From: Arthrobacter crystallopoietes
GTDB lineage: Bacteria; Actinomycetota; Actinomycetes; Actinomycetales; Micrococcaceae
DNA: 64,000 nucleotides
Direction: 5' to 3'
NCBI RefSeq assembly: GCF_002849715.1
Contig: NZ_CP018863.1
Location: 930,001 to 994,000, forward strand
Every line of letters begins with the position of its first letter. The first letter of the stretch is position 1. Of the stretch, positions 1 to 64,000 are shown piece by piece. Position numbers and translations under genes: made by a program. The notes under the pieces were generated by a model. It was not told the origin of the DNA. It worked only from the letters and a program-made list of their open reading frames with translations, and searched no databases.

Positions 1-181
1 CGCCGTTGATGAACTCGATTCCCATTCTGCGTTGGTGGGAATGGTCCGGGGTGGCAGCCACGAGGCCGACCACATAGGGCCCCGACCCGGGGATGTTGCC
101 GTCTATATCGAATTTCGCTACCAACGTGGATTCCTTGGCTGCGATGGATACGTGCTTAAGAAGTGCGTTGTGGGAACTCAT
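1..181 (-). CDS. Partial hypothetical protein (5' end only)
   Basis: A reading frame starts with ATG at 181 (minus strand) and runs off the left edge after 60 codons without a stop. It begins MSSHNALLKHVSIAAKESTL. A purine-rich AGGATGGAG lies just upstream of the ATG and can serve as ribosome binding site. The visible part is soluble and mixed alpha/beta in appearance, with no signal peptide or membrane segment. I do not recognise the family. The gene is divergent from nothing close by; the next gene to the right is on the same strand and ends 49 bases away, so the two could be co-transcribed. Confidence 0.55.
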   Translation of the reverse strand, partial: MSSHNALLKHVSIAAKESTLVAKFDIDGNIPGSGPYVVGLVAATPDHSHQRRMGIEFING

Positions 182-229
182 GGCTCCATCCTGCTTTCTG
201 CACTCGTATTCGTCTACCCTTCTCGGTGC

Positions 230-1729
230 CTATGCCACGATAGGCGCACCGAACCAGGTGGTGAGAGCGTCGGGGAGCCCCGGGTCAGTCGGCTCTCCCA
301 CCCAGGCGACGTGCCCATCGGGCCGAATCAACACCGCGGTGGGTGCAGGAACCGCCCCGATTGCGGGAAGCTCCCAGCCACCGGCATATTCCGCGTCGAC
401 CAGCTGGACCCGGTCTGCCCATAACGTGATGTCGAAGCGGCCGGGCTCGCCGAGGTTGAGGAGCACGGGCTTCGCCCGGTGCAGCAGGGTGAACAAGCGG
501 AGCGGACCGTCGGTGGTGGCCAGGTCAAGATCGGGCATGCGGCGCCCGAGCAGGGGATGCCCCTCGCCGAGGTCATAGTGGACGTCCAGGCCTGACATCA
601 TGGCCCCGAACCGCTTCCGCGGCTCGTCCATGCTCAGCAGCTCGGAGACTGTGTCGCGCAAGGCAGCAGTGCGCTCGTCGGGACGGCGGAGCGCGACTTG
701 CGCCATGGAGTTCCGCAGCACGCGGGCAGCAACCGGATGCCGCTCAGCGTGGTAGGTATCAAGCAGGCTCTCTGGTGATGTTCCGTTGACGACCTGAGCC
801 AGCTTCCAGCCCAGATTCACCGCATCCTGCATGCCCGTGTTGAGGCCTTGTCCGCCGTCCGGGGCGTGCACGTGCGCGGCGTCGCCGGCCAGCAGGACCC
901 GCCTGTCCCGGTAGGCTGCGGCCTGCCGTGCCATGTCGGTGAACCTGGAGATCCACGTGGGATTGTGGACCCCGTAGTCCGTCCCGTAAACGGCGATGAG
1001 CGCCTCGCTGAGATCACGCAACGTGGGTTCTGCCGTGTTTCCCACGTTTGCCTCAGTCACCATGACCTGCATAGGCCCGCCATCCAGGAAGACCACCGCG
1101 CCGTCGCGAATTTCGTACTTCAACTTGCCGAGGGCATGGAGGCCGAGTGCATCGCGGCGAATGCCTAGCTCCGGCTCCTCGGCCATCTCGACCTCGGCGA
1201 TCAGGTTGCTGACGGTCGGATCACTGCCGGGGAACTCGATGCCGGCCGCCTTACGAACCAGGCTTCGCCCGCCGTCGCAGCCGACAAGGTACTCCGCCCG
1301 CAGCTGCCCGCCGTTGGCCAACTTGATGTCGACGCCGGTGCCGCCCTGAGCGAAACCGGTCACCTCGCGCCCGCGATAGATTGGCACGTCCAGTTCGTTG
1401 ACCCAGCCGGCCAGGATGCGCTCGATGTGGATCTGCCACAGCCCGAGCCCATAGTTGTGCCGGGTGGGGAAGTCGCTGATATCCAAATGGGTGCCGCCAA
1501 ACCCGGCGACCTGCGCCACCTGCCCCTCCGACAGGAACCGATCGGCTATCCCACGCTGGTCCAAGACCTCGATAGTGCGCGAGTGCAAGCCACCTGCGCG
1601 GGCGCCGTCAAGGTCTTGGCTGGGACGCCGCTCGACGATGGCCACATCAACCGCTGCCAACGCCAACTCACTCGCCAGCATCAGCCCCGTGGGACCTCCT
1701 CCGGCGATCACCACCGCATGCTCGGTCAT
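230..1729 (-). CDS. FAD-dependent aromatic monooxygenase (class A flavoprotein hydroxylase)
   Basis: A 499-residue PHBH-fold flavoprotein that would hydroxylate an aromatic or polyketide-like substrate using NAD(P)H and O2. Visible motifs are the N-terminal dinucleotide fold GGGPTGLM, the central DG motif (GCDGGRS) around residue 155, and the second FAD motif GDAAHVHAPDGGQGLN around residue 285. The C-terminal ~100 residues look like the thioredoxin-like domain of phenol hydroxylase and rifampicin monooxygenase relatives. ATG at 1729 is preferred over GTG at 1735 because an AGCAGGG lies at proper spacing. The substrate cannot be told from sequence; a role in antibiotic inactivation (Rox/Tet(X)-like) is possible but unproven. 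Confidence 0.88.
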   Translation of the reverse strand: MTEHAVVIAGGGPTGLMLASELALAAVDVAIVERRPSQDLDGARAGGLHSRTIEVLDQRGIADRFLSEGQVAQVAGFGGTHLDISDFPTRHNYGLGLWQIHIERILAGWVNELDVPIYRGREVTGFAQGGTGVDIKLANGGQLRAEYLVGCDGGRSLVRKAAGIEFPGSDPTVSNLIAEVEMAEEPELGIRRDALGLHALGKLKYEIRDGAVVFLDGGPMQVMVTEANVGNTAEPTLRDLSEALIAVYGTDYGVHNPTWISRFTDMARQAAAYRDRRVLLAGDAAHVHAPDGGQGLNTGMQDAVNLGWKLAQVVNGTSPESLLDTYHAERHPVAARVLRNSMAQVALRRPDERTAALRDTVSELLSMDEPRKRFGAMMSGLDVHYDLGEGHPLLGRRMPDLDLATTDGPLRLFTLLHRAKPVLLNLGEPGRFDITLWADRVQLVDAEYAGGWELPAIGAVPAPTAVLIRPDGHVAWVGEPTDPGLPDALTTWFGAPIVA

Positions 1730-1783
1730 CGACACCCTGCTACCCCATTCCCTGAGTTCCCGCGTTTGCCGATTATCCGGCCG

Positions 1784-1812
1784 GGCCGGGGGCTTGCCGC
1801 AAGCCCCCGGCC
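1784..1812 (-). terminator. Hairpin downstream of the penicillin-binding protein gene
   Basis: A 13-bp perfect stem (GGCCGGGGGCTTG with its complement) closes a 3-base CCG loop between the PBP stop codon and the start of the monooxygenase. There is no long T-run, as is usual in high-GC actinobacteria. It most likely ends the PBP transcript and separates it from the monooxygenase gene. Confidence 0.6.
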
Positions 1813-1857
1813 GGGATATAGATTGGAAATAGGAAGGAACGGGTTACTTGGACTCGG

Positions 1858-3924
1858 TCAGGGTCCGTCAGGTAGCCGGACTTTCCTCTCGCCCTTGAGT
1901 GCGCCCTCCATGGTGTCTTGCCAGACCGGGCCAGCCACTTCCGAACCGGTCAGGTCCCGATAGGTGTTGCCGTAGGCCTCCACCCGGGTCAGCGGATACT
2001 GTGCGCCACCCCTCGGGTCGCCCAGCCACACGGCTGCCACCAGTTGAGGCGTGCCGCCCACAATCCAGTTGGCGGCGAAATCGTTGGTGGTGCCCGTCTT
2101 GGCTCCCGCTTCCCGGCCTTCGGGGCGGAGCCGCGGGCCAAGAGTGCCGGTTCGCTTGAACGGTTCCTTGAGCACATCGGCCACAGTATCGGCTATGTCC
2201 TCATCAATCGCCTGATGGCAGTCAGCGTCCGGGACCGGCAGCTCTTCCTTGGTGCCGGTGCGCACTGCCTTGATGACCGTCACCGGTTGGCAAAGCACTC
2301 CCCCGCCCATGAAGGCGGAGTAGGCATTGGCCATCTCCAGCGGGCTCACTTCGTAGGCACCCAGGGCCAGCGAGGCTTCCCGCCCAACCAGCTGATCGGT
2401 CGGGATGGACGTGATGCCCAGTGTTTCGGCCATCTTGGCCGCGTTGATAACGCCGACGCGTTCAATAAGGCGGACGAAGTACACATTCACCGAGCTGCGG
2501 ATGGCCTCGTAGGCGTTGATGACCCCGTAGTCGCGGTTGCCGTAGTTGACATAGCCGCCGCGCGGGTTATCGAGTTTCGACGATCGGTAGGGTCCGTCAG
2601 CGCGTAGCCGGGTGGAGGTAGGAATGCCTTGGTCCAGCGCCTCGGCCAGAATGATGGGTTTCATGGCAGACCCGACCTGGAAGGCGTTTCTGGCGTAGAT
2701 CACTTCCGTCTTGCCCTTGCCCTCGCCCCAGTCCCGGTTCTGGGCGATGGCCGCGATATGGCCCTTGCCCGGCACGATGATCGCGGTACCGAGGGCCGCA
2801 CGGTTGGTGTTGCCCAGTGCTTTCTCGACCGCAGCCTGTGCAGCGTCTGCCGCTTTCCGGTCCAACGTCGTCGTTAGCGTTAAACCGCCCAGGTGGAAGC
2901 GCTCCTGACGGACCTCAGGCGTCTTCCCGAACGCCTTGTTCGTCAGGATTTCCTCCCGGACAACCTCGCAGTAGAAGGGGTACTTGGATTCCCCGCAGCT
3001 GGACGGGGCCGCTCCGCGCTTCACGGCCAGGTCCGAGTCCAATGCCGCCTGAGTCTCTTCGGCAGTCAGGACACCTCGTTGCTCGAGCACCGTCAACACG
3101 GTGTTGCGCCGTTCCGTGGCACCTTCGGGGTTGGTAAAGGGGTCGAGATCAACGGGTGCCTTGAGCATGCCGACCAGCAGTGCCGACTGGATATGGTTCA
3201 GTTTCGACGCCGTCGTGCTGAAGTAGATACGGGCGGCCGCCTGCACCCCGTAGGCGCCATTGCCGAAGTAGACGGCGTTCATGTACTGGGTGAGGATCTC
3301 GTCCTTGGACAGCTGCTTCTCCAGCGCAAGCGCGTATTTGGCCTCGCGGATCTTGGCATTGTAGGTGACGCCGACTGCCACCTGCTCCTCGACTTCGTCC
3401 CGCGCATGGTTAACCAGCATGTTCTGGACCAACTGCTGGGTGATGGTGGACGCGCCCTGGACATTCTCGCTGGTCACATTGTTGATCAGCGCGCGGGTGA
3501 CACCGAGGGGGTCCACGCCCCGATGCTCGTAGAACCGCGCGTCCTCGGTTGCGATCAGTGTTTCCTTGAACGCCTCGGACACCTGGTCCAGCTTCACATC
3601 TGTCCGGTTTTCACTGTAGATGCGGGCAAATTCCTTGCCGTCCTTGTCCAGCAACACCGTATGCTGCGGCAGCGGGCGGTCCACCGGCAGGTCAGTCGGC
3701 AGCTCCTCCCACATGTCCAGCACGGAATTGCCGGCGACAGACAAGCCCACCGCAGCGGGTGCCACGATCATGCCTGCACCCAAGGCCGCGACCGCGACGC
3801 TGGCCAACCAGAGATCGATGCGCCGCTGGCCGGCACGTCTCTTCGGGATTCGGCCGGGGCGGGCTTCCGCCAGCAGCTCGTCGAGATTGACCGGTTCCGG
3901 TTTGTTGCGTCCCCATAGCCGCAT
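1858..3924 (-). CDS. Class A penicillin-binding protein (GT51 glycosyltransferase / transpeptidase)
   Basis: A 688-residue bifunctional cell-wall synthase. The N-terminus is cytoplasmic and basic, followed by one membrane anchor (about residues 38-60). The GT51 domain shows the EDARFYEHRGVDPLG signature around residue 127 and GASTITQQLVQN. The transpeptidase domain has SAMK (nucleophile serine), SVN and KTGTT motifs, so all catalytic residues are present. There is no PASTA domain. It polymerises lipid II and cross-links peptidoglycan outside the membrane. The gene is transcribed alone; a weak ribosome binding site precedes the ATG at 3924. Length and domain order are normal for actinobacterial PonA-type enzymes. 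Confidence 0.95.
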   Translation of the reverse strand: MRLWGRNKPEPVNLDELLAEARPGRIPKRRAGQRRIDLWLASVAVAALGAGMIVAPAAVGLSVAGNSVLDMWEELPTDLPVDRPLPQHTVLLDKDGKEFARIYSENRTDVKLDQVSEAFKETLIATEDARFYEHRGVDPLGVTRALINNVTSENVQGASTITQQLVQNMLVNHARDEVEEQVAVGVTYNAKIREAKYALALEKQLSKDEILTQYMNAVYFGNGAYGVQAAARIYFSTTASKLNHIQSALLVGMLKAPVDLDPFTNPEGATERRNTVLTVLEQRGVLTAEETQAALDSDLAVKRGAAPSSCGESKYPFYCEVVREEILTNKAFGKTPEVRQERFHLGGLTLTTTLDRKAADAAQAAVEKALGNTNRAALGTAIIVPGKGHIAAIAQNRDWGEGKGKTEVIYARNAFQVGSAMKPIILAEALDQGIPTSTRLRADGPYRSSKLDNPRGGYVNYGNRDYGVINAYEAIRSSVNVYFVRLIERVGVINAAKMAETLGITSIPTDQLVGREASLALGAYEVSPLEMANAYSAFMGGGVLCQPVTVIKAVRTGTKEELPVPDADCHQAIDEDIADTVADVLKEPFKRTGTLGPRLRPEGREAGAKTGTTNDFAANWIVGGTPQLVAAVWLGDPRGGAQYPLTRVEAYGNTYRDLTGSEVAGPVWQDTMEGALKGERKVRLPDGP

Positions 3925-4106
3925 GATGTTTCGTGGGGGAATTCCGGTGCCGGTTACACCTGTTGCGTAACCGGCCGCTGCCGCGCATTACGAGGGGCTG
4001 TTGGGAAGGCACCCCTCGGGCGCCGCTGGTTTTCCCACACCCCTCCTTTGCCAAGATGGAGCAGATAAGAAAACAGTAGAACCTCCTCCCGGCGTTGACT
4101 AGGGCG

Positions 4107-4940
4107 TCAGGCATAATTGTGGACAGGACCCAAGCGGGCGGCCAGGAAGTCGTTCCAGGTTCTGCGGCCTCCCGCCTGGTCTGGTGCCAGATTCGCGCCG
4201 TTCCGGAACGCGCGTGCAGCGCCGCCCGGCATCCGGACCGGCACGATGAGGCGGCGGCGGCCGGTGGCGCGCAGGTAGCCGCTGATCAGATCCGCCAGGG
4301 AATGCACCTGCGGCCCTCCCATCTCCGGGACCAAGCCGGCCGGTTCGCTGCGAGCCAACTCGGCCAACCGTGCCGCCACTTCCGCTGCATCGATCGGCTG
4401 TACGCTGAGCCCGGCGGGAACCGGTATCACGGGCAGCTTGGCCATCCCCTGCGCCATCATCAGCACCAAGTCGTGGAACTGGGTGGCCCGCAGGGTCGTG
4501 TAGGGCACGCCGGAATTGGCAATGATCAGCTCGGCTGTCCGCTTGGCCCCGATGTAGCCGAACATGGCTCGGTCGATGCCGCTGGTGACCGGCGTGCGGT
4601 CCGCGCCGACCACCGAGATGTAAACAAGATGCCGGATGTTGGCCCCGGCCGCGGCCCGGACTAGGTTGCGCGCCTTTTCATCATCCCCTTTGCCGCTGCC
4701 GGCGCAGTGAATAATGGTTTCCACTCCTGCCACCGCCGCTTCGATGCCCTCGCCCGTGGCCAAGTCGCCGGTTACGAACTCGACGCCTTCCGCAGGTTCG
4801 CGGCTGGCCCGGCTAAGCACGCGGACGCGGCAGCCGGCTTCCAGCAGACGCGGAACGAGATGCCGCCCCAGCGTTCCGGTTCCGCCGGTTACCAGCACCG
4901 GCGTCGTCGTGCTGTGTTCTTGATTAGTGTGCAACTGCAT
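4107..4940 (-). CDS. NAD(P)-binding SDR/NmrA-like oxidoreductase, predicted ECF41 target
   Basis: A 277-residue atypical (extended) short-chain dehydrogenase. The Rossmann motif TGGTGTLGRHLV is at residues 18-29 and there is no classical YxxxK catalytic pair in the usual place, as in NmrA/NAD-epimerase-like proteins. The start at 4940 has a good AGGGGAAC ribosome binding site. It is divergent from an ECF41/SigJ-type sigma factor; ECF41 factors are known to control an adjacent 'COE' gene (carboxymuconolactone decarboxylase, oxidoreductase or epimerase), and this gene fits the O/E type. A matching promoter lies at 4990-5016. The substrate is unknown. Confidence 0.85.
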   Translation of the reverse strand: MQLHTNQEHSTTTPVLVTGGTGTLGRHLVPRLLEAGCRVRVLSRASREPAEGVEFVTGDLATGEGIEAAVAGVETIIHCAGSGKGDDEKARNLVRAAAGANIRHLVYISVVGADRTPVTSGIDRAMFGYIGAKRTAELIIANSGVPYTTLRATQFHDLVLMMAQGMAKLPVIPVPAGLSVQPIDAAEVAARLAELARSEPAGLVPEMGGPQVHSLADLISGYLRATGRRRLIVPVRMPGGAARAFRNGANLAPDQAGGRRTWNDFLAARLGPVHNYA

Positions 4941-4989
4941 TGTTGTTCCCCTATCAGGATTGTTACTCGTTATCGTGGTTCACTGTTAT

Positions 4990-5016
4990 GACCCTTCCGG
5001 GCGGGAGAATGTGACA
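4990..5016 (-). promoter_or_regulatory. Predicted ECF41-type promoter of the SDR gene
   Basis: On the minus strand TGTCACA (5016-5010) is followed after exactly 16 bases by GGTC (4993-4990). The published ECF41 autoregulated/target promoter is TGTCACA, 16 bases, CGTC, so only one base differs. The element lies 49 bases upstream of the SDR start and its -35 part ends one base before the sigma-factor start codon. Confidence 0.65.
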
Positions 5017-5017
5017 G

Positions 5018-5893
5018 ATGGACGATCTTGAACAGCTGGCCGAGCAGTTCGAGCCGCACCGGGCCCGGCTCCGCGCCATGGCATACCGGATGCTCGGTTC
5101 GCTCAGCGAGACCGACGACGCCGTCCAGGAGACCTGGCTGCGGCTCAGCGGCACGGATGCAAAAAGTGTCGAAAACCTTGGCGGGTGGCTGACAACCGTG
5201 CTCGGACGGGTCTGCCTGAACCTGCTGCGTTCCCGCAACACACGCCAGGAACAGCCGTTCGGGCTGCACATGCCGGACCCCTTGGTGAGCAGTGTCGAAG
5301 GAAGTGATCCGGAGCAGGAGAGCTTGCTCGCCGACTCCATCGGGCTCGCGCTGCTGATTGTGCTGGACACCTTGACTCCTGCCCAGCGGCTGGCTTTCGT
5401 GCTGCATGACTTGTTCAGCGTTCCGTTCGACGAGATTGCCGAGGTTGTCGACACCTCGCCGGCAGCGGCCCGGCAACTCGCCAGCCGCGCCCGCCGCCTG
5501 GTAGAGCAGGATTCCCAAATTCCCGACGCCGATCCAGTGCGCCAGCGCGAAGCGGTGGACGCGTTTTTCGCAGCCTCCCGCCACGGCGATTTCGCTGCGC
5601 TCGTCGCGGTGCTGGATCCCGACGTCGTGCTTCGTTCCGACGGCGGACCGGCGCGTCCCGCTGCCACCACCGTCCTGCGCGGCGCATCCACGGTGGCCGG
5701 GCAAGCGGTCACATACCAGCAGCTCGCTCCGTTCGTGCGGCCGGCGCTGGTCAACGGTACCGCCGGAGCGGTGATAGTCCCGCGGAAGCAGGCGGTTTCA
5801 GTCATGGCTTTCACCGTCAGGAACGGAAAGATCGTGGCAATAGACGTACTCGCCGATCCAACGCGGCTCGACCAACTGCCGCTTGCTTTTTAA
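5018..5893 (+). CDS. sigJ: ECF41-family sigma factor with C-terminal SnoaL-like domain (SigJ-like)
   Basis: A 291-residue RNA polymerase sigma factor. Region 2 (about residues 8-70) contains YRMLGSLSETDDAVQETWLR and region 4 (about 110-165) contains the helix-turn-helix DEIAEVVDTSPAAARQLASRARR. The remaining ~115 residues form a SnoaL/NTF2-like domain with SDGG and the terminal DPTRL segment, matching the DGGGK and NPDKV motifs by which the ECF41 C-terminal extension regulates sigma activity in place of an anti-sigma factor. No anti-sigma gene is present, as expected for this family. The divergent SDR and the downstream oxidoreductase (9-base gap) are its likely regulon. Confidence 0.9.
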   Translation: MDDLEQLAEQFEPHRARLRAMAYRMLGSLSETDDAVQETWLRLSGTDAKSVENLGGWLTTVLGRVCLNLLRSRNTRQEQPFGLHMPDPLVSSVEGSDPEQESLLADSIGLALLIVLDTLTPAQRLAFVLHDLFSVPFDEIAEVVDTSPAAARQLASRARRLVEQDSQIPDADPVRQREAVDAFFAASRHGDFAALVAVLDPDVVLRSDGGPARPAATTVLRGASTVAGQAVTYQQLAPFVRPALVNGTAGAVIVPRKQAVSVMAFTVRNGKIVAIDVLADPTRLDQLPLAF

Positions 5894-5902
5894 CCAAAGG
5901 AC

Positions 5903-6907
5903 ATGACCATGACACCTCAGGCCAACCGGGAAAGCACCATGCGGGCGATCGTGCAGGACGTGTACGGCTCCGCGGAGGTCCTGCACCTTGCGCAGATTCC
6001 ACGCCCGGTTCCCGCGGAGCACGAAGTGCTAGTCCAGGTGCGGGCGGCCGGGCTGGACCGGGGCGTCTCGCACCTGACACGGGGACGGCCCTACTTGGCC
6101 CGGCTGGCCTTCGGGCTCCGCAAACCGAAAAACCCAGTACCCGGGATGGACCTCGCGGGCATCGTCGTCGCAGCCGGCCCGGCAGTGACCAGGTTCGCCG
6201 TCGGTGACGAAGTGTTCGGATTCGGCCGCGGCTCCTTTGCCGAATATGCGGTGGCACGCGAGAATCAACTGGCCACTAAGCCGCCAAGCCTCACTTTCGA
6301 GCAAGCCGCGGCCGTTCCGGTATCAGCGGTCACCGCTTTGCAGGGCCTGCGCGACGCCGGCCGGATCGAGCCGGGGCAGAAAGTGCTGGTTATCGGTGCG
6401 TCCGGCGGGGTCGGCTCCTTCGCGGTTCAGCTGGCCAAGGCCTTGGGTGCGCACGTCACCGGCGTCGTCAGTACCGCAAAGCTCGACGCCGTTCGTTCCC
6501 TTGGCGCCGACGACGTCATCGATTACACCCGCGAAGACTTTGCCGACGGCACCAGACACTACGATCTGATCCTCGACATTGCAGGGAACCCCTCGCTCGC
6601 CCGGCTGCGCCGCGCGCTGAACCCGGCCGGAACCGCCGTCATCACCGGCGGGGAAGAAGGCGGAAACCTGACCGGCGGCATGAACCGGCAACTGGGGGCA
6701 CTTCTCCTGTCGCCCTTCGTCGGCCAGCGGTTGACCATGTTTATCGGCAAGGTAAGCTCCGCCGGTCTCGAAGAGCTGACCGGGTTCATCGAGGCAAAGA
6801 AGGTCAAGCCAAGGATTGACAGGACCTTTCCGCTGGCCGAGGTCCCCGACGCGTTGCGTTACCTTGAGGCCGGCAAGGTCTGCGGGAAGGTTGCCATCAT
6901 CATCTGA
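5903..6907 (+). CDS. Zinc-independent MDR oxidoreductase (quinone reductase-like)
   Basis: A 334-residue medium-chain dehydrogenase/reductase. The N-terminal GroES-like domain lacks the cysteine zinc ligands of alcohol dehydrogenases. The NAD(P)-binding motif GASGGVGSFAVQLAKALGA is at about residues 161-179 and is typical of NADPH:quinone reductases. A first ATG at 5903 has AAAGGAC upstream; an internal ATG (residue 13, MRAIVQDVYG) matches the family's usual start, so the first 12 residues may be extra. It follows the sigma factor after 9 bases and is probably co-transcribed, giving a small oxidoreductase regulon. Confidence 0.88.
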   Translation: MTMTPQANRESTMRAIVQDVYGSAEVLHLAQIPRPVPAEHEVLVQVRAAGLDRGVSHLTRGRPYLARLAFGLRKPKNPVPGMDLAGIVVAAGPAVTRFAVGDEVFGFGRGSFAEYAVARENQLATKPPSLTFEQAAAVPVSAVTALQGLRDAGRIEPGQKVLVIGASGGVGSFAVQLAKALGAHVTGVVSTAKLDAVRSLGADDVIDYTREDFADGTRHYDLILDIAGNPSLARLRRALNPAGTAVITGGEEGGNLTGGMNRQLGALLLSPFVGQRLTMFIGKVSSAGLEELTGFIEAKKVKPRIDRTFPLAEVPDALRYLEAGKVCGKVAIII

Positions 6908-6985
6908 TCGGCTACCGCCCCAAGTGCCGGCGGGAGATTTCGCGTTGGAGCGGCACAGCGATGCGGCGTGGTGGAAGATGGAGCC

Positions 6986-8005
6986 ATGGATGCTGTCGAC
7001 GCACTCAATGAGATTGCCTTCTGGCTCGAACGTGAACTTGCTCCCAGCTTCAAGGTGCAGGCTTTCCGCAAGGCCGCCACCGCCATTCGCAGTCTGGAGC
7101 CTGAGGAGCTCGCTGCCCGCGCCAGGGACGGCCGGCTCAAGAACATGAAGGGGATCGGCAGCAGGACGTTCGAGGTCATCAGCCAGGCGGTCGACGGCGG
7201 GGTGCCCGACTACCTCGCGAAGCTGCGGGAACGTTCGGCCCAGCCGCTGGCCGAAGGCGGGGCGGAATTGAACTCGGCCCTCCGCGGTGATCTGCACAGC
7301 CACAGCAACTGGTCCGACGGCGGGTCCCCCATCGAAACCATGGCTGACACAGCCCGGATGCTGGGACGGGACTACCTGGCGCTGACCGACCACTCCCCCA
7401 ATCTGACGATCGCCAATGGCCTGAGCGCCAAGCGGCTTACCGAGCAGCTGGACGTCGTCGCCGAGATCAACCAGGGGTCCGACGGGTTCCGCCTGCTGGC
7501 GGGGATCGAGGTCGACATCCTGGAAAACGGCACACTGGACCAGACGCCCACCATGCTGCAGCAGCTGGACGTTGTGGTGGCCAGTGTGCATTCAAAACTC
7601 CGCGCCGATAAGCGCACCATGACCAAGAGAATGCTCGGCGGCATCACGGATCCCCACACCAATGTGCTGGGCCACTGCACGGGCCGACTGGTCAAAGGGT
7701 CGAGGGGCACCCGGCCGGAATCGGAGTTCGACGCCGACCGGGTTTTTGCCGCCTGCGCCGAGAACGATGTCGCCGTCGAGATCAATTCGCGGCCCGAGCG
7801 GCAGGACCCGCCGGACAACCTGATCCAGCTTGCCCTGGACACCGGCTGCCTGTTCAGCATTGACAGCGACGCCCACGCGCCCGGCCAGCTCGACTTCCTG
7901 CAGTACGGGTCCGAGCGCGCCGCTCGGAACGGCGTCCCGGCGGAACGGATCATCAATACGTGGCCTTTGGAGCGGCTGCTGGAGTGGACGGGCGCCGGAA
8001 AATAA
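6986..8005 (+). CDS. PHP-domain phosphoesterase with N-terminal helix-hairpin-helix region (PolX-like)
   Basis: A 339-residue protein combining an N-terminal helical domain with NMKGIGSRTFEVISQAV (helix-hairpin-helix, about residues 55-70) and a PHP metal-dependent phosphoesterase domain. Metal ligands visible are HSHSNWSDG, LTDHSP, GIEVDIL, ASVHSKL, GHCTGR and SIDSDAHAP. This is the arrangement of the non-polymerase parts of bacterial family X DNA polymerases, without the nucleotidyltransferase palm. A DNA-repair or nucleotide phosphatase role is plausible. An in-frame GTG at 6968 would add six residues, but the ATG at 6986 with GGAAGATGGAG upstream fits the family better. Confidence 0.85.
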   Translation: MDAVDALNEIAFWLERELAPSFKVQAFRKAATAIRSLEPEELAARARDGRLKNMKGIGSRTFEVISQAVDGGVPDYLAKLRERSAQPLAEGGAELNSALRGDLHSHSNWSDGGSPIETMADTARMLGRDYLALTDHSPNLTIANGLSAKRLTEQLDVVAEINQGSDGFRLLAGIEVDILENGTLDQTPTMLQQLDVVVASVHSKLRADKRTMTKRMLGGITDPHTNVLGHCTGRLVKGSRGTRPESEFDADRVFAACAENDVAVEINSRPERQDPPDNLIQLALDTGCLFSIDSDAHAPGQLDFLQYGSERAARNGVPAERIINTWPLERLLEWTGAGK

Positions 8006-8041
8006 CCGGACCAAGGCCGCGGGCGGGAACCGGGATTTTTG

Positions 8042-8073
8042 TTGACCTTGGAGTGGGCTCCAAGGTTTAAGCT
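8042..8073 (+). promoter_or_regulatory. MerR-type promoter/operator of the merR gene
   Basis: TTGACC (8042-8047) and a -10 region around TTTAAGCT (8066-8073) are separated by 19-20 bp, the long spacer typical of MerR-controlled promoters. The spacer carries the inverted repeat CCTTGGAG-TGGG-CTCCAAGG (8046-8065). Transcription would start at about 8080, the A of the merR ATG, so the transcript should be leaderless and autoregulated. Confidence 0.75.
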
Positions 8074-8079
8074 GAAGCC

Positions 8080-8556
8080 ATGACTGGCTTACAGGCGCCT
8101 CACGCGCTGAAAGTTGGCGAGTTGGCCAAGGCTGTCGGCGTCTCCACGGATGCGCTCCGCTACTACGAGCGCGCGGGTCTGCTCCCGCCGCCGGACCGGT
8201 CCCCCGCGGGCTACCGGTTGTATCCGCCCAGCGCCGCGGACCGCGTGCACTTTATCCAGGGTTGCCAGCGGCTGGGCCTCCGGTTGGCCGAGATAGCCGA
8301 TCTGCTGGACGTCCGGGATACGGGCCGATGCCCGTGCGAACCTGCCGAGTCTTTGCTCCGCCGGCGGATCGGCGAGCTGGACCGGGAGCTGGACCGCCTC
8401 ACCCGGTTGCGCTCCGATCTGCAGGCCATGGCCGACCAATTGCACGGCACGGACTGTCCGGATCCGGCCCCCGGTACGTGGTGTCCGCCCGGCACGAAAA
8501 ACATAAAGGAGGTGAACCTTGATGCACACCAAGAGGGCGTGTCCCTGCTGCGATGA
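8080..8556 (+). CDS. MerR-family metal-responsive regulator
   Basis: A 158-residue regulator. Residues 11-80 form the MerR winged helix (VGELAKAVGVSTDALRYYER). A dimerisation helix follows, and Cys residues occur as RCPCEP near residue 87 and DCPDPAPGTWC near the C-terminus, a plausible thiol metal-binding site like those of CueR/ZntR/MerR. The promoter has the distorted-spacer architecture of this family. The gene's 3' end overlaps the start of a tiny Cys-rich coding region that is likely its target as well as partner. The inducing metal cannot be assigned. Confidence 0.88.
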   Translation: MTGLQAPHALKVGELAKAVGVSTDALRYYERAGLLPPPDRSPAGYRLYPPSAADRVHFIQGCQRLGLRLAEIADLLDVRDTGRCPCEPAESLLRRRIGELDRELDRLTRLRSDLQAMADQLHGTDCPDPAPGTWCPPGTKNIKEVNLDAHQEGVSLLR

Positions 8557-8599
8557 CCCTGCCTGCGACGGAAGCTGCTGCGGCGGCGGTTGCTGCTGA
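8522..8599 (+). CDS. Cys-rich 25-residue microprotein (metallothionein-like)
   Basis: ATG at 8522 opens a 25-codon frame ending in TGA (8597-8599). The product has eight cysteines, at positions 7, 9, 10, 15, 19, 20, 24 and 25, arranged CPCC, C, CC, GGGCC. The first six residues are MHTKRA. An almost ideal ribosome binding site, AAAGGAGGTGA, ends 5 bases before the ATG and lies inside the 3' end of merR, so translation is coupled to that gene. It is followed by a strong hairpin. A thiolate-rich peptide directly behind a MerR-type metal sensor suggests metal sequestration, trafficking or buffering. I know of no named family and the function is inference. Confidence 0.65.
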   Translation: MHTKRACPCCDDPACDGSCCGGGCC

Positions 8600-8614
8600 A
8601 CGCGGTCCAGAACA

Positions 8615-8668
8615 ACGACGGCGGCACTCCAGGTGGGATTTCCCTCCCACCGGAAGTGCCGGCGTCGT
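8615..8668. terminator. Long bidirectional hairpin between convergent genes, carries the 10-mer motif
   Basis: The outer stem pairs 8615-8630 with 8653-8668 (two mismatches) and the inner stem GGTGGGA/TCCCACC (8632-8638, 8645-8651) closes a six-base loop. The left arm begins with ACGACGGCGG and the right arm ends with the near-complement CCGGCGTCGT. It ends both the merR transcript and the glycerophosphodiesterase transcript. Confidence 0.8.
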
Positions 8669-8683
8669 ACGTAGTTAGTGTCT

Positions 8684-9961
8684 TCAGTTGGCGAAGATGT
8701 CCTGCAGCTGGCCCTGCGGGGTCCACAGCGCCACGGAGTCGCCGCCGTTGTTCAGCACCGAGGCGGTGCCATCGTTGTAGAAACTCTCCGCGGTGTTGGT
8801 GCCGGGGCCGGTGTAGACGCGCAGTTCGGCGCCCGGGGCCAGGACGTACCCGTCGCCGATCGCAAGGATGTTGTTCGCCGCGTCGCGGATGATGCTGCCG
8901 CTGACATCGATGCTGCGGCCGGTGGTGTTGCGCAGGAGCACATGCTCCCCGGTTTCCGCCTGGACGTCGCTGCCGGCCGGGTTGTTAACCGAGTCGACGA
9001 TTTCGACGCCGTTCGCCGCGGGGAAGGGCTTTCCGCCGTCGAGGTAGCGGGCGGTCTGGATTGGGAAGTCGCCCGTGACGGCGTCGACACCAAGGTCGAT
9101 GGAGTGCTGGACGGCCTCGGGCGAGTTAGCGGTGTAGACGCCGATGACCAAGCCGGCGGCCTTCACATCCGCAACGTTCTGCGCGGTCAGCGTGCGGTAA
9201 TTGGTGCCCACGGAATCGGCGAACCCAGCCCACTGGGCCAGGGTTTCCGGACCGGGAACGGTGCTGGAAAGCTGCTGCAGCTCGATCTCCGGGGCGATGG
9301 AGGCGAAGGTCCGGTTGGAGGCCTCATCGAAGCCGAGCACCTGGATCTTGTCCGCGGCGACCAGTTTCTGCCACTTCTTATCGGTGCGCAGCTCATCGGC
9401 GACCAGCTGCTCGATGCCCGGGGAGTTCTTCGGGGACTTGATCTCGATGTAGACGCCGGTCTCGGTGGTGGCGACCTTGGCGGCATCGTCCAGGTGCGGG
9501 ATGCGTTCGCCGGCGAATTCCTCGCCGAAGTAGGCACCGGCGTCGAGCTGCTGCAGCTCCGCCCAAGTGAAGGACGTGATCGGATCGTTGGCGCGGTCCG
9601 GGAAGACACCCTCGACGTTGGTGGTGCGGGCCGGGGTGTCGTCGTGGAAGAGGAACGGCACGCCGTCGGCGCTGAGCTGCACGTCGATCTCGAAGAAGTC
9701 CGCACCGGAGGCCCGGCCGTCCTTGAACGCGGCAACGGTGTTCTCCGGTGCCGTGCCGGCGGCACCGCGGTGCCCGATAAGCAGCGGAGCTTCGGCCTGG
9801 CTGCCGGCCGCATTGTCCTGCGCGGCTGCCTCGGCGGTATTGGCTGCGCCGGGCTGCGGCGCTGCCTGCTGGGCAACGGCGGCAGGCGCTGCGAGCAGGG
9901 ACAGCCCGACGGCGGTGGCCGCGGCTGACCCGGTCAGTAGCGTGGTGATGCGTGATGCCAT
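8684..9961 (-). CDS. Secreted glycerophosphodiester phosphodiesterase with lamin-tail domain
   Basis: A 425-residue exported enzyme. Residues 1-31 are a signal peptide (MASRITTLLTG, then a hydrophobic Ala-rich core and AVAQQA). The GDPD domain follows: IGHRGAAGTAPENT, EIDVQLSADGVPFLFHDDT and YIEIKSPKN carry the His, Glu and Asp residues of the catalytic and metal sites. The last ~100 residues form a lamin-tail/LTD-like beta-sandwich (EIVDSVNNPAGSDVQAETGE onward), an attachment or substrate-binding module. It would hydrolyse glycerophosphodiesters or teichoic-acid-like polymers outside the cell to scavenge phosphate and glycerol phosphate. ATG at 9961 is chosen because it starts the signal peptide; an upstream ATG would spoil it. 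Confidence 0.9.
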   Translation of the reverse strand: MASRITTLLTGSAAATAVGLSLLAAPAAVAQQAAPQPGAANTAEAAAQDNAAGSQAEAPLLIGHRGAAGTAPENTVAAFKDGRASGADFFEIDVQLSADGVPFLFHDDTPARTTNVEGVFPDRANDPITSFTWAELQQLDAGAYFGEEFAGERIPHLDDAAKVATTETGVYIEIKSPKNSPGIEQLVADELRTDKKWQKLVAADKIQVLGFDEASNRTFASIAPEIELQQLSSTVPGPETLAQWAGFADSVGTNYRTLTAQNVADVKAAGLVIGVYTANSPEAVQHSIDLGVDAVTGDFPIQTARYLDGGKPFPAANGVEIVDSVNNPAGSDVQAETGEHVLLRNTTGRSIDVSGSIIRDAANNILAIGDGYVLAPGAELRVYTGPGTNTAESFYNDGTASVLNNGGDSVALWTPQGQLQDIFAN

Positions 9962-10112
9962 GAGAATTGAACTTCCTTCATCCTGGTGGTCGATATCTCC
10001 CCTTGGTCGATGCTGGCGCGTGGTTGCATCCGGCATGCCAACGCGGAGTGAACCCGAAATGAAGGTCGGGAAAAGGTGGACGCGGTGTGGCGGCCGCCAC
10101 TAGATTACGAGC

Positions 10113-10748
10113 ATGGCTCAACATGGGGGAACCAACGATCCTGCCGCTGCCGGCGGCCGGACGGACGCCGGCGCTCCGGACCAAGCTGGCGCGCCGCTGC
10201 CGGGACGGCCGCCCAGACCGCAGCTGTCAGACCGGACGCCGCCGCCGATAGGGCAGGCCCTGCCACCCACCGGGATGGTGAAGGCAGCCAGGTCGCTGTG
10301 GCTGTTGAGCTTCCTGCTCGGCGCGGTGGCCATCGCCTTTGCCTACTTGTCCCGCGACCACCGGCTGGAGCGGCTCCGCGAGATCGTGGCCGAGGTTGAC
10401 CCTGCCCAGGACGAAGCGACAGTCGATGCGGTGGCTGCGCTGGTGCATTGGGGCAGCCTGGGCGCCCTGGCACTCATCATTGTGGTTGAGGCACTACTGC
10501 TGCGCGGGCTGATGCGCCGGCGCGGCGGGATCCGGTGGGTGCAGCTGGTGGTCCTGCTCATCCACGGCGGAGCAGCGGTCCTGACGGACGCATTTTTGGT
10601 GGCTCCGGGCGAGGGCGAAATGTACCTCCGCTGGATGCTGGTGGCACAGCTGGTGCTAGCCAGTGCGGCGCTGCTGGTCAGCCTGCTGCCCGGCGCCGAC
10701 GCCTGGTTCCGTGCCAAGCACGAGACGTACGGTAGGCCGCGGGGCTGA
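10113..10748 (+). CDS. Four-segment membrane protein of unknown function
   Basis: A 211-residue protein with a Pro/Ala/Gly-rich cytoplasmic N-terminus (about 55 residues) and four predicted membrane helices at about 60-80, 112-132, 142-162 and 173-192. The layout resembles actinobacterial four-helix membrane proteins with a proline-rich tail, but I cannot name a family. It is convergent with the second dynamin-like GTPase gene and the two coding regions overlap tail to tail by 93 bp, which is unusual. Confidence 0.75.
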   Translation: MAQHGGTNDPAAAGGRTDAGAPDQAGAPLPGRPPRPQLSDRTPPPIGQALPPTGMVKAARSLWLLSFLLGAVAIAFAYLSRDHRLERLREIVAEVDPAQDEATVDAVAALVHWGSLGALALIIVVEALLLRGLMRRRGGIRWVQLVVLLIHGGAAVLTDAFLVAPGEGEMYLRWMLVAQLVLASAALLVSLLPGADAWFRAKHETYGRPRG

Positions 10749-12287
10749 GGCGTCCGGCAGCCCGGCGAGGATCGCCTCGCAACTGCGGACCACAATCTGG
10801 CAGGCTTCCGCGGCGCTTCGGTCGGTCATCGGGTTCTCGGCCAGCGTGCGCCAGCGGCGCAGGCAGGCCAGGGCTTCGGCCCGGAGCGCCTCCGCTGGCG
10901 TGTCTTCGGGCAGGGCGAGCCGGAGTGCAGGCAACATCCCCCGGCCGCCGATCAGGCGTTCGGCCTCTGCCGCCAGCTCCTTGGGCAGATCGAGGCCCGT
11001 GGTCCGCGCGGTAGCCAGCAGCCGCAGCTCGCGGAATTCATGGGCACCGGCCTGAATCCGTTCGAGCATTGCTGCCACCCGCTCCGTTCCGGCCCGGGGC
11101 CGCTCGCGGAGAAGGGCCTCCACCCCCGCCAAGGTGGTCCGCGCCTTGAGCTGCGCGGCGCGGGCTTGGAACTGGCCGGACATCAGACCCAGCAGGTCGT
11201 CCAGTCCGCTGCGGCGCGCGAGCGCGTGGGCCAGCGCCGTCGGCTCGCTGATACCACCCCGGATGAGAGCCGTGGACATCCGGATCCCAAACAGGCCGAA
11301 GCGTTCCAACAGAGCTGCCCGGAACTCGGGGACCGCTTTTAATCCTGCGGCGGGACGGGCAAATCTGTCAGCGGAGAGCAGCATGCGTTCGCGTTCCGAC
11401 CGGTCCAGCCGGGCCAGTTCCAGCAACGCGGTGAACTCCGCCTGACGGAGCGTGCGCGCACCTTGGGCCAGCAGGCCGGCGATCGGAACGACGCCCAGGG
11501 CCAGTGACCGCAGCGTGCCGTCGCGCCGGTAGCGCTCGGCGATCTCGCCCGCCGAAAGCAGCGAGTCGATCCGTCCGGCGCCGATTTCGTCTGCCCGGGA
11601 GAGCACCGCGAGCGCGTTGACCGTCCCCGATTGGCCTGCAGCGGTGTCTTTGAAAGCCTCCAGGAACTTCAGGTCGGCGGCGTGCAGGTGCCGCATCAGG
11701 TAGACGATGGCGTCCGCTTCAGAGGGAGCATCCCGGGGCGTGAGGAAGTTCGTGGCCCGGGCGGAGACGTCGCCGGAGAGCGAAGCGATGCCCGGAGTGT
11801 CGATCAGGGTCAGCTCCCGCAAGCCCTTGGCCGGCCAGTCCACCACCAGCCGCTCAACCTCTTCGGCCCGTGTGGCGCCCATGTCGAAGACCAGCCTGCC
11901 CTCGACCCTCCTGATCGGCAGCGTCCAAGGTTCGGGTGCAGGTGCTGCGCTGGCTACGCCGGCCACCGGGTACAACGTGATCCGCGGGGTGTCCCGGTAG
12001 CGGTACCAGGTCACCACCCGGGTGCACTCGGCGGTGTCGGTGGGCGCGATCTCTTCCCCGATGATCGCGTTGAGCAGAGTGGATTTCCCGGCCTTCACCA
12101 TGCCGGCGAGCGCCACCCGCAGCGGTTCGGCAAGCCGCCGCTGATAGCCCTCGAGTGCACCGCGCGCGTCCGGATCATCCGCATAAGCCTCGATCGCCTG
12201 ACGCAGGAGGTCCGGAACGGCGTCGGCGGCGGAGCCGTTCGTGACGGCGCGGTCCGGGCCCGCGCCGTCCGCCCCGGCGCCGTTCAC
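10656..12287 (-). CDS. iniC-like: Dynamin-like GTPase, second of pair (IniC-like)
   Basis: A 543-residue GTPase beginning at GTG 12287, which overlaps the upstream stop as GTGA. The P-loop GMVKAGKST is at residues 62-70, switch/G3 DTPGIASL near 160 and the G4-like LSRADEIG near 220. The C-terminal half is helical, as in bacterial dynamin-like proteins. Paired bacterial dynamins form hetero-oligomers that act on membranes; IniA and IniC of Mycobacterium are such a pair in the isoniazid-inducible operon. Order, overlap and partner genes here match IniC. A longer open frame upstream is only the antisense extension of the partner gene and was not used. Confidence 0.85.
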   Translation of the reverse strand: MNGAGADGAGPDRAVTNGSAADAVPDLLRQAIEAYADDPDARGALEGYQRRLAEPLRVALAGMVKAGKSTLLNAIIGEEIAPTDTAECTRVVTWYRYRDTPRITLYPVAGVASAAPAPEPWTLPIRRVEGRLVFDMGATRAEEVERLVVDWPAKGLRELTLIDTPGIASLSGDVSARATNFLTPRDAPSEADAIVYLMRHLHAADLKFLEAFKDTAAGQSGTVNALAVLSRADEIGAGRIDSLLSAGEIAERYRRDGTLRSLALGVVPIAGLLAQGARTLRQAEFTALLELARLDRSERERMLLSADRFARPAAGLKAVPEFRAALLERFGLFGIRMSTALIRGGISEPTALAHALARRSGLDDLLGLMSGQFQARAAQLKARTTLAGVEALLRERPRAGTERVAAMLERIQAGAHEFRELRLLATARTTGLDLPKELAAEAERLIGGRGMLPALRLALPEDTPAEALRAEALACLRRWRTLAENPMTDRSAAEACQIVVRSCEAILAGLPDASAPRPTVRLVLGTEPGVGAGQQADQQRRTG

Positions 12288-14119
12288 ACTGTGCCTGCCA
12301 GGGCAGGTTTGCCGTCCAGCTGCTGGACATGTTTGCGCAGCGCGTTGACGCGCTTGAGCTCGGCCTTGATCTGCCGGATACGATCTTCGCGTTCCAACGT
12401 AAACGTGGAAGCTGCCTTCTGGGCCGCAAGCACCGAATCCGCCAGCGAGCGGTGGTGCTCTTCGGCGATTTCGGTGAAGTGGTCCCGCGTGGCGCGCTGC
12501 ACCAGACGGAGCCGGTCCTTGAGCTGCTTGCCCACTTGGAAGACGACGTCGTCCAGTTGGCGGCGGACCAGTGCCTTGGCCTCCGTCTGGCGCCGCTTGA
12601 GCCTGGCTTCCTTGTCCTCCCGGTAGGCCTTGCCGCCGAGCAGAAGGCCCGCCCCAACCGACAACGGGTTGATCAGGGCCATGCCGACGATTCCGGTCAG
12701 CAGGCCGAACATGAGCACGCCGCCGTAGGAGCCGCGCATACCGATCAGGACCTTCTGCAGCGGCCCGATATGCCCCGGATCCAGCACGGGCACCTGCTCC
12801 ACCGGGTCCAGCACACCGCCGGTATCGTCCACCCGGAGCACCGGCAGCGGCACTTCGTCCCGCGCGAAATGTTCGGCGACCTGCGCGGAGAGCCACTGTG
12901 CGCGCTCGTCCGCCCAGACAAAGGTGTCAGACACGGCCGAAGCAACACGCTGCTCGAGCCACTCGGCGAACTGGGCCCAAATCGGCCCCGGATCCCCCGC
13001 GTCGATGGCCTCCTCGGCGTCGCGCTGGATGATGCGCAGGCGGTCGCGCAGGTCATGCTCCATGTCCGCAATAAGGTCGCTGACGCCATCGCCGAGCGTA
13101 ATTTGCCAACGCGCCGACCGCCGTCGTTGTTCGTCCGCGCGTTCTTTTGCAGTCTCCAGTTCCGCGATCATCTGTGGCGTGCTTTCGGGGTCTTCCAGCG
13201 CGCTGAGCTCGGACTGCAGCGACAGCCCCAGGTGCTCGGTGGTGGAGAGCAGGTCGCGGGCCACCGAATGCCGCTGGAGCCGTTCGGCCTGGCCGAGGAT
13301 CTCCTTGCGCAGGTAGGTGACCAGTTCGGGAAAACCGGACTCCGCGTTGAGCTCGTCGTCGCGCAGCCGCGCGGCATGCAGGCGCAAGTCGGACGAGACG
13401 GGGAACAGCGGGATGCCGGAGCCCACCCGGTCCAGGTGGCGTCGGTCCAGCTCCGCCACCTGCCGCCACTGCGGATACAGGTCCGTCTTGGACAGCACGC
13501 AGGCCACGTTGGGGCAGATCCGCATCGCCTGCCGCAGGAAGCGGATCTCCGGCTCGGTGTACTCCTGCGAGGCGTCCGAGACCAGCAGCATCGCGTCCGC
13601 GGTGGGCAGCGCGGTGAGCGTGGTCAGCGAGTGCGCCGAGTCCAGACCGCCCACGCCGGGCGAATCCACCAGCGACAGCCCTCCGGCGAGAACCTTGCGC
13701 GGCAGGTACACCTCGGCCGCGGCCAGCCGGTTGCGGTTTCCGGGATTGCCGCTCTCGGAAACGTGGGCGGCCAGCTCCTCCAGTTTGACCGGGCGGCGCT
13801 CCAGCTCAGGTTCCCTGTCACCGTCGGCGTAGCCGGTCTCGCCCTTGGGAACAACGACGACGGCGGACGGCGGATCTCCATGGCGCACCACTGTAGGAAC
13901 GGAGGTGGCAACATCGTCGTCGACCGGGCAGACCGGTGCGTTGACCAGGGCGTTGATCAACTGGCTCTTGCCCTGCTTGAATTCACCGACCACGATCACC
14001 CGGATGCTGGGATCCAGCAGCCTGCGGCGGGTCTGTTCCAGCCGGCGCCGCAGGTCCCGCCGCTCCCCGGTGCCGACCAGCTCGATGCCATAGTCAACCA
14101 GCTTCACGAGCTCAACCAC
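12284..14119 (-). CDS. iniA-like: Dynamin-like GTPase, first of pair (IniA-like)
   Basis: A 611-residue dynamin-family GTPase. P-loop GEFKQGKS is at residues 45-52, G3 VDSPGVGG near 155 and G4 SKTD near 210. A long helical stalk follows, then a glycine-rich hydrophobic hairpin (GGVLMFGLLTGIVG to AGLLLGG, about residues 467-495) that resembles the membrane-inserting paddle of bacterial dynamins, then a coiled-coil return. It would remodel or repair the cytoplasmic membrane. It lies 104 bases downstream of the IniB-like gene and is translationally coupled to the IniC-like gene. IniA in mycobacteria is induced by cell-wall inhibitors; a similar envelope-stress role is inferred. Confidence 0.87.
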   Translation of the reverse strand: MVELVKLVDYGIELVGTGERRDLRRRLEQTRRRLLDPSIRVIVVGEFKQGKSQLINALVNAPVCPVDDDVATSVPTVVRHGDPPSAVVVVPKGETGYADGDREPELERRPVKLEELAAHVSESGNPGNRNRLAAAEVYLPRKVLAGGLSLVDSPGVGGLDSAHSLTTLTALPTADAMLLVSDASQEYTEPEIRFLRQAMRICPNVACVLSKTDLYPQWRQVAELDRRHLDRVGSGIPLFPVSSDLRLHAARLRDDELNAESGFPELVTYLRKEILGQAERLQRHSVARDLLSTTEHLGLSLQSELSALEDPESTPQMIAELETAKERADEQRRRSARWQITLGDGVSDLIADMEHDLRDRLRIIQRDAEEAIDAGDPGPIWAQFAEWLEQRVASAVSDTFVWADERAQWLSAQVAEHFARDEVPLPVLRVDDTGGVLDPVEQVPVLDPGHIGPLQKVLIGMRGSYGGVLMFGLLTGIVGMALINPLSVGAGLLLGGKAYREDKEARLKRRQTEAKALVRRQLDDVVFQVGKQLKDRLRLVQRATRDHFTEIAEEHHRSLADSVLAAQKAASTFTLEREDRIRQIKAELKRVNALRKHVQQLDGKPALAGTV

Positions 14120-14162
14120 AGTTGCCCTCCTTCGAATTCGCTACTGCTTAAACCGCGCCGTT

Positions 14163-14193
14163 GCCCGGCAGGATGGGATTCCTCCTGCCGGGC
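14163..14193 (-). terminator. Intra-operon hairpin between IniB-like and IniA-like genes
   Basis: An 11-bp perfect stem, GCCCGGCAGGA (14163-14173) with TCCTGCCGGGC (14183-14193), lies in the 104-base gap. No T-run follows on the minus strand. It may partly terminate or stabilise the 5' message, letting the repeat protein be made in excess over the GTPases. Confidence 0.55.
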
Positions 14194-14223
14194 CGGTGCG
14201 AGACTATCGGCTGACCCCCACGA

Positions 14224-15492
14224 TCACTCGACGTTGACGCTGTTGTCGGTGTTCTCCTCTACTTCAAGGTCAAACTCGTTGTCTGCGACGATGACCGATT
14301 CATCGATCGACGTGAACTCGGCCTCGACGTCGCCGATCTCGGTGTTGACGGATTCGTCGTTGGTGAAGGAATCCTCCACCTCCAGGTTGGTCGACTCGTC
14401 CGTGTTGAAGGAGTCGTCCGCGGTGAAGGAGTCCTCGACGTTGGTGGAGTTGTCCGTGTTGCCGATGTTCTCCAGTTCGGCGTCGATGTTTGTTGAGTTG
14501 TCCGAGTTGTCGTTGAACGAGTCCTCCAGTTCGACGTCGACCTCGGAGTTGCCGACATCCTCCAGCGAGTTATCTTCGGAGTTATCGTTCAGCGAATTGT
14601 CCAGGTCCACATCGACGGAGTTGTCCTCCGAGTTGTCGTTGAACGAGTCCTCGTTCGTGGTTTCCTCGACGTCGACGGTGTTGAAGTTGCCGTCGATGCC
14701 GTCGTTGTCCTCGTTGCCGATTTCGTTCTCGTCCCCGTCGACACCGTCGTTGTCCTCGTTGAACGAGCCGATGATGGTGGTGTCCTCGCTGCCGACTTCG
14801 ACGTCGACGTCGCCGTCGGCCTCGACATCGACATTGGTGGAGTTGTCCTCGGAGTTGTCCTGCTCAACATCGCCGTCGGCAGCGATCGAATCATCACCGT
14901 TGGCCACGTTCGCGTCTTTGCCGGCAGCCACCGAGTCGTCACCGGAGGCGATGACTGCGTCGTTGTCGAAGATCTGGCTGACGTCACCATCGGCCCAGAT
15001 GTTTTGGTTCACCGACTGGTCGTTGATGGTATCCCTGTCGTCCACCGTGGAGGTGTAGGAATACTCGTTGACGATGTGGGTCAGCTGTTGGACTGCGTGG
15101 CCGTGGTCGTCATCGTCGTTCCGGCGATGACCGCCGTCGTCGTCGTTATCCCGGTCCGGACGATGGTGGCCGTTGTCGTTGTCGTTGTCCCAGTCGCGGC
15201 CGCCGCCCCCGCCGCCGTCGTTGTTATTACCCCCGTCGCTGTCCGGATTGTTGTGGTCGATCCGCGAGGAGTTATCCCCCGTGTTGTACTCGCGGTCGAA
15301 GGAGGCACCGACGCCAACCGGGGCAAAGTCCAGGACTACCGGCATGACGGCGTCGACGTCGTCCGAGCAGACGTCGCTGAGGCCGGCGTGCTCCAGTTCC
15401 CGCTCGGGATCCTCGCGGAAGGCGTGGGCCGCATCGGGGTCCCGGAGCAGGTTCATGATGAATTCAAGAAGGGTGTTCGCAAGAGTAGGCAT
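14224..15492 (-). CDS. iniB-like: IniB-like protein with extremely acidic Asn/Asp/Ser repeat tail
   Basis: A 422-residue protein. Residues 1-58 (LLEFIMNLLRDPDAAHAF, then EDPERELEHAGLSDV) match the N-terminal helical domain of mycobacterial IniB, which in that protein precedes a Gly/Ala-rich region. Here residues ~75-130 are Asp/Gly/His-rich (NNNDGGGGGG, DNDNDNGHH) and ~155-422 are almost devoid of Lys and Arg and built of short units such as SEDNS, NSTNV and DNSVNVE. The tail is probably disordered or a beta-solenoid and could bind cations. There is no signal peptide. Ribosome binding site GAGGGA precedes ATG 15492. The gene leads the dynamin pair. Confidence 0.82.
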   Translation of the reverse strand: MPTLANTLLEFIMNLLRDPDAAHAFREDPERELEHAGLSDVCSDDVDAVMPVVLDFAPVGVGASFDREYNTGDNSSRIDHNNPDSDGGNNNDGGGGGGRDWDNDNDNGHHRPDRDNDDDGGHRRNDDDDHGHAVQQLTHIVNEYSYTSTVDDRDTINDQSVNQNIWADGDVSQIFDNDAVIASGDDSVAAGKDANVANGDDSIAADGDVEQDNSEDNSTNVDVEADGDVDVEVGSEDTTIIGSFNEDNDGVDGDENEIGNEDNDGIDGNFNTVDVEETTNEDSFNDNSEDNSVDVDLDNSLNDNSEDNSLEDVGNSEVDVELEDSFNDNSDNSTNIDAELENIGNTDNSTNVEDSFTADDSFNTDESTNLEVEDSFTNDESVNTEIGDVEAEFTSIDESVIVADNEFDLEVEENTDNSVNVE

Positions 15493-15589
15493 GGTATTCC
15501 CTCAATCTCAAAGGTGTGTGAACTTGGATCCGCCGAGCTGGCTGCCTGGCTTGCTTCAAACGTAGGTCCGGGGTGGCGGGGCCGGCATC

Positions 15590-15603
15590 GGGGTTATCTC
15601 CCC
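15590..15603. promoter_or_regulatory. GGGGTT-N4-CCCC element upstream of the IniB-like gene
   Basis: GGGGTTATCTCCCC occurs about 100 bases upstream of the IniB-like start. A same-format element, GGGGTTCAGACCCC, lies at 20573-20586 upstream of the Hsp70 gene. Both may be sites for the LuxR-type regulator encoded between them; this is inference from co-occurrence. Confidence 0.4.
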
Positions 15604-15613
15604 CTGTGCGGCT

Positions 15614-15629
15614 ACCCCCTATAGGGGGT
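15614..15629. promoter_or_regulatory. Perfect 16-bp palindrome ACCCCCTATAGGGGGT, candidate operator
   Basis: The palindrome lies between the LuxR gene stop (15646) and the IniB-like gene start (15492), about 120 bases upstream of the latter. Its form fits an operator for a dimeric LuxR-type activator; it also resembles CsoR-type copper operators (compare 63957-63972). Nothing else in the intergenic region is as symmetric. Confidence 0.6.
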
Positions 15630-15645
15630 TGGACGTCCCCCAGCG

Positions 15646-18252
15646 TTAGGGAAGACCGGATGGTTCCTCGCCGAGGAGCAGGCGCAGCTGCGCCAGTAGC
15701 TCCGAACGTGTAGCGGCGCCTAACCTGCGGCGGATCCTGGCGATGTGGTGTTCGGCGGTACGGGGCGAAATGAAGATTGCGGCGCCGATTTCCCGGTACG
15801 TCTTGCCTTCCAGCACCAGCCGGGCCACTTCGCGCTCGCGGGCACTCAGGACCGCCCCCTCCGAGGCGGCACCGGCCGGCTGCCCTGCCGAAGGCCGGAC
15901 TGCCGGCCGGACCGCCGGCAACGTTGGCACGAGCTCGGTTTCCGCGCTGACCGAGACCACGGATCCGGGGTGAAGGTCCCGGGCGCAGGCGAGCAGCCTG
16001 GCCATGTCCCTGCGCTCGTCGGCGCGCGGGGCGGCGTGGCCGGCCAGCCGGGAGCCGTCCCAGGTCAGTCCGACCGCGGCCAGCCCGCGTGCCGCCGCTT
16101 CGACCGCGTCGACGTCGATATGGCCGGAGAGGACCGCTACCCAGGACCGCCCGGCGGCCGCCAGCACGGAGGCCAGATGGTTATTTCCGGAGGCATGGAC
16201 CAGCGCCGAAGCATGGGGCGCAAGGTCCGATGGCCGCTCCGCCAGGATGGCGGCCTGGACAGCATGCCAGCGCAGCGGAATCGACCACAGCGGAGGATCG
16301 CCGAGACGCTCCAGCAACGCCCAGGCCTCGGCGAGCTGCGGCTCCAGCCGGGTCGAATCACGCAGCCGCGCGGCCGCGACGGCCAGTTCGCCGAACGGCA
16401 GCAGGCTGTAAAGATCTACCGAGACATGCAGGATGCGCTCGCGGGCGCGCTGCCAGGCGTGGACCAGGGCAGCGGTGTCATCGGTCCGGCGGGCCAGGCC
16501 TACTTCCAGCGCGTCGAACAGCAGTTCGTCACGGGGTGCGAGTCCGCCCTCGCACGCGGCGGCCTCGATGATGGCCGCACGGGCCCGGTCCGGGCTGTCC
16601 AGCTGCATGGCCGTCCAACCGCGCAGCAGCAACAGCCTGGGACGCGCCGCCGGGCCGGCCTGCTGCCCGGCCAGGGCATCGTCCAGCACGGAGTCGGCCA
16701 CGGCCGGTTCGCCGCTGTGCAGGGCTACCAGCGCAGCCAGCGCCGCCGGGACTTCCGGGAGCGGAATGCTGCTGGCGGACGCCGTCATCATGTCCGAAGC
16801 CCGGATCAGCGCGGGCAGGGCGCGGTCCGGCTGCGCCGCAATGGACGCGCTGATCCCCTCCCCCATGAGTCCGACGGCGACAGCGGCGAGCGTGGGCGAA
16901 CGGCTCGGTCCGCGCGACTTGAGCATGGTTTCGGCGCCTCCGCGGTCGCCGGTGCCGATCATTGCGACGACGGCGAGCGCAGCCGATGGGCCGGCCTGGT
17001 CCGCTCCCAACCACCGGTAGACTTCCGCGCTGCGTGCCAGCATGCCCCGCTGTGCCCAGATGGCGGCGGCTACGTCCACCCCGCGGACGAGGTCGGGTGC
17101 GTCTTGGCTTGAGAGCAGGTTGTCCAGAATCCTGCCGGCGCCGTCAAGGTCGCCGATGGCTGAGGCGGCCTGGGCCCGGCGGGCCGCGGTGGCAAGTTCG
17201 TCGGAGCCGGCGGCTCCCGCTTCGTCATAGAGGGCAGCGGCGAGCGCGGGCTGCTCGGCCAGCACATTATCGCCCTCGTCCTCCAAGGCTCGGGCGATCC
17301 GCGGGTCCCTCAATCCGCTGCGCGCCAGTCCGCGGGCGACCTCGCCGAGTGGACGTCCCTCCGCGGTGATGGTATCCACCAGAGCCCGCTGCGCTTCGTG
17401 GACACGGTACGGCGGCGTCGCAGCCAGCACGGCCTGGCGCACCAGTGGGACCAGCTTTCCGTCGGCGCGCAGCAAACCCGCGGCCCGCGCCCTGGCGACA
17501 AGGTGATCGAGGCTTTCCCCGGCCCGGTCCAGGGCCGGCGGAATTTGCCCGGCGAGGTCGAAACCGACGCTGAGGGCTAGCAGCAGGTCGGTCAGGCCGC
17601 CGTCGATCTTGTCGAGTTCATGGCGCAACTGGTCCATCAAAGTGCGTGACTGGTGCGGCTCGGACAAGACGTTGCTGTCGCCCTGGCCGATAGCTTCCAT
17701 AACCAGGTACACCAGCCAGGGCATGCCGGCGGTAGTCTCCGCGAGCTGGTCCACGAGCGACGTCGTGGGGGCAGTCTCCAGTACTTCCGCAGCCCGCGCC
17801 CGGATTTCCTCGTTGGACAGCGGACCGAGGATCACCGGTGCGTGATGCTGTTCCAAGGTGGCGGACAGACGCCGCAAGGCGGCCGGCTGCGGCCAGGGCC
17901 GGTACGCCACCATCAGGTTCACATCCCGCTCCTCGATCAGCGAACCAAGCTGGGCCAAGGCGGAATCGCTGAACTCATGGGCATCATCGACCAGTACAGC
18001 ACCGCGGGTGTTGACCGTGCAGAGATCGAGTTCAGTAGGACTGAGGTCCACGCAATTGCGCAGAACATGGAGGCCCATGGCGCGGTACTGTGCCTCAAGG
18101 TCGTCCAGCAGGACGGTCTTCCCGGTTCCGCCGGCACCAACGATACCGGCCAGCAACCGCGTTTCCGGGGCGGCCGCTACCTCGGCCAGGAAAGAGGCAG
18201 CAACAGTAGGGCGAAGCGGGCGCGATCCGATGCCCGCAAGACTTGTCTCCAC
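15646..18252 (-). CDS. LuxR-family STAND regulator with N-terminal ATPase domain
   Basis: An 868-residue regulator. The Walker A motif GAGGTGKTVLL is near residue 40, a Walker B-like GAVLVDDAHEF near 85, and then a long helical TPR-like region of alanine-rich repeats. The final ~65 residues are a LuxR/GerE helix-turn-helix (LSAREREVARLVLEGKTYREIG). This is the MalT/LAL architecture, in which ligand and ATP drive oligomerisation and promoter activation. It starts with GTG 18252 four bases after the Hsp70 stop; GGAGGGGTGA inside that stop region is the ribosome binding site, so the two are translationally coupled. Likely targets are its own operon and the IniB-like gene. Confidence 0.85.
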   Translation of the reverse strand: METSLAGIGSRPLRPTVAASFLAEVAAAPETRLLAGIVGAGGTGKTVLLDDLEAQYRAMGLHVLRNCVDLSPTELDLCTVNTRGAVLVDDAHEFSDSALAQLGSLIEERDVNLMVAYRPWPQPAALRRLSATLEQHHAPVILGPLSNEEIRARAAEVLETAPTTSLVDQLAETTAGMPWLVYLVMEAIGQGDSNVLSEPHQSRTLMDQLRHELDKIDGGLTDLLLALSVGFDLAGQIPPALDRAGESLDHLVARARAAGLLRADGKLVPLVRQAVLAATPPYRVHEAQRALVDTITAEGRPLGEVARGLARSGLRDPRIARALEDEGDNVLAEQPALAAALYDEAGAAGSDELATAARRAQAASAIGDLDGAGRILDNLLSSQDAPDLVRGVDVAAAIWAQRGMLARSAEVYRWLGADQAGPSAALAVVAMIGTGDRGGAETMLKSRGPSRSPTLAAVAVGLMGEGISASIAAQPDRALPALIRASDMMTASASSIPLPEVPAALAALVALHSGEPAVADSVLDDALAGQQAGPAARPRLLLLRGWTAMQLDSPDRARAAIIEAAACEGGLAPRDELLFDALEVGLARRTDDTAALVHAWQRARERILHVSVDLYSLLPFGELAVAAARLRDSTRLEPQLAEAWALLERLGDPPLWSIPLRWHAVQAAILAERPSDLAPHASALVHASGNNHLASVLAAAGRSWVAVLSGHIDVDAVEAAARGLAAVGLTWDGSRLAGHAAPRADERRDMARLLACARDLHPGSVVSVSAETELVPTLPAVRPAVRPSAGQPAGAASEGAVLSAREREVARLVLEGKTYREIGAAIFISPRTAEHHIARIRRRLGAATRSELLAQLRLLLGEEPSGLP

Positions 18253-18256
18253 GACG

Positions 18257-20311
18257 TCACCCCTCCGGCGCAGGTGCAGGTGCAGGTGCAGTCGAGGGTG
18301 CTTCCGGTGCGGGCACGGGCGGTGCCGGGTCAGCTGCTGGTTCGGTCGCGGTGGGCGCCGGCGGTGCGGGTTCAGGAGGAGCGGGTTCAGGAGGAGCGGG
18401 GGCGGGCGGGTCAGGTGCGGGAGCCGTCTGCTCCGGGGCGGGTGGCTCGGGGACTGGCTGCACGGGCACCGGGGTCTGCGGGACGTCAGGAGCAGGTGCC
18501 ACGGGCGGCTCGGCTGTGGTCGGCGGCTGCGTGGCCGGGGGTTGGGCCGGCGTCGTGGGCGCGGGACCGGTTGCCGGCGGCTTCGGCTGCGGCGCCGGGG
18601 AGGTCGGGTCTTGTGCGGCCTTGCTCGGTTCGGCGGCTGGTCCGGGGGCTGATGGACCCGTTCCCTTTGCCGTCGGCTTCGGTGTGCTCGACGACGAGTC
18701 CGGGCTGGGTGCGTTTGTGCCTGACGTGGAGCCCTTCCGCGGTGTGGCCCCGCCGTCGTTATTTACTGCTGCCGAGGTCCCGTCCGCGGGCGCCGTCCCT
18801 GCGATGGGATCGGCGTCGGGATCCACCGCCTGCCAGTTATCAGTGATCGGAGCCCCGCCGCTGCCGTCCAAGACCGGCAGTCCTGCCGGTCCCCCCGCAC
18901 CTGATCCCTGTGGCCCAGCGCCATCGGGCAGCGGAGCCGTCCCCGCTTCGCCTTGCTCGTCCGGAGCCTGCGCCCCCGCTGCCCCGGCCGCCAACGAACT
19001 CATTTCCGCCGGACTCTGGGCCGCTGTGGCCGTCAGGATGGTGAGCGTGGCGACGGTTGCCGCGACCGCCGTCATCCGGGCGCCGGTCCGCGGGTGTGCC
19101 GGTTTACCGGAAGCCACTGGCGCGGCCGTCCCCGTGTCAGTTCCGAAACCGTGGCCGTGGCCTTGGGCGGCTGGCTCCTCGGGCGCGGCCGGACTGTCCG
19201 GAGCAGTCCCCGCTCCGGCCGCCGCCGGAGCCAGCATGGCCGCGGCCGAGAACGCTGCGCCCAGCGAGATGGAAGCCTTGGGATCGGCGTCGATAGCGAT
19301 CGGCCGGTTGAACTCCGCCGAGAGCAACTGCGCCACGAGCGGGATGCGCGAAGAACCGCCGATCAGGAGGATGGCGCTCAGGTCTTCGGCCTCGGTGCCG
19401 GCCGCCTGCATCGCACGCTTCAGCGCCGCCATGGTCGTTTGCACGCCGTCGTCGATCATCGCTTCGAACTCCGAGCGCACCAAACGAATCTGGTTTTGGC
19501 CGCCCGGCAGAAGTACCGGGATGGAGGCCTCGGAATCCGTGGAAAGGGCTTCCTTCGCCTCCGTGCATTCCCGGCGGAGCCGCGCGAGCGCCATCAGTAC
19601 CCCGGGATCGGTGGTATCGAGGCCGGCCAGCGCGTCTGCCGCGCAGGAAGCAACATGGCGGAAGACAGCGTCGTCGAAATCGGCGCCGCCGAGGCGCTCG
19701 ATGCCCTCAGGACGCCCCAGCGTGCGGAACGTGTCCGCACTGGTCTTCTGCAGGACGGCCGCGTCGAAGGTTCCGCCGCCGAGATCGTAGACCGCGACGG
19801 TGCTGCCTTCATCGACCCGTTCCTGCGAGGCATAGTGGACCGCAGCAGCCTCCGGTTCGCTGACCAGCGTGACCTCGGCGAGTCCCACACCTGCCAGGGC
19901 TTGCCGGATCAGGTCCGTTTTATAGCCGCCCCAGCTGGCCGGATGCGCAATAGCGATGGCGGCAGGCGGTTCCCCCTCGCGTTCCTGGGCGCGGTCGACA
20001 ACCCAACGTGCCATGGTGGCGACAATATCCTCGGGCGCAACAGACAGGTCGCCGACGACGATGGGGACGGCGTCACCCACACGCCGCTTGAATTCACGTA
20101 CTAACCGGTCCGGATGGGTTGTTCCGCGGCGTTCGGCTGCCTCGCCTACCAGGACCTGGCCGTCCTCGCCCAGGAAAATCACCGATGGCACCGAGCCGCC
20201 GCGTACGCCCAGGTTCAGGATCTGCGGTGGCGGCTGCCCTGCACCGTCCAGGCGCGCGACCGCCGCGGCGGAAAAGCTCGTGCCAATATCAATGCCAAGT
20301 ACAAAGCTCAT
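18257..20311 (-). CDS. Membrane-anchored Hsp70-like protein with proline-rich extracytoplasmic tail
   Basis: A 684-residue protein. Residues 1-360 are an Hsp70/actin-type ATPase: GIDIGTSFSAAAV (phosphate 1), YDLGGGTFDAAVL near 175 (phosphate 2) and LIGGSSRIPLV near 316 (adenosine). The substrate-binding domain of DnaK is absent. A single membrane helix follows at about 413-431, then ~250 residues rich in Pro, Ala, Glu and Thr ending in PAPEPAPP-type repeats, which should lie outside the membrane. An NNDGG linker encoded by the 10-mer motif is at about residue 520. ATG 20311 is used because of the GGGGGAG ribosome binding site; a TTG 15 bases upstream is less likely. Confidence 0.85.
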   Translation of the reverse strand: MSFVLGIDIGTSFSAAAVARLDGAGQPPPQILNLGVRGGSVPSVIFLGEDGQVLVGEAAERRGTTHPDRLVREFKRRVGDAVPIVVGDLSVAPEDIVATMARWVVDRAQEREGEPPAAIAIAHPASWGGYKTDLIRQALAGVGLAEVTLVSEPEAAAVHYASQERVDEGSTVAVYDLGGGTFDAAVLQKTSADTFRTLGRPEGIERLGGADFDDAVFRHVASCAADALAGLDTTDPGVLMALARLRRECTEAKEALSTDSEASIPVLLPGGQNQIRLVRSEFEAMIDDGVQTTMAALKRAMQAAGTEAEDLSAILLIGGSSRIPLVAQLLSAEFNRPIAIDADPKASISLGAAFSAAAMLAPAAAGAGTAPDSPAAPEEPAAQGHGHGFGTDTGTAAPVASGKPAHPRTGARMTAVAATVATLTILTATAAQSPAEMSSLAAGAAGAQAPDEQGEAGTAPLPDGAGPQGSGAGGPAGLPVLDGSGGAPITDNWQAVDPDADPIAGTAPADGTSAAVNNDGGATPRKGSTSGTNAPSPDSSSSTPKPTAKGTGPSAPGPAAEPSKAAQDPTSPAPQPKPPATGPAPTTPAQPPATQPPTTAEPPVAPAPDVPQTPVPVQPVPEPPAPEQTAPAPDPPAPAPPEPAPPEPAPPAPTATEPAADPAPPVPAPEAPSTAPAPAPAPEG

Positions 20312-20822
20312 GGACTCCCCCAGCAATGCGCGATCGACGTCGATCGTCCCAACCCGTGAATGGGCCTTCAGTCAGAGCAGTGCGATGCTCCCCAATAAGC
20401 CAGGCAGAAATCCATGCCATGGATGCGGCATGTCAGCGGACCTCATTACCTCCGCTGCGGTGACCTCAAAAGTGCTTGCGATGATGATCGCGCCGGTTCC
20501 CAGCCGGCCCGCTCGTAGTCTCTGCTTGACCCCAACTCCTTCAGATTAGGAGCCCCTCTGCGGGAATAGCAAGGGGTTCAGACCCCGTAACCCTGCCGGA
20601 AAATCCCCGTGTCCATGGTTAATGGATTAGGTAGACCTAAAAGTCTCGCAGGGTGCAATCCCTGGGGCTGACGCGCGGGTTTTCGATCTCATCCTTCGGA
20701 CTGATGCCGCCCATCGTGCTGGAACCTAGACTCGCAAACGGGGGTTGGAAAAATCGCGGTCAACCGGCGCCGGACCGGACCTGCACCCCCTTCACAGACG
20801 GTAGGAACGGGGGAGATGCGGG
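20312..20822. other. 511-bp intergenic region with several palindromes
   Basis: No convincing gene is seen here. It is lower in GC than its surroundings in places. It holds GGGGT-TCAG-ACCCC (20573-20586), CTCCT-N7-AGGAG (20537-20553) and TTAGGT-AG-ACCTAA (20627-20640). It must contain the promoter of the Hsp70-LuxR genes (leftward) and that of the small membrane protein gene (rightward). I do not recognise a riboswitch, though a C5/G5 pairing near 20790-20816 could fold over the small gene's ribosome binding site. Confidence 0.5.
20573..20586. promoter_or_regulatory. GGGGTT-N4-CCCC element upstream of the Hsp70-like gene
   Basis: GGGGTTCAGACCCC has 5-bp inverted arms. It matches the GGGGTT-N4-CCCC format seen at 15590-15603 in front of the IniB-like gene, 262 bases from the Hsp70-like start. 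A shared regulator site is possible. Confidence 0.4.
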
Positions 20823-21011
20823 TTGGAGTTTGACCAGCTGATGTGGCTTCTGTGTGCCGGCCCGTTTGCCCTCTGCCTCACCGTCGGCGCGCTGGTCAGC
20901 GTGCTCCGCAGCGACTTCCCGACCGGCGCCAAAACAGCCTGGGCCTGTGTGGTCCTCCTCGTCCCGGTGCTTGGCGCTTCCCTCTGGCTCGCGGCGCATC
21001 GCAACAAGTAA
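20823..21011 (+). CDS. Small PLDc_N-type membrane protein
   Basis: A 62-residue protein with two membrane helices and the AKTAWACVVLLVPVLGASLWL segment typical of the phospholipase-D/cardiolipin-synthase N-terminal domain family (short stand-alone versions are common in actinobacteria). It starts with TTG at 20823, supported by GGGGGAG seven bases upstream; no ATG is available. Family members of this size lack catalytic HKD motifs, so a structural or immunity-like membrane role is likely but unknown. Confidence 0.7.
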   Translation: MEFDQLMWLLCAGPFALCLTVGALVSVLRSDFPTGAKTAWACVVLLVPVLGASLWLAAHRNK

Positions 21012-21100
21012 GAACCAGCGAGGAGACACCCATTCGTGATGGAATAACCGAAGGCAGCCCGACAACCGGGCTATAGGGGCTGACCGGAATCGAGGCGTCC

Positions 21101-22081
21101 ATGGCAACCGCACGCCGCAGCACGTCTGTGCGGGTGGGAATCCTGGTTTTCGACGGCGTAAAGCTGCTCGACGTCGCCGGCCCGGCGGAGGCCTTCGCCG
21201 AGGCGAATCTGCTCGGCGCCTCCTACGAACTTGTCCTCCTGTCGCCCGATGGGAACGACGTCGTCTCTTCGGTGGGCATGCGGGTTTCGGTTAATGCCGC
21301 GGCGGCCGACGCAGCGAATTTCCACACGGTGCTGGTGGCCGGCGGTGACGCCCTGCCCGTGAAGCAGGTGCCTGCCGGGTTGGTCGCTGCCGCCGGGCAT
21401 TTGGCCAACAACACTGTGCGCATGTCTTCCATTTGCACGGGTGCCTTCGTTCTGGCCGCGGCGGGGCTGCTTGACGGCCGCCGCGCCACAACACACTGGA
21501 AACATACCCAGGAATTGGCCCTGCGCTACCCGGCGACGCAGGTGGAGCCTGACGCCATTTTTGTCAGTGACGGTGGAATCCACACTTCGGCCGGTGTCAC
21601 CGCGGGAATCGACCTCGCACTTGCGCTGATCGAAGACGACCACGGCCCGGATCTGGCCAGAGCGGTAGCCCGCTCGCTGGTGGTGTACATGCAGCGTTCG
21701 GGCGGCCAGTCGCAGTTTTCCGCCCCGTTGCAGGGCGAACCGCCCAAGTCCTCACCGCTGCGCCGGGTGCTTGACGCCGTCCAAGCTGATCCAACGGCGG
21801 AGCACTCTGTCCCAGTGCTTGCCCGCAACGCCAACCTGAGCGTGCGGCATCTGACCCGGCTCTTCCGCGAGGACCTGCAGACCACTCCCTCGAAGTACGT
21901 GGAACTCATCCGCTTCGATACCGCCAAGGCCCTGCTGGACGCGGGCTACAGTGTCACGGAAGCGGCCGAACGCTCCGGATTCGGCAATTCCGAAGCGCTG
22001 CGGCGGACCTTCATCGCGCGGATCGGCGTGCCGCCGTCGAAATACCAGCAGCGTTTCCGGTCGACGGCGAAAACCGGCTGA
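21101..22081 (+). CDS. GlxA-type regulator: DJ-1/PfpI domain fused to AraC helix-turn-helix
   Basis: A 326-residue transcription factor. Residues 6-175 form a DJ-1/PfpI (type 1 glutamine amidotransferase-like) domain with SICTGAFVLAAAGLLDGRRA, including the nucleophile-elbow cysteine. Residues ~215-320 hold two AraC-type helix-turn-helix units (VPVLARNANLSVRHLTRLFR and VTEAAERSGFGNSEALRRTF). It senses an unknown small molecule. The HD-domain gene begins 125 bases downstream on the same strand and is its likely target. Confidence 0.9.
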   Translation: MATARRSTSVRVGILVFDGVKLLDVAGPAEAFAEANLLGASYELVLLSPDGNDVVSSVGMRVSVNAAAADAANFHTVLVAGGDALPVKQVPAGLVAAAGHLANNTVRMSSICTGAFVLAAAGLLDGRRATTHWKHTQELALRYPATQVEPDAIFVSDGGIHTSAGVTAGIDLALALIEDDHGPDLARAVARSLVVYMQRSGGQSQFSAPLQGEPPKSSPLRRVLDAVQADPTAEHSVPVLARNANLSVRHLTRLFREDLQTTPSKYVELIRFDTAKALLDAGYSVTEAAERSGFGNSEALRRTFIARIGVPPSKYQQRFRSTAKTG

Positions 22082-22206
22082 ACGCCACGGGCGCCATGAC
22101 CGAATCCGAGGGAATGTCGTCCTTTGCGACGGGGCCGGTCCCCCGTCCTGCCGGACAGTATGGAAAGTGGGCACATCCCCGTGCCCCAGTACATAAGGAG
22201 ACATTC

Positions 22207-22845
22207 ATGGCGGAAGTCATTGCCGGCATTACGGTTCCGGACACCGAACTCGTCCGGAACGCAACGGAACTGGTCCGCGGCACCACCAACGACTTGCTGT
22301 TCGACCACTCCCGGCGGGTGTTCCTCTTCGGCGCGCTTCAAGGCCGGCGCATGGGCCTCGACGTCGACCACGAGCTGCTCTACGTGGGCGCCCTCTTCCA
22401 CGACCTGGGCCTGACTGATAAGTACGGCACGGACAAGCTGCGCTTCGAGGTCGACGGCGCCAACGTCGCCAAGACATTCCTGCTGGACCACGGACGTTCG
22501 GAGGCTGACGCGACCAGGGTGTGGACCGCCGTCGCACTCCACACCACCCCGGGCGTGCCCGAATTCATGGACCCTGAAATCGCACTGGTGACCGCCGGCG
22601 TGGAGACCGATGTGCTGGGCATCGGCTACCGGGACCTTGAGCGGTCCGATATCGACGCCGTCACCGCCGCCCACCCGCGGCCGGACTTCAAGCGGCAGAT
22701 CCTGGCCGCCTTCACGGAGGGCAACAAGCATCGCCCGGAGACCACCTTCGGCAACGTCAACGCCGATGTGCTCGAGCACTTCAGCCCCGGTTTCCGCCGC
22801 ACGGACTTCGTGGAGATCATCCAGAACTCCGCCTGGCCGGAATAG
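22207..22845 (+). CDS. HD-domain metal-dependent hydrolase (cyanamide hydratase-like)
   Basis: A 212-residue soluble protein of the HD superfamily. The metal-binding residues are seen as DHSRRVFLFG near residue 35 and the ALFHDLGL motif near 61 (His-Asp doublet). Overall length and the N-terminal segment resemble the family annotated as cyanamide hydratase-like/HD phosphohydrolases in actinobacteria and fungi. ATG 22207 has AAGGAGAC at good spacing; the frame is open further upstream but without such a site. It lies behind a GlxA-type regulator that may control it. The physiological substrate is not known. Confidence 0.82.
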   Translation: MAEVIAGITVPDTELVRNATELVRGTTNDLLFDHSRRVFLFGALQGRRMGLDVDHELLYVGALFHDLGLTDKYGTDKLRFEVDGANVAKTFLLDHGRSEADATRVWTAVALHTTPGVPEFMDPEIALVTAGVETDVLGIGYRDLERSDIDAVTAAHPRPDFKRQILAAFTEGNKHRPETTFGNVNADVLEHFSPGFRRTDFVEIIQNSAWPE

Positions 22846-22947
22846 GCTTCGCCTTCCCGTTCCGATCCGCCTTAGTGCCAGCGGCCACCCGCCGGCACTA
22901 GGATCGGACGAGAAGATGGAGGGCCACCAATCAGGGAGGAGCGCGCC

Positions 22948-24021
22948 ATGGCATCGTCACCAGCTGCCGCAGGCCTCCCCGGCCCCACGTCCCGCGGCCT
23001 CGCCCTCGTCCGGGTCAGCCTTGAACCGGGCGGCGTTGGGCTCGTCCCGCACCGGCCCCGCGCTCCGCGGCCGGACGAGGTGGAACTCAAGGTGACGCTG
23101 TGCGGCCTCTCCGGCGCCGACGTCGTTGTCTACCATGCCGATCCGGCCTTTGACTGGGTCCGTTCCGGCACGGTGCTCGGGCACGAAGCCGTGGGGGTGG
23201 TATCTGCCGTCGGCCTGCTAGTACCGGAATGGCCGGCCCCGGGGACCCGCGTTGTTCCGGTATCCATGGTCAGCTGCGGCGACTGCGAAGAATGCCTGGC
23301 CGACCGGCCGCAGCAGTGCGCGCGGCCCAGTATCCTGGGGCTCAACCGTGATGGAACGGCAGCGCGGACCGCCCTGGTTCCGTGGCAGAACCTGCTGGCG
23401 GTGCCGGACGGTCTACCCGATACGACGGCGGTGCTCGCCGAGCCGACGTCCGTCGCCTGGCGTGCCGCCGCCACGGTGGGACAGATCCGTCCCGGCGACC
23501 GTGTGGCGGTTTCGACTACCCGGGCGGTCGGGCTGCTCGCTGCCCTGATTGCCCGGAGCCTGGGCGCCGACGTTGTGATGGTGGGACGTCCCGGCCCCCA
23601 CCATCAGCAACGCCAGGAACTCGCCGCGAGCCTCGGGCTGGAAAGCACCACCGAGCCCGAGCCGGAGAGCGTTGATGTCTGGATCGAAGCATCCGGTTCG
23701 GGCAAGCAGTTGGCTGCCGCCGTGGAGGTGCTGCGGCCGGGCGGCAGACTTGTGCTCGTGGCCATGTACGCCACGGGTGCCCGGCAGACGGTGAACACGC
23801 TGGTTGGCAAGGAGCTCACCGTCCTGACCAGCTACGCCTCTACCCGCTCGGACTACGATGACGCGCTGGCGTTCCTGTCAACCATGCCGGACCTCGGCGA
23901 ACGCCTGATCACCGTTTACCCTATGGGGCAGGCCGTGGAGGCGCTGCGCCTGACGGCAGAAGGAGCGCCTGCCGATCACGGCCGCCCGCTGGTCAAAGCC
24001 GTGCTCCGGCTGAACGGCTAA
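22948..24021 (+). CDS. Zinc-dependent alcohol dehydrogenase-like MDR protein
   Basis: A 357-residue medium-chain dehydrogenase. Visible are the catalytic-zinc Cys in LCGLSGAD, the GHEAVGVV motif, the four structural-zinc cysteines in CGDCEECLADRPQQC, and a Rossmann fold in which the glycine motif is degenerate (STTRAVGLLAA), so cofactor binding may be atypical. A strong ribosome binding site (AGGGAGGAG) precedes the ATG. It is monocistronic. Substrate: a sugar alcohol or threonine-like alcohol is usual for relatives. No specific assignment is possible. Confidence 0.85.
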   Translation: MASSPAAAGLPGPTSRGLALVRVSLEPGGVGLVPHRPRAPRPDEVELKVTLCGLSGADVVVYHADPAFDWVRSGTVLGHEAVGVVSAVGLLVPEWPAPGTRVVPVSMVSCGDCEECLADRPQQCARPSILGLNRDGTAARTALVPWQNLLAVPDGLPDTTAVLAEPTSVAWRAAATVGQIRPGDRVAVSTTRAVGLLAALIARSLGADVVMVGRPGPHHQQRQELAASLGLESTTEPEPESVDVWIEASGSGKQLAAAVEVLRPGGRLVLVAMYATGARQTVNTLVGKELTVLTSYASTRSDYDDALAFLSTMPDLGERLITVYPMGQAVEALRLTAEGAPADHGRPLVKAVLRLNG

Positions 24022-24033
24022 CGCCAGACTGCC

Positions 24034-24101
24034 TGGTCACACCGGTGTCCGGCGGCCAAAATTGACACAGCGGTGTGACCCGTGACATATTTCTCTGCGT
24101 G
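24034..24101 (+). promoter_or_regulatory. Promoter and paired operator of the FadR-type regulator gene
   Basis: TTGACA (24062-24067) and CATATT (24086-24091) are spaced 18 bp apart. Transcription would start at about 24098-24099, at the GTG start codon, so the mRNA is predicted leaderless. Two inverted copies of GGTCACACCG (24034-24043 and, reversed, 24071-24080) flank the -35 element, the second lying in the spacer. They suit binding by the encoded GntR protein as autorepressor. Confidence 0.65.
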
Positions 24102-24797
24102 AACCTGTCAGACAGCTGGACAGCAGGACAGCCCATTGTCCGCGTCGGTGCCGCCGAGGCCGTACTGCGATCCCTCCGCGCCGCCATCGAAGAGGGCAAG
24201 CTCCCGGTCGGCACCAAACTCAGTTCCGAGGCCGCGCTGGCTCAGCAGTACGCCGTCAGCCGCTCCGTGATCCGCGAGGCGCTGCGGTCCTGCGCATCCC
24301 TGGGCCTGACAGTGACGCGGACCGGCAAGGGCACCTTCGTGATCTCGGACCGCGTGGCCTCGGACCTCACCCTCGGCCAGTACTCCGCCCGGGAACTGAC
24401 CGAGGCCCGCCCGCACATTGAAGTCCCGGCCGCAGGGCTGGCCGCCGAACGCCGCAGCGACGAGGAACTCGCATTCCTGCGGGACGTTGTCCAGGCGATG
24501 TGCACCGAGGACGATCCGGAAGCCTGGGTCAGCCTCGACGCCAGCTTCCATTCAGCCATCGCCCGCGCCAGCGGCAACCGCGTGTTCGAATCGGTGGTGG
24601 CGGACATCCGCGACGCGCTCGCCCACCAGTCCGAGACACTGAACATGGTGGCCGGCCGCCAGCAGAAATCCGATGTGGAGCACCGCCGCATCGTCGACGC
24701 CATCGAAGCCGGTTCCGCCGAGGAAGCCAGCGCCGCCATGCGCGAGCATCTGGCCGCGGTGGGCGTGGCACTGGACCGCCTGCTGAACGCCAACTGA
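24099..24797 (+). CDS. FadR-subfamily GntR regulator of the asparagine/aspartate operon
   Basis: A 232-residue repressor starting at GTG 24099. The winged helix (about residues 15-85) contains SSEAALAQQYAVSRSVIREALRSC, and the C-terminal FCD all-helical ligand domain has the metal-binding histidines in DASFHSAIA and VEHRRIVDAI. It probably binds a dicarboxylate or amino acid and releases DNA. It heads a unidirectional cluster: asparaginase 58 bases later, aspartase and permease. A GTG at 24075 lies upstream but falls inside the promoter. The leaderless start is preferred. Confidence 0.85.
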   Translation: MNLSDSWTAGQPIVRVGAAEAVLRSLRAAIEEGKLPVGTKLSSEAALAQQYAVSRSVIREALRSCASLGLTVTRTGKGTFVISDRVASDLTLGQYSARELTEARPHIEVPAAGLAAERRSDEELAFLRDVVQAMCTEDDPEAWVSLDASFHSAIARASGNRVFESVVADIRDALAHQSETLNMVAGRQQKSDVEHRRIVDAIEAGSAEEASAAMREHLAAVGVALDRLLNAN

Positions 24798-24855
24798 TTC
24801 ACCCAGGCGGTTTCCGCCTCGCTTATTTAGACCGCATTCCCAACAGAAAGCCGCC

Positions 24856-25866
24856 ATGCTGCCCTTGATGTCCCAGGTTGAACCCGGCCAGCCCTGCTCC
24901 GTGCCCCGGCCAAACCATGTCCCGCTCGCCGAGCAGACCCGCGGCGGACTGGTGGAAAGCCTCCACTACGGTTCCGTCATCGCCCTGGATTACGACGGCG
25001 GCACTCGGCTTTCCGCCGGCGACCCCTTGGCGCTGTTCTACCCGCGCTCCTCGCTCAAGCCGCTGCAGGCCGTGGCCATGGTCCGCGCCGGCCTGGACCT
25101 ACCGCCGGACCTGCTGGCACTGGCCGCGGCGAGCCACTCCGGTTCCCGCGAGCATCAGGACGGGGCAATGCGCATTCTACGACTGCACGGCCTCACCGAA
25201 GCGGTGCTTGAGAATACGGCCGATCTGCCCTACGGCGATGCGGAACGGCAGGACTGGCTCCGCGCCGGCGGCGAAGCGTCGCAGCTGGCCCAGAACTGCT
25301 CGGGCAAGCACGCCGCCATGGCGGCTACCTGTGTGATCAACGGCTGGCCGGTAGCCGGGTACCTGGATCCGGAACATCCCCTGCAGACGGCGATTGCCGC
25401 CGTCGTTCTTGAGCTGACCGGCGAGGAATCCCCGCTGACCAGCACGGACGGTTGCGGCACGCCGCTCTGTGCCCTGAGCCTGCGCGGCATGGCCCGCGCG
25501 TTCGGCCGGATCGCGTCCGCCGCGCCAGGTACGGCCGAGGCCACTGTGGCCAGCGCGATGATGGCGCACCCGGAACAGGTCGCGGGTGCCGGCCGGGACG
25601 TCACGGCGCTGATGCGGCTGGTTCCCGGCCTGCTGGCCAAGGACGGTTTCGAGGGCCTGCAGCTGGTGGGACTCCGCGATGGGCGCGCCGTCGCGGTCAA
25701 GATCTCGGACGGCGGCGACCGCGCGCGCATGCCGGTCACGCTCCAGGCGCTGGCTTCCGTGGGCCTCGACGCCGGCCTGCTGCAAACCCTTGCCCCGGCG
25801 CCCGTCCTGGGCGGCGGACGTCCGGTGGGAGAGCTCCGCGCCATCGATTTCAGCACCTCGAACTAA
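24856..25866 (+). CDS. ansA: L-asparaginase II family protein
   Basis: A 336-residue enzyme of the Asparaginase_II (PF06089) family, distinct from the E. coli AnsA/AnsB fold. It converts asparagine to aspartate and ammonia in the cytoplasm. Family signatures visible are YPRSSLKPLQA near residue 58, AASHSGSREHQ near 96, NCSGKHAAM near 146 and TDGCGTPL near 195, which carry the conserved Ser, Lys and Thr residues. Context confirms the role: its product aspartate is the substrate of the next gene, aspA, 15 bases downstream. A second ATG at 24868 is an alternative start. Confidence 0.9.
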   Translation: MLPLMSQVEPGQPCSVPRPNHVPLAEQTRGGLVESLHYGSVIALDYDGGTRLSAGDPLALFYPRSSLKPLQAVAMVRAGLDLPPDLLALAAASHSGSREHQDGAMRILRLHGLTEAVLENTADLPYGDAERQDWLRAGGEASQLAQNCSGKHAAMAATCVINGWPVAGYLDPEHPLQTAIAAVVLELTGEESPLTSTDGCGTPLCALSLRGMARAFGRIASAAPGTAEATVASAMMAHPEQVAGAGRDVTALMRLVPGLLAKDGFEGLQLVGLRDGRAVAVKISDGGDRARMPVTLQALASVGLDAGLLQTLAPAPVLGGGRPVGELRAIDFSTSN

Positions 25867-25881
25867 GGAAAAAGGAAAACA

Positions 25882-27285
25882 GTGACAGCTTCGTCATTCC
25901 GTACCGACCACGATCTGCTGGGCTACCGGGACATCCCCGCCGACGCCTACTGGGGCGTCCACACCCTGCGGGCGCTGGAGAACTTCCCCATAACCGGCCA
26001 GCCGCTCTCAAGCAACGCCCACCTGGTCAAGGGCCTGGCGGCCGTCAAACTGGCGGCAGCGCGCACCAACGAAGAACTGGGCCTGCTCGACAGCGTCCGC
26101 GCCAACGCCATTGCCCAGGCCTGCCAGGAAATCATCGACGGCAAGCTGCACGAGCAGTTCGTCGTCGACGTGGTGCAGGGCGGTGCCGGCACCTCCTCAA
26201 ACATGAACGCCAACGAGGTCATCGCCAACCGCGCGCTGGAGATCCTCGGCCAGGCCAAGGGCGACTACTCCCAGCTGCACCCGAACGACCATGTAAACCT
26301 GAGCCAGTCCACCAACGATGTGTATCCCACCGCGGTCCGGGTGGCCACCATCAACAGCGTGCGCAGCCTGCTGGACGCGCTGGCCACCATGGAAGAAGCC
26401 TTCGCCGACAAGGCCGCGGAGTTCCGCACCGTAGTCAAGATGGGCCGCACCCAACTGCAGGATGCCGTCCCAATGACTCTGGGCCAGGAATTCGGCACCT
26501 ACGCGGTCACCGTCGGCGAAGACCGGGAACGCCTCGCCGAAGCCACGCTGCTGATCCACGAGATCAACCTCGGCGCCACCGCCATCGGCACCGGGCTGAA
26601 CGCCCCGGCCGGCTACAGCGAAGCGGCCTGCCGCCACCTGGCGGAAGTGACCGGCCTGCCCTTGGTCACCTCGGTGGACCTGATCGAAGCCACCCAGGAC
26701 GTGGGCGCCTTTGTCCACCTCTCCGGCGTCCTCAAGCGGGTGGCCGTGAAGCTTTCCAAGATCTGCAACGACCTGCGGCTGCTCTCTTCCGGCCCGCGCG
26801 CCGGGTTCGGCGAGATCAATCTGCCGGCCGTGCAGTCCGGCTCGTCCATCATGCCCGGCAAGATCAACCCGGTGATTCCCGAGGTGGTCAGCCAGGTGGC
26901 GTACGAGGTGGTCGGCAATGACGTCACCATCACGATGGCCGCCGAATCCGGCCAGCTCCAGCTCAACGCGTTCGAGCCGATCATCGTGCACAGCCTCGAC
27001 AAGAGCATCTCCCACCTCGAGGCAGCCTGCCGGACCCTCACCGAGCGCTGCATCCGCGGCATCACCGCCAACACCGAACGGCTCCGGCTCACCGTACAGC
27101 AGTCCATCGGCCTGGTCACGGCCCTGAACCCGCGGCTCGGCTACGCCGCAGCCACCGCCATCGCCCAGGAAGCCCAGGCCACCGGCCGCGGCGTGGCCGA
27201 ACTCGTCCTCGAGCACCAGCTGCTCACCGGCGCCGAACTCGACGAGCTGCTCTCACCGGAGCGGCTCGCCAACCTCAGCAACTAA
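25882..27285 (+). CDS. aspA: Aspartate ammonia-lyase
   Basis: A 467-residue aspartase that deaminates aspartate to fumarate and ammonia. It shows the fumarase/aspartase superfamily features: GTSSNMNANE, SQSTNDVYPTA and the flexible loop signature GSSIMPGKINPV with the catalytic serine (residues near 317-328). Start is GTG 25882 with AAGGAAAAAGGAAAA upstream. Length is normal. With the upstream asparaginase it turns asparagine into the TCA intermediate fumarate and two ammonia, supplied by the downstream permease. Confidence 0.95.
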   Translation: MTASSFRTDHDLLGYRDIPADAYWGVHTLRALENFPITGQPLSSNAHLVKGLAAVKLAAARTNEELGLLDSVRANAIAQACQEIIDGKLHEQFVVDVVQGGAGTSSNMNANEVIANRALEILGQAKGDYSQLHPNDHVNLSQSTNDVYPTAVRVATINSVRSLLDALATMEEAFADKAAEFRTVVKMGRTQLQDAVPMTLGQEFGTYAVTVGEDRERLAEATLLIHEINLGATAIGTGLNAPAGYSEAACRHLAEVTGLPLVTSVDLIEATQDVGAFVHLSGVLKRVAVKLSKICNDLRLLSSGPRAGFGEINLPAVQSGSSIMPGKINPVIPEVVSQVAYEVVGNDVTITMAAESGQLQLNAFEPIIVHSLDKSISHLEAACRTLTERCIRGITANTERLRLTVQQSIGLVTALNPRLGYAAATAIAQEAQATGRGVAELVLEHQLLTGAELDELLSPERLANLSN

Positions 27286-27342
27286 GTCCCCTCCCCCGCA
27301 GTATCCGCAACAGCAACCCCGTCCCCCACCCAAAGGACAACT

Positions 27343-28857
27343 ATGACTCCCCCACCCCAGGGGCTCCAGAACGCCAAACCCGTTCACACCGACCACCCCT
27401 CCGACGCCGCGCTGCATGCCGAGGACCAGGGCTACCACAAGGGCCTCAAACCCCGGCAGATCCAGATGATCGCCATCGGCGGCGCCATCGGCACCGGCCT
27501 GTTCATGGGCGCCGGCGGCCGGCTGGCCGACGCCGGTCCCGCCCTGGTGCTGATCTACGCCATCTGCGGCTTCTTCGCCTTCCTGATCCTCCGGGCCCTG
27601 GGCGAACTGATCATGCACCGGCCGTCGTCGGGCTCCTTCGTCTCCTACGCCCGCGAATTCTTCGGCGAAAAGGCGGCCTTCGCCACCGGCTGGCTGTACT
27701 GGCTCAACTGGGTCATGACGGCCATCGTCGACGTCACGGCCGTGGCCCTGTACATGAACTTCTTCGCCAAATACTGGGCGCCCATCGGCGACGTGCCGCA
27801 GTGGGTCTTCGCGCTCGGCGCGCTGGTGCTGGTGCTGGGCCTGAACCTGGTCTCCGTCAAGGTCTTCGGCGAGCTGGAATTCTGGTTCGCGCTGATCAAG
27901 GTCGTCTCCCTCGTCGCCTTCCTGCTGGTGGGCATCTACTTCGTCATCTTCGGCACTCCGGTGGAAGGCCATGAGGTCGGCTTCAGCCTGATCTCCGGCA
28001 ACGGCGGCATCTTCCCCAACGGCCTGATGCCGGCCATCGTGGTCATCCAGGGCGTGGTCTTCGCCTACGCCTCGATCGAGCTCATCGGCACCGCCGCCGG
28101 CGAGACCAAGAACCCCGAAAAGGTCATCCCGCGGGCCATCAACACGGTAATCCTGCGCATCGCGGTGTTCTATGTCGGCTCGCTCGTGCTGCTCTCCCTG
28201 CTGCTGCCGTACACGGCCTACAAGGCCGGTGAAAGCCCGTTTGTGACGTTCTTCGGCACCATCGGGGTGGCCGGCGTCGACGCCATCATGAACCTCGTGG
28301 TGCTCACCGCGGCCCTCTCCTCGCTCAATGCCGGTCTCTACTCCACCGGCCGCATCATGCGCTCCATGTCCGTCTCCGGCTCGGCTCCGAAGTTCGCCGG
28401 CCGGATGAACAAGTCCGGCGTCCCGTACGGCGGCATCGCCCTCACCGCCGCCGTCGCACTGCTCGGCGTCGCGCTCAACGCGATCGTGCCGGCGAAGGCC
28501 TTCGAGATTGTCCTGAACGCCGCGGCCATCGGCATCATCAGTGCCTGGGGCATGATCATCCTGTGCCAGCTGAAGCTGGGCCACTGGGCGAAGAAGGGCT
28601 TGCTGTCCCGGCCGGCTTTCCGGCTGCCGGGCGCTCCGTTCACCGGCTACTTGACACTGGCCTTCCTCGCCGCAGTGCTGGTGCTGATGGCCTTCGATTC
28701 CCCGGTGGGCACCTGGACGGTGGCCTCGCTGGTGATCATCATCCCGGCCCTCATCCTGGGCTGGCACCGCTGCCGCGACAACATCTACGCCATCGCGGCA
28801 CGGCGCGAAGAGGAAGAGGCGCGGTCACAAGCCGACTCCGTCTCCTCCGACGTCTGA
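27343..28857 (+). CDS. ansP: Amino-acid permease of the APC family (asparagine permease-like)
   Basis: A 504-residue inner-membrane proton symporter with 12 predicted helices. The AAT-family N-terminal signature [21 protein letters not shown] lies at about residues 36-55 and [13 protein letters not shown] follows TM2. Relatives include AnsP, GabP and AroP. Its place at the end of the regulator-ansA-aspA cluster, with a 57-base gap, makes L-asparagine (or aspartate/GABA) import the best guess. A strong terminator follows. Confidence 0.9.
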
Positions 28858-28880
28858 CGCCCGGCACCCACACGCAGGCC

Positions 28881-28928
28881 GAAGGTCCGGCAGCAAGTCC
28901 CCCACCCGGGTACCGCTGCCGGACCTTC
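28881..28928. terminator. Terminator between the permease and a convergent small gene
   Basis: GAAGGTCCGGCAGC (28881-28894) pairs perfectly with GCTGCCGGACCTTC (28915-28928) across a 20-base loop. It ends the asparagine operon and, from the other side, the 102-residue hypothetical gene. Confidence 0.8.
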
Positions 28929-28943
28929 TCCGTACCGTCCTGA

Positions 28944-29252
28944 CTACTGCTCTTCGGAGGGCGGGGGCTGCATTTCCTCCATTTCCTCCGGTTCCGGCGG
29001 AATACTCGCGTAGATCGTTTCCTGGTAGACCTGGCCCCTGGCCCGGAACTTGGCCATGTTCACCAGTCCTACGTATTCCAGCGGCGGTTCCTCGCCCCGG
29101 GTCGGGATCAATTGGTCGCTCAAGTCCCAGATCTGCTGCTGAATATCCTCCCCCAAGGCCGAAAAGTAACTCTCGGGGTCCTCGATCTGGGCGTAGCTCT
29201 GCGGATCATGCTTCTTCATGATGTCCATAGCGTGCTCGCCGTGCTCGTTCAT
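28944..29252 (-). CDS. Small acidic hypothetical protein
   Basis: A 102-residue protein I do not recognise. It is soluble, with a helical middle (DPESYFSALGEDIQQQIWDL), a basic short stretch and an acidic, proline-rich C-terminus containing PEPEEMEEMQPPP. ATG 29252 is preceded by GAAAGAGA. It is flanked by a terminator on the left and by the CDF exporter gene on the right, which runs in the same direction and ends 63 bases upstream. A partner or regulator of an unknown complex is possible. No function can be given. Confidence 0.7.
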   Translation of the reverse strand: MNEHGEHAMDIMKKHDPQSYAQIEDPESYFSALGEDIQQQIWDLSDQLIPTRGEEPPLEYVGLVNMAKFRARGQVYQETIYASIPPEPEEMEEMQPPPSEEQ

Positions 29253-29314
29253 TGGCTATCTCTTTCGGTTCCCTGCAGTTCATACATCGATAGTGCTGGC
29301 ATGCCGGCCCCAGC

Positions 29315-30334
29315 TTAGGGGTGTTCCCGTCCCGCCGGGACAGGAGTGAGGGAAATGTAATCGACGCCCGGCAGCCCTTGGTGCAGTCCGGCTATCAGCC
29401 GGCGCTCGAGTTGGTGGTAGCCGTCGATCGTCATCGCTGCATCCAGTTGGACTGCTGCGTTGATGTTCAGCCGGTGCCCGTTCCAGCGCAGGCGCAGGTC
29501 CGGCAGTTTCTGCACTGCATCCTCCGTCAGCAGGATCCTTTCGGCGCGGTCCACGAGCTCCGGATCAATGCCGTCGAGCAGCCTGCGGCCGATGTCGCGG
29601 GCCGTGCCCCAAAGCAGGACGACGATCGCAAGTGTGATGATCAGCCCGACGATCGGATCGGCCAGCGGGAAACCGAGCCAGACCCCGATCACGCCCAGGA
29701 CTACGGCCAGCGAGGTGAAGCCGTCCGTTCTGGCATGGATTCCGTCCGCCACAAGGGCAGCCGACCCGATGTTGCGGCCGACCTTGATCCGGTACATGGC
29801 CACCAGTTCATTGCCTGCGAAACCGACCAGTCCGGCGGCCAGGACCCAGCCAAGATTCTGCAGCGGCTGCGGATTCAATAACCGGTCGACGGACTGCCAC
29901 CCTGCCCCGAGGGCGGACAGCGCGATCATGGCCACGATGAACAGCCCCGCCAGGTCCTCGGCCCGTCCGTAGCCGAAGGTATAGCGGCGGGTCGCCTTTC
30001 GGCGCCCCAGGATGAATGCGATCCACAACGGGATGGCGGTCAGCGCATCCGAGAAGTTATGGATGGTGTCGGCCAGCAGTGCTACGGAACCGCTGATGAC
30101 GACGACGGCCAGTTGCAGCAGGGCCGTGACGCCCAGTCCCACCAGGCTGGCCTTGACCGCCCGGATGCCACGGGCGCTGGACTCCAGTGCGTCGTCGATG
30201 GAATCGGCCGCGTCATGGCTGTGCGGCACAAAAAGGTCGTGGAAGAAGCCACGGATACCGGTCGGATGGTGATGGCCTTGGTCTTCCTGTCCATGGTGAT
30301 GGCCGGCAACATGGCCCCGAACGGTGCGGGTCAT
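29315..30334 (-). CDS. Cation diffusion facilitator (divalent metal exporter)
   Basis: A 339-residue CDF transporter. The N-terminus is rich in His (GHHHGQEDQGHHH, PHSHD), typical of zinc/cadmium/cobalt exporters. About six membrane helices follow, with the TM2 motif ADTIHNFSDAL and the TM5 motif ADGIHARTDG providing the Asp/His metal sites (HD...D pattern), then a cytoplasmic C-terminal domain. It overlaps the arsR-type regulator by 4 bases (ATGA), so expression is controlled by that metal sensor. The metal is likely zinc, cadmium or cobalt. Confidence 0.92.
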   Translation of the reverse strand: MTRTVRGHVAGHHHGQEDQGHHHPTGIRGFFHDLFVPHSHDAADSIDDALESSARGIRAVKASLVGLGVTALLQLAVVVISGSVALLADTIHNFSDALTAIPLWIAFILGRRKATRRYTFGYGRAEDLAGLFIVAMIALSALGAGWQSVDRLLNPQPLQNLGWVLAAGLVGFAGNELVAMYRIKVGRNIGSAALVADGIHARTDGFTSLAVVLGVIGVWLGFPLADPIVGLIITLAIVVLLWGTARDIGRRLLDGIDPELVDRAERILLTEDAVQKLPDLRLRWNGHRLNINAAVQLDAAMTIDGYHQLERRLIAGLHQGLPGVDYISLTPVPAGREHP

Positions 30335-30696
30335 GACGCCTCCGCCGGCCTGATCCGGTGGTGGCGGGGCGCGTCGCCCAAGGCATGCTCGGCTTGGAAG
30401 ATGGCGTCGGCGACGAGCTGCCGGGCGTGTTCATTCGCGAGGCGGTAGAACACCCGCGTGCCGTCCTGGCGGGCAGCCACGATCCGGGCCATCCGAAGTT
30501 TTGCCAGATGCTGGGAAACGGCTGCCGGCGACTTGCCGACGGTCTCCGCCAGTTCATTGACGGACAGTTCCTTGTCGCGCAGGGCAAGAATGATCCGGAC
30601 CCGTGTGGCATCCGCCAGCATGGAGAACACCTCCACAGCCAGCTCAACATACTGGCTGTCCACAGCAAGACCGCACATCTGCTTATCTTCATTCAT
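30331..30696 (-). CDS. ArsR/SmtB-family metal-sensing repressor
   Basis: A 121-residue winged-helix repressor. The DNA-recognition helix lies in SVNELAETVGKSPAAVSQHLAKL. His, Asp and Glu residues in the C-terminal helix (HARQLVADAIFQAEHALGD, then HHRIRP) suit an alpha5-type zinc/cobalt/nickel site as in CzrA/NmtR/KmtR. It is the first gene of a two-gene operon with a CDF exporter. The predicted operator overlaps its own start codon and the mRNA appears leaderless. Confidence 0.9.
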   Translation of the reverse strand: MNEDKQMCGLAVDSQYVELAVEVFSMLADATRVRIILALRDKELSVNELAETVGKSPAAVSQHLAKLRMARIVAARQDGTRVFYRLANEHARQLVADAIFQAEHALGDAPRHHRIRPAEAS

Positions 30697-30713
30697 ACGC
30701 AGATAATTGCATA
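30696..30713 (-). promoter_or_regulatory. ArsR-type operator overlapping the start codon
   Basis: TACGCA (30696-30701) and TGCATA (30708-30713) form an inverted repeat with one mismatch across GATAAT. AATTAT on the minus strand (about 30708-30703) can be the -10 element, which places the start of transcription at or next to the ATG at 30696. Confidence 0.5.
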
Positions 30714-30827
30714 GAACCGAAGTGACAGCAACGCCCTTTCATGCCGGCAGTCATTCCTCAGGGGGCATAATCGAAAGGTGCGGCCGGCGACCGGCCGGGA
30801 TGCCGGCCGGAATCTGCGGGAGGGCCT

Positions 30828-32030
30828 TTGCGCGAGAAACTGTGGACCAGGAATTTCGTGCTGGCCATCGGCACCAACCTGTTCATCTACATGGTCTTCT
30901 ACCTGCTGATGACCTCGATGGCGCTGTACGCGCTGGAACGGTTCCAGGCGGCGGACAGCGCGGCCGGCTTCGCCTCGAGCGCGTTCATCGTCGGGGCCCT
31001 CGTGTCGCGGTTCTTCGCCGGCATGCTGCTCGATAAGGTGGGCCGCCGCCGCATCCTGCTGCTGGCACTGCTGGTGTTCGTCGCCGTGTCCGTACTGTAC
31101 ATCCCCGCGGGATCGCTCCAGCTGCTGCTCGTGCTGCGTCTGGTCCACGGCGCCGCCTTCGGACTGGCGCATACCGCCGTGACTACCGGGGCGCAGGCGC
31201 TGATCCCGCAGGCACGGCGCAGCGAGGGCACCGGCTACTTCGCTTCCTCGACAACGATTGCCACCGCTCTGGGCCCGTTCCTTGCCGTACTGCTCGCCGA
31301 CGGAGCGGACTTCCAGTCCGTGTTCTGGTTTAGCGCCGGCTGCTCGGCCGCCGCCTTCGCCGTCGCCCTTGCCCTGCGCCTGCCGGAGCACGACGACGAC
31401 GATGGCGCCATGGATGCAGAACCGGAACCGAAGGGACGAGCGGCCCGCGTGCTGGCCGCCGTCATCGAACCGCGGGCCCTGCCGGTGGCCAGCATCGTGC
31501 TGGTGGCGGGGCTGGCCTACTCGGGCGTGCTGTCCTTCCTGACCTCGTATGCCGCATCAAGCGGTGAGCCATCGTCCGCCGCCCTGTATTTCCTGGTCTT
31601 CGCCGCCGCGGTGCTGGTCTCGCGGCTGTGCGTGGGCCGGCTGCATGACCGCAGGGGCGACAACGTTGTCATGTATCCGGCACTGCTGATCTTCGCGATC
31701 GGGCTGGCCGTGCTGGCAGCCGGCTCCTCGCCCGCGACGGTGACCGCGGCCGGGATCCTGTCCGGGTTCGGCTTCGGCACCTTGGTCCCGTGCAGCCAGG
31801 CCATCGTGGTCAACGCCGTGCCGGCACGGCGGCTGGGCACGGCCATCGCCACCTATTACCTGATGTTCGACGTCGGCACAGGTTTCGGCCCGGTGCTGCT
31901 GGGCCTGCTGGTACCGCTCGCCGGCTACCAGGGCATGTATGTGGCCACGGGTGTCCTCATGATCGCCTGCATCGGGCTCTACTTCACAGTGCACGGCCGA
32001 ACGGCTCCGAGCGAAACGGCCCGCGTGTAG
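30828..32030 (+). CDS. Major facilitator superfamily transporter
   Basis: A 400-residue, 12-helix drug/metabolite exporter-type MFS protein. The loop-2/3 motif appears as LDKVGRRRILL near residue 69 and a second copy as LHDRRGDN near residue 265. An acidic central loop (EHDDDDGAMDAEPEP) separates the two six-helix halves. It begins with TTG at 30828, supported by GGGAGGG; no suitable ATG exists upstream. Substrate unknown. Relatives are annotated as YwoG/multidrug-like exporters. Confidence 0.88.
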   Translation: MREKLWTRNFVLAIGTNLFIYMVFYLLMTSMALYALERFQAADSAAGFASSAFIVGALVSRFFAGMLLDKVGRRRILLLALLVFVAVSVLYIPAGSLQLLLVLRLVHGAAFGLAHTAVTTGAQALIPQARRSEGTGYFASSTTIATALGPFLAVLLADGADFQSVFWFSAGCSAAAFAVALALRLPEHDDDDGAMDAEPEPKGRAARVLAAVIEPRALPVASIVLVAGLAYSGVLSFLTSYAASSGEPSSAALYFLVFAAAVLVSRLCVGRLHDRRGDNVVMYPALLIFAIGLAVLAAGSSPATVTAAGILSGFGFGTLVPCSQAIVVNAVPARRLGTAIATYYLMFDVGTGFGPVLLGLLVPLAGYQGMYVATGVLMIACIGLYFTVHGRTAPSETARV

Positions 32031-32099
32031 GCCGCGTCTCCGTTCGCTGGCTGCAAGAAGCGTTCTCCCTGACGGTGGCCCGGCGTAGAGTCTGAAGAC

Positions 32100-32753
32100 A
32101 TGAGCGAACATGTTGGCCATAACCATGGCGAGACGGAAGTACCGGACGATTTTTGGGAATCCTTTTACGCCGAACGGGATCAGATCTGGAGCGGCAAGCC
32201 GAACGCCATGCTGGTCCGCGAGGCGTCGGACCTGCAGCCCGGCAGTGCCCTGGAACTGGGCTGCGGAGAAGGTGCGGATGCCATTTGGCTGGCGGCTCAG
32301 GGCTGGCAGGTTACCGGCATCGACGTCTCCGGGCTGGCGCTCGAGCGGGCGGCGAAGCACGCCGAGGACGCCGGCGTGGCGGAGAAGATCCAGTGGCTGA
32401 AGCGAGACCTGTCCAGCTGGGAACCGGCGACCCAGTACGACCTGGTTTCGGCGCAGTTCCTGCATTCACCGGTCGAGCTGCCGCGCAACACCATTCTCGC
32501 GGCGGCGGCCCGTGCGGTGGCGCCCGGCGGCGCTTTGCTGGTGGTCGGGCACGAGTCCTTCCCGTCCTGGTCCAAGCACCCCGAACCGCACGAACCGCTG
32601 CCCACCGCCGCGGAGCTGGCGGTGGAACTCGGACTCAACGCCCCGGATTGGTCGCTGGAAACGGTCGACTCGGTGGTCCGCGATATCACCGGGCCGGAGG
32701 GACAGACCGGCACGCTGACCGACAGCGTGCTGCTGGCCCGCCGCGCCGGCTAA
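32100..32753 (+). CDS. Class I SAM-dependent methyltransferase
   Basis: A 217-residue soluble methyltransferase. SAM motif I is LELGCGEGADAIWLA near residue 51, motif II GIDVSGLALERA near 73, and motif post-II YDLVSAQFLH near 112. The N-terminal FWESFYAERDQIWSGKPN segment is found in thiopurine/thiol methyltransferase-like and tellurite-resistance TehB-like proteins. An oxyanion or thiol detoxification role is possible; the substrate is uncertain. A hairpin with the 10-mer motif follows. Confidence 0.85.
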   Translation: MSEHVGHNHGETEVPDDFWESFYAERDQIWSGKPNAMLVREASDLQPGSALELGCGEGADAIWLAAQGWQVTGIDVSGLALERAAKHAEDAGVAEKIQWLKRDLSSWEPATQYDLVSAQFLHSPVELPRNTILAAAARAVAPGGALLVVGHESFPSWSKHPEPHEPLPTAAELAVELGLNAPDWSLETVDSVVRDITGPEGQTGTLTDSVLLARRAG

Positions 32754-32791
32754 AACACCCTCCCGCCGGATACACAACCGATTAACGACGG

Positions 32792-32829
32792 CGGCACCCG
32801 GCCAGGTTCTTACCCTTGGCCGGGTGCCG
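32792..32829. terminator. Bidirectional terminator, stem contains the 10-mer motif
   Basis: CGGCACCCGGCCA (32792-32804) pairs perfectly with TGGCCGGGTGCCG (32817-32829). The left arm overlaps a copy of ACGACGGCGG at 32785-32794. It separates the convergent methyltransferase and CitM genes. Confidence 0.8.
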
Positions 32830-32847
32830 TACATCAGTGGCTGGAGC

Positions 32848-34350
32848 TTAGCCCCAGGGTATGGCGCCGAGCAGGATGCCCACGGCGAGCATCACCAGCG
32901 AGACCACTGCGGCACGCCAGAGCACCTTCTTGTGGTGGTCGCCCAGCTCAACGCTGGCCAGCGAAACGAGCAGCAGGATCGCGGGAACCAGCGGGCTCTG
33001 CATGTGCACCGGCTGCCCGGTGATGGAAGCGCGGGCCATCTCCGCCGGGGTGACACCGAAGTGGCTGGCAGTTTCACTCAGCACAGGCAGCACGCCGAAG
33101 TAGAACGCGTCATTGCTCATGAAGAAGGTCATCGGGATGCTGAGCAGTCCGGTGATCACGGCCATGAACGGGCCCATCGAGTCGGGGATGATGTCGACCA
33201 GCCAGGCAGCCATGGCGTCCACCATGCCGGTGCCGTTCAGCACCCCGGTCAACACGCCGGCGGCCATGACCATGGACACCACGGCCAGCACGCTCTGCGC
33301 ATGGGCCACCAGTTGCGTCGCCTGGTCCTTGACCCTGGGGAAGTTCACCAGCAGGGCAACCGCCGCGCCAACCATGAAGACGAAGGCCAGCGGCACGATG
33401 TCCAGCACGAGCACCACCATGACGGCGGTGGTCAGGGCCAGGTTGAACCAGAACAGCTTGGGGCGCAGCGTGGCTCGGTCGGGATCCAGTGCGGAACCGG
33501 TCAGCGACGCGTCCGCGTTCTCTACCTGTTCCGGTGCGTCCAGCACGGCAACGGAACCGCCGCCCTGTCCTGTCGAAGAACCGACGACGGCGGTGCCGCC
33601 GTTGCCGCCGCGTCCGTTGCCGGCACCCGTGCCGGCCGAAGCGGAACCGCCGCCTGCAGAACCGGCCGGAGCGCCGCCGTCGTTGTTTGCACTGCCCTTG
33701 GCGTTGCCGCCGGCGTTCCAGAACTCCGGCTTGGCGTTGGCCAGGCGCTTGCGCTCGTGCAGGCCGAGGGTCCAGGCGAAGACCATGACCACCAGGATGC
33801 CGGCGATCAGGGACGGGATCATGGGGACGAAGACGTCGGTGGGCGAGACGTCCAGGGCGGCGGCGGCGCGTGCCGTGGGACCGCCCCAGGGGACAATGTT
33901 CATGGTGCCGTTGGCCAGGCCGGCCACACAGGTGAGGACCACCGGGCTCAGGCCCAGGCGCAGGTAGATCGGCAGCATCGCCGCGGTGGTGAGGATGAAG
34001 GTGGTGGAACCGTCGCCGTCCAGCGATACGACGGCGGCCAGCACGGCCGTGCCCAGGACCACCTTGGCCGGGTCGTTGCCCAGCGTGCGCAGGATGAAGC
34101 GCACCAACGGGTCGAACAGCCCGACGTCGATCATCAGGCCGAAGAAGATGATGGCGAACATCAGCAGCGCGGCCGTGGAAGTCAGGGACTTCATCGATTC
34201 CAGGACCATCTCGCCGAGGCCGAGGCCGGCGCCGGCGAAGAGGCCGAAGATGGTGGGGACCAGGATGAGCGCCAACACCGGTGTCAGCTTCTTGGTCATG
34301 ATCAGTGCCATAAAGACCGCGATCATCGCGAATCCGAGGAATACCAGCAC
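32848..34350 (-). CDS. citM: CitMHS-family citrate-metal symporter with a Gly/Asn-rich central insert
   Basis: A 500-residue transporter of the CitMHS family, which imports citrate complexed with a divalent metal and protons. About 12 membrane helices are split into halves by a hydrophilic loop at about residues 209-295. That loop is rich in Gly, Asn, Ser and Ala and contains ANNDGG encoded by the 10-mer motif; a second copy of the motif lies in the same loop's coding region and a third in the first membrane half. Divergent regulators of the CitA/CitB type at 34545-37026 support citrate as substrate. Confidence 0.9.
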   Translation of the reverse strand: MLVFLGFAMIAVFMALIMTKKLTPVLALILVPTIFGLFAGAGLGLGEMVLESMKSLTSTAALLMFAIIFFGLMIDVGLFDPLVRFILRTLGNDPAKVVLGTAVLAAVVSLDGDGSTTFILTTAAMLPIYLRLGLSPVVLTCVAGLANGTMNIVPWGGPTARAAAALDVSPTDVFVPMIPSLIAGILVVMVFAWTLGLHERKRLANAKPEFWNAGGNAKGSANNDGGAPAGSAGGGSASAGTGAGNGRGGNGGTAVVGSSTGQGGGSVAVLDAPEQVENADASLTGSALDPDRATLRPKLFWFNLALTTAVMVVLVLDIVPLAFVFMVGAAVALLVNFPRVKDQATQLVAHAQSVLAVVSMVMAAGVLTGVLNGTGMVDAMAAWLVDIIPDSMGPFMAVITGLLSIPMTFFMSNDAFYFGVLPVLSETASHFGVTPAEMARASITGQPVHMQSPLVPAILLLVSLASVELGDHHKKVLWRAAVVSLVMLAVGILLGAIPWG

Positions 34351-34452
34351 AACAACTCCTTAAAACAGCAGGCCGGGTGCGTGTGACCGGCCTTACAAAC
34401 TGTAGGGTGGGCCCGATCACGGATGGCGCTTTAGTTCACTTGAGGTGCATAC

Positions 34453-34478
34453 TGCTTATTGCGCACGTTTTGCTCATT
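34453..34478 (+). promoter_or_regulatory. Direct repeat TGCTYATT between citM and the two-component genes
   Basis: TGCTTATT (34453-34460) and TGCTCATT (34471-34478) are 18 bases apart in the 194-base intergenic region, followed by TAGCTCAC. The AT-rich block stands out from its GC-rich surroundings. It is a candidate CitB response-regulator site for the divergent promoters. Confidence 0.4.
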
Positions 34479-34544
34479 TAGCTCACGGGCCCGCCGATCT
34501 GCCGGATCCGCGGGCGCTGTATCCGCCGGATCCCAGGAGGAATG

Positions 34545-36374
34545 ATGGAATCCTCCCCCACCCGCACCCTGCGGCCGGGCTTTTCGGCCCGCATGCTGCT
34601 GATGCAGCTGGGCGTGGTGGCGCTGGTGGTGCTGCTCTCTGCCGTGGTCTACGGCTGGCTGACGTATGAGCGGCTCGGCGACGAAGCCGAAGACCAGGCG
34701 CTGGCCGTCGCGCGCACAGTGGCTGCATCCAGTGATGTGCGCGCGGGCGTTTTTGCCCTGGCCGATGCCGGCCCGGAAGAACTCGCCGCCGAGGTGCTGG
34801 CCGAGGGAGAACTGCAGCCGCTGGCCGAGGACGTGCGGCTGCGCACCGGCGCCCTGTTCGTGGTGATTACCGACGACGCCGGGTTGCGGCTCTCGCACCC
34901 GGATCCGGATCTGCTGGGGCAGCGGGTCAGCACCGATCCGAGCGAAGCGCTGAGCGGGCGCGAAGTCACGGTGCAGGAGCAGGGCACGCTGGGCCATTCC
35001 GCCCGGGCCAAGGTGCCGGTCTACGCGCCGGATTCCGGCCGGGTGGTCGGCGAGGTCAGCGTGGGCTTCTCCAGCAAGGACATTCTCGAAGGCCTGGGCG
35101 GCAGCATCCTGCCCATCGCCCTCACCGCTGCCGGGGCGCTGGGGCTGGGCACGCTGGCTTCGCTGATCCTGGGGCGCCGGCTGAAGCGGCTGACCCTCGG
35201 CCTGGAGCCGGAGGAGATCGCCGCACTGACGCAGGACCAGGAAGCAGTGCTGCGCGGCGTGGACGAAGGCGTCATCGGCGTCTCCGCGGACCGCCGCATC
35301 ACGGTGTTCAACCGCGAGGCCAAGCGGCTGCTCGGGCTGGATATCGGTACCGAAATCGTCGGCTTGCCGCTGGACAAAGCCAGCCTCCCGCCGTCGTTCT
35401 CCACACTGTTGGCAGCAGCCACGCCGCAGTCCCCCACGGTGGAACAGGTGGTCGGCTCGCGCGTGCTGATCCTGACCGCCCGTGCCGTGCAGCCCAGCCG
35501 CAAACCGGGCCGCCGCGGCTACCGCCCGTGGGCCGCCGCAGAGGGGGCCGCCGCCCAGGGGTCCGCCGCACCGGAGCTCGGCTGGGTGATCATGCTGCGC
35601 GACCGGACCGAGCTGCAGTCCCTCACCCGCCAACTCGACGCCGTCGGCGCGCTCACCACGGCCCTGCGCGCGCAGCGGCACGAATTCGCCAACCGCCTGC
35701 ACACCGTCTCGGGCCTGCTGGGCATCGGCGACTATGCCGCGGCGCAGAACTACATGGGCTCGATCATGAAAACCGGGCCGCTGAACTACCCTGCCGAGCA
35801 GTCCGAGCTATTGCGTGATCCGTACCTGCAGGCGTTCATCGGGGCCAAGAGTGTGGAGGCGGCCGAACGCGGCGTCACGCTGCGGATCGGCCCGGAGACC
35901 CTGATCCGCGGCCGCATCACCGACCCGCAGGACGTGACCACGGTGATCGGCAACCTGATCGACAACGCCGTGCGGGCGGCGGTGCACGGCAGCAACCCCG
36001 AGCGCTGGGCCGAGGTCGAACTGCTGGACGAGCTCACCGAGGACGGCGGCGTGCTGCACCTGGTGGTCGCGGACTCCGGTGACGGTCTGGCGCGGCTGGC
36101 ACCGGAAACCGCGTCAAACAACGACGGCGGCGGCGCGGCCTTCGAGCGCATCTTCACCGAGGGATTCTCCACCGCCGAGACGGCCGGAGACAGCCTGCAG
36201 GATGTGCACGGGCAGGGCTTCGGCCTGCCGCTGAGCCGGCAGTTGGCCCGCCGCCGCGGCGGCGATGTCTGGGTGGCGGAACCCGGCCAGCCCGGCGGCC
36301 CCGGCGCGGTCTTCTGCGCCAGACTACCCGGAACAGTTGCCCCGAAGGAACCAGGAGAGATGCATGACGAATGA
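34545..36374 (+). CDS. citA: CitA/DcuS-type sensor histidine kinase
   Basis: A 609-residue membrane sensor. A first helix (about 17-40), a periplasmic-type PASp/Cache domain (about 41-180), a second helix (about 186-210), a cytoplasmic PAS domain, an SpoB-type dimerisation box with the phospho-acceptor in RHEFANRLHTVSGLL, and a HATPase with NLIDNAVRAA (N box) and ADSGDGL (D box) are visible. An insertion after the D box includes SNNDGGG from the 10-mer motif. The start is the second of two adjacent ATGs, at better distance from AGGAGG. It senses citrate or a C4 acid and phosphorylates the next protein. Confidence 0.9.
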   Translation: MESSPTRTLRPGFSARMLLMQLGVVALVVLLSAVVYGWLTYERLGDEAEDQALAVARTVAASSDVRAGVFALADAGPEELAAEVLAEGELQPLAEDVRLRTGALFVVITDDAGLRLSHPDPDLLGQRVSTDPSEALSGREVTVQEQGTLGHSARAKVPVYAPDSGRVVGEVSVGFSSKDILEGLGGSILPIALTAAGALGLGTLASLILGRRLKRLTLGLEPEEIAALTQDQEAVLRGVDEGVIGVSADRRITVFNREAKRLLGLDIGTEIVGLPLDKASLPPSFSTLLAAATPQSPTVEQVVGSRVLILTARAVQPSRKPGRRGYRPWAAAEGAAAQGSAAPELGWVIMLRDRTELQSLTRQLDAVGALTTALRAQRHEFANRLHTVSGLLGIGDYAAAQNYMGSIMKTGPLNYPAEQSELLRDPYLQAFIGAKSVEAAERGVTLRIGPETLIRGRITDPQDVTTVIGNLIDNAVRAAVHGSNPERWAEVELLDELTEDGGVLHLVVADSGDGLARLAPETASNNDGGGAAFERIFTEGFSTAETAGDSLQDVHGQGFGLPLSRQLARRRGGDVWVAEPGQPGGPGAVFCARLPGTVAPKEPGEMHDE

Positions 36375-37026
36375 CCTGCAGGTGCTCATTGTCGACGACG
36401 ACTTCCACGTTGGCCGCCTGCACGCCAGCTACGTCGAGGCCGTCCCCGGCTTCGCTGCCCTGCCGCCGGCCGGCACCGCGGAGCAGGCGCTGCGGGTGGT
36501 GCACGCCCGGGAACCGGACCTCATCCTGCTGGACGTGTACCTGCCCGATGCCCTGGGCCTCGACCTGCTGCGAACCCTGGACGTTGACGTCATCATGCTG
36601 ACGGCCGCCGCCGATGCCGCCTCGGTCCGCAAAGCCCTGCGCCGCGGCGCGCTCGGCTACCTGATCAAGCCCTTCACGGCCGACCAGCTGACCCGGAAGC
36701 TGCGCGCCTACGCCCGCTACCGCCGACTGCTCGCCAACCAAAGCGCCGTGGACCAGGACACGGTGGAACGGGCGCTGCACGCCCTCCACCCCGGCGAGGC
36801 TCCCGGTTCGGGCCGGGCCCGCTCGGCCACGGAGACGTCGGTACTGGAAGCGCTGGAGCCCGGAACGCAGAAGTCCGCCGCGGACGTGGCACGGCAGGTA
36901 GGCATCTCGCGTGCTACCGCCCAACGCTACCTTTCCGCGCTGGCCGACGACGGCGCCGTCGAAATCCACCTTCGCTACGGCAGCACCGGACGGCCCGAGC
37001 ACCGCTACGGCCCGGTGGGACCCTGA
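36364..37026 (+). CDS. citB: CitB/DcuR-type response regulator
   Basis: A 220-residue regulator. The receiver domain has acidic residues VDDDFHV, the phospho-acceptor in LILLDVYLPD and the conserved Lys in LIKPF. The output domain is a helix-turn-helix near residues 170-195 (KSAADVARQVGISRATAQRYL), as in the CitB family. ATG 36364 lies inside the last codons of the kinase gene (11-base overlap) with AGGAGAG upstream, so production of the pair is coupled. The divergent citM gene is the expected target. A terminator follows. Confidence 0.92.
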   Translation: MTNDLQVLIVDDDFHVGRLHASYVEAVPGFAALPPAGTAEQALRVVHAREPDLILLDVYLPDALGLDLLRTLDVDVIMLTAAADAASVRKALRRGALGYLIKPFTADQLTRKLRAYARYRRLLANQSAVDQDTVERALHALHPGEAPGSGRARSATETSVLEALEPGTQKSAADVARQVGISRATAQRYLSALADDGAVEIHLRYGSTGRPEHRYGPVGP

Positions 37027-37080
37027 CCCGAACCGCCGACTGGTGCATTATCGTTCGCGGGCCCATTCGGTTCCCGGCAA

Positions 37081-37127
37081 ACAGCGAGGCCCCCTGCCGG
37101 TAGTGGCAGGAGGCCTCGCTGTTTTGT
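37081..37127 (+). terminator. Rho-independent terminator after the CitAB genes
   Basis: ACAGCGAGGCC (37081-37091) pairs with GGCCTCGCTGT (37112-37122), with further inner pairing of CCTGCC/GGCAGG, followed by TTTTGTTT. On the other strand it also ends the large secreted-protein gene. Confidence 0.85.
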
Positions 37128-37142
37128 TTGGTCAGATCTGGA

Positions 37143-40100
37143 TCAGAGGATGTTGTTCATCATGTTCCAGCCCCAGCCGATCTTCTGCTTCGGTGCCATG
37201 CGGCCCTTTCCGTCGCCGACGTAGAGGTAAAGGTTGCCGGCACGGTCGCGGGTCACCAGGTCGGCCTTGCCGTCGCCGCTCATGTCGCCGGGTCCGACGA
37301 TCATGGTCATGCTGTTCCAGCCTCCCCAGCCGATCTTCCGCTTCGGCGCGTAGCTGCTGTTTCCGTCGCCTGCGTAGAGGAACAGGTCGCCTGCACGGTC
37401 CCGGGTCACCAGGTCAGCCTCGCCGTCGCCGTTGAAGTCGCCCGGCCCGACGATCATGGTCATGCTGTTCCAGCCCCAGCCGATCTTCTGCTTGGGGGCG
37501 TACCAGCCGTTGCCGTGACCGGCGTAGAGCCACAGATCGCCTGCCTTGTCGCGGGCAACCAGATCGTTCTTGTCGTCGCCGTTGAAGTCGCCGGATCCGA
37601 CGATGCTGGTCATGATGTTCCAGCCCCAGCCGATCTGCTTCTTCGCTTCGAACCAGCCGGTTCCCTTGCCGGCATAGTGCCACAGCTTGCCGGCCGTATC
37701 GCGGGCCACCAGGTCAGCCTTGCCGTCACCATCGGTATCGCCGGTGCTGATCAGGCTGGTCATGCTGGTCCAGCCCCATCCGATCTGCTTCCGTGGTTCG
37801 TAGCCGCCGTTGTTCTTGCCCACGTAGAGCCAGAGCTTGCCGGTGCGGTCCGTGGTGATCAGATCGGCCTTGCCGTCAGAGGTGAAATCGTTGCTCGACT
37901 CCGCCGCAGCGGGCTCCTCACCTGGGGTCTCACCAGGGGTTTCGCCCGGCTCCTCCTCGCCTTCACCCGGGATCTCCTCGCCATCGCCTGGGTTCTCCTC
38001 GCCTTCACCTGGGTTCTCCTCAGCTGCAGCAGTGGTCCAGGTGCCAATCGCGCTGGTGTTGCCGGCTTCATCGATCGCTACGGCCCGCAACGTCTGGCCT
38101 GCAGAGAGCTGCACCGGTGCCGCATATAGCGTGCTGGCGTTGCTCGGCTCAGTTCCATCGAGGGTGTAGTAGATGGCCGCATTCCCATCCGCGGCCAAGG
38201 TAACCGCGGTGCCCGCAGCCATCTCGCCCTCCGGGGTGCCGGTGAGTGCCGGTGCCGTCTTGTCCAGCGTGAAGGTTTCCGTCACGACCTCGGACGGAAT
38301 GCCGAAGTTGATCGCGAGGAACTTCAGTGTGGTGATTCCCTCGTTCGTGATGGCGATCGGCTCCGTGTACAAGGTGCTGTCCTCGGTCGGCTCCGTGCCG
38401 TCAGTGGTGAAGAAGATCTGCGCGGTGTCCGGGGTTGACGTCAGTGCCACCAGCTGGTCGGCGGCGAACAGTCCTCCGGCCGTTGCGGCGGTTGCCGTCG
38501 GCGCCTCCGGTGGAGTTGCGTTCGTCATCTTGCCCTGGACTACGAACTCGTCGGTCTGGCCCAGGACGTCCGGGTCCGACAACTCTTCGCCGTCGGCCTC
38601 GGTCACCTGCTCAACCTTGAAGAAGTTCGTATCGTACGGGCTGCCAACGACGGCGTGCGGCGTGTTACCGTCGCCGAGGTAGCCTGTCGGAGCGCCCTCA
38701 TCCCACCGCAGGAACGGCCCGATCTTGGCCTCCAGCAGATGCGAGAATTCGCCCGTGCCGTTCAGCGCGCCGAGGTCTTCGGTGTAGTTGATGTTGCCAT
38801 CGACGTCTGCCGCGAGTTCCAGCACTCCGTACGGATGCGTGAATTTGTAGGTGGCACCCGGCTCGAAGACCCCGTCACCGCGGACCCTGATCCGGCCGAA
38901 GGCCACCTGGTCCCCGTCCCGCACCATGTCAGCTCCGAAGGCTGCTTCCGATGCCAGCGTCAACTGGACCTCCTCGCCACCGACATCGACCACGGACTCC
39001 GAGGCGAACCAGAAGGCCTCGCCCGGGAAGTTATCCGGGAAGGAGGTCGGTGACTCCGGGTCAGGCCGCTCTTCGACTACCGGACACAGCGGATCTTCCA
39101 GGCACAGGTCCAGCTGGACCGGTTCCTGGCCTTCCCAGCCGTTGTCCCGCAGCCATTCAGGGAACCCATGCTCTTCGCTCGTCGGGCCAACTTCCTGCAG
39201 GTTGTGGACCTTGAACGGGAAGGACCGGATTTCGCCGGCGGTCCCCGTAGCAGGGTCCACGGCAACGGCGCGGAGGTTGACGGAAGTCCCGATCTGCATC
39301 GGTTCCGTGTATTCCCAGGTGTTGCCGAGCGGCTCCCCGTCTGCAGAGAACGACGGCGTGGAGCCGTCCGTGGTGTAGTAGATCTCCGGCGCGACAGCGG
39401 GATTGTTGGTATTTCCGCTCAACGTCACCAGCTGCGGTCCGGCCAGCGGGCTGGCTGTATCAGGTGTTGCCTCCAGCCACGGCCGGGCGGCGTCCAGCTC
39501 GTACACTTCGGTGTAGATCTCGGTGGTCTCATCGGTTGCCGGGTCGATCGAAATGTACTTCAGCGTGTTGGTGCCTGGAGTAGCCAGATCCACCGCTACT
39601 TCCGAGACAGCGGCGCCGGCAGTCGGCACGTACTCGATGCCGGTGACTGTGCCGTCCTCATTGACGACGGGATCCGTCCCATCCACGGTGTAGATGATCT
39701 TCCCTTCCGGGAAGGACGAATGGATCTTCACGGTCTGGGCCGAGTGGTAAAGGCCGCCCGGCTTGTCCACGCCGGCTTCGATCGTCGCGATCTTGCCCTG
39801 GACGGCGAAGAGGTTCGTCTCAGCCGTCTGGACGTCAGGGCCCGCAGGCCCTGAAACCCGGAAGAAGTTAGTGTCGTGAGGGCTGCCAACAACCTCGTGT
39901 TGGATGTTCGGGTCCCCGATGAAGCCGTCCGGCGCCTCTTCAGTCCAACGCAGGAACGGACCGATGCGGCCTTCCGATGGCTCATCCCAAGAACACGGTT
40001 GCTGCATGCAGCCGATGTCCTCGGTAAAGCGGATCCGGCCGCGGTCATCGGCGGTCAGCACGTCCACACCGTAGGGATGGGTGAAGGTGTACTGCTGGCC

Positions 40101-40661
40101 GGGTACGCCGTCATCGAGCCGGATGCGCAGCCGGGCAAATGCGTTCTGTTGGCCGTCGGCCACCTCGCCGGCACCGCTGAATGCTGCCTCCTGTGCCATG
40201 ACCAGCAGGGCTTCGGCCCCATCGGGCATGGTCACCTCCGTCTCGGCAGACCACCAGAAGGACTCTTCCGGGAAGTTCCCCGGAACGGTCAGCGGCTGGG
40301 TCGGGTCGTAGTCGACGCCAATGACCGGGCAGGCCGCGGCGTCCACGCACAGTTCCAGCCGTATCGGGGCCAACCCCTTGGCCGCGTCTCCGCTGTCGCC
40401 ATACCAGTACGGATAGCCATTGTCCGGGTTGATTGGACCCACCCCCGCCGGGCCTTTAGGCAAAGCTGCCGGCAGCATGCCCGCGAGCGCGGACTGCGAC
40501 AGCCCCGCGCCGCCGGCCGGCAGCGCGGCCGCGGTTGCCGGCGGCAGAACGGACAGGCCCGAGAGCAGGACGGCGCCGGCCGCCGCAACTCCCACCGCCC
40601 GCCGTCGTTGTGACCTTCGGCCGTTTGGCGGCCTCAGCTTGATTTCAGGATCGGATGTCAT
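37143..40661 (-). CDS. Large secreted protein: duplicated module, chitobiase-type Ig domains, FG-GAP repeats
   Basis: A 1172-residue exported protein starting at ATG 40661 (GAGGGGGAA ribosome site). Residues 1-46 are a signal peptide with an RR-rich n-region. An uncharacterised module of ~210 residues occurs twice (about 78-290 and 497-712; shared FxHPYGV, IGPFLRW, VVGSPxDTNFF, two Cys at CVDAAAC/CLEDPLC). Four beta-sandwich units with YYTxDGTxP (about 300-390, 405-485, 725-800, 812-880) match chitobiase/FN3_7-type domains. A PGEGEENPGDG linker leads to five FG-GAP/VCBS-like repeats (922-1172; DGKADLVARD, IGWGWN). It is likely a surface or extracellular adhesin or carbohydrate-binding protein with no recognisable catalytic domain. 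Confidence 0.85.
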   Translation of the reverse strand: MTSDPEIKLRPPNGRRSQRRRAVGVAAAGAVLLSGLSVLPPATAAALPAGGAGLSQSALAGMLPAALPKGPAGVGPINPDNGYPYWYGDSGDAAKGLAPIRLELCVDAAACPVIGVDYDPTQPLTVPGNFPEESFWWSAETEVTMPDGAEALLVMAQEAAFSGAGEVADGQQNAFARLRIRLDDGVPGQQYTFTHPYGVDVLTADDRGRIRFTEDIGCMQQPCSWDEPSEGRIGPFLRWTEEAPDGFIGDPNIQHEVVGSPHDTNFFRVSGPAGPDVQTAETNLFAVQGKIATIEAGVDKPGGLYHSAQTVKIHSSFPEGKIIYTVDGTDPVVNEDGTVTGIEYVPTAGAAVSEVAVDLATPGTNTLKYISIDPATDETTEIYTEVYELDAARPWLEATPDTASPLAGPQLVTLSGNTNNPAVAPEIYYTTDGSTPSFSADGEPLGNTWEYTEPMQIGTSVNLRAVAVDPATGTAGEIRSFPFKVHNLQEVGPTSEEHGFPEWLRDNGWEGQEPVQLDLCLEDPLCPVVEERPDPESPTSFPDNFPGEAFWFASESVVDVGGEEVQLTLASEAAFGADMVRDGDQVAFGRIRVRGDGVFEPGATYKFTHPYGVLELAADVDGNINYTEDLGALNGTGEFSHLLEAKIGPFLRWDEGAPTGYLGDGNTPHAVVGSPYDTNFFKVEQVTEADGEELSDPDVLGQTDEFVVQGKMTNATPPEAPTATAATAGGLFAADQLVALTSTPDTAQIFFTTDGTEPTEDSTLYTEPIAITNEGITTLKFLAINFGIPSEVVTETFTLDKTAPALTGTPEGEMAAGTAVTLAADGNAAIYYTLDGTEPSNASTLYAAPVQLSAGQTLRAVAIDEAGNTSAIGTWTTAAAEENPGEGEENPGDGEEIPGEGEEEPGETPGETPGEEPAAAESSNDFTSDGKADLITTDRTGKLWLYVGKNNGGYEPRKQIGWGWTSMTSLISTGDTDGDGKADLVARDTAGKLWHYAGKGTGWFEAKKQIGWGWNIMTSIVGSGDFNGDDKNDLVARDKAGDLWLYAGHGNGWYAPKQKIGWGWNSMTMIVGPGDFNGDGEADLVTRDRAGDLFLYAGDGNSSYAPKRKIGWGGWNSMTMIVGPGDMSGDGKADLVTRDRAGNLYLYVGDGKGRMAPKQKIGWGWNMMNNIL

Positions 40662-40761
40662 GAGTTCCCCCTCGTGCACAGTTTCCTCGTCCAAGGCGCG
40701 ATATCAGTGCGTGCCCCGCAACCAGCTTCCTGATTGGGCGTTGGGAAAAACCTATGAACGG

Positions 40762-42573
40762 TTAACCTTCGGACTCACGTAAGGCCAGGGCGGCCTGGAC
40801 CAGCGCCGCATGGGTCAGCGCCTGCGGGAAGTTCCCCAGCTGGGCGTGGGTTTGCGGATCCATCTCCTCGGCGAAGAGGCCCAGGTCGTTCGCCAGCCCG
40901 AGCATTTCTTCGAATAGCTGTGCAGCTTCGGCACGGCGGCCCGTTTCGGCAAGCGCCTGGACCAGCCAGAAGGAGCAGGGCAGGAAGGCGCCCTCCGTCC
41001 CGGGCAGGCCGTCACGCCCGGGCGGGTAGCGGTAAAGCAGCGGCCCGCCGGCGGACAGCTTGCTGCGGATGGCGTCCACGGTTCCGCGGGTCCGCTCCGA
41101 GCCCGGTTCCTCGATGCCCAGCAGCGGCAGGATCAGCACGGCCGCGTCGAGGTCGGTGGATCCGTAGCTGCGGGTATACGTGTTCCCCTCCGGGTCGAAA
41201 CCCCTGAGCCTGATCTCGGCGGCAAGCGCGTCCCGCGCTACCTGCCACCGTTGCTGCTGCCGCTGCGAAACGCGGTGGGTCCGCCCGATATTCAGCGCGC
41301 GGTCGAGGGCGAGCCAGCCCATCATCTTGGAGTGCACGTGGTGCGCGGCATCGTCGCGGATCTCCCAGATGCCCGCATCGGGTTCCTGCCACCGGCGGGC
41401 CACCAGATCGGCGAATCCGCGCATGGCGCGCCAGGTCTCCGAGTAGAGCTTGTGCCCTGCTTCCACCAGCACCCACGCCCCATCGAGGACCCAGCCGTAA
41501 CCGTCGAGCTGATGCTGTGTGGCGGCGCCGTTGCCCACGCGGACCGGCGTGCTATCGGCGTAACCCGGCCATCCCGCCAAGGTGCGTTCCGGTGGGACAT
41601 GCCTACCGGTCAGCGTGAGCATCGCGGGCAGCCGCGGCCGTTCCAGACGGCTGGCATGCAGCAGCCAGCGCAGGAAGCTGCGGGCTTCGCCGGCCTTGCC
41701 GACGCCCAGAAACGCACCGACCCCGATGCTGGCATCCCGGGGCCAGGCGTAGCGGTAGTCCCAGTTGCGGATCCCGCCCGGAAACTCGGGCAGGGAAGTT
41801 GTCGGGGCGGCCACGGGAGCGCCGGAGGGCGAATAGGTCAGCAGCCGCAGCGTCAGCAGACTGCGCACCACCGCGCCTCGGTAGGGTGTTCCGCCGTCGA
41901 TCTCCGCTGCCCACGCCCGCCACAGCTCCTCGTCCGCCGCCAGCAACTCCACTGCCGCATCCGGTTCGACGTGCACCAGTGGTTCCCCGTACGCCACGGC
42001 CAGCACCAGAGTGACCGGGTGGCCCGGGGTTACTAAGAACGACGCCGGGGTGCCGGTTTCGAACGATAGTTCCGGATCGCTGCCCAGACTCAGCGCCAGC
42101 TGGCCCCACTCGCAGACCAGGCTCGGGCCGGAACGGACGCGCGGCCGGACATGCCGTTCGCCGAGGCGCGGATCAAACTCCACCACGGCTTGCACCGGCT
42201 GGCCCACAGCCATCAGCCGCCGCACCAGTAGCGTGGCGGGCAGCAACTGTCCGCGCACTTCGGCCACCATGGCATCGGTGAGGACCAGCGTGCCCTCGCC
42301 GACGGTCCAGGTTGTTTCCAGCGTCGCCGTCTCCGGCCGGTAGCGGCGCTGGGTGGGGGCAGCCGGCGTTGCCGGGCCCAGCCGGAAAGTTCCTGCTTCG
42401 GACCCGCCAACCAGCCGCCCGAAGACGGGTTCGCCGTCGAAACTTGGAACGCACATCCAGTCGATCGCGCCGGTGCCGGACACGAGCGCGGCGGTCCGGG
42501 TATCGCCGATCAGCCCGTAGTCTCCGATGTCCGGTTGCCGGGTGTTCTCTGTGCTCCGCTGTGCCGCCTCCAT
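40762..42573 (-). CDS. Glycoside hydrolase family 15 protein (trehalase/glucoamylase-like)
   Basis: A 603-residue cytoplasmic enzyme. The N-terminal beta-sandwich includes DYGLIGDTRTAALVS and GAIDWMCVPSFDG, typical of GH15 N-terminal domains; the (alpha/alpha)6 barrel contains GGIRNWDYRYAWPRDAS, the DGYGWVLD segment and the C-terminal LGNFPQALTHAALV. Glu residues near the WEIRD motif suit the catalytic acid. Actinobacterial homologues hydrolyse trehalose. The start codon overlaps the stop of the upstream membrane-protein gene as TGATG, showing coupling. A longer open frame upstream belongs to other genes' antisense and was not used. Confidence 0.9.
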   Translation of the reverse strand: MEAAQRSTENTRQPDIGDYGLIGDTRTAALVSGTGAIDWMCVPSFDGEPVFGRLVGGSEAGTFRLGPATPAAPTQRRYRPETATLETTWTVGEGTLVLTDAMVAEVRGQLLPATLLVRRLMAVGQPVQAVVEFDPRLGERHVRPRVRSGPSLVCEWGQLALSLGSDPELSFETGTPASFLVTPGHPVTLVLAVAYGEPLVHVEPDAAVELLAADEELWRAWAAEIDGGTPYRGAVVRSLLTLRLLTYSPSGAPVAAPTTSLPEFPGGIRNWDYRYAWPRDASIGVGAFLGVGKAGEARSFLRWLLHASRLERPRLPAMLTLTGRHVPPERTLAGWPGYADSTPVRVGNGAATQHQLDGYGWVLDGAWVLVEAGHKLYSETWRAMRGFADLVARRWQEPDAGIWEIRDDAAHHVHSKMMGWLALDRALNIGRTHRVSQRQQQRWQVARDALAAEIRLRGFDPEGNTYTRSYGSTDLDAAVLILPLLGIEEPGSERTRGTVDAIRSKLSAGGPLLYRYPPGRDGLPGTEGAFLPCSFWLVQALAETGRRAEAAQLFEEMLGLANDLGLFAEEMDPQTHAQLGNFPQALTHAALVQAALALRESEG

Positions 42574-43049
42574 CAGCGGACCTGGAAGAGCAGCCCGAGC
42601 ATGACGCCGTAGACCAGGTGCGCGGCCACCGCCACGGCCGGGGTCTGGATGCCGTAGTTCAACGCCAGCAGGCCCGGCGGCTCCAGCGCGGCGCGGCTCG
42701 ACGGTCCTGCCCGGTGCGAGGCCATCCGCGGGTGGACGCCGGGCAGCAGCGGCAGCACTATTGTCAGGGCGACCGCTACATGCAGCAGGCCCAGCAGTCC
42801 CCCGAGCCACCAGGTCGCCTGGCCCAGCAGCGCGAACGTGGCCGCGTAGCCCAACGCGAAGATCTGGCCGGCCGCGAGATGGATGAAGAAGCCTGCCACC
42901 CGCGCGTGGTCCGGATCCGGGGTGACCAGCGTCCCCAGCACCAGGGGCAGGTCGAGCCGGGTCAGGCCGGCCATCTGCGCCGCGATCATGACCATGGTGA
43001 GTGCACCCGTTGCGAGCAGTCCGAACACCGCCCAGCCTGCCCAGTCCAT
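42573..43049 (-). CDS. Four-segment membrane protein coupled to the GH15 gene
   Basis: A 158-residue protein with helices at about 3-23, 45-63, 72-95 and 131-153. It starts at ATG 43049 (MDWAGWAVFG) with GGAGGCGGAG upstream; the frame is open beyond this but has a hydrophilic, unlikely N-terminus. I recognise no conserved family beyond actinobacterial membrane proteins found beside GH15 genes. The 1-base stop/start overlap with the next gene suggests a role in the same process. Confidence 0.75.
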   Translation of the reverse strand: MDWAGWAVFGLLATGALTMVMIAAQMAGLTRLDLPLVLGTLVTPDPDHARVAGFFIHLAAGQIFALGYAATFALLGQATWWLGGLLGLLHVAVALTIVLPLLPGVHPRMASHRAGPSSRAALEPPGLLALNYGIQTPAVAVAAHLVYGVMLGLLFQVR

Positions 43050-43259
43050 CCCGTCTCCGCCTCCCGACGCCGCCGGTTGCCCGGCGGCGTCCTGCCGACA
43101 CGCCTGTTTCCCCGCCGGCATTCACCGAAGAGGATCTGGGTGGAAGTATGCGCGGCGAGGCTTGTGGAAAGACTATGGCCACCGGCCGGTCCCGGCAACG
43201 GTCAACGGCGGAACCTCCATTCAGGAAGTCCCGCCGCAAAGGCCGCAGCGCGGAAGCGG

Positions 43260-43808
43260 TTAGTGCCCGTTGTCCAGAACGCGGGCGGGAAGTCCGCCCC
43301 GGCTGCTGGGTGAAGCGGCCTTCCGCCGGTTGCGCCGCGCCTTGAATCGGTTGCCCAGTGCCTTGAATGAAGGCAGGGCCACTGCGGCAGCAGCGGCAAT
43401 GAACACCAGTTGCATCAGCGTTCGCGGCAGCAGCTCGGTGGCAGGTTCCCCGCCGAAGTCGATTCCGGCAACAGCCGCGTACACGTTGGCCGGGAACATG
43501 ACCACCAGCAGCACCATCAATCCCGCTCCCGCCCAGGGGGCAGTCCACCGGTGCAGTAGACCAAGGGCCGCCGCCAGCTCCAGTACGCCGGTCAGCGTGA
43601 CCAGCAGCCCGGGATAAGGAAGCGCTGGGGGCACCATGTTGATGAGGTCCTCGCGAATGCCGTTGAAGTGGGCCGTTCCGGTCAGGACCAGCATGGCGGC
43701 CAACCCGCCCCGCAGGCTCACCCGCCAGGATCGGAGGGGCTTGACGCCGAGAGTCCCGGCCAGCCGCAGCAGCAGTGTGACTGCCAACAAGGTGATGAGG
43801 GGTGCCAT
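43260..43808 (-). CDS. DoxX-family membrane protein
   Basis: A 182-residue protein with four membrane helices. RGGLAAMLVLTGTAHF, near residue 33, and GVLELAAALGLL, near 75, are DoxX-type signatures. ATG 43808 has AAGGAC at a distance of 8. It is divergent from the TetR gene at 43907 and shares the intergenic region with its direct-repeat operators, so it is the probable target of that repressor. The C-terminal tail is basic. Function of this subgroup is unclear; some relatives work in redox or sulfur metabolism. Confidence 0.82.
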   Translation of the reverse strand: MAPLITLLAVTLLLRLAGTLGVKPLRSWRVSLRGGLAAMLVLTGTAHFNGIREDLINMVPPALPYPGLLVTLTGVLELAAALGLLHRWTAPWAGAGLMVLLVVMFPANVYAAVAGIDFGGEPATELLPRTLMQLVFIAAAAAVALPSFKALGNRFKARRNRRKAASPSSRGGLPARVLDNGH

Positions 43809-43839
43809 GGGAAGTCCTTCCATCGGACATCGTGCCTAT

Positions 43840-43888
43840 CTTGACACTGACTAGATTACTCGATGATCAAACTTGTCAATGACTAGAT
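43840..43888. promoter_or_regulatory. Two 17-bp direct repeats in the DoxX/TetR divergent promoter
   Basis: CTTGACACTGACTAGAT (43840-43856) and CTTGTCAATGACTAGAT (43872-43888) differ at two positions and are 32 bases apart, three helical turns. They are much more AT-rich than the surroundings. They are the expected binding sites for the TetR protein encoded 19 bases further right. Confidence 0.6.
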
Positions 43889-43906
43889 AGCGGCTAATGT
43901 AAGAGG

Positions 43907-44491
43907 ATGGAAACCTCGAGCTACCACCACGGAGATCTGCGCCGCGCCATCATTGATGCGGCGCTGGACGTGATCCGCGAGTTCAGCCCCGCCGCCGTCA
44001 GCCTCCGCGATCTGGCCCGGCGCGCCGGCGTCTCCCATGCCGCCCCGGCACACCATTTCGGCGACAAAGCGGGCCTCCTGACCGCCGTCGCCGTGCAGGG
44101 GTTTGGCCTGCTCGGCGACGTCCTGCAAAAGGCGGCGGGCCAGCCCGACGGGTATCTGGCTGCTGGCGTCGCCTACGTGGGGTTCGCCGTCGAGCACCGC
44201 GCGCACTTCGAGGTAATGTTCCGGCCTGAGCTCTACCATGCGGACGATCCGGAACTGCTCGAGGCCCAGGCCAGGACATCGCGGATGCTTTACGAAGGTG
44301 CCGCGCCGTACGTGCAGGACGGCGGCACCACGCCTCGGGACGCTGCACTGGCGGCCTGGTCGCTGGTGCACGGATTCGCTTCCTTGTGGCTCAGCGGAAA
44401 CCTGCCTGCCGATCTGCCGGAGGATCCGCAGGACGCGGCCCGGAGAGTGGCGCGCGTCCTCTTTCCCCACAAAGCCGGCGATAACGCCTGA
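43907..44491 (+). CDS. TetR-family repressor with WHG-type C-terminal domain
   Basis: A 194-residue regulator. The HTH is in VSLRDLARRAGVSHAAPAHHFGDKAGLL (about 32-60). The C-terminal domain (about 85-185, EHRAHFEVMFRPELY) belongs to the TetR_C_13/WHG type. Direct repeats upstream are likely operators, also in front of the divergent DoxX gene. The AKR gene follows after 41 bases but has its own -10-like element, so co-regulation is uncertain. Confidence 0.88.
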   Translation: METSSYHHGDLRRAIIDAALDVIREFSPAAVSLRDLARRAGVSHAAPAHHFGDKAGLLTAVAVQGFGLLGDVLQKAAGQPDGYLAAGVAYVGFAVEHRAHFEVMFRPELYHADDPELLEAQARTSRMLYEGAAPYVQDGGTTPRDAALAAWSLVHGFASLWLSGNLPADLPEDPQDAARRVARVLFPHKAGDNA

Positions 44492-44532
44492 GACGCGGCC
44501 CGGCGTCGTACTTTGGCGTTAGTCTGGGCAGC

Positions 44533-45537
44533 ATGGAATTCAGATACCTGGGCAACAGCGGCCTGAAAATATCGGAGATCACGTACGGCAACTGGCTTAC
44601 CCACGGCTCGCAGGTGGAAAACGACACGGCAACCCAGTGTGTGCGGGCGGCGTTGGACGCCGGCATCACCACCTTCGACACCGCGGACGTCTACGCCAAC
44701 ACCGCCGCGGAGGAAGTCCTCGGCGCTGCGTTGAAGGGCGAGCGGCGGCAGTCGCTGGAGATCTTCACCAAGGTCTACTTCCCCACCGGGCCCAAGGGGC
44801 ACAACGACACCGGGCTGTCGCGCAAGCACATCATGGAGTCAATCGATGGGTCCCTGCGCCGGCTGCAGACCGACTACGTGGACCTCTACCAGGCGCACCG
44901 GTACGACGTCGAAACCCCGCTCGAGGAGACCATGCAGGCCTTTGCCGACGTGGTCCGCGCGGGCAAGGCATTGTATATCGGTGTCAGCGAGTGGGACGCC
45001 GAGCAGCTGCGCGCCGGGCACGCGCTCGCGAAGGAGCTGGGCATCCAGCTGATCTCCAACCAGCCGCAGTACTCCATGCTGTGGCGGGTCATCGAGGGCG
45101 AGGTCGTTCCCGCCTCCGAGGAGCTGGGCATCTCGCAGATCGTCTGGTCGCCGATGGCCCAGGGCGTGCTCAGCGGCAAGTATCTGCCGGGCGCCGAACC
45201 GCCCGCCGGCAGCCGCGCCACGGACGAGAAGGGCGGCGCGCAGATGATCGAGCGCTGGATGTCCGACGACGTGCTCGAAGGCGTCCAGCAATTGGCGCCG
45301 CTGGCCGAGGAAGCGGGCCTGACCATGGCCCAGCTGGCCATCGCCTGGGTCCTGCAGAATCCGAACGTCGCCTCCGCAATCATCGGGGCGTCCCGGCCGG
45401 AGCAGGTGGTCGCCAATGTCGCCGCTGCGGGCGTGCGGCTGGACGAGGCCGTGATGGGAAAGATCGACGACGTCGTCGGCGGCCTCGCTGAGCGGGACCC
45501 GGCCAAAACCCGGGCTCCAAAGGAGCGGCTGGCCTGA
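44533..45537 (+). CDS. Aldo/keto reductase
   Basis: A 334-residue NADPH-dependent (alpha/beta)8-barrel reductase of the Kv-beta/YghZ-like AKR branch. Catalytic residues appear as FDTADVYANTAAEEVLG (Asp, Tyr), FTKVYF (Lys) and YQAHRYD (His). TAGTCT (44520-44525) lies seven bases before the A of the ATG, so transcription may start at the start codon (leaderless). The substrate is unknown, probably a reactive aldehyde or ketone. It ends 5 bases from the convergent Gfo/Idh/MocA gene. Confidence 0.92.
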   Translation: MEFRYLGNSGLKISEITYGNWLTHGSQVENDTATQCVRAALDAGITTFDTADVYANTAAEEVLGAALKGERRQSLEIFTKVYFPTGPKGHNDTGLSRKHIMESIDGSLRRLQTDYVDLYQAHRYDVETPLEETMQAFADVVRAGKALYIGVSEWDAEQLRAGHALAKELGIQLISNQPQYSMLWRVIEGEVVPASEELGISQIVWSPMAQGVLSGKYLPGAEPPAGSRATDEKGGAQMIERWMSDDVLEGVQQLAPLAEEAGLTMAQLAIAWVLQNPNVASAIIGASRPEQVVANVAAAGVRLDEAVMGKIDDVVGGLAERDPAKTRAPKERLA

Positions 45538-45542
45538 CTGTC

Positions 45543-46601
45543 CTAGCGCGTCTGGTTCTGCCGGTGGACCTCCTCAATAATCCTGACGACGGCGAGTGAC
45601 TCCGCCGGGTCCACCGGCACCGGCGCGCCGGCGGTGATGCTTGCCGCCAGCTGCCGGTAGAACTCCGGGTAGGCCCCGCGCTCGGCTTTGACCGCCCGCA
45701 CATCGCCGGGCACACCGATGGTCCCCCAGGTCTCTTCCGGCTCCTCGCCGTACCCTGCCGCGGAAGGCAGCAGGCCGCCGTCGAGCGCTGCTTCCTGCCC
45801 GTCCATCCCCCACTTCGTGAAGGCGGCCTTTGCCCCGAGCACGTGGAAGCGCGGCGCCGGCAGCCCGGAGATCAGGTTCATGGACAGCCGCGAGCGCACC
45901 CCGGATTCATGCAGCAGGGACACAAACGCGTCCTCGTCCGCTTCCGAGACACCCGCGCCGGTATGCCGGGTCGTCTCGCCGTAGACCGTGGCCACGGGAC
46001 CGAACAGCTGCAGCGCCTGGTCGATCAGGTGCGAGCCGAGATCCGAGAGGATGCCGCCGCCCTCGGCGAGTCCGGCCGTCGCCTTCCACGCCCGCAGGCC
46101 CGCCGGCTTCCACCGCTCAAAACGCGACTCAAAGAGATGCACCTGGCCGAGTCCGCCGTCGTCGATCAGTTTCTTCAGGGTGAGGAAATCCGAGTCCCAG
46201 CGCCGGTTTTGGAAGACCGAAAGCACGACGCCGGCCTGCCGCGCCTTCTCGATCAGAGCCTCGCCCTCGGCAGACGTGGGAACGAACGGCTTGTCCACTA
46301 CGACATTCAGCCCGAGCTCCAGCGCGGTGCCTGCGAGCGCGAAGTGGCTGGCCGGCGGGGTCCCGATGACCACCAGGTCCAGGTCGGCGGCGCGATCGAA
46401 CAGCTCCGGCGTGCCGGCGAGGACTTCCGCATCCGGATAGGTTGCCCGGGCCAGGGCGGCGCGTTCCGGATTGCCGGTGACGATGAAGTCCAGCGAGTAG
46501 TCGCCGCTGGCTTCGAGGAACGGCGTATGAAAGACCCGGCCGGAGAGGCCGAAGCCGATGACTGCGGTGCGGAGTAGTTGAGCGTCGGTCACGAGCGCCA
46601 T
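45543..46601 (-). CDS. Gfo/Idh/MocA-family oxidoreductase
   Basis: A 352-residue NAD(P)-dependent dehydrogenase acting on sugars or inositol-like substrates. The Rossmann motif VIGFGLSGRVFHTPF is near residue 14, the EKP-type motif appears as VVDKPFVPT near 98, and the GG(G)ILSDLGSHLID motif with catalytic His near 180. Start could be ATG 46601 or the GTG three codons later. It converges with the AKR gene. Substrate not identifiable. Confidence 0.9.
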   Translation of the reverse strand: MALVTDAQLLRTAVIGFGLSGRVFHTPFLEASGDYSLDFIVTGNPERAALARATYPDAEVLAGTPELFDRAADLDLVVIGTPPASHFALAGTALELGLNVVVDKPFVPTSAEGEALIEKARQAGVVLSVFQNRRWDSDFLTLKKLIDDGGLGQVHLFESRFERWKPAGLRAWKATAGLAEGGGILSDLGSHLIDQALQLFGPVATVYGETTRHTGAGVSEADEDAFVSLLHESGVRSRLSMNLISGLPAPRFHVLGAKAAFTKWGMDGQEAALDGGLLPSAAGYGEEPEETWGTIGVPGDVRAVKAERGAYPEFYRQLAASITAGAPVPVDPAESLAVVRIIEEVHRQNQTR

Positions 46602-46622
46602 CTTACGGGGAAAGGAGCTCCG

Positions 46623-47306
46623 TTAGCGCGGCTCCCGGGCCGTTGTGTAGGAGGGCTCGCGCAGATTCCTGGTCCACCGGTAGGTGCCGGCGCCGGGCAA
46701 CGGATGCAGCAGCGGGTCGAACCGCCGGTCCGTGTCCTGCTGCGTAGGATCAAGCGACAAGGACATGGTGGCGAACCGGGTCCATGATCCGCGGAGTGCC
46801 GAATGGTAAAGCCACAGCGTCCAGACGCGGTCTCCGAGTGCCTGCCGGAAGGCCTCCGGTCTCGCGGGGAGCCTGAGCGCGGAGTCCAGCGGCCGGGCCG
46901 CCAGCAGGACAGGCCCTCGGTTGCCTTGGTACGGCATCAAGGTGGTGAAATCTGCTTCCGACGCGAACCTGTGCGGCGTCAGGATGAAACGGCTGGCTCC
47001 GGACATCCCCGTGGACGCGAGCAGCACATCGAAGGATTCCGATCCAGCTTGGATCCGCAGGGCCAGCCCCACGATATCCGGCAGCGGCCCGGGCAGGCCG
47101 ATCGACCGCGACAGCCTCGCCTGGACGCGAACGGTACCAGCAGTATCAAGCCAGGAAATGCCGCTTCGCCGCCCTGGCGGAAGCCTGTCGATCGCCCCGG
47201 TGAGGCTGACCCCTTCCAGGTGGATGGGGCGCTGCGGGCGAAGCGCTTTGATTCCGCGGAACAGGAGCGCAAAGCCGCGTCCCGCCGTCGTACTTAGCTG
47301 TTCCAA
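46623..47306 (-). CDS. Conserved hypothetical protein (catalase-like fold family)
   Basis: A 227-residue protein starting with TTG 47306; AAGGAG lies exactly six bases upstream, which decides the start. Sequence features are GIKALRPQRPIHLEGVSLTG near residue 16, PLPDIVGLALRI near 67 and RFILTPHRFASEADFTTLMPY near 99. The pattern resembles actinobacterial proteins sometimes labelled phosphodiesterase or catalase-related; I see no heme-binding Tyr motif. Function unknown. A longer open frame upstream overlaps the CBS-domain gene in antisense and is not coding. The 10-mer motif lies just inside the start. Confidence 0.72.
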   Translation of the reverse strand: MEQLSTTAGRGFALLFRGIKALRPQRPIHLEGVSLTGAIDRLPPGRRSGISWLDTAGTVRVQARLSRSIGLPGPLPDIVGLALRIQAGSESFDVLLASTGMSGASRFILTPHRFASEADFTTLMPYQGNRGPVLLAARPLDSALRLPARPEAFRQALGDRVWTLWLYHSALRGSWTRFATMSLSLDPTQQDTDRRFDPLLHPLPGAGTYRWTRNLREPSYTTAREPR

Positions 47307-47553
47307 TTCCAGCTCCTTCCGCCACCGCCACGTGTTGCACGAGGCCCGCCTGTCCGCCGGCCGGTCGAAATGTCCTATTGGGAGGAAATATACGCCGGCA
47401 TGCGCCTCGGGCGGCACGCACAACCTACATCGGCCCCTTGCCAAACGCAGGCGGCTGGCTAGGCTGAAGGTCAGGGGAAGCGCAGCGAGGCATTCCCCGT
47501 CCCGGCCGATCGGATCTGTCTGCGGCCTAGGCCGCACGGTCCAGGAAGGTGGC
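47307..47553. other. 247-bp divergent intergenic region
   Basis: It separates the TTG-start hypothetical gene and the CBS-domain gene, which diverge. No further gene is supported. Promoters for both must lie here. I see no clear operator. Confidence 0.4.
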
Positions 47554-48045
47554 TTGCTGGTGGATTCCCATGCCCCGGTAACCGCACGCGACATCATGAC
47601 AACGCCGGTCATCAGCGTTGTCGCCGAAACACTGATCGAAGACGTCGTCCAGCTGCTAGGCCAACACCGCATCAGCGCCGTGCCGGTAGTGGATGATGAG
47701 CAGCATGTGGTCGGGCTGGTCAGCGAGTACGACCTGCTGGCGACTCCGGGCGTCACCGCGGCCCAGGTCATGACTAGCTCCGTGATCAGCGTGACTACGG
47801 ATACCGCCATCTCGGAGATCCGGCAGCTGCTGGTCAACCAGTGGATCGTTCGAGTTCCGGTCCTGGAGAACGGGCGCCTGGTCGGCATCGTCAGCCGCGC
47901 GGACATCGTGGCGCTGCTGGCAACCGAGTGGGTCTGCGGCGCTTGCGGTGAACCGGTCCGGGGCGAACACCCGCCCAAGGCCTGCCCCAAATGCGGGGCG
48001 GACAGCGAGAGGTTCGTCCTGCACGAGCAGCCGCCGGGCCCCTGA
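47554..48045 (+). CDS. Tandem CBS-domain protein with C-terminal zinc ribbon
   Basis: A 163-residue protein. Two CBS motifs (about 9-60 and 70-122; MTTPVISVVAETLIEDVV and MTSSVISVTTDTAISEI) form a Bateman module that binds adenine nucleotides such as AMP, ATP or NAD. The end carries a zinc ribbon CGACGEPVRG and CPKCGAD. Start is uncertain: TTG 47554 (AGGAAGG spacing 5) or GTG 47560. It sits 44 bases upstream of the dehydrogenase E1alpha gene and could sense energy state for that operon. Confidence 0.85.
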   Translation: MLVDSHAPVTARDIMTTPVISVVAETLIEDVVQLLGQHRISAVPVVDDEQHVVGLVSEYDLLATPGVTAAQVMTSSVISVTTDTAISEIRQLLVNQWIVRVPVLENGRLVGIVSRADIVALLATEWVCGACGEPVRGEHPPKACPKCGADSERFVLHEQPPGP

Positions 48046-48089
48046 ACCGGTCCCTGCGCTGAACCAGATCCAGGAGATGGAGGTAAGCG

Positions 48090-49184
48090 ATGACTGACCA
48101 GGCAGCCGCGGCAACAGCCGGGTCCCAGGCGGCAGGATCATTCCCCGGGGCTGAACCGCCTGAGGTGCTCATCGGGTACTACCGCGAAATGGTCCTGATC
48201 CGGAAGTTCGAGCTCACCGCGGACCAGATGTACAAGCGGGCCAAAATCGGCGGTTACTGCCACCTCAACCTCGGCGAGGAGGCCACCGTCGTCGGGCTTA
48301 TGGCGGCTCTGCGGGAGAAGGATTACCTCTTCACAAACTACCGGGACCACGGCTATGCCCTCTCCCGCGGGATGGATCCCGGGCGCGTTATGGCCGAGTT
48401 ATTCGGCAAGTCCACCGGAGTTTCCAAGGGCCGCGGCGGCTCGATGCACATGTTCGATACCCAGACCCGGCTGCTGGGCGGCTACGGCATCGTCGGCGGG
48501 CAGCTGCCGCCGGCCACCGGCGCCGCGCTGGCGCTGACCTACCGGGGCAAGCCCGGGCCGGACGCCGAAGCGGTGATGTGCCAGATGGGCGACGGCACCA
48601 CCAACATCGGCGCGTTCCACGAGTCACTGAACCTCGCCGCCGTCTGGCATCTGCCCATTGTCTACGTGGTGGTGAACAACCGGCTTGGCATGGGCACCAC
48701 GGTGGAGGCGGCCTCCGGCGAGCCTCTGCTCTACAAACGCGGCGCTTCCTACCGGATCCCCGGCGAACGCGTGGACGGCAACGACGTCGTTGCGGTGCGG
48801 GAAGCGGCGACTGCGGCGCTGGATCGTGCCCGGATCGATCGCCAGCCGGGGCTCCTGGAGGTCATGAGCTACCGGTTGCGCGGCCACTCGGTGGTGGATC
48901 CTGCACGGTACCGCTCGGCCGCGGAGGTGGAGGAGGCCCAGGCCGCGGATCCGGTGCCAGCGTTCCGGGCGCAGTTGCTCGCCGCGGGCCTACTGACAGA
49001 GGAGCAGGCAGTGCTGCTAGAGGACGACGCTGCGGAAAAGGTAGCGTCCGCCGTCGCTTTTGCCGAATCCAGCCCGGCGCCCACACCCGACGAGCTTTTC
49101 GACTTCGCCTACGCCACTCCGGTGGCGAATGCTCCGCGGGCCTTGCCCGGCCAGCCGGCTGCGGCCCGGGAGCCGCGGCTATGA
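48090..49184 (+). CDS. pdhA: 2-oxoacid (pyruvate-type) dehydrogenase E1 alpha subunit
   Basis: A 364-residue thiamine-diphosphate enzyme subunit. The ThDP motif runs from GDGTTNIGAFHESLN to VVNNRLGMGT (residues ~168-205) and the phosphorylation-loop region is YRLRGHSVVDPARYR. GGAGGTAAGCG precedes the ATG. With E1beta and E2 next to it, it forms the decarboxylating component of a pyruvate, acetoin or branched-chain dehydrogenase complex. GSMHMFD and substrate-loop residues favour pyruvate/acetoin over branched-chain substrates. Confidence 0.9.
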   Translation: MTDQAAAATAGSQAAGSFPGAEPPEVLIGYYREMVLIRKFELTADQMYKRAKIGGYCHLNLGEEATVVGLMAALREKDYLFTNYRDHGYALSRGMDPGRVMAELFGKSTGVSKGRGGSMHMFDTQTRLLGGYGIVGGQLPPATGAALALTYRGKPGPDAEAVMCQMGDGTTNIGAFHESLNLAAVWHLPIVYVVVNNRLGMGTTVEAASGEPLLYKRGASYRIPGERVDGNDVVAVREAATAALDRARIDRQPGLLEVMSYRLRGHSVVDPARYRSAAEVEEAQAADPVPAFRAQLLAAGLLTEEQAVLLEDDAAEKVASAVAFAESSPAPTPDELFDFAYATPVANAPRALPGQPAAAREPRL

Positions 49185-49213
49185 CCATCACCGGAGCCAG
49201 CACAGGAGACGGA

Positions 49214-50206
49214 ATGCCCACCACCAGCTACCGGCAGGCCCTCAACGACACGCTCCGCGCGGAACTGACGCGGGACGAAAACGTGATCCTGCTCGGCGAG
49301 GAGATCGGCATCTTCGAAGGGTCCTACAAAATCACCGCCGGCCTGTTGAAGGAATTCGGTCCGGAACGGGTCAGGGATACTCCGATCGCGGAAGAAGGCT
49401 TCGTGGGAGCGGCCATTGGAGCGGCGATGCTGGGCATGCGCCCGGTGGTCGAAATCATGACGCTGAACTTCAGCCTGATCGCGATCGACCAGATCGTGAA
49501 CCACGCGGCCAAAATCTACGGCATGTTCGGCGGCCAGACACCGGTGCCCATGGTGATCCGGTTCCCGGGCGGCGGCGGCCAGCAACTGGCGGCCACGCAT
49601 TCGCAGAACCTGGAGGTCTGGTACGCGCATGTGCCGGGACTGAAAGTAGTGGCTCCGGCTACCCCTGCCGACGCGAAGGCCCTGCTCACCGCAGCCATCC
49701 GCGACGACGACCCGGTCATCTTCCTGGAGAACCTCTCCCTCTACAACACCAAGGGCGAAGTGCCCGACGGCGAGCAGGTCGCCGAAATCGGCAAGGCGGC
49801 CGTGGTCAAGGAAGGCAGCGATCTGACCGTCATCACCTACTCCCGCGGCACGGTCATCGCGTTGGAAACCGCCCGGCAACTGGAGGACGAAGGCATCTCT
49901 GTCGAGGTGGTGGATCTGCGGAGCCTGCGGCCGCTGGACCGGGAAACATTCTGTGCCTCGGTGCGCAAGACCAGCCGGGCCGTCGTGCTGGAGGACGACT
50001 GGCTCAGCTACGGCATCGGCGCAGAGATCTCCGCTTCCCTCATGGAGGGCGCGTTCGATTATCTGGACGCCCCGGTCAGGCGCGTGGCAGCCGCCGAAGT
50101 GCCGCTGCCCTACGCCAAGGCCCTGGAACTGGCGGCGCTACCGGACGCCAGCGACCTGGTCCGGGTCATCCGCGAAGTCCTCGACGACACCAGTTTCTCC
50201 CGATAG
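49214..50206 (+). CDS. pdhB: 2-oxoacid dehydrogenase E1 beta subunit
   Basis: A 330-residue partner of E1alpha. The N-terminal YRQALNDTLRAELTRDENV, LGEEIGIFEGSYK and PIAEEGFVGAAIGAA segments belong to the transketolase-type pyrimidine-binding domain, followed by the C-terminal domain with VVDLRSLRPLD. ATG 49214 (AGGAG at 5 bases) gives the usual length. An ATG at 49181 that overlaps the E1alpha stop as ATGA would add 11 residues and is an alternative. Confidence 0.92.
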   Translation: MPTTSYRQALNDTLRAELTRDENVILLGEEIGIFEGSYKITAGLLKEFGPERVRDTPIAEEGFVGAAIGAAMLGMRPVVEIMTLNFSLIAIDQIVNHAAKIYGMFGGQTPVPMVIRFPGGGGQQLAATHSQNLEVWYAHVPGLKVVAPATPADAKALLTAAIRDDDPVIFLENLSLYNTKGEVPDGEQVAEIGKAAVVKEGSDLTVITYSRGTVIALETARQLEDEGISVEVVDLRSLRPLDRETFCASVRKTSRAVVLEDDWLSYGIGAEISASLMEGAFDYLDAPVRRVAAAEVPLPYAKALELAALPDASDLVRVIREVLDDTSFSR

Positions 50207-50215
50207 GAGCCAGCC

Positions 50216-51529
50216 ATGCCGGAAGTATTCATGCCGCGCCTGTCCGACACCATGGAAGAAGGTGTCATCAGCCGCTGGCTCAAAAAGGAGGGCGACACAG
50301 TCCATCAGGGCGATGTGATCGGCGAGATCGACACCGACAAGGCCACCATGGACCTGGAGGTGTTCGAGGACGGCGTCCTGGAGAAGCTTCTCGTTCCCGA
50401 GGGCACCACCGTAGCCATCGGTGAAGCGGTAGCGATCATCGGCGGCGGGAGCGGAACCGGAGGCGGGGAGGCACCCGGCACTTCAACAACACAAAGTACG
50501 ACGGCGGCCGAGGCACCGGCAGCACCCCGCGAATCCGCAGCGCCCGCACCATCCGCGGCACCAGCAGCACCGAAGGAGCCGGCCAAACCAACATCCGGCG
50601 GCCGAGTCTTGACCTCTCCCCTTGCCCGCAGAATCGCCGCCGAGCACGGCATTGACCCGGCCACCCTCACGGGCACCGGCCCAGGCGGCCGGATAGTCCG
50701 CGCCGACGTCGAGGCCGCGGCGGCAGCGGGCGAAGGGCGAACCGAGAAGACGGACCAGGGCGCCCAAGCAGGGCAGCCGGCCCAACCCAGCCCAACTGAA
50801 GCTCCACGGCCAGCAGCAGCGCCCAACCAGACGGATACGGGCGCCGACTCCGTTGATGTGCCCCTGACGCAGATGCGCAAGGCCACGGCCCGCCGGTTGA
50901 CCGAAAGCGCTGGCGCTCCCCACTTCTTCCTAACCAACGTTGTGGGCGTAGACCGCCTGTTCGCGTTCCGGCAGGAAGTCAACCAGCGCTATGCGGACTC
51001 CGGAATCAAGGTCAGCGTGACCGACCTACTGGTGAGGGCCTGCGCCGTCACCCTGCATGCGCACCCGCAGGTCAACTCCTCCTGGGCAGGAGATAAAATC
51101 CTGCAGCACCGCCGCACGCACATCGGCGTCGCCGTCGCCATCGAAAACGGACTCATTGTCCCCGTCGTCAGGGATGCGGATGCCAAACCCCTGGACGAGC
51201 TTGCTGCGGAGACACGGGAACTGGCGGAGAAGGCCCGCGCCGGCAAGCTCAAGCGCGATGAATTCAGAGGCGGCACGTTCACTATCAGCAACCTGGGCAT
51301 GTTCGGAATCGATAACTTCACCGCAGTGATCAACCCGCCCGAGGCAGCCATCCTGGCCGTAGGTGCCGCTACTGAGGAACCGTTCGTGCAGGACGGGACG
51401 CTGCAGAGCAGACGGATCATGAAGCTGACCATGACCGCTGACCACCGGGTGCTGGACGGCGCGACCGCGGCCGCGTTCCTTCGGGACCTCAAACAGACGC
51501 TGGAGGAACCCCTGCGCATCCTCCTTTAG
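50216..51529 (+). CDS. pdhC: Dihydrolipoamide acyltransferase (E2)
   Basis: A 437-residue E2 core. One lipoyl domain (1-75) has the lipoyl lysine in EIDTDKATMDLEV near residue 41. An Ala/Pro linker encodes STTAAEAP at a copy of the 10-mer motif. A peripheral-subunit binding domain (LTSPLARRIAAEHGIDPATL, about 130-165) follows, then the catalytic CAT domain with the HRVLDGA motif near the end. E3 (dihydrolipoamide dehydrogenase) is not encoded here and must be shared with another complex. Confidence 0.92.
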   Translation: MPEVFMPRLSDTMEEGVISRWLKKEGDTVHQGDVIGEIDTDKATMDLEVFEDGVLEKLLVPEGTTVAIGEAVAIIGGGSGTGGGEAPGTSTTQSTTAAEAPAAPRESAAPAPSAAPAAPKEPAKPTSGGRVLTSPLARRIAAEHGIDPATLTGTGPGGRIVRADVEAAAAAGEGRTEKTDQGAQAGQPAQPSPTEAPRPAAAPNQTDTGADSVDVPLTQMRKATARRLTESAGAPHFFLTNVVGVDRLFAFRQEVNQRYADSGIKVSVTDLLVRACAVTLHAHPQVNSSWAGDKILQHRRTHIGVAVAIENGLIVPVVRDADAKPLDELAAETRELAEKARAGKLKRDEFRGGTFTISNLGMFGIDNFTAVINPPEAAILAVGAATEEPFVQDGTLQSRRIMKLTMTADHRVLDGATAAAFLRDLKQTLEEPLRILL

Positions 51530-51626
51530 CAGTTGTCCACAGTCTGGAAGTGCGGGATAGCGGTGCATTGTCGTAGCGGGGGAAGGTGGACGAACCAGAC
51601 CACCCTTCACGACGAAAGGCACCAAC

Positions 51627-52724
51627 GTGGGACGAAGCAAGAAGCGCCGCTCCAAAAACACCCGTCCGAATAAGCCCCGCCGCCAGATCCCAAGCCGCGA
51701 AGCCGAGATTGATGCGTTGGCCCCGGCATATACCGATTGGCTAGGTAAGGACGCAACGGATCACGAGAGCCATTACGTTTTGGAGTTCGTCAAGATGGTT
51801 CTGGGTTTCCACCGGAAGCTCCAGCCACGCTCCAGTTGCACTTCGTTCCGCGCGCTCCCGCTTGAGGCCGCCATTTGCTTGTGTGTTGATGAGATCGCCG
51901 AGGGAGATGATTTCCTCTTCATTCCGTTTGTGAGCTCTATGTCGCTGTATACCAACTTCTTAGAGCAGACTGGTCGTTGGACAGGAACCACCCGACAGTT
52001 GGAGGACCTGCGAAGCTACTATCACCGGGCGCATATCGCATTCGAGGCCGTCGGACCGAGCCGCGGTTTCGAATGGTCCGAGCTTGACCCAACAGAGCAG
52101 TTGAAGTTCCTCGAAGAAACGCCTCTCGTGAAGAAGGCACGAAACCTGCTCGCAGCCGTGGATGCACAATTGCACAGTGATTCCGTCCCCACTTGGCGCC
52201 AGGCATTCTGGGCATCAGTCACATTGTTCGATCAGGACGCTCCCGACGAAAACTCAGCACAAGTCAGGTTCAATATCCTTGCAAATCTGGGCCTCACCCC
52301 AACCCAAGGCTCAGCAGAACGATTGGCAGATATTCGGAATACCTTCAGCAACGGGGACAATCCCGACCGTCTGGCCCTTCTCGAAACTCTCGTTTACGCA
52401 TGCTTTGAAAATGAGTTCGGTCGCGACAGCTCTCCTTACAGCGACGAGCTTTCCGTAGGTCAGACTATCGGCCGCATCCTTGCACATGCGGCCGAAACGA
52501 CAGGGTCGGTGTCCGGGCTGATTCTGACCAATCCGGGTGCGCTGATACCGGGCGGTACAACTCCGGAAACAGCGGAGTTCTACGCCGAGGTGGGACGGCG
52601 TCTGAAGTATCTCCAAGAGTTGGGTCTGATCGTCATCGGACAGGACATCAGCGTTCCAACCGCACTGCGGCGCTGCGTCCTCGACGTTTGGGAAGACACA
52701 GAACCTGACCGGCTGGCCGCCTGA
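51627..52724 (+). CDS. Hypothetical protein of atypical composition
   Basis: A 365-residue protein I do not recognise. The first 20 residues are strongly basic (MGRSKKRRSKN, NKPRRQ); the rest is soluble and helical with a patch RYYHRAH-like SYYHRAHIAFEAV near 138. The coding region is visibly less GC-rich and uses A/T-ending codons more than its neighbours, suggesting recent transfer. It is flanked by the E2 gene and a convergent IclR gene, without obvious mobility genes. GTG 51627 has GAAAGG upstream. A role in defence or toxin immunity is possible but not supported by any motif. Confidence 0.65.
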   Translation: MGRSKKRRSKNTRPNKPRRQIPSREAEIDALAPAYTDWLGKDATDHESHYVLEFVKMVLGFHRKLQPRSSCTSFRALPLEAAICLCVDEIAEGDDFLFIPFVSSMSLYTNFLEQTGRWTGTTRQLEDLRSYYHRAHIAFEAVGPSRGFEWSELDPTEQLKFLEETPLVKKARNLLAAVDAQLHSDSVPTWRQAFWASVTLFDQDAPDENSAQVRFNILANLGLTPTQGSAERLADIRNTFSNGDNPDRLALLETLVYACFENEFGRDSSPYSDELSVGQTIGRILAHAAETTGSVSGLILTNPGALIPGGTTPETAEFYAEVGRRLKYLQELGLIVIGQDISVPTALRRCVLDVWEDTEPDRLAA

Positions 52725-52773
52725 TGCCAACGCAAGAGCTTTAAGGTCTGTACCGGCCGCGAGCATCAAACGC

Positions 52774-53562
52774 TCAGCGCGCACTGACGTGCTCGCCCAG
52801 TTGCTGGGTGATCTTGTGCGCCTCCTCAAGCAGAAGTTTGCCGAGGAATTCCTGCCGTTCCGGGCGGAACCGCTGCTCGATGCCGGTGAGGGACAGAGCC
52901 CAGGCCGGGTTGCCCTGGCGGTCGAAAACCGCGGCACCCATGCCCCAGCTGCCCTCGAGGATGAGCCCTGGGTTCACTGTGTAGCCGTTGCGACGGGTAG
53001 CTTCCAGGTTCGCCCGGATCCGTTCTGCGGTATGGGCGGGGCCGAAGCGCGCGGCGCGCGCACCGCCGTCGTCAAGCAACCGGTCCACCTCCGCTTCCGG
53101 GAGGAAGGCCATGATGGCCAGTCCGGCCGAGGCAACTCCCAGCGGAAAGCGGACGCCTTCATGCAGAACGAACGAACGCACCGGAAAGCTGCCTTCGACG
53201 CGCAACAGACAGACCGTTTCGTCGCCACGCCTAATGGAAAGGAATGCGCTCTCGCCGGTTTCGTCTGCCAAGCGTTGCAGGCTAGGCCGGGCCAGGTCCT
53301 CTATGGCGTACCGGTTGGCGGCGACGGCTCCGAGGACATAGATCTCGGGGCCCAAATGCCACGTGCCCGTCTCGGCATGGTGATCCAGCAGCCCCTCGGC
53401 CGCCAGCGAGTTCAGCAGCCGGTAGACCGTGGGCCGTGTCAGCCCCGATGCCTCGACGATCGCCGGAAGCGCCGCACCTCCTTCCGGGGAGCGCCCAACA
53501 ATGCGCAGCAACTGGGCCACCCGCCCGACCACTTGCGCCCCCTGCACCGTTTTTTCTGCCAT
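52774..53562 (-). CDS. IclR-family regulator of the CoA-transferase operon
   Basis: A 262-residue regulator. The winged helix is in GGAALPAIVEASGLTRPTVYRLLNSL (about 28-53) and the effector-binding domain ends with ILEGSWGMGAAVFDRQGNPAWALSLTG. It resembles PcaR/IclR proteins controlling aromatic or short-chain acid catabolism. It diverges from scoA, and four TGGACA/TGTCCA half-sites lie between. It probably responds to a ketoacid such as acetoacetate or succinyl-CoA-derived metabolites. Confidence 0.9.
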   Translation of the reverse strand: MAEKTVQGAQVVGRVAQLLRIVGRSPEGGAALPAIVEASGLTRPTVYRLLNSLAAEGLLDHHAETGTWHLGPEIYVLGAVAANRYAIEDLARPSLQRLADETGESAFLSIRRGDETVCLLRVEGSFPVRSFVLHEGVRFPLGVASAGLAIMAFLPEAEVDRLLDDGGARAARFGPAHTAERIRANLEATRRNGYTVNPGLILEGSWGMGAAVFDRQGNPAWALSLTGIEQRFRPERQEFLGKLLLEEAHKITQQLGEHVSAR

Positions 53563-53582
53563 TTCACTCCCTCAATCCACAA

Positions 53583-53611
53583 TATGGACACTCTACTTCA
53601 GCGTGTCCATA
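53583..53611. promoter_or_regulatory. IclR operator, TATGGACAC-N11-GTGTCCATA
   Basis: The two 9-bp arms (53583-53591, 53603-53611) are perfectly inverted. The element lies 21 bases upstream of the iclR start and so likely autoregulates it. The half-site TGGACA recurs at 53682-53698. Confidence 0.7.
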
Positions 53612-53681
53612 GTGTGAATACAGGCCGATTCCCCCTCTTGACGCCCCCTCCGAAGCCCCGCTAGCCTGCAGGTAAACCACT

Positions 53682-53698
53682 TGTCCACAAGATGGACA
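53682..53698. promoter_or_regulatory. Second IclR operator, TGTCCA-CAAGA-TGGACA
   Basis: Six-base perfect arms with a five-base spacer lie 41 bases upstream of scoA. A promoter with TTGACG (53638-53643) and TAGCCT (53662-53667) spaced 18 bp would start near 53674, so the operator sits just downstream of the start site, as for a repressor. Confidence 0.7.
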
Positions 53699-53739
53699 TC
53701 AAGGCGTACCGTGCGCCAGACACTCAACGAGGAGGAAGC

Positions 53740-54456
53740 ATGTCCAAACTGGCAGCAGGACCCGCGGCGGCATTGGAAGGTGCACTGCATGACGGAATGA
53801 CCATCGCCGTGGGCGGTTTCGGGCTCAGCGGCATCCCGGCCGACCTGATCGATGCCGTCCGCGACTCCGGCGTCAAGGACCTCACCGTCGTTTCCAACAA
53901 CATGGGCATCGACGACAAGGGGCTGGGTGTGCTGATCGAGTCCGGCCAGGTCCGTAAAGTCCTCGCCTCCTACGTGGGTGAAAACAAACTCTTTGCCGAG
54001 CAGTTCCTCGCCGGGACCCTGGAAGTGGAGTTCAACCCCCAGGGCACGCTGGCCGAACGGCTGCGCGCCGGCGGTGCCGGCATCCCCGCGTTCTACACCA
54101 AGACCGGCGTCGGCACGCAGATCGCCGAGGGCAAGCCGCATGAAGAGTTCGACGGCGAACTGTACGTCCAGGAACGCGGCATCGTCGCCGACCTGGCCCT
54201 GGTCCACGCGCACACCGCGGACACTGACGGCAACCTGATCTACCGCTACACCGCCCGCAACTTCAACCCGGTGGTAGCCACTGCCGGCCGTGTCACCATC
54301 GCCGAGGCCGAGGTCATCGTCGAACCCGGCCAGCTGGACCCGAACCACATCGTCACCCCGGGCGTCTACGTCCAGCACCTCGTCCAGGCCAGCGGACGCA
54401 GCAAGGACATCGAAAAGCTCACCGTCCGCCCGCGGCCCGCCGCCGTCGGCGCCTGA
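53740..54456 (+). CDS. scoA: 3-ketoacid CoA-transferase subunit A
   Basis: A 238-residue subunit of a heterotetrameric CoA-transferase. [49 protein letters not shown] and [12 protein letters not shown] match B. subtilis ScoA closely, so succinyl-CoA:acetoacetate transfer is the best assignment; 3-oxoadipate (PcaI) is the alternative. ATG 53740 has GAGGAGGAAG. The frame opens 48 bases earlier but inside the promoter/operator. Confidence 0.93.
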
Positions 54457-54491
54457 GCAGACCACCGGATACGAAACTTAAGGAGAAAACC

Positions 54492-55208
54492 ATGGCTTGG
54501 ACACGAGACGAGATGGCCGCCATCGCTGCCACCGAACTCAACGACGGCGACTACGTCAACCTCGGAATCGGCATCCCCACCCTGGTGGCAAACAACCTGC
54601 CTGAAGGCGTGCGCGTGGTGCTGCAAAGCGAGAACGGACTGCTCGGCATGGGCCCGTTCCCCTATGAGGGCGAGGAAGACGCGGACCTGATCAACGCCGG
54701 CAAGCAAACCGTCACCGTGCTGCCCGGCGGGTCGATCTTCGACTCCGCCACGTCCTTCGGCATGATCCGCGGCGGGCACGTGAAGGTCGCCATCCTCGGC
54801 GCTATGGAGGTCTCCGGCGCCGGCGACCTGGCCAACTGGACCATTCCCGGCAAGATGGTCAAAGGCATGGGCGGCGCCATGGACCTGGTGGCCGGCACAC
54901 CGCGTGTGGTGGTGCTGACCGACCACGTGGCCAAGGACGGCACAGCCAAGATCGTCAACGAATGCTCGCTGCCGCTCACCGGCGTCCGCGTAGTCAACCG
55001 CATCATCACCGATCTGGCCGTCTTCGACATCACTAACGACGGCGACGATACCGCAAACAACGACGGCGGCAGCCCGGCACTGGTACTGACGCAACTGGCC
55101 CCCGGGATCACCCTTGAAGAGGTCCGGGAGAAGACCGAGGCACCTTTCACGGTAGCCCCCGCGCTCGAGACGGAACTGGCTGCTGCCTTGGAAGGAGCAC
55201 AGCGATGA
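54492..55208 (+). CDS. scoB: 3-ketoacid CoA-transferase subunit B with a repeat-derived insert
   Basis: A 238-residue partner of scoA. The catalytic glutamate is in [12 protein letters not shown] near residue 44; [15 protein letters not shown] and the C-terminal [12 protein letters not shown] are family features. Between ITDLAVFDI and [11 protein letters not shown] there is a stretch, [15 protein letters not shown], that is longer than in B. subtilis ScoB and includes the AACAACGACGGCGG copy at 55060-55069. Translation overlaps the next gene by 4 bases (ATGA). Confidence 0.92.
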
Positions 55209-56395
55209 GCTTGCAGGAACAGTTCGGCAAGGACATTCTGCTCACCGGCTGGGGGCACTCCCGGTTCGGCAAACTGACCGACGAGACGCTGGAATCCCTG
55301 ATCGTCCAGGTCTCCCGCGAAGCCATCGCCAACGCCGGACTGGAACCGGGACAGATCGACGAGATCTACCTGGGCCAGTTCAACTCCGGCATGCTGCCCC
55401 TGGGCTTCGCCTCGTCGCTGGCCCTGCAGGTCTCCGACGACCTGGCCAACGTCCCCGCAACGCGGGTGGAAAACGCCTGCGCTTCCGGCTCCGCAGCCGT
55501 GCAACAGGGCGCCAAGTCGCTGCTGGCCGGCACCGCCAGAAACGTGCTGGTCATCGGGGCCGAAAAGATGACCCAGGCCGGACCGGACGTGGTCGGAGCG
55601 GCACTGCTCGGCGCCGACTACGACATGGCCGGCAAGTCCTCCACCACCGGCTTCGCCGGACTGTTCGCCGAGACCGCCAAGCACTACGAGAAACGCTACG
55701 GCCCGGCAGGCGACGTGCTCGGCTCGATCGCCGCGAAGAACCACCGCAACGGCGTGCTGAATCCCTACGCCCAACTGCGCAAGGATCTCGGCGAAGAGTT
55801 CTGCCGGACCGTCTCGGACAAGAACCCGATGGTCGCCGACCCGCTGCGCCGCACCGACTGCTCCCCCGTCTCCGACGGCGCCGCCGCCCTCGTGCTCACA
55901 ACCGGCCCCGCGCCGTCGTCGTCGGCCACTGCACCGGTCCGGCTCACAGGATTCGGCCACGCCAATGACTTCATGCCCGTGGAAAAGCGCGATCCCACCG
56001 CATTCGCCGGCAGCGTCGCGGCCTGGCAGCGCGCCCTGGCCATGGCCGGTACCGGTCTGGACGGGCTGGACTTCGCCGAAGTGCACGACTGCTTCACCAT
56101 CGCAGAACTGATCATGTACGAAGTCATGGGCCTCACCCCGGCCGGCGAAGGCCGCCGCGCCATCGAAGAAGGCTGGGTCTACCGGGACGGCAAACTGCCC
56201 GTGAACCTCTCCGGCGGGCTCAAGGCCAAGGGCCACCCCGTCGGAGCCACCGGCGTCTCCCAGCACGTCGTCACAGCCATGCAGCTCAGCGGCACCGCCG
56301 GCGAAATGCAACTGCCCGGCGCCCGCCGCGCCGCCGTACACAACATGGGCGGCCTCGCCATCGCCAACTACGTCAGCGTCCTCGAAGCGGTATAG
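55205..56395 (+). CDS. Thiolase-family acetyl-CoA acyltransferase
   Basis: A 396-residue SCP2/non-decarboxylating-type thiolase. The nucleophile is in [11 protein letters not shown] near residue 94, the histidine in EVHDCF near 298 and the second histidine in [13 protein letters not shown] near 345. It cleaves acetoacetyl-CoA (formed by ScoAB) to two acetyl-CoA, or 3-oxoadipyl-CoA if the transferase is PcaIJ. It is the last gene of the operon scoA-scoB-thiolase, followed by a bidirectional terminator. Confidence 0.92.
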
Positions 56396-56418
56396 GATCC
56401 GGGGCGTTTGCCAAAGGT

Positions 56419-56461
56419 AAGAGCCGCCCTCCCGCTTTGCACACCTGGGATGGCGGCTCTT
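56419..56461. terminator. Terminator between the thiolase and the convergent cytochrome-like gene
   Basis: AAGAGCCGCC (56419-56428) pairs perfectly with GGCGGCTCTT (56452-56461) across a 23-base loop. It ends both converging transcripts. Confidence 0.75.
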
Positions 56462-56481
56462 GGCGCCTCATCTACTTGTCT

Positions 56482-58359
56482 TTACTTGGAGACTTTGCCC
56501 ATCCGGGCGGCGATGGGTGTGGTGAAGAGCGGTTTCGTCAGAAACCACGCGGCCACGATAACCAGCAGGGAAACCGCGAAGATGATCAGCCCCCACCAGT
56601 CCACGACGTCGCGCGAGGTGTACATGTGGTTCAGGTTGCGCAGGGCCCCGGTAAAGAAGACCAGGAACACGTGCACGACGGTGAACGCCACGAAGTAGAG
56701 CATCACCGGGAAATGGACCGCCCGGGCCCACTCCACCGGGTACGCCTTGTTGAGCCCGGCGGCCTGCTCCGGCCACCAGGTGGAGATCCGGATACCGGAA
56801 ATGATCGCCAGCGGGGCAGCAATGAACACGGTGATGAAATACGTCATCACCTGCAGCGCGTTGTAATGCACCCACCCGTTCTCCGTCGGCCAGTCCAGCG
56901 AGACGTACTGGATACCGGCCGAGAGCATATTCGGGAAAATGTCCCAGCTGGTCGGCACGATCCGCATCCACTGCCCGGTGGCCAACAGCAGCACGATAAA
57001 GACCAGCCCGTTGAGCACCCAGAGCACGTCCAGGCTCTGGTGCAGCCACTGGGACAGGGAGACCTTCTTCGTGGTATTGCCCTTCGGCGAGAAGAACGAG
57101 TCCTTCTTTGCGGTCCAGTACCCGGGCGGCTTGCGCTCGGTGCGCACCTGCAGGCCCGTCCGGACGATCAGCACAATGAAAAACATGTTGAGGAAGTGCT
57201 GCCAGCCCAACCATGCCGGCAACCCGACCGGGGCACTATCCGGCTGGGACGCATGCCCGTCGTAGGTCGCAATGAACTCCTGCACCGGCTCCATGCTCCG
57301 CAACCAGCGGGAACCAAACACCGCCAGCAGAGCCAACACCAGCACGACGGCGGTCACCACCACCGGCCTCACCCACGCCGGGCGTTTTCCCGTCTGCTTG
57401 GCTCCGCCAGTCGGGGCGGGCCGGCCCGAGGTTGTCAGCGGCGTTAATCCGGAACCGCTCCGGGCAGCCACACCGGTCGGCGTGGCCGCCGGTGTCGAAG
57501 GCGGCGCCGGCGCCGGTGATCCCATCCGCGAGCGGGCCGGCGGGGCAGAATCGCCTTGGGCAGGAGTCGGGCTCTTGGCCGCTGCGGTTCCCTGCCCTTG
57601 GGTAGCGCCCATGCGCTGGCGGGTGCCGCCAGCGGTGACGGGTTTGACTTCGGGTGATGCGGCCGGCGCCGGGGATGCTCCCATACGGGTCTTTCCTGAT
57701 GGCGCCGGAACCGGTTCCTGCCCGGAAGTCGATGGCGCCGACCCCATCCGCTGCTTCCGAGCTGGCGCATCAGGCGGTGCATCGGTGGAGGCGGGTGGCT
57801 GGACGCCCATGCGCTGCTTCCGCACGGGAGCGGCAGGTGGTTCATCGGCGGGTGCCGCATCCGGAGGTGCTGCATTGGTGGAAGCAGCCGGCTGGACCCC
57901 CATGCGCTGCTTGCGCACCGGGGCCGTTGGCTGGGGTGTCTTCGGCGGCTCCGAGACCTGAGCAGCAGATCCGCTGTCATTCCCGCCCTTTTCCTCCTGC
58001 GGCAAGGGCCGATAGCCGCCCATCCGCTGCCTCTTCGCCGGAGCGGCCGCCGCGGCCTGTGTCACCTGCGACGGCGCGGCAGCCGCGTCCTGTGCAGGCG
58101 ACGCCGCGCGCGGTGCCGCCTGCACATCGGGGGCTGCGGACTGGACCGAGGCCTGACTCGGAGCCTGCTCCGGTGCCTCCGAGACTGGCGCAGCCGGTAC
58201 CGCAGAACTCCCAGCCGCGGCGGGGACTGTGCTGGCGGCGTCGACGTCGTCGGCTGCGGCAGACTGCTGATCCTGCTGCGTCGCCTGTGCCGGCGGACGG
58301 TATCCGGCCATGCGCTGACGGCGCGGGGCAGGGTCAGCCGCGCTGTTCTCGTTGGTCAT
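56482..58359 (-). CDS. Cytochrome-b-like membrane protein with eightfold (R/K)QRMG repeat domain
   Basis: A 625-residue protein. Residues 1-330 are cytoplasmic, Ala/Pro-rich and carry eight motifs: RQRMAGYRP, RQRMGGYRP, KQRMGVQP twice, KQRMGSAP, KTRMGASP, RQRMGATQ and SRMGSP, at about 14, 110, 150, 181, 202, 223, 247 and 277. A first membrane helix is at 331-350, then about four helices with His in WQHFLNMFF, WLHQSLDVL, VHYNALQ and VHFPVMLYFVAFTVVHVF, the pattern of b-type heme proteins such as formate dehydrogenase gamma or thiosulfate reductase subunits. It is the third gene of etfB-etfA-this gene and may pass ETF electrons to menaquinone. Confidence 0.8.
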   Translation of the reverse strand: MTNENSAADPAPRRQRMAGYRPPAQATQQDQQSAAADDVDAASTVPAAAGSSAVPAAPVSEAPEQAPSQASVQSAAPDVQAAPRAASPAQDAAAAPSQVTQAAAAAPAKRQRMGGYRPLPQEEKGGNDSGSAAQVSEPPKTPQPTAPVRKQRMGVQPAASTNAAPPDAAPADEPPAAPVRKQRMGVQPPASTDAPPDAPARKQRMGSAPSTSGQEPVPAPSGKTRMGASPAPAASPEVKPVTAGGTRQRMGATQGQGTAAAKSPTPAQGDSAPPARSRMGSPAPAPPSTPAATPTGVAARSGSGLTPLTTSGRPAPTGGAKQTGKRPAWVRPVVVTAVVLVLALLAVFGSRWLRSMEPVQEFIATYDGHASQPDSAPVGLPAWLGWQHFLNMFFIVLIVRTGLQVRTERKPPGYWTAKKDSFFSPKGNTTKKVSLSQWLHQSLDVLWVLNGLVFIVLLLATGQWMRIVPTSWDIFPNMLSAGIQYVSLDWPTENGWVHYNALQVMTYFITVFIAAPLAIISGIRISTWWPEQAAGLNKAYPVEWARAVHFPVMLYFVAFTVVHVFLVFFTGALRNLNHMYTSRDVVDWWGLIIFAVSLLVIVAAWFLTKPLFTTPIAARMGKVSK

Positions 58360-58411
58360 CGTGTCTCTCGCCTCCGGGACGGTCAATCAGGTGCAGCAGA
58401 TCCGGCCAGGT

Positions 58412-59392
58412 TCAGCCGCGGCGCGCGTTTATCTCGTCGATCAACTGGGGTACCACAGTGAAAACGTCGCCAACTACGCCGAAGTCGGCGATCTCAAAGA
58501 TCGGTGCGTCCCCGTCCTTGTTGATGGCCACAATCGTCTTAGCCGTCTGCATGCCGGAGCGGTGCTGAATGGCACCGGAGATCCCCAGTGCCACATACAG
58601 GTCCGGAGTCACCGAGACGCCGGTCTGCCCCACCTGGAACGACTGGGGCACGTAGCCCGAGTCCACGGCCGCACGGGACGCACCCACCGCGGCACCGAGG
58701 CTGTCCGCAAGCTGCTCGACCAGGGCGAAGTTCTCCTTCGAGCCCAGTCCGCGCCCGCCGGAAACCACAGTCTGGGCGCCCCGCAGCGCCGGCCGATCGG
58801 TCTGGGCCGGGGCATCAGTGACCTGATCGATCCGCGCTCCCGGGGCAGCAGCGGTGGACACCGCAGCGGTCTTGACCTGCGGCTCGGTCACTGCCTCCGC
58901 CCGCGCCTCAATCGTTCCCGGCCGGACCGTGACGATCATCAGGCCGCCCTCGATCGTCGACTGAGTGGTGAAGTCACCGCCGAACACCGAGTGCTCTACG
59001 ATGACCTCCTGCCCCTCTTCGTCGTAGCGCACACCGACGGCATCGGCGGCCACGGAGCCGCCGGCGACGATCGCCAGCCGTCCGGCGACAGTCTTGGAGT
59101 CATTGGTATTCGACACCAGCACCGTCTGGGCGGAGTACTCCTTAATCGCGTCGGCGAGGGCCCCGACCTCCGCGGTGCCCAGCTCGGCGGTCGCCGTGTC
59201 GGATTCGGCCAGGTAGACATGGGCGGCGCCCAGCGAGCCCAGCTGCGCTGCCAGTTCCGCGCCCTGCCCGGGCGGGGTCACCGCCACGGCCACCGGTGTG
59301 CCGATGGCTGCGGCCGCGCCGAGCAGGGCGGCCGCCGTCGGCTTCGACGCACCTGCGGCGGTGGTTTCGATCAGTACCAGGATGTTTCCCAT
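58412..59392 (-). CDS. etfA: Electron transfer flavoprotein alpha subunit
   Basis: A 326-residue FAD-binding subunit. The C-terminal FAD site is seen as [12 protein letters not shown] near residue 199, [13 protein letters not shown] near 224, [20 protein letters not shown] near 246 and [10 protein letters not shown] near 283. It pairs with EtfB. ATG 59392 with AAGGG upstream is preferred. It takes electrons from acyl-CoA or other dehydrogenases; those of the ketone-body genes around it are NAD-linked, so its dehydrogenase partner lies elsewhere. Confidence 0.94.
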
Positions 59393-59438
59393 AATGTGTG
59401 CCCTTCCGGTCAATCAGGTCATCAAGTCAGGTGTGCGG

Positions 59439-60218
59439 TCAGATCAACCGCTGGGCGGCGAGGAACTCGGCCAGCTGGCTGGCCGCCGTGCCGTCGTCGA
59501 CGACCTTCGGACCGGCTTCCTTCGGCGGGCGCGCTTCGGCGGAGACCATCACCGAGCGAACCGGGGCCGCATCCGGGCCGGCCTGGATGCCCAGCTCCGC
59601 CAGGGACCAGGTTTCCATCGGCTTCTTCTTGGCCTGCATGATGCCCTTGAAATTCGGAAAGCGCGCCTCGGCGGACTTCTCCGTGACAGAGATGGCCGCC
59701 GGCAGCCCGGAGCTGAGGCTGAGCGAGCCGCCGTCCACCTGCGTTGTCCCCGAGACGCCCTCGGCGGTAATGGCCACCTCATCCAGGCTGGGCAGCACCG
59801 GCCAGCCCAGAATCTCCGCGACCATCGCCGGAACCATCCCGCCGCGGCCGTCGGTAGCCTCATTGCCCGCGACCAGCAGGTCAGGGGCGATCCGCTGCAC
59901 CGCAGCCGCCAGCACCCGCGAGGTCTGGACCATGTCCGATCCGGCCAGCGCGGGATCCGTGACCAACACAGCCGAGTCGGCGCCCATCGACAGCAGTTTG
60001 CGCAGCGTCTTGGTCGTATCTTCCAGTCCCATGGACAGCGCGACGATCTCGGCGTCGGGGTTCGCATCCTTGAACTGCAGCGCGACTTCCAGGGCACGCT
60101 CGTTGATCTCATCCGGCACCGGCTCGGAGGCTTCCCGGTCCAGCATGCCGGTCTCCAGGTTGATCTTGCGGTCCGACCAAGTGTCCGGGACCTGCTTGGC
60201 CAACACGACAATCTTCAT
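59439..60218 (-). CDS. etfB: Electron transfer flavoprotein beta subunit
   Basis: A 259-residue subunit with the AMP-binding site and the ETF-beta motifs VLAKQVPDTW at the N-terminus, INERALEVALQ, ALSMG and VAGNEATDGRGGMVPAMVAE. A strong AAGGAG precedes ATG 60218. It heads the operon etfB-etfA-cytochrome-like protein. A large hairpin with the repeat motif lies upstream. Confidence 0.94.
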   Translation of the reverse strand: MKIVVLAKQVPDTWSDRKINLETGMLDREASEPVPDEINERALEVALQFKDANPDAEIVALSMGLEDTTKTLRKLLSMGADSAVLVTDPALAGSDMVQTSRVLAAAVQRIAPDLLVAGNEATDGRGGMVPAMVAEILGWPVLPSLDEVAITAEGVSGTTQVDGGSLSLSSGLPAAISVTEKSAEARFPNFKGIMQAKKKPMETWSLAELGIQAGPDAAPVRSVMVSAEARPPKEAGPKVVDDGTAASQLAEFLAAQRLI

Positions 60219-60306
60219 GACGGGCTCTCCTTACTCACGAGTTGGTCCGGTTTATCAGCAGTCTATCTGCCCCCGCCCGGCGCACTCGACGAGTTCCGGA
60301 GCGTGA

Positions 60307-60384
60307 CCGCAACAAAACGACGCCGGCACTCGGGTGGGTGGAAAACCCAGCCGAGTGCCGACGTCGTACGTAACTTTGTTGCGG
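60307..60384 (-). terminator. Giant hairpin terminating the 3-hydroxybutyrate dehydrogenase transcript
   Basis: CCGCAACAAA pairs with TTTGTTGCGG (60307-60316, 60375-60384), ACGACGCCGGCACTCGG pairs with CCGAGTGCCGACGTCGT (60317-60333, 60351-60367; one mismatch). The inner stem is a close relative of the repeat-bearing stem at 8615-8668, including the GGCAC and GTGCC parts. Confidence 0.8.
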
Positions 60385-60394
60385 GAAGCGCCGT

Positions 60395-61192
60395 TTAGCG
60401 CGCGGACCAGCCGCCGTCCATGGTGTAACTGGCGCCCGTGACCATTGACGCATCGTCGCTGGCGAGCCAGGCCACCAGTGAGGCCACTTCCTTCGGCTCG
60501 ACCAGGCGTTTGATGGCGCTTTCGGTCAGCATGATCTTTGCCAGCACCTCGGACTCCGGGATGCCGTGGAGCCGTGCCTGGTCAGCGATCTGCTTCTCCA
60601 CTAGCGGGGTCCGGACGTAGCCGGGGTTGACGCAGTTGCTGGTCACGCCGTACTCGCCGCCCTCCAGCGCGGTGACCTTGGACAGGCCTTCGAGCCCGTG
60701 CTTGGCCGTTACATAGGCGGACTTGAACGGGGAAGCGCGCAGCCCGTGCACCGAGGAAACGTTGATGATGCGGCCAAATCCCTGCGCATACATCTTCGGC
60801 AGCGCCGCGCGGACCAGCAGGAACGGGACCTCCAGCATCAGGGTCAGGATCCTCCGGAAGTCCTCCGGGTTGAAGTCCTGGATCGGGCTGACGTGCTGGA
60901 TGCCGGCGTTGTTGACCAGGATGTCCACGCCGTCGAGCGCTTCGGTAAGCCGATCGTCGGTGACGGCCGAGGGATCCAGCAGATCGACCGCCCGGCTGGA
61001 GCCGCCGACTTCCTCAGCCACCGTTTCGGCGCCGGCTTGGTCCATGTCCGCGACGACCACGTGGGCGCCGCGGGCCGCGAGGGCATGCACCACGGCCAAG
61101 CCGATCCCGCTGGCGCCGCCGGTGACCAGGGCCCGCCTGCCCGCCAGTGGTTGTGCGGCGGACAGGTCGGTCCGTTCGGTTTCGTTGGTCAT
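60395..61192 (-). CDS. bdh: 3-hydroxybutyrate dehydrogenase
   Basis: A 265-residue classical SDR. It has TGGASGIGLAVVHALAARGA (NAD fold), NNAGIQHVSPIQDF, SSVHGLRASPFKSAYVTAKHG with the Ser-Tyr-Lys triad, and NCVNPGYVRTPLVEKQIADQ, all features of bacterial D-3-hydroxybutyrate dehydrogenases. It oxidises 3-hydroxybutyrate to acetoacetate, which ScoAB activates and the thiolase splits. The MHS symporter gene lies 52 bases upstream in the same direction, probably one transcript. Confidence 0.9.
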   Translation of the reverse strand: MTNETERTDLSAAQPLAGRRALVTGGASGIGLAVVHALAARGAHVVVADMDQAGAETVAEEVGGSSRAVDLLDPSAVTDDRLTEALDGVDILVNNAGIQHVSPIQDFNPEDFRRILTLMLEVPFLLVRAALPKMYAQGFGRIINVSSVHGLRASPFKSAYVTAKHGLEGLSKVTALEGGEYGVTSNCVNPGYVRTPLVEKQIADQARLHGIPESEVLAKIMLTESAIKRLVEPKEVASLVAWLASDDASMVTGASYTMDGGWSAR

Positions 61193-61244
61193 GAAAGTTC
61201 CCTTACGTAGAGCAGGTTGGTGCTTGTTGCGGGCGCGGACTGGC

Positions 61245-62615
61245 TCAGTTGGTGACGCGGGCGGTGTTCAGCCCATGCTTGCGGGCGTCGGCGTCGTCAA
61301 TATCGTGCAGGGAAGCGCCCCGGGTTTCCTTCAGCGTGATCACCGCGACGGCGGTAATGGCACAGGCCACCGCCACGTAGATGGCCACCGGGACCCAGGA
61401 GCCGAAGTCCTGCAGCAACGCGGTCGCGATGATCGGCGCCATCGAACCGGCGATAATCGAGGTGACCTGGTAGCCCAGGGAGACGCCGGAGTAGCGCATG
61501 CGGGTGGGGAACATTTCAGCCATGATGGCGGGCTGGCCCGCGTACATCAGCGCGTGGAAGCACAGGCCGATGGTCACGGCGGCGATGATGATGAACGGGT
61601 TCTGGGTATCGAACATCGGGAAGGCGAAGAACGCCCAGCTGGCCCCGAGCACCGCACCGGCCAAGTACACCGGCTTGCGGCCGAAGGCATCGGAGAGCCG
61701 GCCGACCTGCGGAATCACAATGAAGTGGATGACGTGGGCCACCAGCAGCGCCAGCAGCAACTGGCTCGTGTCGTACTCGTGCTCGGTCTTGAGGTACACG
61801 ATGGTGAAGCTGACGATGATGTAGTAGAGGATGTTCTCGGCGAAGCGCAGTCCCATGGCGCCGAAGATGCCCTTGGGGTACTTCTTCACAACTTCCATCA
61901 CGCCGTAGCTGACGGCCTTGTCGGCTTCCACCTGGGCGCGGGCTTCAAGGAAGATCGGTGCCTCGTTGACGTGGGTGCGGATGTAGTAGCCGATGATGAC
62001 GATGAATGCGGACACCCAGAAGGCCACGCGCCAGCCCCAGCTGAGGAACTGATCCGAGGGGAGGATCCAGGACATGCCCAGCAGCACCAGGGTAGCCAGC
62101 AGGTTGCCCACCGGAACGGCGGCCTGCGGCCAGCTGGACCAGAACCCGCGCGACTTGTTCGGGCTGTGCTCGGCCACCAGCAGGACGGCGCCGCCCCACT
62201 CGCCGCCCACGGCGAAGCCCTGGACGAAGCGCAGGATTACCAGCAGCGCCGGCGCCCAGTAGCCAATGGAGTTGAAGCCGGGCAGGCAGCCCATGAGGAA
62301 CGTGGCCACGCCGACCATGATGATGGTGACCTGCAGGGTGTGCTTGCGGCCAAGCTTGTCGCCGATCTGGCCGAACACAATGCCGCCGAGCGGACGGGCG
62401 ATGAAGCCCACCGCGTAGGTCAGGAAGGCCGCGATGATGCCGTCCAGCTCCGTGTTGGCGTTGGGGAAGAAGAACTGGCCGAAGACCAGCGAGGCGGCGG
62501 TGGCGTAGAGGAAGAACTCGTACCACTCCACCACCGTGCCCACCATCGAGGCGGCCACAATCTTTTTCAGTCCCGATTTCTCCGTCTCCGGGGACGTCGG
62601 CTTGTTGACGCTCAT
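61245..62615 (-). CDS. Metabolite:H+ symporter (MHS family) for a short-chain acid
   Basis: A 456-residue, 12-helix transporter. The MHS signatures EWYEFFLYATAASL near residue 30, PLGGIVFGQIGDKLGRK near 80 and FVQGFAVGGEWGGAVLLVAEH near 130 are present. It is the first gene of the pair with 3-hydroxybutyrate dehydrogenase, which suggests 3-hydroxybutyrate or acetoacetate uptake. ATG 62615 has AAAGGAG upstream; longer frames lack one. Confidence 0.88.
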   Translation of the reverse strand: MSVNKPTSPETEKSGLKKIVAASMVGTVVEWYEFFLYATAASLVFGQFFFPNANTELDGIIAAFLTYAVGFIARPLGGIVFGQIGDKLGRKHTLQVTIIMVGVATFLMGCLPGFNSIGYWAPALLVILRFVQGFAVGGEWGGAVLLVAEHSPNKSRGFWSSWPQAAVPVGNLLATLVLLGMSWILPSDQFLSWGWRVAFWVSAFIVIIGYYIRTHVNEAPIFLEARAQVEADKAVSYGVMEVVKKYPKGIFGAMGLRFAENILYYIIVSFTIVYLKTEHEYDTSQLLLALLVAHVIHFIVIPQVGRLSDAFGRKPVYLAGAVLGASWAFFAFPMFDTQNPFIIIAAVTIGLCFHALMYAGQPAIMAEMFPTRMRYSGVSLGYQVTSIIAGSMAPIIATALLQDFGSWVPVAIYVAVACAITAVAVITLKETRGASLHDIDDADARKHGLNTARVTN

Positions 62616-62737
62616 CGGCGCACTCCTTTGTTCTGCAGGTGTCAGCGTTGACATCGGCGTTGCGGGGTCCTGTGTTCCAGCACACAGAACGGCTTTACCG
62701 AGTATGGACATAGCCGCTGCTGTGCATCAATGACCAG

Positions 62738-62760
62738 TTGCGCAGAGATGAAGTGCACAA
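62738..62760. promoter_or_regulatory. LysR-type operator TTGCGCA-N9-TGCACAA
   Basis: Seven-base arms (62738-62744, 62754-62760) with one mismatch lie between the divergent MHS symporter and LysR genes. A further half-site TGTGCA is at 62721-62726. T-N11-A type symmetry is usual for LysR proteins. Confidence 0.6.
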
Positions 62761-62768
62761 TTGCAGAT

Positions 62769-63701
62769 ATGAACAGCCAATCCCCCGGCGCCGCCGCCCC
62801 GAACCCCCACGACCTGCTGATCCTGCTCGCCGTGGCGCGGACCGGAAGATTTACGACGGCGGCCGAGAGCCTGGGTTTGAACCACACCACCGTCTCGCGC
62901 CGGATTACCGCGTTGGAGAAGAGCCTCGGCGGCCGGACGCTCGCCCGCACCGTGGGCGGCTGGGAGCTCACGGACCTGGGCCGCCGGGCCGTGCGGGCCG
63001 CCGAGGACGTGGAGACCGCGGTGGCCACCATCAACGAAGGTGAGGAAGAAGCGGACCAGATCGCCGGCGTCGTACGCATTTCCGCCACCGACGGCTTCAG
63101 TGCGTTCATCATCGCGCCGGCGGTGGCCCAGCTGCGCCGGAAGCACCCGAACCTCAGCGTGGAGATTGTCAACGTCACGCGTCGGGCGCTGCAGCACCGC
63201 TCCGGCCTGGACCTGGAGGTGGTGGTCGGCGAGCCGCAGGTGCACCGGGCCGAGGCAATCCGGCTGGGCTACTACATGCTGGGAATGTATGCCTCGCGCC
63301 GCTATCTGGAGGACTTCGGCACGCCCGCCAGCGTCGCGGAACTCAGCGAGCACCGGCTGGTGTACTTCGTCGACTCGATGCTGCAGGTGGACGATCTGGA
63401 TGCCCCGCGGCGGCTGGTCCCCGGCATGCTGGATTCACTAAGCTCCACCAACGTTTTCGTCCACGTCGAGGCCACCCGGGCCGGCGCCGGGATCGGCTTC
63501 CTGCCCTGCTTTATGGCCGGCCGCCACCCGGACCTAGTGCGGCTTCTGCCGGAGGACTTCCAGGAACGCCTCCCCTACTGGATGGTGCTGCGGCCGGACT
63601 CGCTGCGCCAGCCCGCCGTCGCCGCCGTGGCCGAGGCGCTGCGCCGCCGGACGGCCGCCGTCGAAGACGCCCTGCTGGGCCGCGAACCTCTGGATTACTG
63701 A
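62769..63701 (+). CDS. LysR-family regulator
   Basis: A 310-residue regulator. The N-terminal HTH is LLAVARTGRFTTAAESLGLNHTTVSRRI; its FTTAAES part is encoded by a 10-mer motif copy. The periplasmic-binding-protein-like effector domain follows. It diverges from the MHS symporter-bdh pair and likely activates it in response to 3-hydroxybutyrate or a related acid. ATG 62769 is chosen because an upstream ATG (62730) would place the operator inside the coding region. The 3' end overlaps the next convergent gene by 7 bases. Confidence 0.9.
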   Translation: MNSQSPGAAAPNPHDLLILLAVARTGRFTTAAESLGLNHTTVSRRITALEKSLGGRTLARTVGGWELTDLGRRAVRAAEDVETAVATINEGEEEADQIAGVVRISATDGFSAFIIAPAVAQLRRKHPNLSVEIVNVTRRALQHRSGLDLEVVVGEPQVHRAEAIRLGYYMLGMYASRRYLEDFGTPASVAELSEHRLVYFVDSMLQVDDLDAPRRLVPGMLDSLSSTNVFVHVEATRAGAGIGFLPCFMAGRHPDLVRLLPEDFQERLPYWMVLRPDSLRQPAVAAVAEALRRRTAAVEDALLGREPLDY

Positions 63702-63895
63702 GAACGACGGCGGGTGCGTCGCCGGCCGAAGAGTTCCTTGATCCAACCGAAGGCGACGCCGGACTGCCGGCTCGCACCGGTAGCGCAGGTGCAGCGGCGG
63801 GACTGCGGAACGTTACGCATCACTTGGTCAACATGGTTTCCACAGCCTGCCCACGTTGCCTTTCCGCATTCTTGGCATGTCGCCGTCCGGCACAT
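63695..63895 (-). CDS. Small zinc-ribbon-like protein
   Basis: A 66-residue protein beginning MCRTATCQECGKATWAGCG, with further Cys in RRCTCATG and a basic C-terminus RRRTRRRSQ. Such CxxC-rich proteins with HVDQVM are widespread and strongly conserved in Micrococcales, usually as stand-alone genes. AAGGAC precedes ATG 63895. It likely binds zinc and may contact nucleic acid or ribosomes; no function is established that I know of. Confidence 0.75.
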   Translation of the reverse strand: MCRTATCQECGKATWAGCGNHVDQVMRNVPQSRRCTCATGASRQSGVAFGWIKELFGRRRTRRRSQ

Positions 63896-63956
63896 ATAAG
63901 TCCTTCCATCGCTTTATGGTAAGTAGCCGCTTTACTGGCAGCACTCGCCATTCTAC

Positions 63957-63972
63957 ATACCCCCATGGGTAT
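63957..63972. promoter_or_regulatory. CsoR-type copper operator at the right edge
   Basis: ATACCC-CCAT-GGGTAT is a perfect 6-bp inverted repeat of the ATACCCnnnnGGGTAT form bound by actinobacterial CsoR proteins. TATAAA follows. Copper-handling genes (csoR, copZ or copA) are expected just beyond 64000 on the plus strand. Confidence 0.6.
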
Positions 63973-64000
63973 AAAGAAGTAATGGAACGGGACTTGCGTA

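What the first reader, a model, noticed from the sequence alone, without database searches (positions are those of the whole stretch)
8615..63713. Over-represented 10-mer ACGACGGCGG resembling a DNA uptake sequence or Chi-like element
Twenty-four exact copies occur in 64 kb, on both strands (13 plus, 11 minus), about one per 2.7 kb. Base composition alone predicts fewer than one. Copies lie in genes of unrelated function, in several frames, often in linkers, and in terminator stems; at 8615-8668 and 60317-60367 the motif or its one-base variant forms a near-inverted pair. Abundance, lack of strand bias and use in terminator stems are the hallmarks of DNA uptake sequences in Neisseria and Haemophilus. 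Alternatives are a Chi-type recombination site or segregation motif, but those are normally strand-biased. I know of no such element described for this group.
Basis: partly seen in the sequence, partly recalled or inferred. Interest (0 to 1): 0.78.

Follow-up and report, generated by a model that had tools for sequence, protein, structure and literature searches.

The report
Likely DNA-uptake signal in Micrococcaceae
A short DNA word is stamped about a thousand times across this soil-type bacterium's chromosome, but hardly on its plasmid-like smaller pieces, in the way a few other bacteria tag their own DNA so that they can recognise it and take it up; the role is untested, but it would be unusual to find such a tag in a Gram-positive bacterium.

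Summary
In detail: 24 exact copies (13+, 11-) in the window against 0.6 in shuffles, 996 (513+/483-) genome-wide. [quoted passage not shown] Codon usage does not explain it: 192 genic copies against 50-64 after synonymous shuffling, 64 intergenic against about 1. The fuller motif is AABD-ACGACGGCGG. It lies downstream of genes (1 of 40 strict intergenic sites in divergent regions), forms inverted pairs in hairpins, shows no replication-strand bias beyond background, and is at chance level on the 245-kb plasmid-like contig (3 copies; 52 at chromosomal density). Several relatives carry related words, like DUS dialects, including Micrococcus luteus, which transforms naturally; some relatives carry none. 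Best explanation: a DNA uptake sequence, probably read by a Tad-pilus competence machine. Uptake and receptor are untested, and presence of ComEC, ComEA or TadA does not separate motif-rich from motif-poor genomes.

The parts
8608..8676 (+). hairpin holding the motif at 8615-8624 (+) and a one-mismatch inverted copy at 8659-8668 (-); convergent intergenic region
   Evidence: -41.9 kcal/mol; called genes end at 8005 on + and 8684 on -
13118..13127 (-). motif copy, in gene (sense, RRR)
13857..13866 (+). motif copy, in gene (antisense, AVV)
15131..15140 (-). motif copy, in gene (DDGG)
15212..15221 (-). motif copy, in gene (NDGG)
18750..18759 (-). motif copy, in gene (NDGG)
23422..23431 (+). motif copy, in gene (TTA)
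24992..25001 (+). motif copy, in gene (YDGG)
25397..25406 (-). motif copy, in gene (antisense, AVV)
32785..32794 (+). motif copy, convergent intergenic region
33584..33593 (+). motif copy, in gene (antisense, AVV)
33674..33683 (-). motif copy, in gene (NDGG)
34028..34037 (+). motif copy, in gene (antisense, AVV)
35388..35397 (-). motif copy, in gene (antisense, PPS)
36121..36130 (+). motif copy, in gene (NDGG)
40599..40608 (-). motif copy just upstream of a called start; outside a called gene, but a longer ORF (37143-40694) covers it
46153..46162 (-). motif copy, in gene (DDGG)
47282..47291 (-). motif copy outside a called gene, but the ORF 46623-47990 covers it, so uncertain
50498..50507 (+). 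motif copy, in gene (TTA)
53063..53072 (-). motif copy, in gene (DDGG)
55060..55069 (+). motif copy, in gene (NDGG)
57344..57353 (+). motif copy, in gene (antisense, AVV)
60310..60375 (+). hairpin whose arms carry one-mismatch motif variants at 60317-60326 (+) and 60358-60367 (-)
   Evidence: -43.3 kcal/mol
62853..62862 (+). motif copy, in gene (TTA)
63704..63713 (+). motif copy two bases after the stop codon of the gene 62769-63701

Best explanation
The word is the core of a DNA uptake sequence (a DUS/USS-like self-recognition tag) of the Micrococcaceae. In this Arthrobacter-like species the motif is about 14 bases, AABD-ACGACGGCGG (B = not A, D = not C). A cell-surface receptor, probably part of the Tad/Flp-pilus competence machine, would bind DNA carrying it and feed it to ComEA and ComEC; recombination of the preferred DNA then keeps copies in the chromosome. 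Shown here: DNA-level over-representation in genes and between them, both orientations, gene 3'-end and hairpin placement, no replication-strand bias beyond background, chance level on the smaller contigs, related words in several relatives. Inferred: that the smaller contigs are plasmids, that the word is recognised during uptake, and by which kind of protein.
For: Most over-represented 10-mer of the sampled chromosome. Genic 192 against 49.8 and 64.0 in two kinds of synonymous shuffle; intergenic 64 against 0.85-1.48. The A-rich flank is present in intergenic copies too. Strict intergenic set: 40 sites in 51.7 kb, 0.27 expected; convergent 8 in 5.3 kb, tandem 31 in 32.6 kb, divergent 1 in 13.8 kb. 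Neighbouring copies starting under 60 bases apart: 8 are +- pairs, 1 -+, 1 --, 0 ++; 7 of the 8 intergenic. Sense 95, antisense 97 in genes. Leading 149, lagging 128. Contig C3 (244,759 bases): 3 copies, 2.8 Markov-expected; C2 (25,865 bases): 0. Dialect-like words: ACGACGCCGC 532 against 40 reversed in G014 and 420 against 28 in G035; CGACGACGGC in M. luteus, intergenic 25 against 0.9 and genic 110 against 36.5; GACGACGCCG and GGACGCCGCC in G227. ComEC, ComEA and three T2SSE ATPases over the family cut-off are present in the genome. M. luteus transformation needs ComEC and Flp/Tad pili (PMC4322843, passages; PMC12849477, passages).
Against: No uptake data and no receptor. ComEC (284 of 297 genomes), ComEA-type HHH_3 (36 of 36) and T2SSE ATPases (36 of 36) do not separate motif-rich from motif-poor genomes. 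Two sampled family members (G034, G030) show no word of this core, and in two very GC-rich ones (G015, G028) the 10-mer stays below the largest of three nulls at 100 kb (5.5 against 6.2; 5.3 against 5.8), although a few intergenic copies (5 and 3, against 0.1 each) hint at it. In M. luteus the signal is clear at 400 kb but not at 100 kb. The hairpin contrast is weak overall: 32 of 68 intergenic and 71 of 209 genic copies form a left arm. Spacing is random (400 kb). Density, about 1 per 5 kb, is lower than the about 1,500 bases between DUS in meningococci (PMC2397512, passages). The M. luteus assay works with a plasmid made in E. coli carrying M. luteus trpE (PMC6667448, passages), so any preference is not absolute, or trpE carries the word (not checked).
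Confidence: 0.67

Rival explanations
1. A Chi-type recombination hotspot: the host's AdnAB, RecBCD or AddAB nuclease recognises the word and switches to RecA loading, so it is enriched in the chromosome.
For: Genome-wide, in genes as well as between them, at chance level on the smaller contigs; Chi words differ between lineages (recalled).
Against: No replication-strand bias beyond background: 149/128, 53.8%, same-composition words 53.3%, whereas Chi in E. coli is strongly co-oriented (recalled). The excess of inverted pairs and of gene 3' ends over divergent regions is not expected of Chi. Chi words that I recall are 5-8 bases; this one is 10-14. Which of these nucleases the genome encodes was not checked.
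Confidence: 0.12
2. A binding site for an unknown chromosomal DNA-organising, segregation or repair protein (FtsK-, MatP- or nucleoid-protein-like).
For: Many copies over the whole sampled chromosome and chance level on the smaller contigs.
Against: KOPS-type signals are polar; here none. The word is found in all chromosome regions sampled, thinner near ori (117 per Mb) and ter (172) than elsewhere (211), with a GC correlation of 0.48. Gene 3'-end hairpins and lineage variants are not explained.
Confidence: 0.13
3. A terminator component or a mobile REP/MITE-like repeat.
For: Inverted pairs in terminator-like hairpins; two related palindromes in the window.
Against: 192 of 257 copies lie inside called genes, 95 sense and 97 antisense; among the 25 strongest intergenic hairpins printed, most differ in sequence apart from the motif (the list holds some hairpins twice, from either arm or from a duplication); synonymous shuffles show selection within codons.
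Confidence: 0.04
4. A by-product of codon usage and common peptides (DDGG, NDGG, AVV).
For: Genic copies fall mainly in DGG and AVV phases; synonymous shuffles retain 50-64 of 192.
Against: Two thirds to three quarters of the genic copies exceed the shuffles, and 64 intergenic copies face an expectation near 1; A-rich flank between genes too.
Confidence: 0.04

Closest known systems
DNA uptake sequence (DUS) of Neisseriaceae
   Different: Unrelated sequence and phylum. Neisseria uses type IV pili and the minor pilin ComP (PMC6370729, passages); here the likely machine is Tad/Flp pili with ComEA and ComEC, receptor unknown. Lower density.
Uptake signal sequence (USS) of Pasteurellaceae
   Same: Short core with an A/T-rich flank (flank recalled), many copies. 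The USS inner core GCGG (PMC12616744, passages) also occurs within ACGACGGCGG.
   Different: AAGTGCGGT and ACAAGCGGT are otherwise unlike this motif; sharing of GCGG is probably chance.
Chi sites
   Same: Over-represented chromosomal word with lineage-specific sequence (recalled).
   Different: No strand bias here; inverted pairs and 3'-end placement.

Membership tests
DUS/USS | short motif at hundreds to thousands of copies above expectation | tested here: met
   996 copies genome-wide; 257 against 16.6 (order 3) and 42.1 (order 5) in 1.204 Mb
DUS/USS | selection on DNA, in genes and between genes | tested here: met
DUS/USS | no global orientation or replication-strand preference | tested here: met
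   513/483; 149/128; sense 95, antisense 97
DUS/USS | inverted pairs in terminators at gene 3' ends | tested here: met
   hairpin folds, where the overall contrast with genic copies is weak (32 of 68 against 71 of 209)
DUS/USS | scarce in foreign or accessory DNA | tested here: inconclusive
   3 copies in 244,759 bases of C3, 0 in 25,865 of C2, but that these contigs are plasmids is inferred; chromosomal islands, phages and core-against-accessory genes were not tested
DUS/USS | clade-specific dialects with a conserved core | tested here: met
   no such word in G034 and G030, not above null in G015 and G028; no tree was built
DUS/USS | host naturally competent | tested here: inconclusive
   ComEC, ComEA-type and T2SSE genes present, but such genes are near-universal in the order; transformation is documented for M. 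luteus (PMC4322843, passages), not for this species
DUS/USS | motif raises DNA binding, uptake and transformation | not testable with these tools
   needs an experiment
DUS/USS | dedicated surface receptor (ComP-like) | not tested
   no search for a receptor was made
Chi | co-orientation with replication | tested here: not met
   53.8% leading against 53.3% for same-composition words
KOPS/segregation motif | strong polarity towards dif | tested here: not met
   ori and ter placed by GC-skew switches and DnaA boxes only
REP/MITE repeat | extragenic, copies sharing flanking sequence | tested here: not met
   192 of 257 in genes; flanks beyond about 4 bases not conserved

The most novel reading that the evidence does not exclude
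Gram-positive Actinomycetota of the family Micrococcaceae practise sequence-specific DNA uptake through a Tad/Flp-pilus machine, tag their chromosomes with an uptake sequence built on ACGACGNCG, and have split it into dialects that act as partial mating barriers between genera: a third, independent origin of uptake sequences.
Probability: 0.58. Interest if true: 0.92.

Novelty: new variant of a known kind. Interest (0 to 1): 0.8.

Why it matters
[quoted passage not shown] A third case, in a cell with no outer membrane and a different pilus, would show that self-tagging evolves repeatedly, give a handle on the unknown DNA receptor of Tad-pilus competence, and suggest adding the tag to improve gene transfer into Arthrobacter and Micrococcus. 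It is directly testable in the laboratory strain M. luteus trpE16.

Tried and rejected
Reversed-word control: several very GC-rich genomes (for example G015, 976 against 53, and G028, 661 against 37) looked strongly enriched by this measure; with synonymous shuffles and intergenic Markov models the 10-mer did not exceed the largest null at 100 kb. I therefore do not use that ratio for claims about GC-rich relatives, and the order-wide table is only descriptive. Whether other families of the order (for example G166, 869 against 55) carry the motif is open.

Competence genes as a discriminator: ComEC in 284 of 297 genomes, HHH_3/ComEA in 36 of 36, T2SSE in 36 of 36: no separation. I first took the high-scoring T2SSE at C1:296858 for a type IV pilus ATPase; a neighbouring ORF with a Flp-like pilin N-terminus (judged by eye, no family search) makes a further Tad/Flp locus more likely.

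Codon bias, Chi, KOPS, REP, terminator: see rivals. Spacing evenness in 400 kb: not different from random (variance/mean 0.80-1.12), neither support nor refutation.

Literature: the literal 10-mer and its complement were searched in full text (35 papers each, 25 listed each). In the titles and abstract openings listed I saw none about a bacterial over-represented motif or DNA uptake; I opened none of them. Searches for uptake sequences in Actinobacteria, Arthrobacter, Micrococcaceae or M. luteus showed no report of one in the listings; two searches listed only 15 of 69 and 15 of 298. Subscription papers and preprints are mostly not covered. Papers opened (abstract and passages only): PMC6370729, PMC4322843, PMC3630211, PMC12616744, PMC6667448, PMC2397512, PMC12849477.

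A script search for catalase genes (to identify M. luteus through a known protein) found none in the stretches held then.
Full report
What it lies in. The window is G000:C1:930001-994000 of a 5.03-Mb genome with three contigs: C1 4.76 Mb, C2 25.9 kb, C3 244.8 kb. No call names the genus of G000; Arthrobacter-like is my reading. C2 and C3 are taken to be plasmids because they are separate contigs of lower GC (57.7% and 62.3%), and 9% of the first 20 kb of C3 matches a Paenarthrobacter plasmid at 92%; this is inference.

The observation. 24 exact copies, 13+/11-, against 0.60 in shuffles; 996 in the genome against 131 for the reversed word. In 1.204 Mb of sampled chromosome there are 257, the top 10-mer by deviation from third-order (16.6) and fifth-order (42.1) Markov models among 5033 words tested. 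A 4.3-kb exact duplication inside that sample holds 2 sites, so those 2 appear twice.

Not codons. In 1080 called genes there are 192 copies against 49.8 (sd 4.9) after shuffling synonymous codons within genes and 64.0 (sd 6.2) when neighbouring bases are also kept. Between genes there are 64 against 0.85-1.48 for Markov orders 1-3. My gene caller is simple, so I repeated the count in a strict set, 30-400-base gaps between well-supported genes: 40 sites in 51.7 kb against 0.27 expected, with 0-2 copies of each of six control words.

The full motif. The flank is not random: A at -4 in 63% and at -3 in 63% of 65 non-genic copies, A in 3% at -2, C in 3% at -1 (the 192 genic copies similar but weaker). 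Consensus AABD-ACGACGGCGG. The form AANNACGACGGCG occurs 537 times in G000 against 16 for the reversed pattern.

Placement. Strict intergenic sites: convergent 8 in 5.3 kb, tandem 31 in 32.6 kb, divergent 1 in 13.8 kb, so the word sits after genes, not in promoter regions. Of neighbouring copies starting less than 60 bases apart, 8 are +- pairs, 1 -+, 1 --, 0 ++; by my own arithmetic from the density fewer than one +- pair is expected. 32 of 68 intergenic and 71 of 209 genic copies form the left arm of a predicted hairpin, a weak contrast; among the 25 strongest intergenic hairpins printed most differ in sequence apart from the motif, and some end in T runs. In genes 95 copies are sense and 97 antisense.

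Replication. GC skew switches between 1.54 and 1.56 Mb and near 4.06 Mb, and four DnaA boxes lie in 1.56-1.58 Mb. In 1.364 Mb, 149 copies point with the leading strand and 128 against; all 27,854 occurrences of words of the same composition give 53.3% leading. Spacing in a 400-kb stretch is random. Density correlates with local GC (Spearman 0.48).

Smaller contigs. C3 (244,759 bases): 3 copies, Markov 2.8, and no excess over synonymous shuffles (genic 2 against 2.75); at the chromosomal density (213 per Mb) 52 would be expected. C2 (25,865 bases): 0.

Relatives and dialects. In 100-kb samples, scored by intergenic Markov plus synonymous shuffles and against three simulated nulls each, words of the same core lead in G014 (CGACGCCGCT, ACGACGCCGC), G227 (GACGACGCCG, GGACGCCGCC) and G021 (GACGACGACG, CGACGACGGC), and in three 100-kb samples of G000 itself (ACGACGGCGG or AACGACGGCG). 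In G027, CGACGACGGC leads at length 10, but unrelated intergenic repeats lead. In G015 and G028 the 10-mer is below the largest null (an overlapping word, CGACGGCGGG, just passes it in G015, 6.4 against 6.2). G034 and G030 show no word of this core. Whole-genome counts: ACGACGCCGC 532/40 in G014 and 420/28 in G035, 110/95 in G000; but also 145/10 in G038 of another family and 3-5 times control in several GC-rich genomes such as G028 (208/40) and G015 (265/53), where composition may be the cause. AANNACGACGGCG is highest in the window's genus (10 of 10 members at least 5 times control, from 61/12 to 537/16), 414/2 in G016, 248/14 in G032, and at most 26 in any of the 22 genomes of other families. 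Across 295 family members it is graded by genus: genus g24 ranges from 79 to 342, while genera g22 and g23 stay at 14 or fewer. No tree was built.

M. luteus. Whole genome: 368 copies (171/197) against 21 reversed, in 73% GC DNA. In 400 kb: ACGACGGCGG intergenic 16 against 0.84 and genic 59 against 23; CGACGACGGC intergenic 25 against 0.9 and genic 110 against 36.5. In the 100-kb comparison CGACGACGGC ranks third in one sample (8.5; largest null 8.1) behind two other repeat words, and is not among the three words printed for the other. So the M. luteus signal is clear at 400 kb, not at 100 kb. M. luteus needs ComEC and two tad loci for transformation (PMC4322843, passages; PMC12849477, passages).

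Mechanism. Inferred: a surface receptor of the Tad/Flp competence apparatus prefers duplexes with the motif; ComEA and ComEC bring in one strand; recombination with preferred fragments spreads and keeps copies, mainly in permissive places (gene ends, linkers); pairs double as terminators. G000 has an HHH_3 (ComEA-type) match beside ComEC at C1:4.118-4.121 Mb and three T2SSE ATPases over the family cut-off. Which protein recognises the word is unknown; no receptor search was made.

What does not fit. Machinery genes are nearly universal and do not predict the motif. Some genera have no word of this type. Density is lower than in meningococci (PMC2397512, passages). I found no uptake experiment; the searches showed none in the listings seen. 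Chi or another chromosomal protein site remains possible.

Verdict. A real, DNA-level selected, genome-wide motif (about 0.95 by my judgement); DUS-like function the best explanation (0.67).

Noticed in passing
L179-L198 (M. luteus stretches, G401): An intergenic interspersed repeat with a core of about 20 bases (CGCCGTTTCCCGAACGAAAG region), about 20 copies in 400 kb, almost never in called genes.
   Followed up: no
chromosome samples of G000: The palindrome TCGACGTCGA is also over-represented: 48 genic matches counted over both strands, all in one codon phase, against 15-19 after synonymous shuffles. A palindrome is counted once per strand there, so the number of places is half. Unexplained.
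   Followed up: no
L009:170-4458 and L053:840-5128: A 4.3-kb exact duplication between C1 about 0.2-4.5 kb and C1 about 4.743-4.747 Mb, containing two motif copies.
   Followed up: partly
window 8608-8676 and 60310-60375: Two long palindromes resemble each other beyond the motif (CGGCACTC, GGTGGG, GTGCCG.CGTCGTACGTA); a strict pattern found only the second of them in the sampled chromosome.
   Followed up: partly
L135-L139 (G027): Short intergenic repeats (CGCAACAACT, CAACAACTGA, CGATATATCG) lead the over-represented words in this relative.
   Followed up: no
G000 C1:280001-320000 (L023, L024): A further Tad/Flp-like locus with a Flp-pilin-like ORF and a high-scoring T2SSE ATPase; matches above 220 bits occur in only some family members.
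   Followed up: partly
literature: From memory, the serine-integrase Bxb1 attB site contains the 10-mer; two papers on Bxb1 or attB integration were in the listing (not opened). Probably chance.
   Followed up: no
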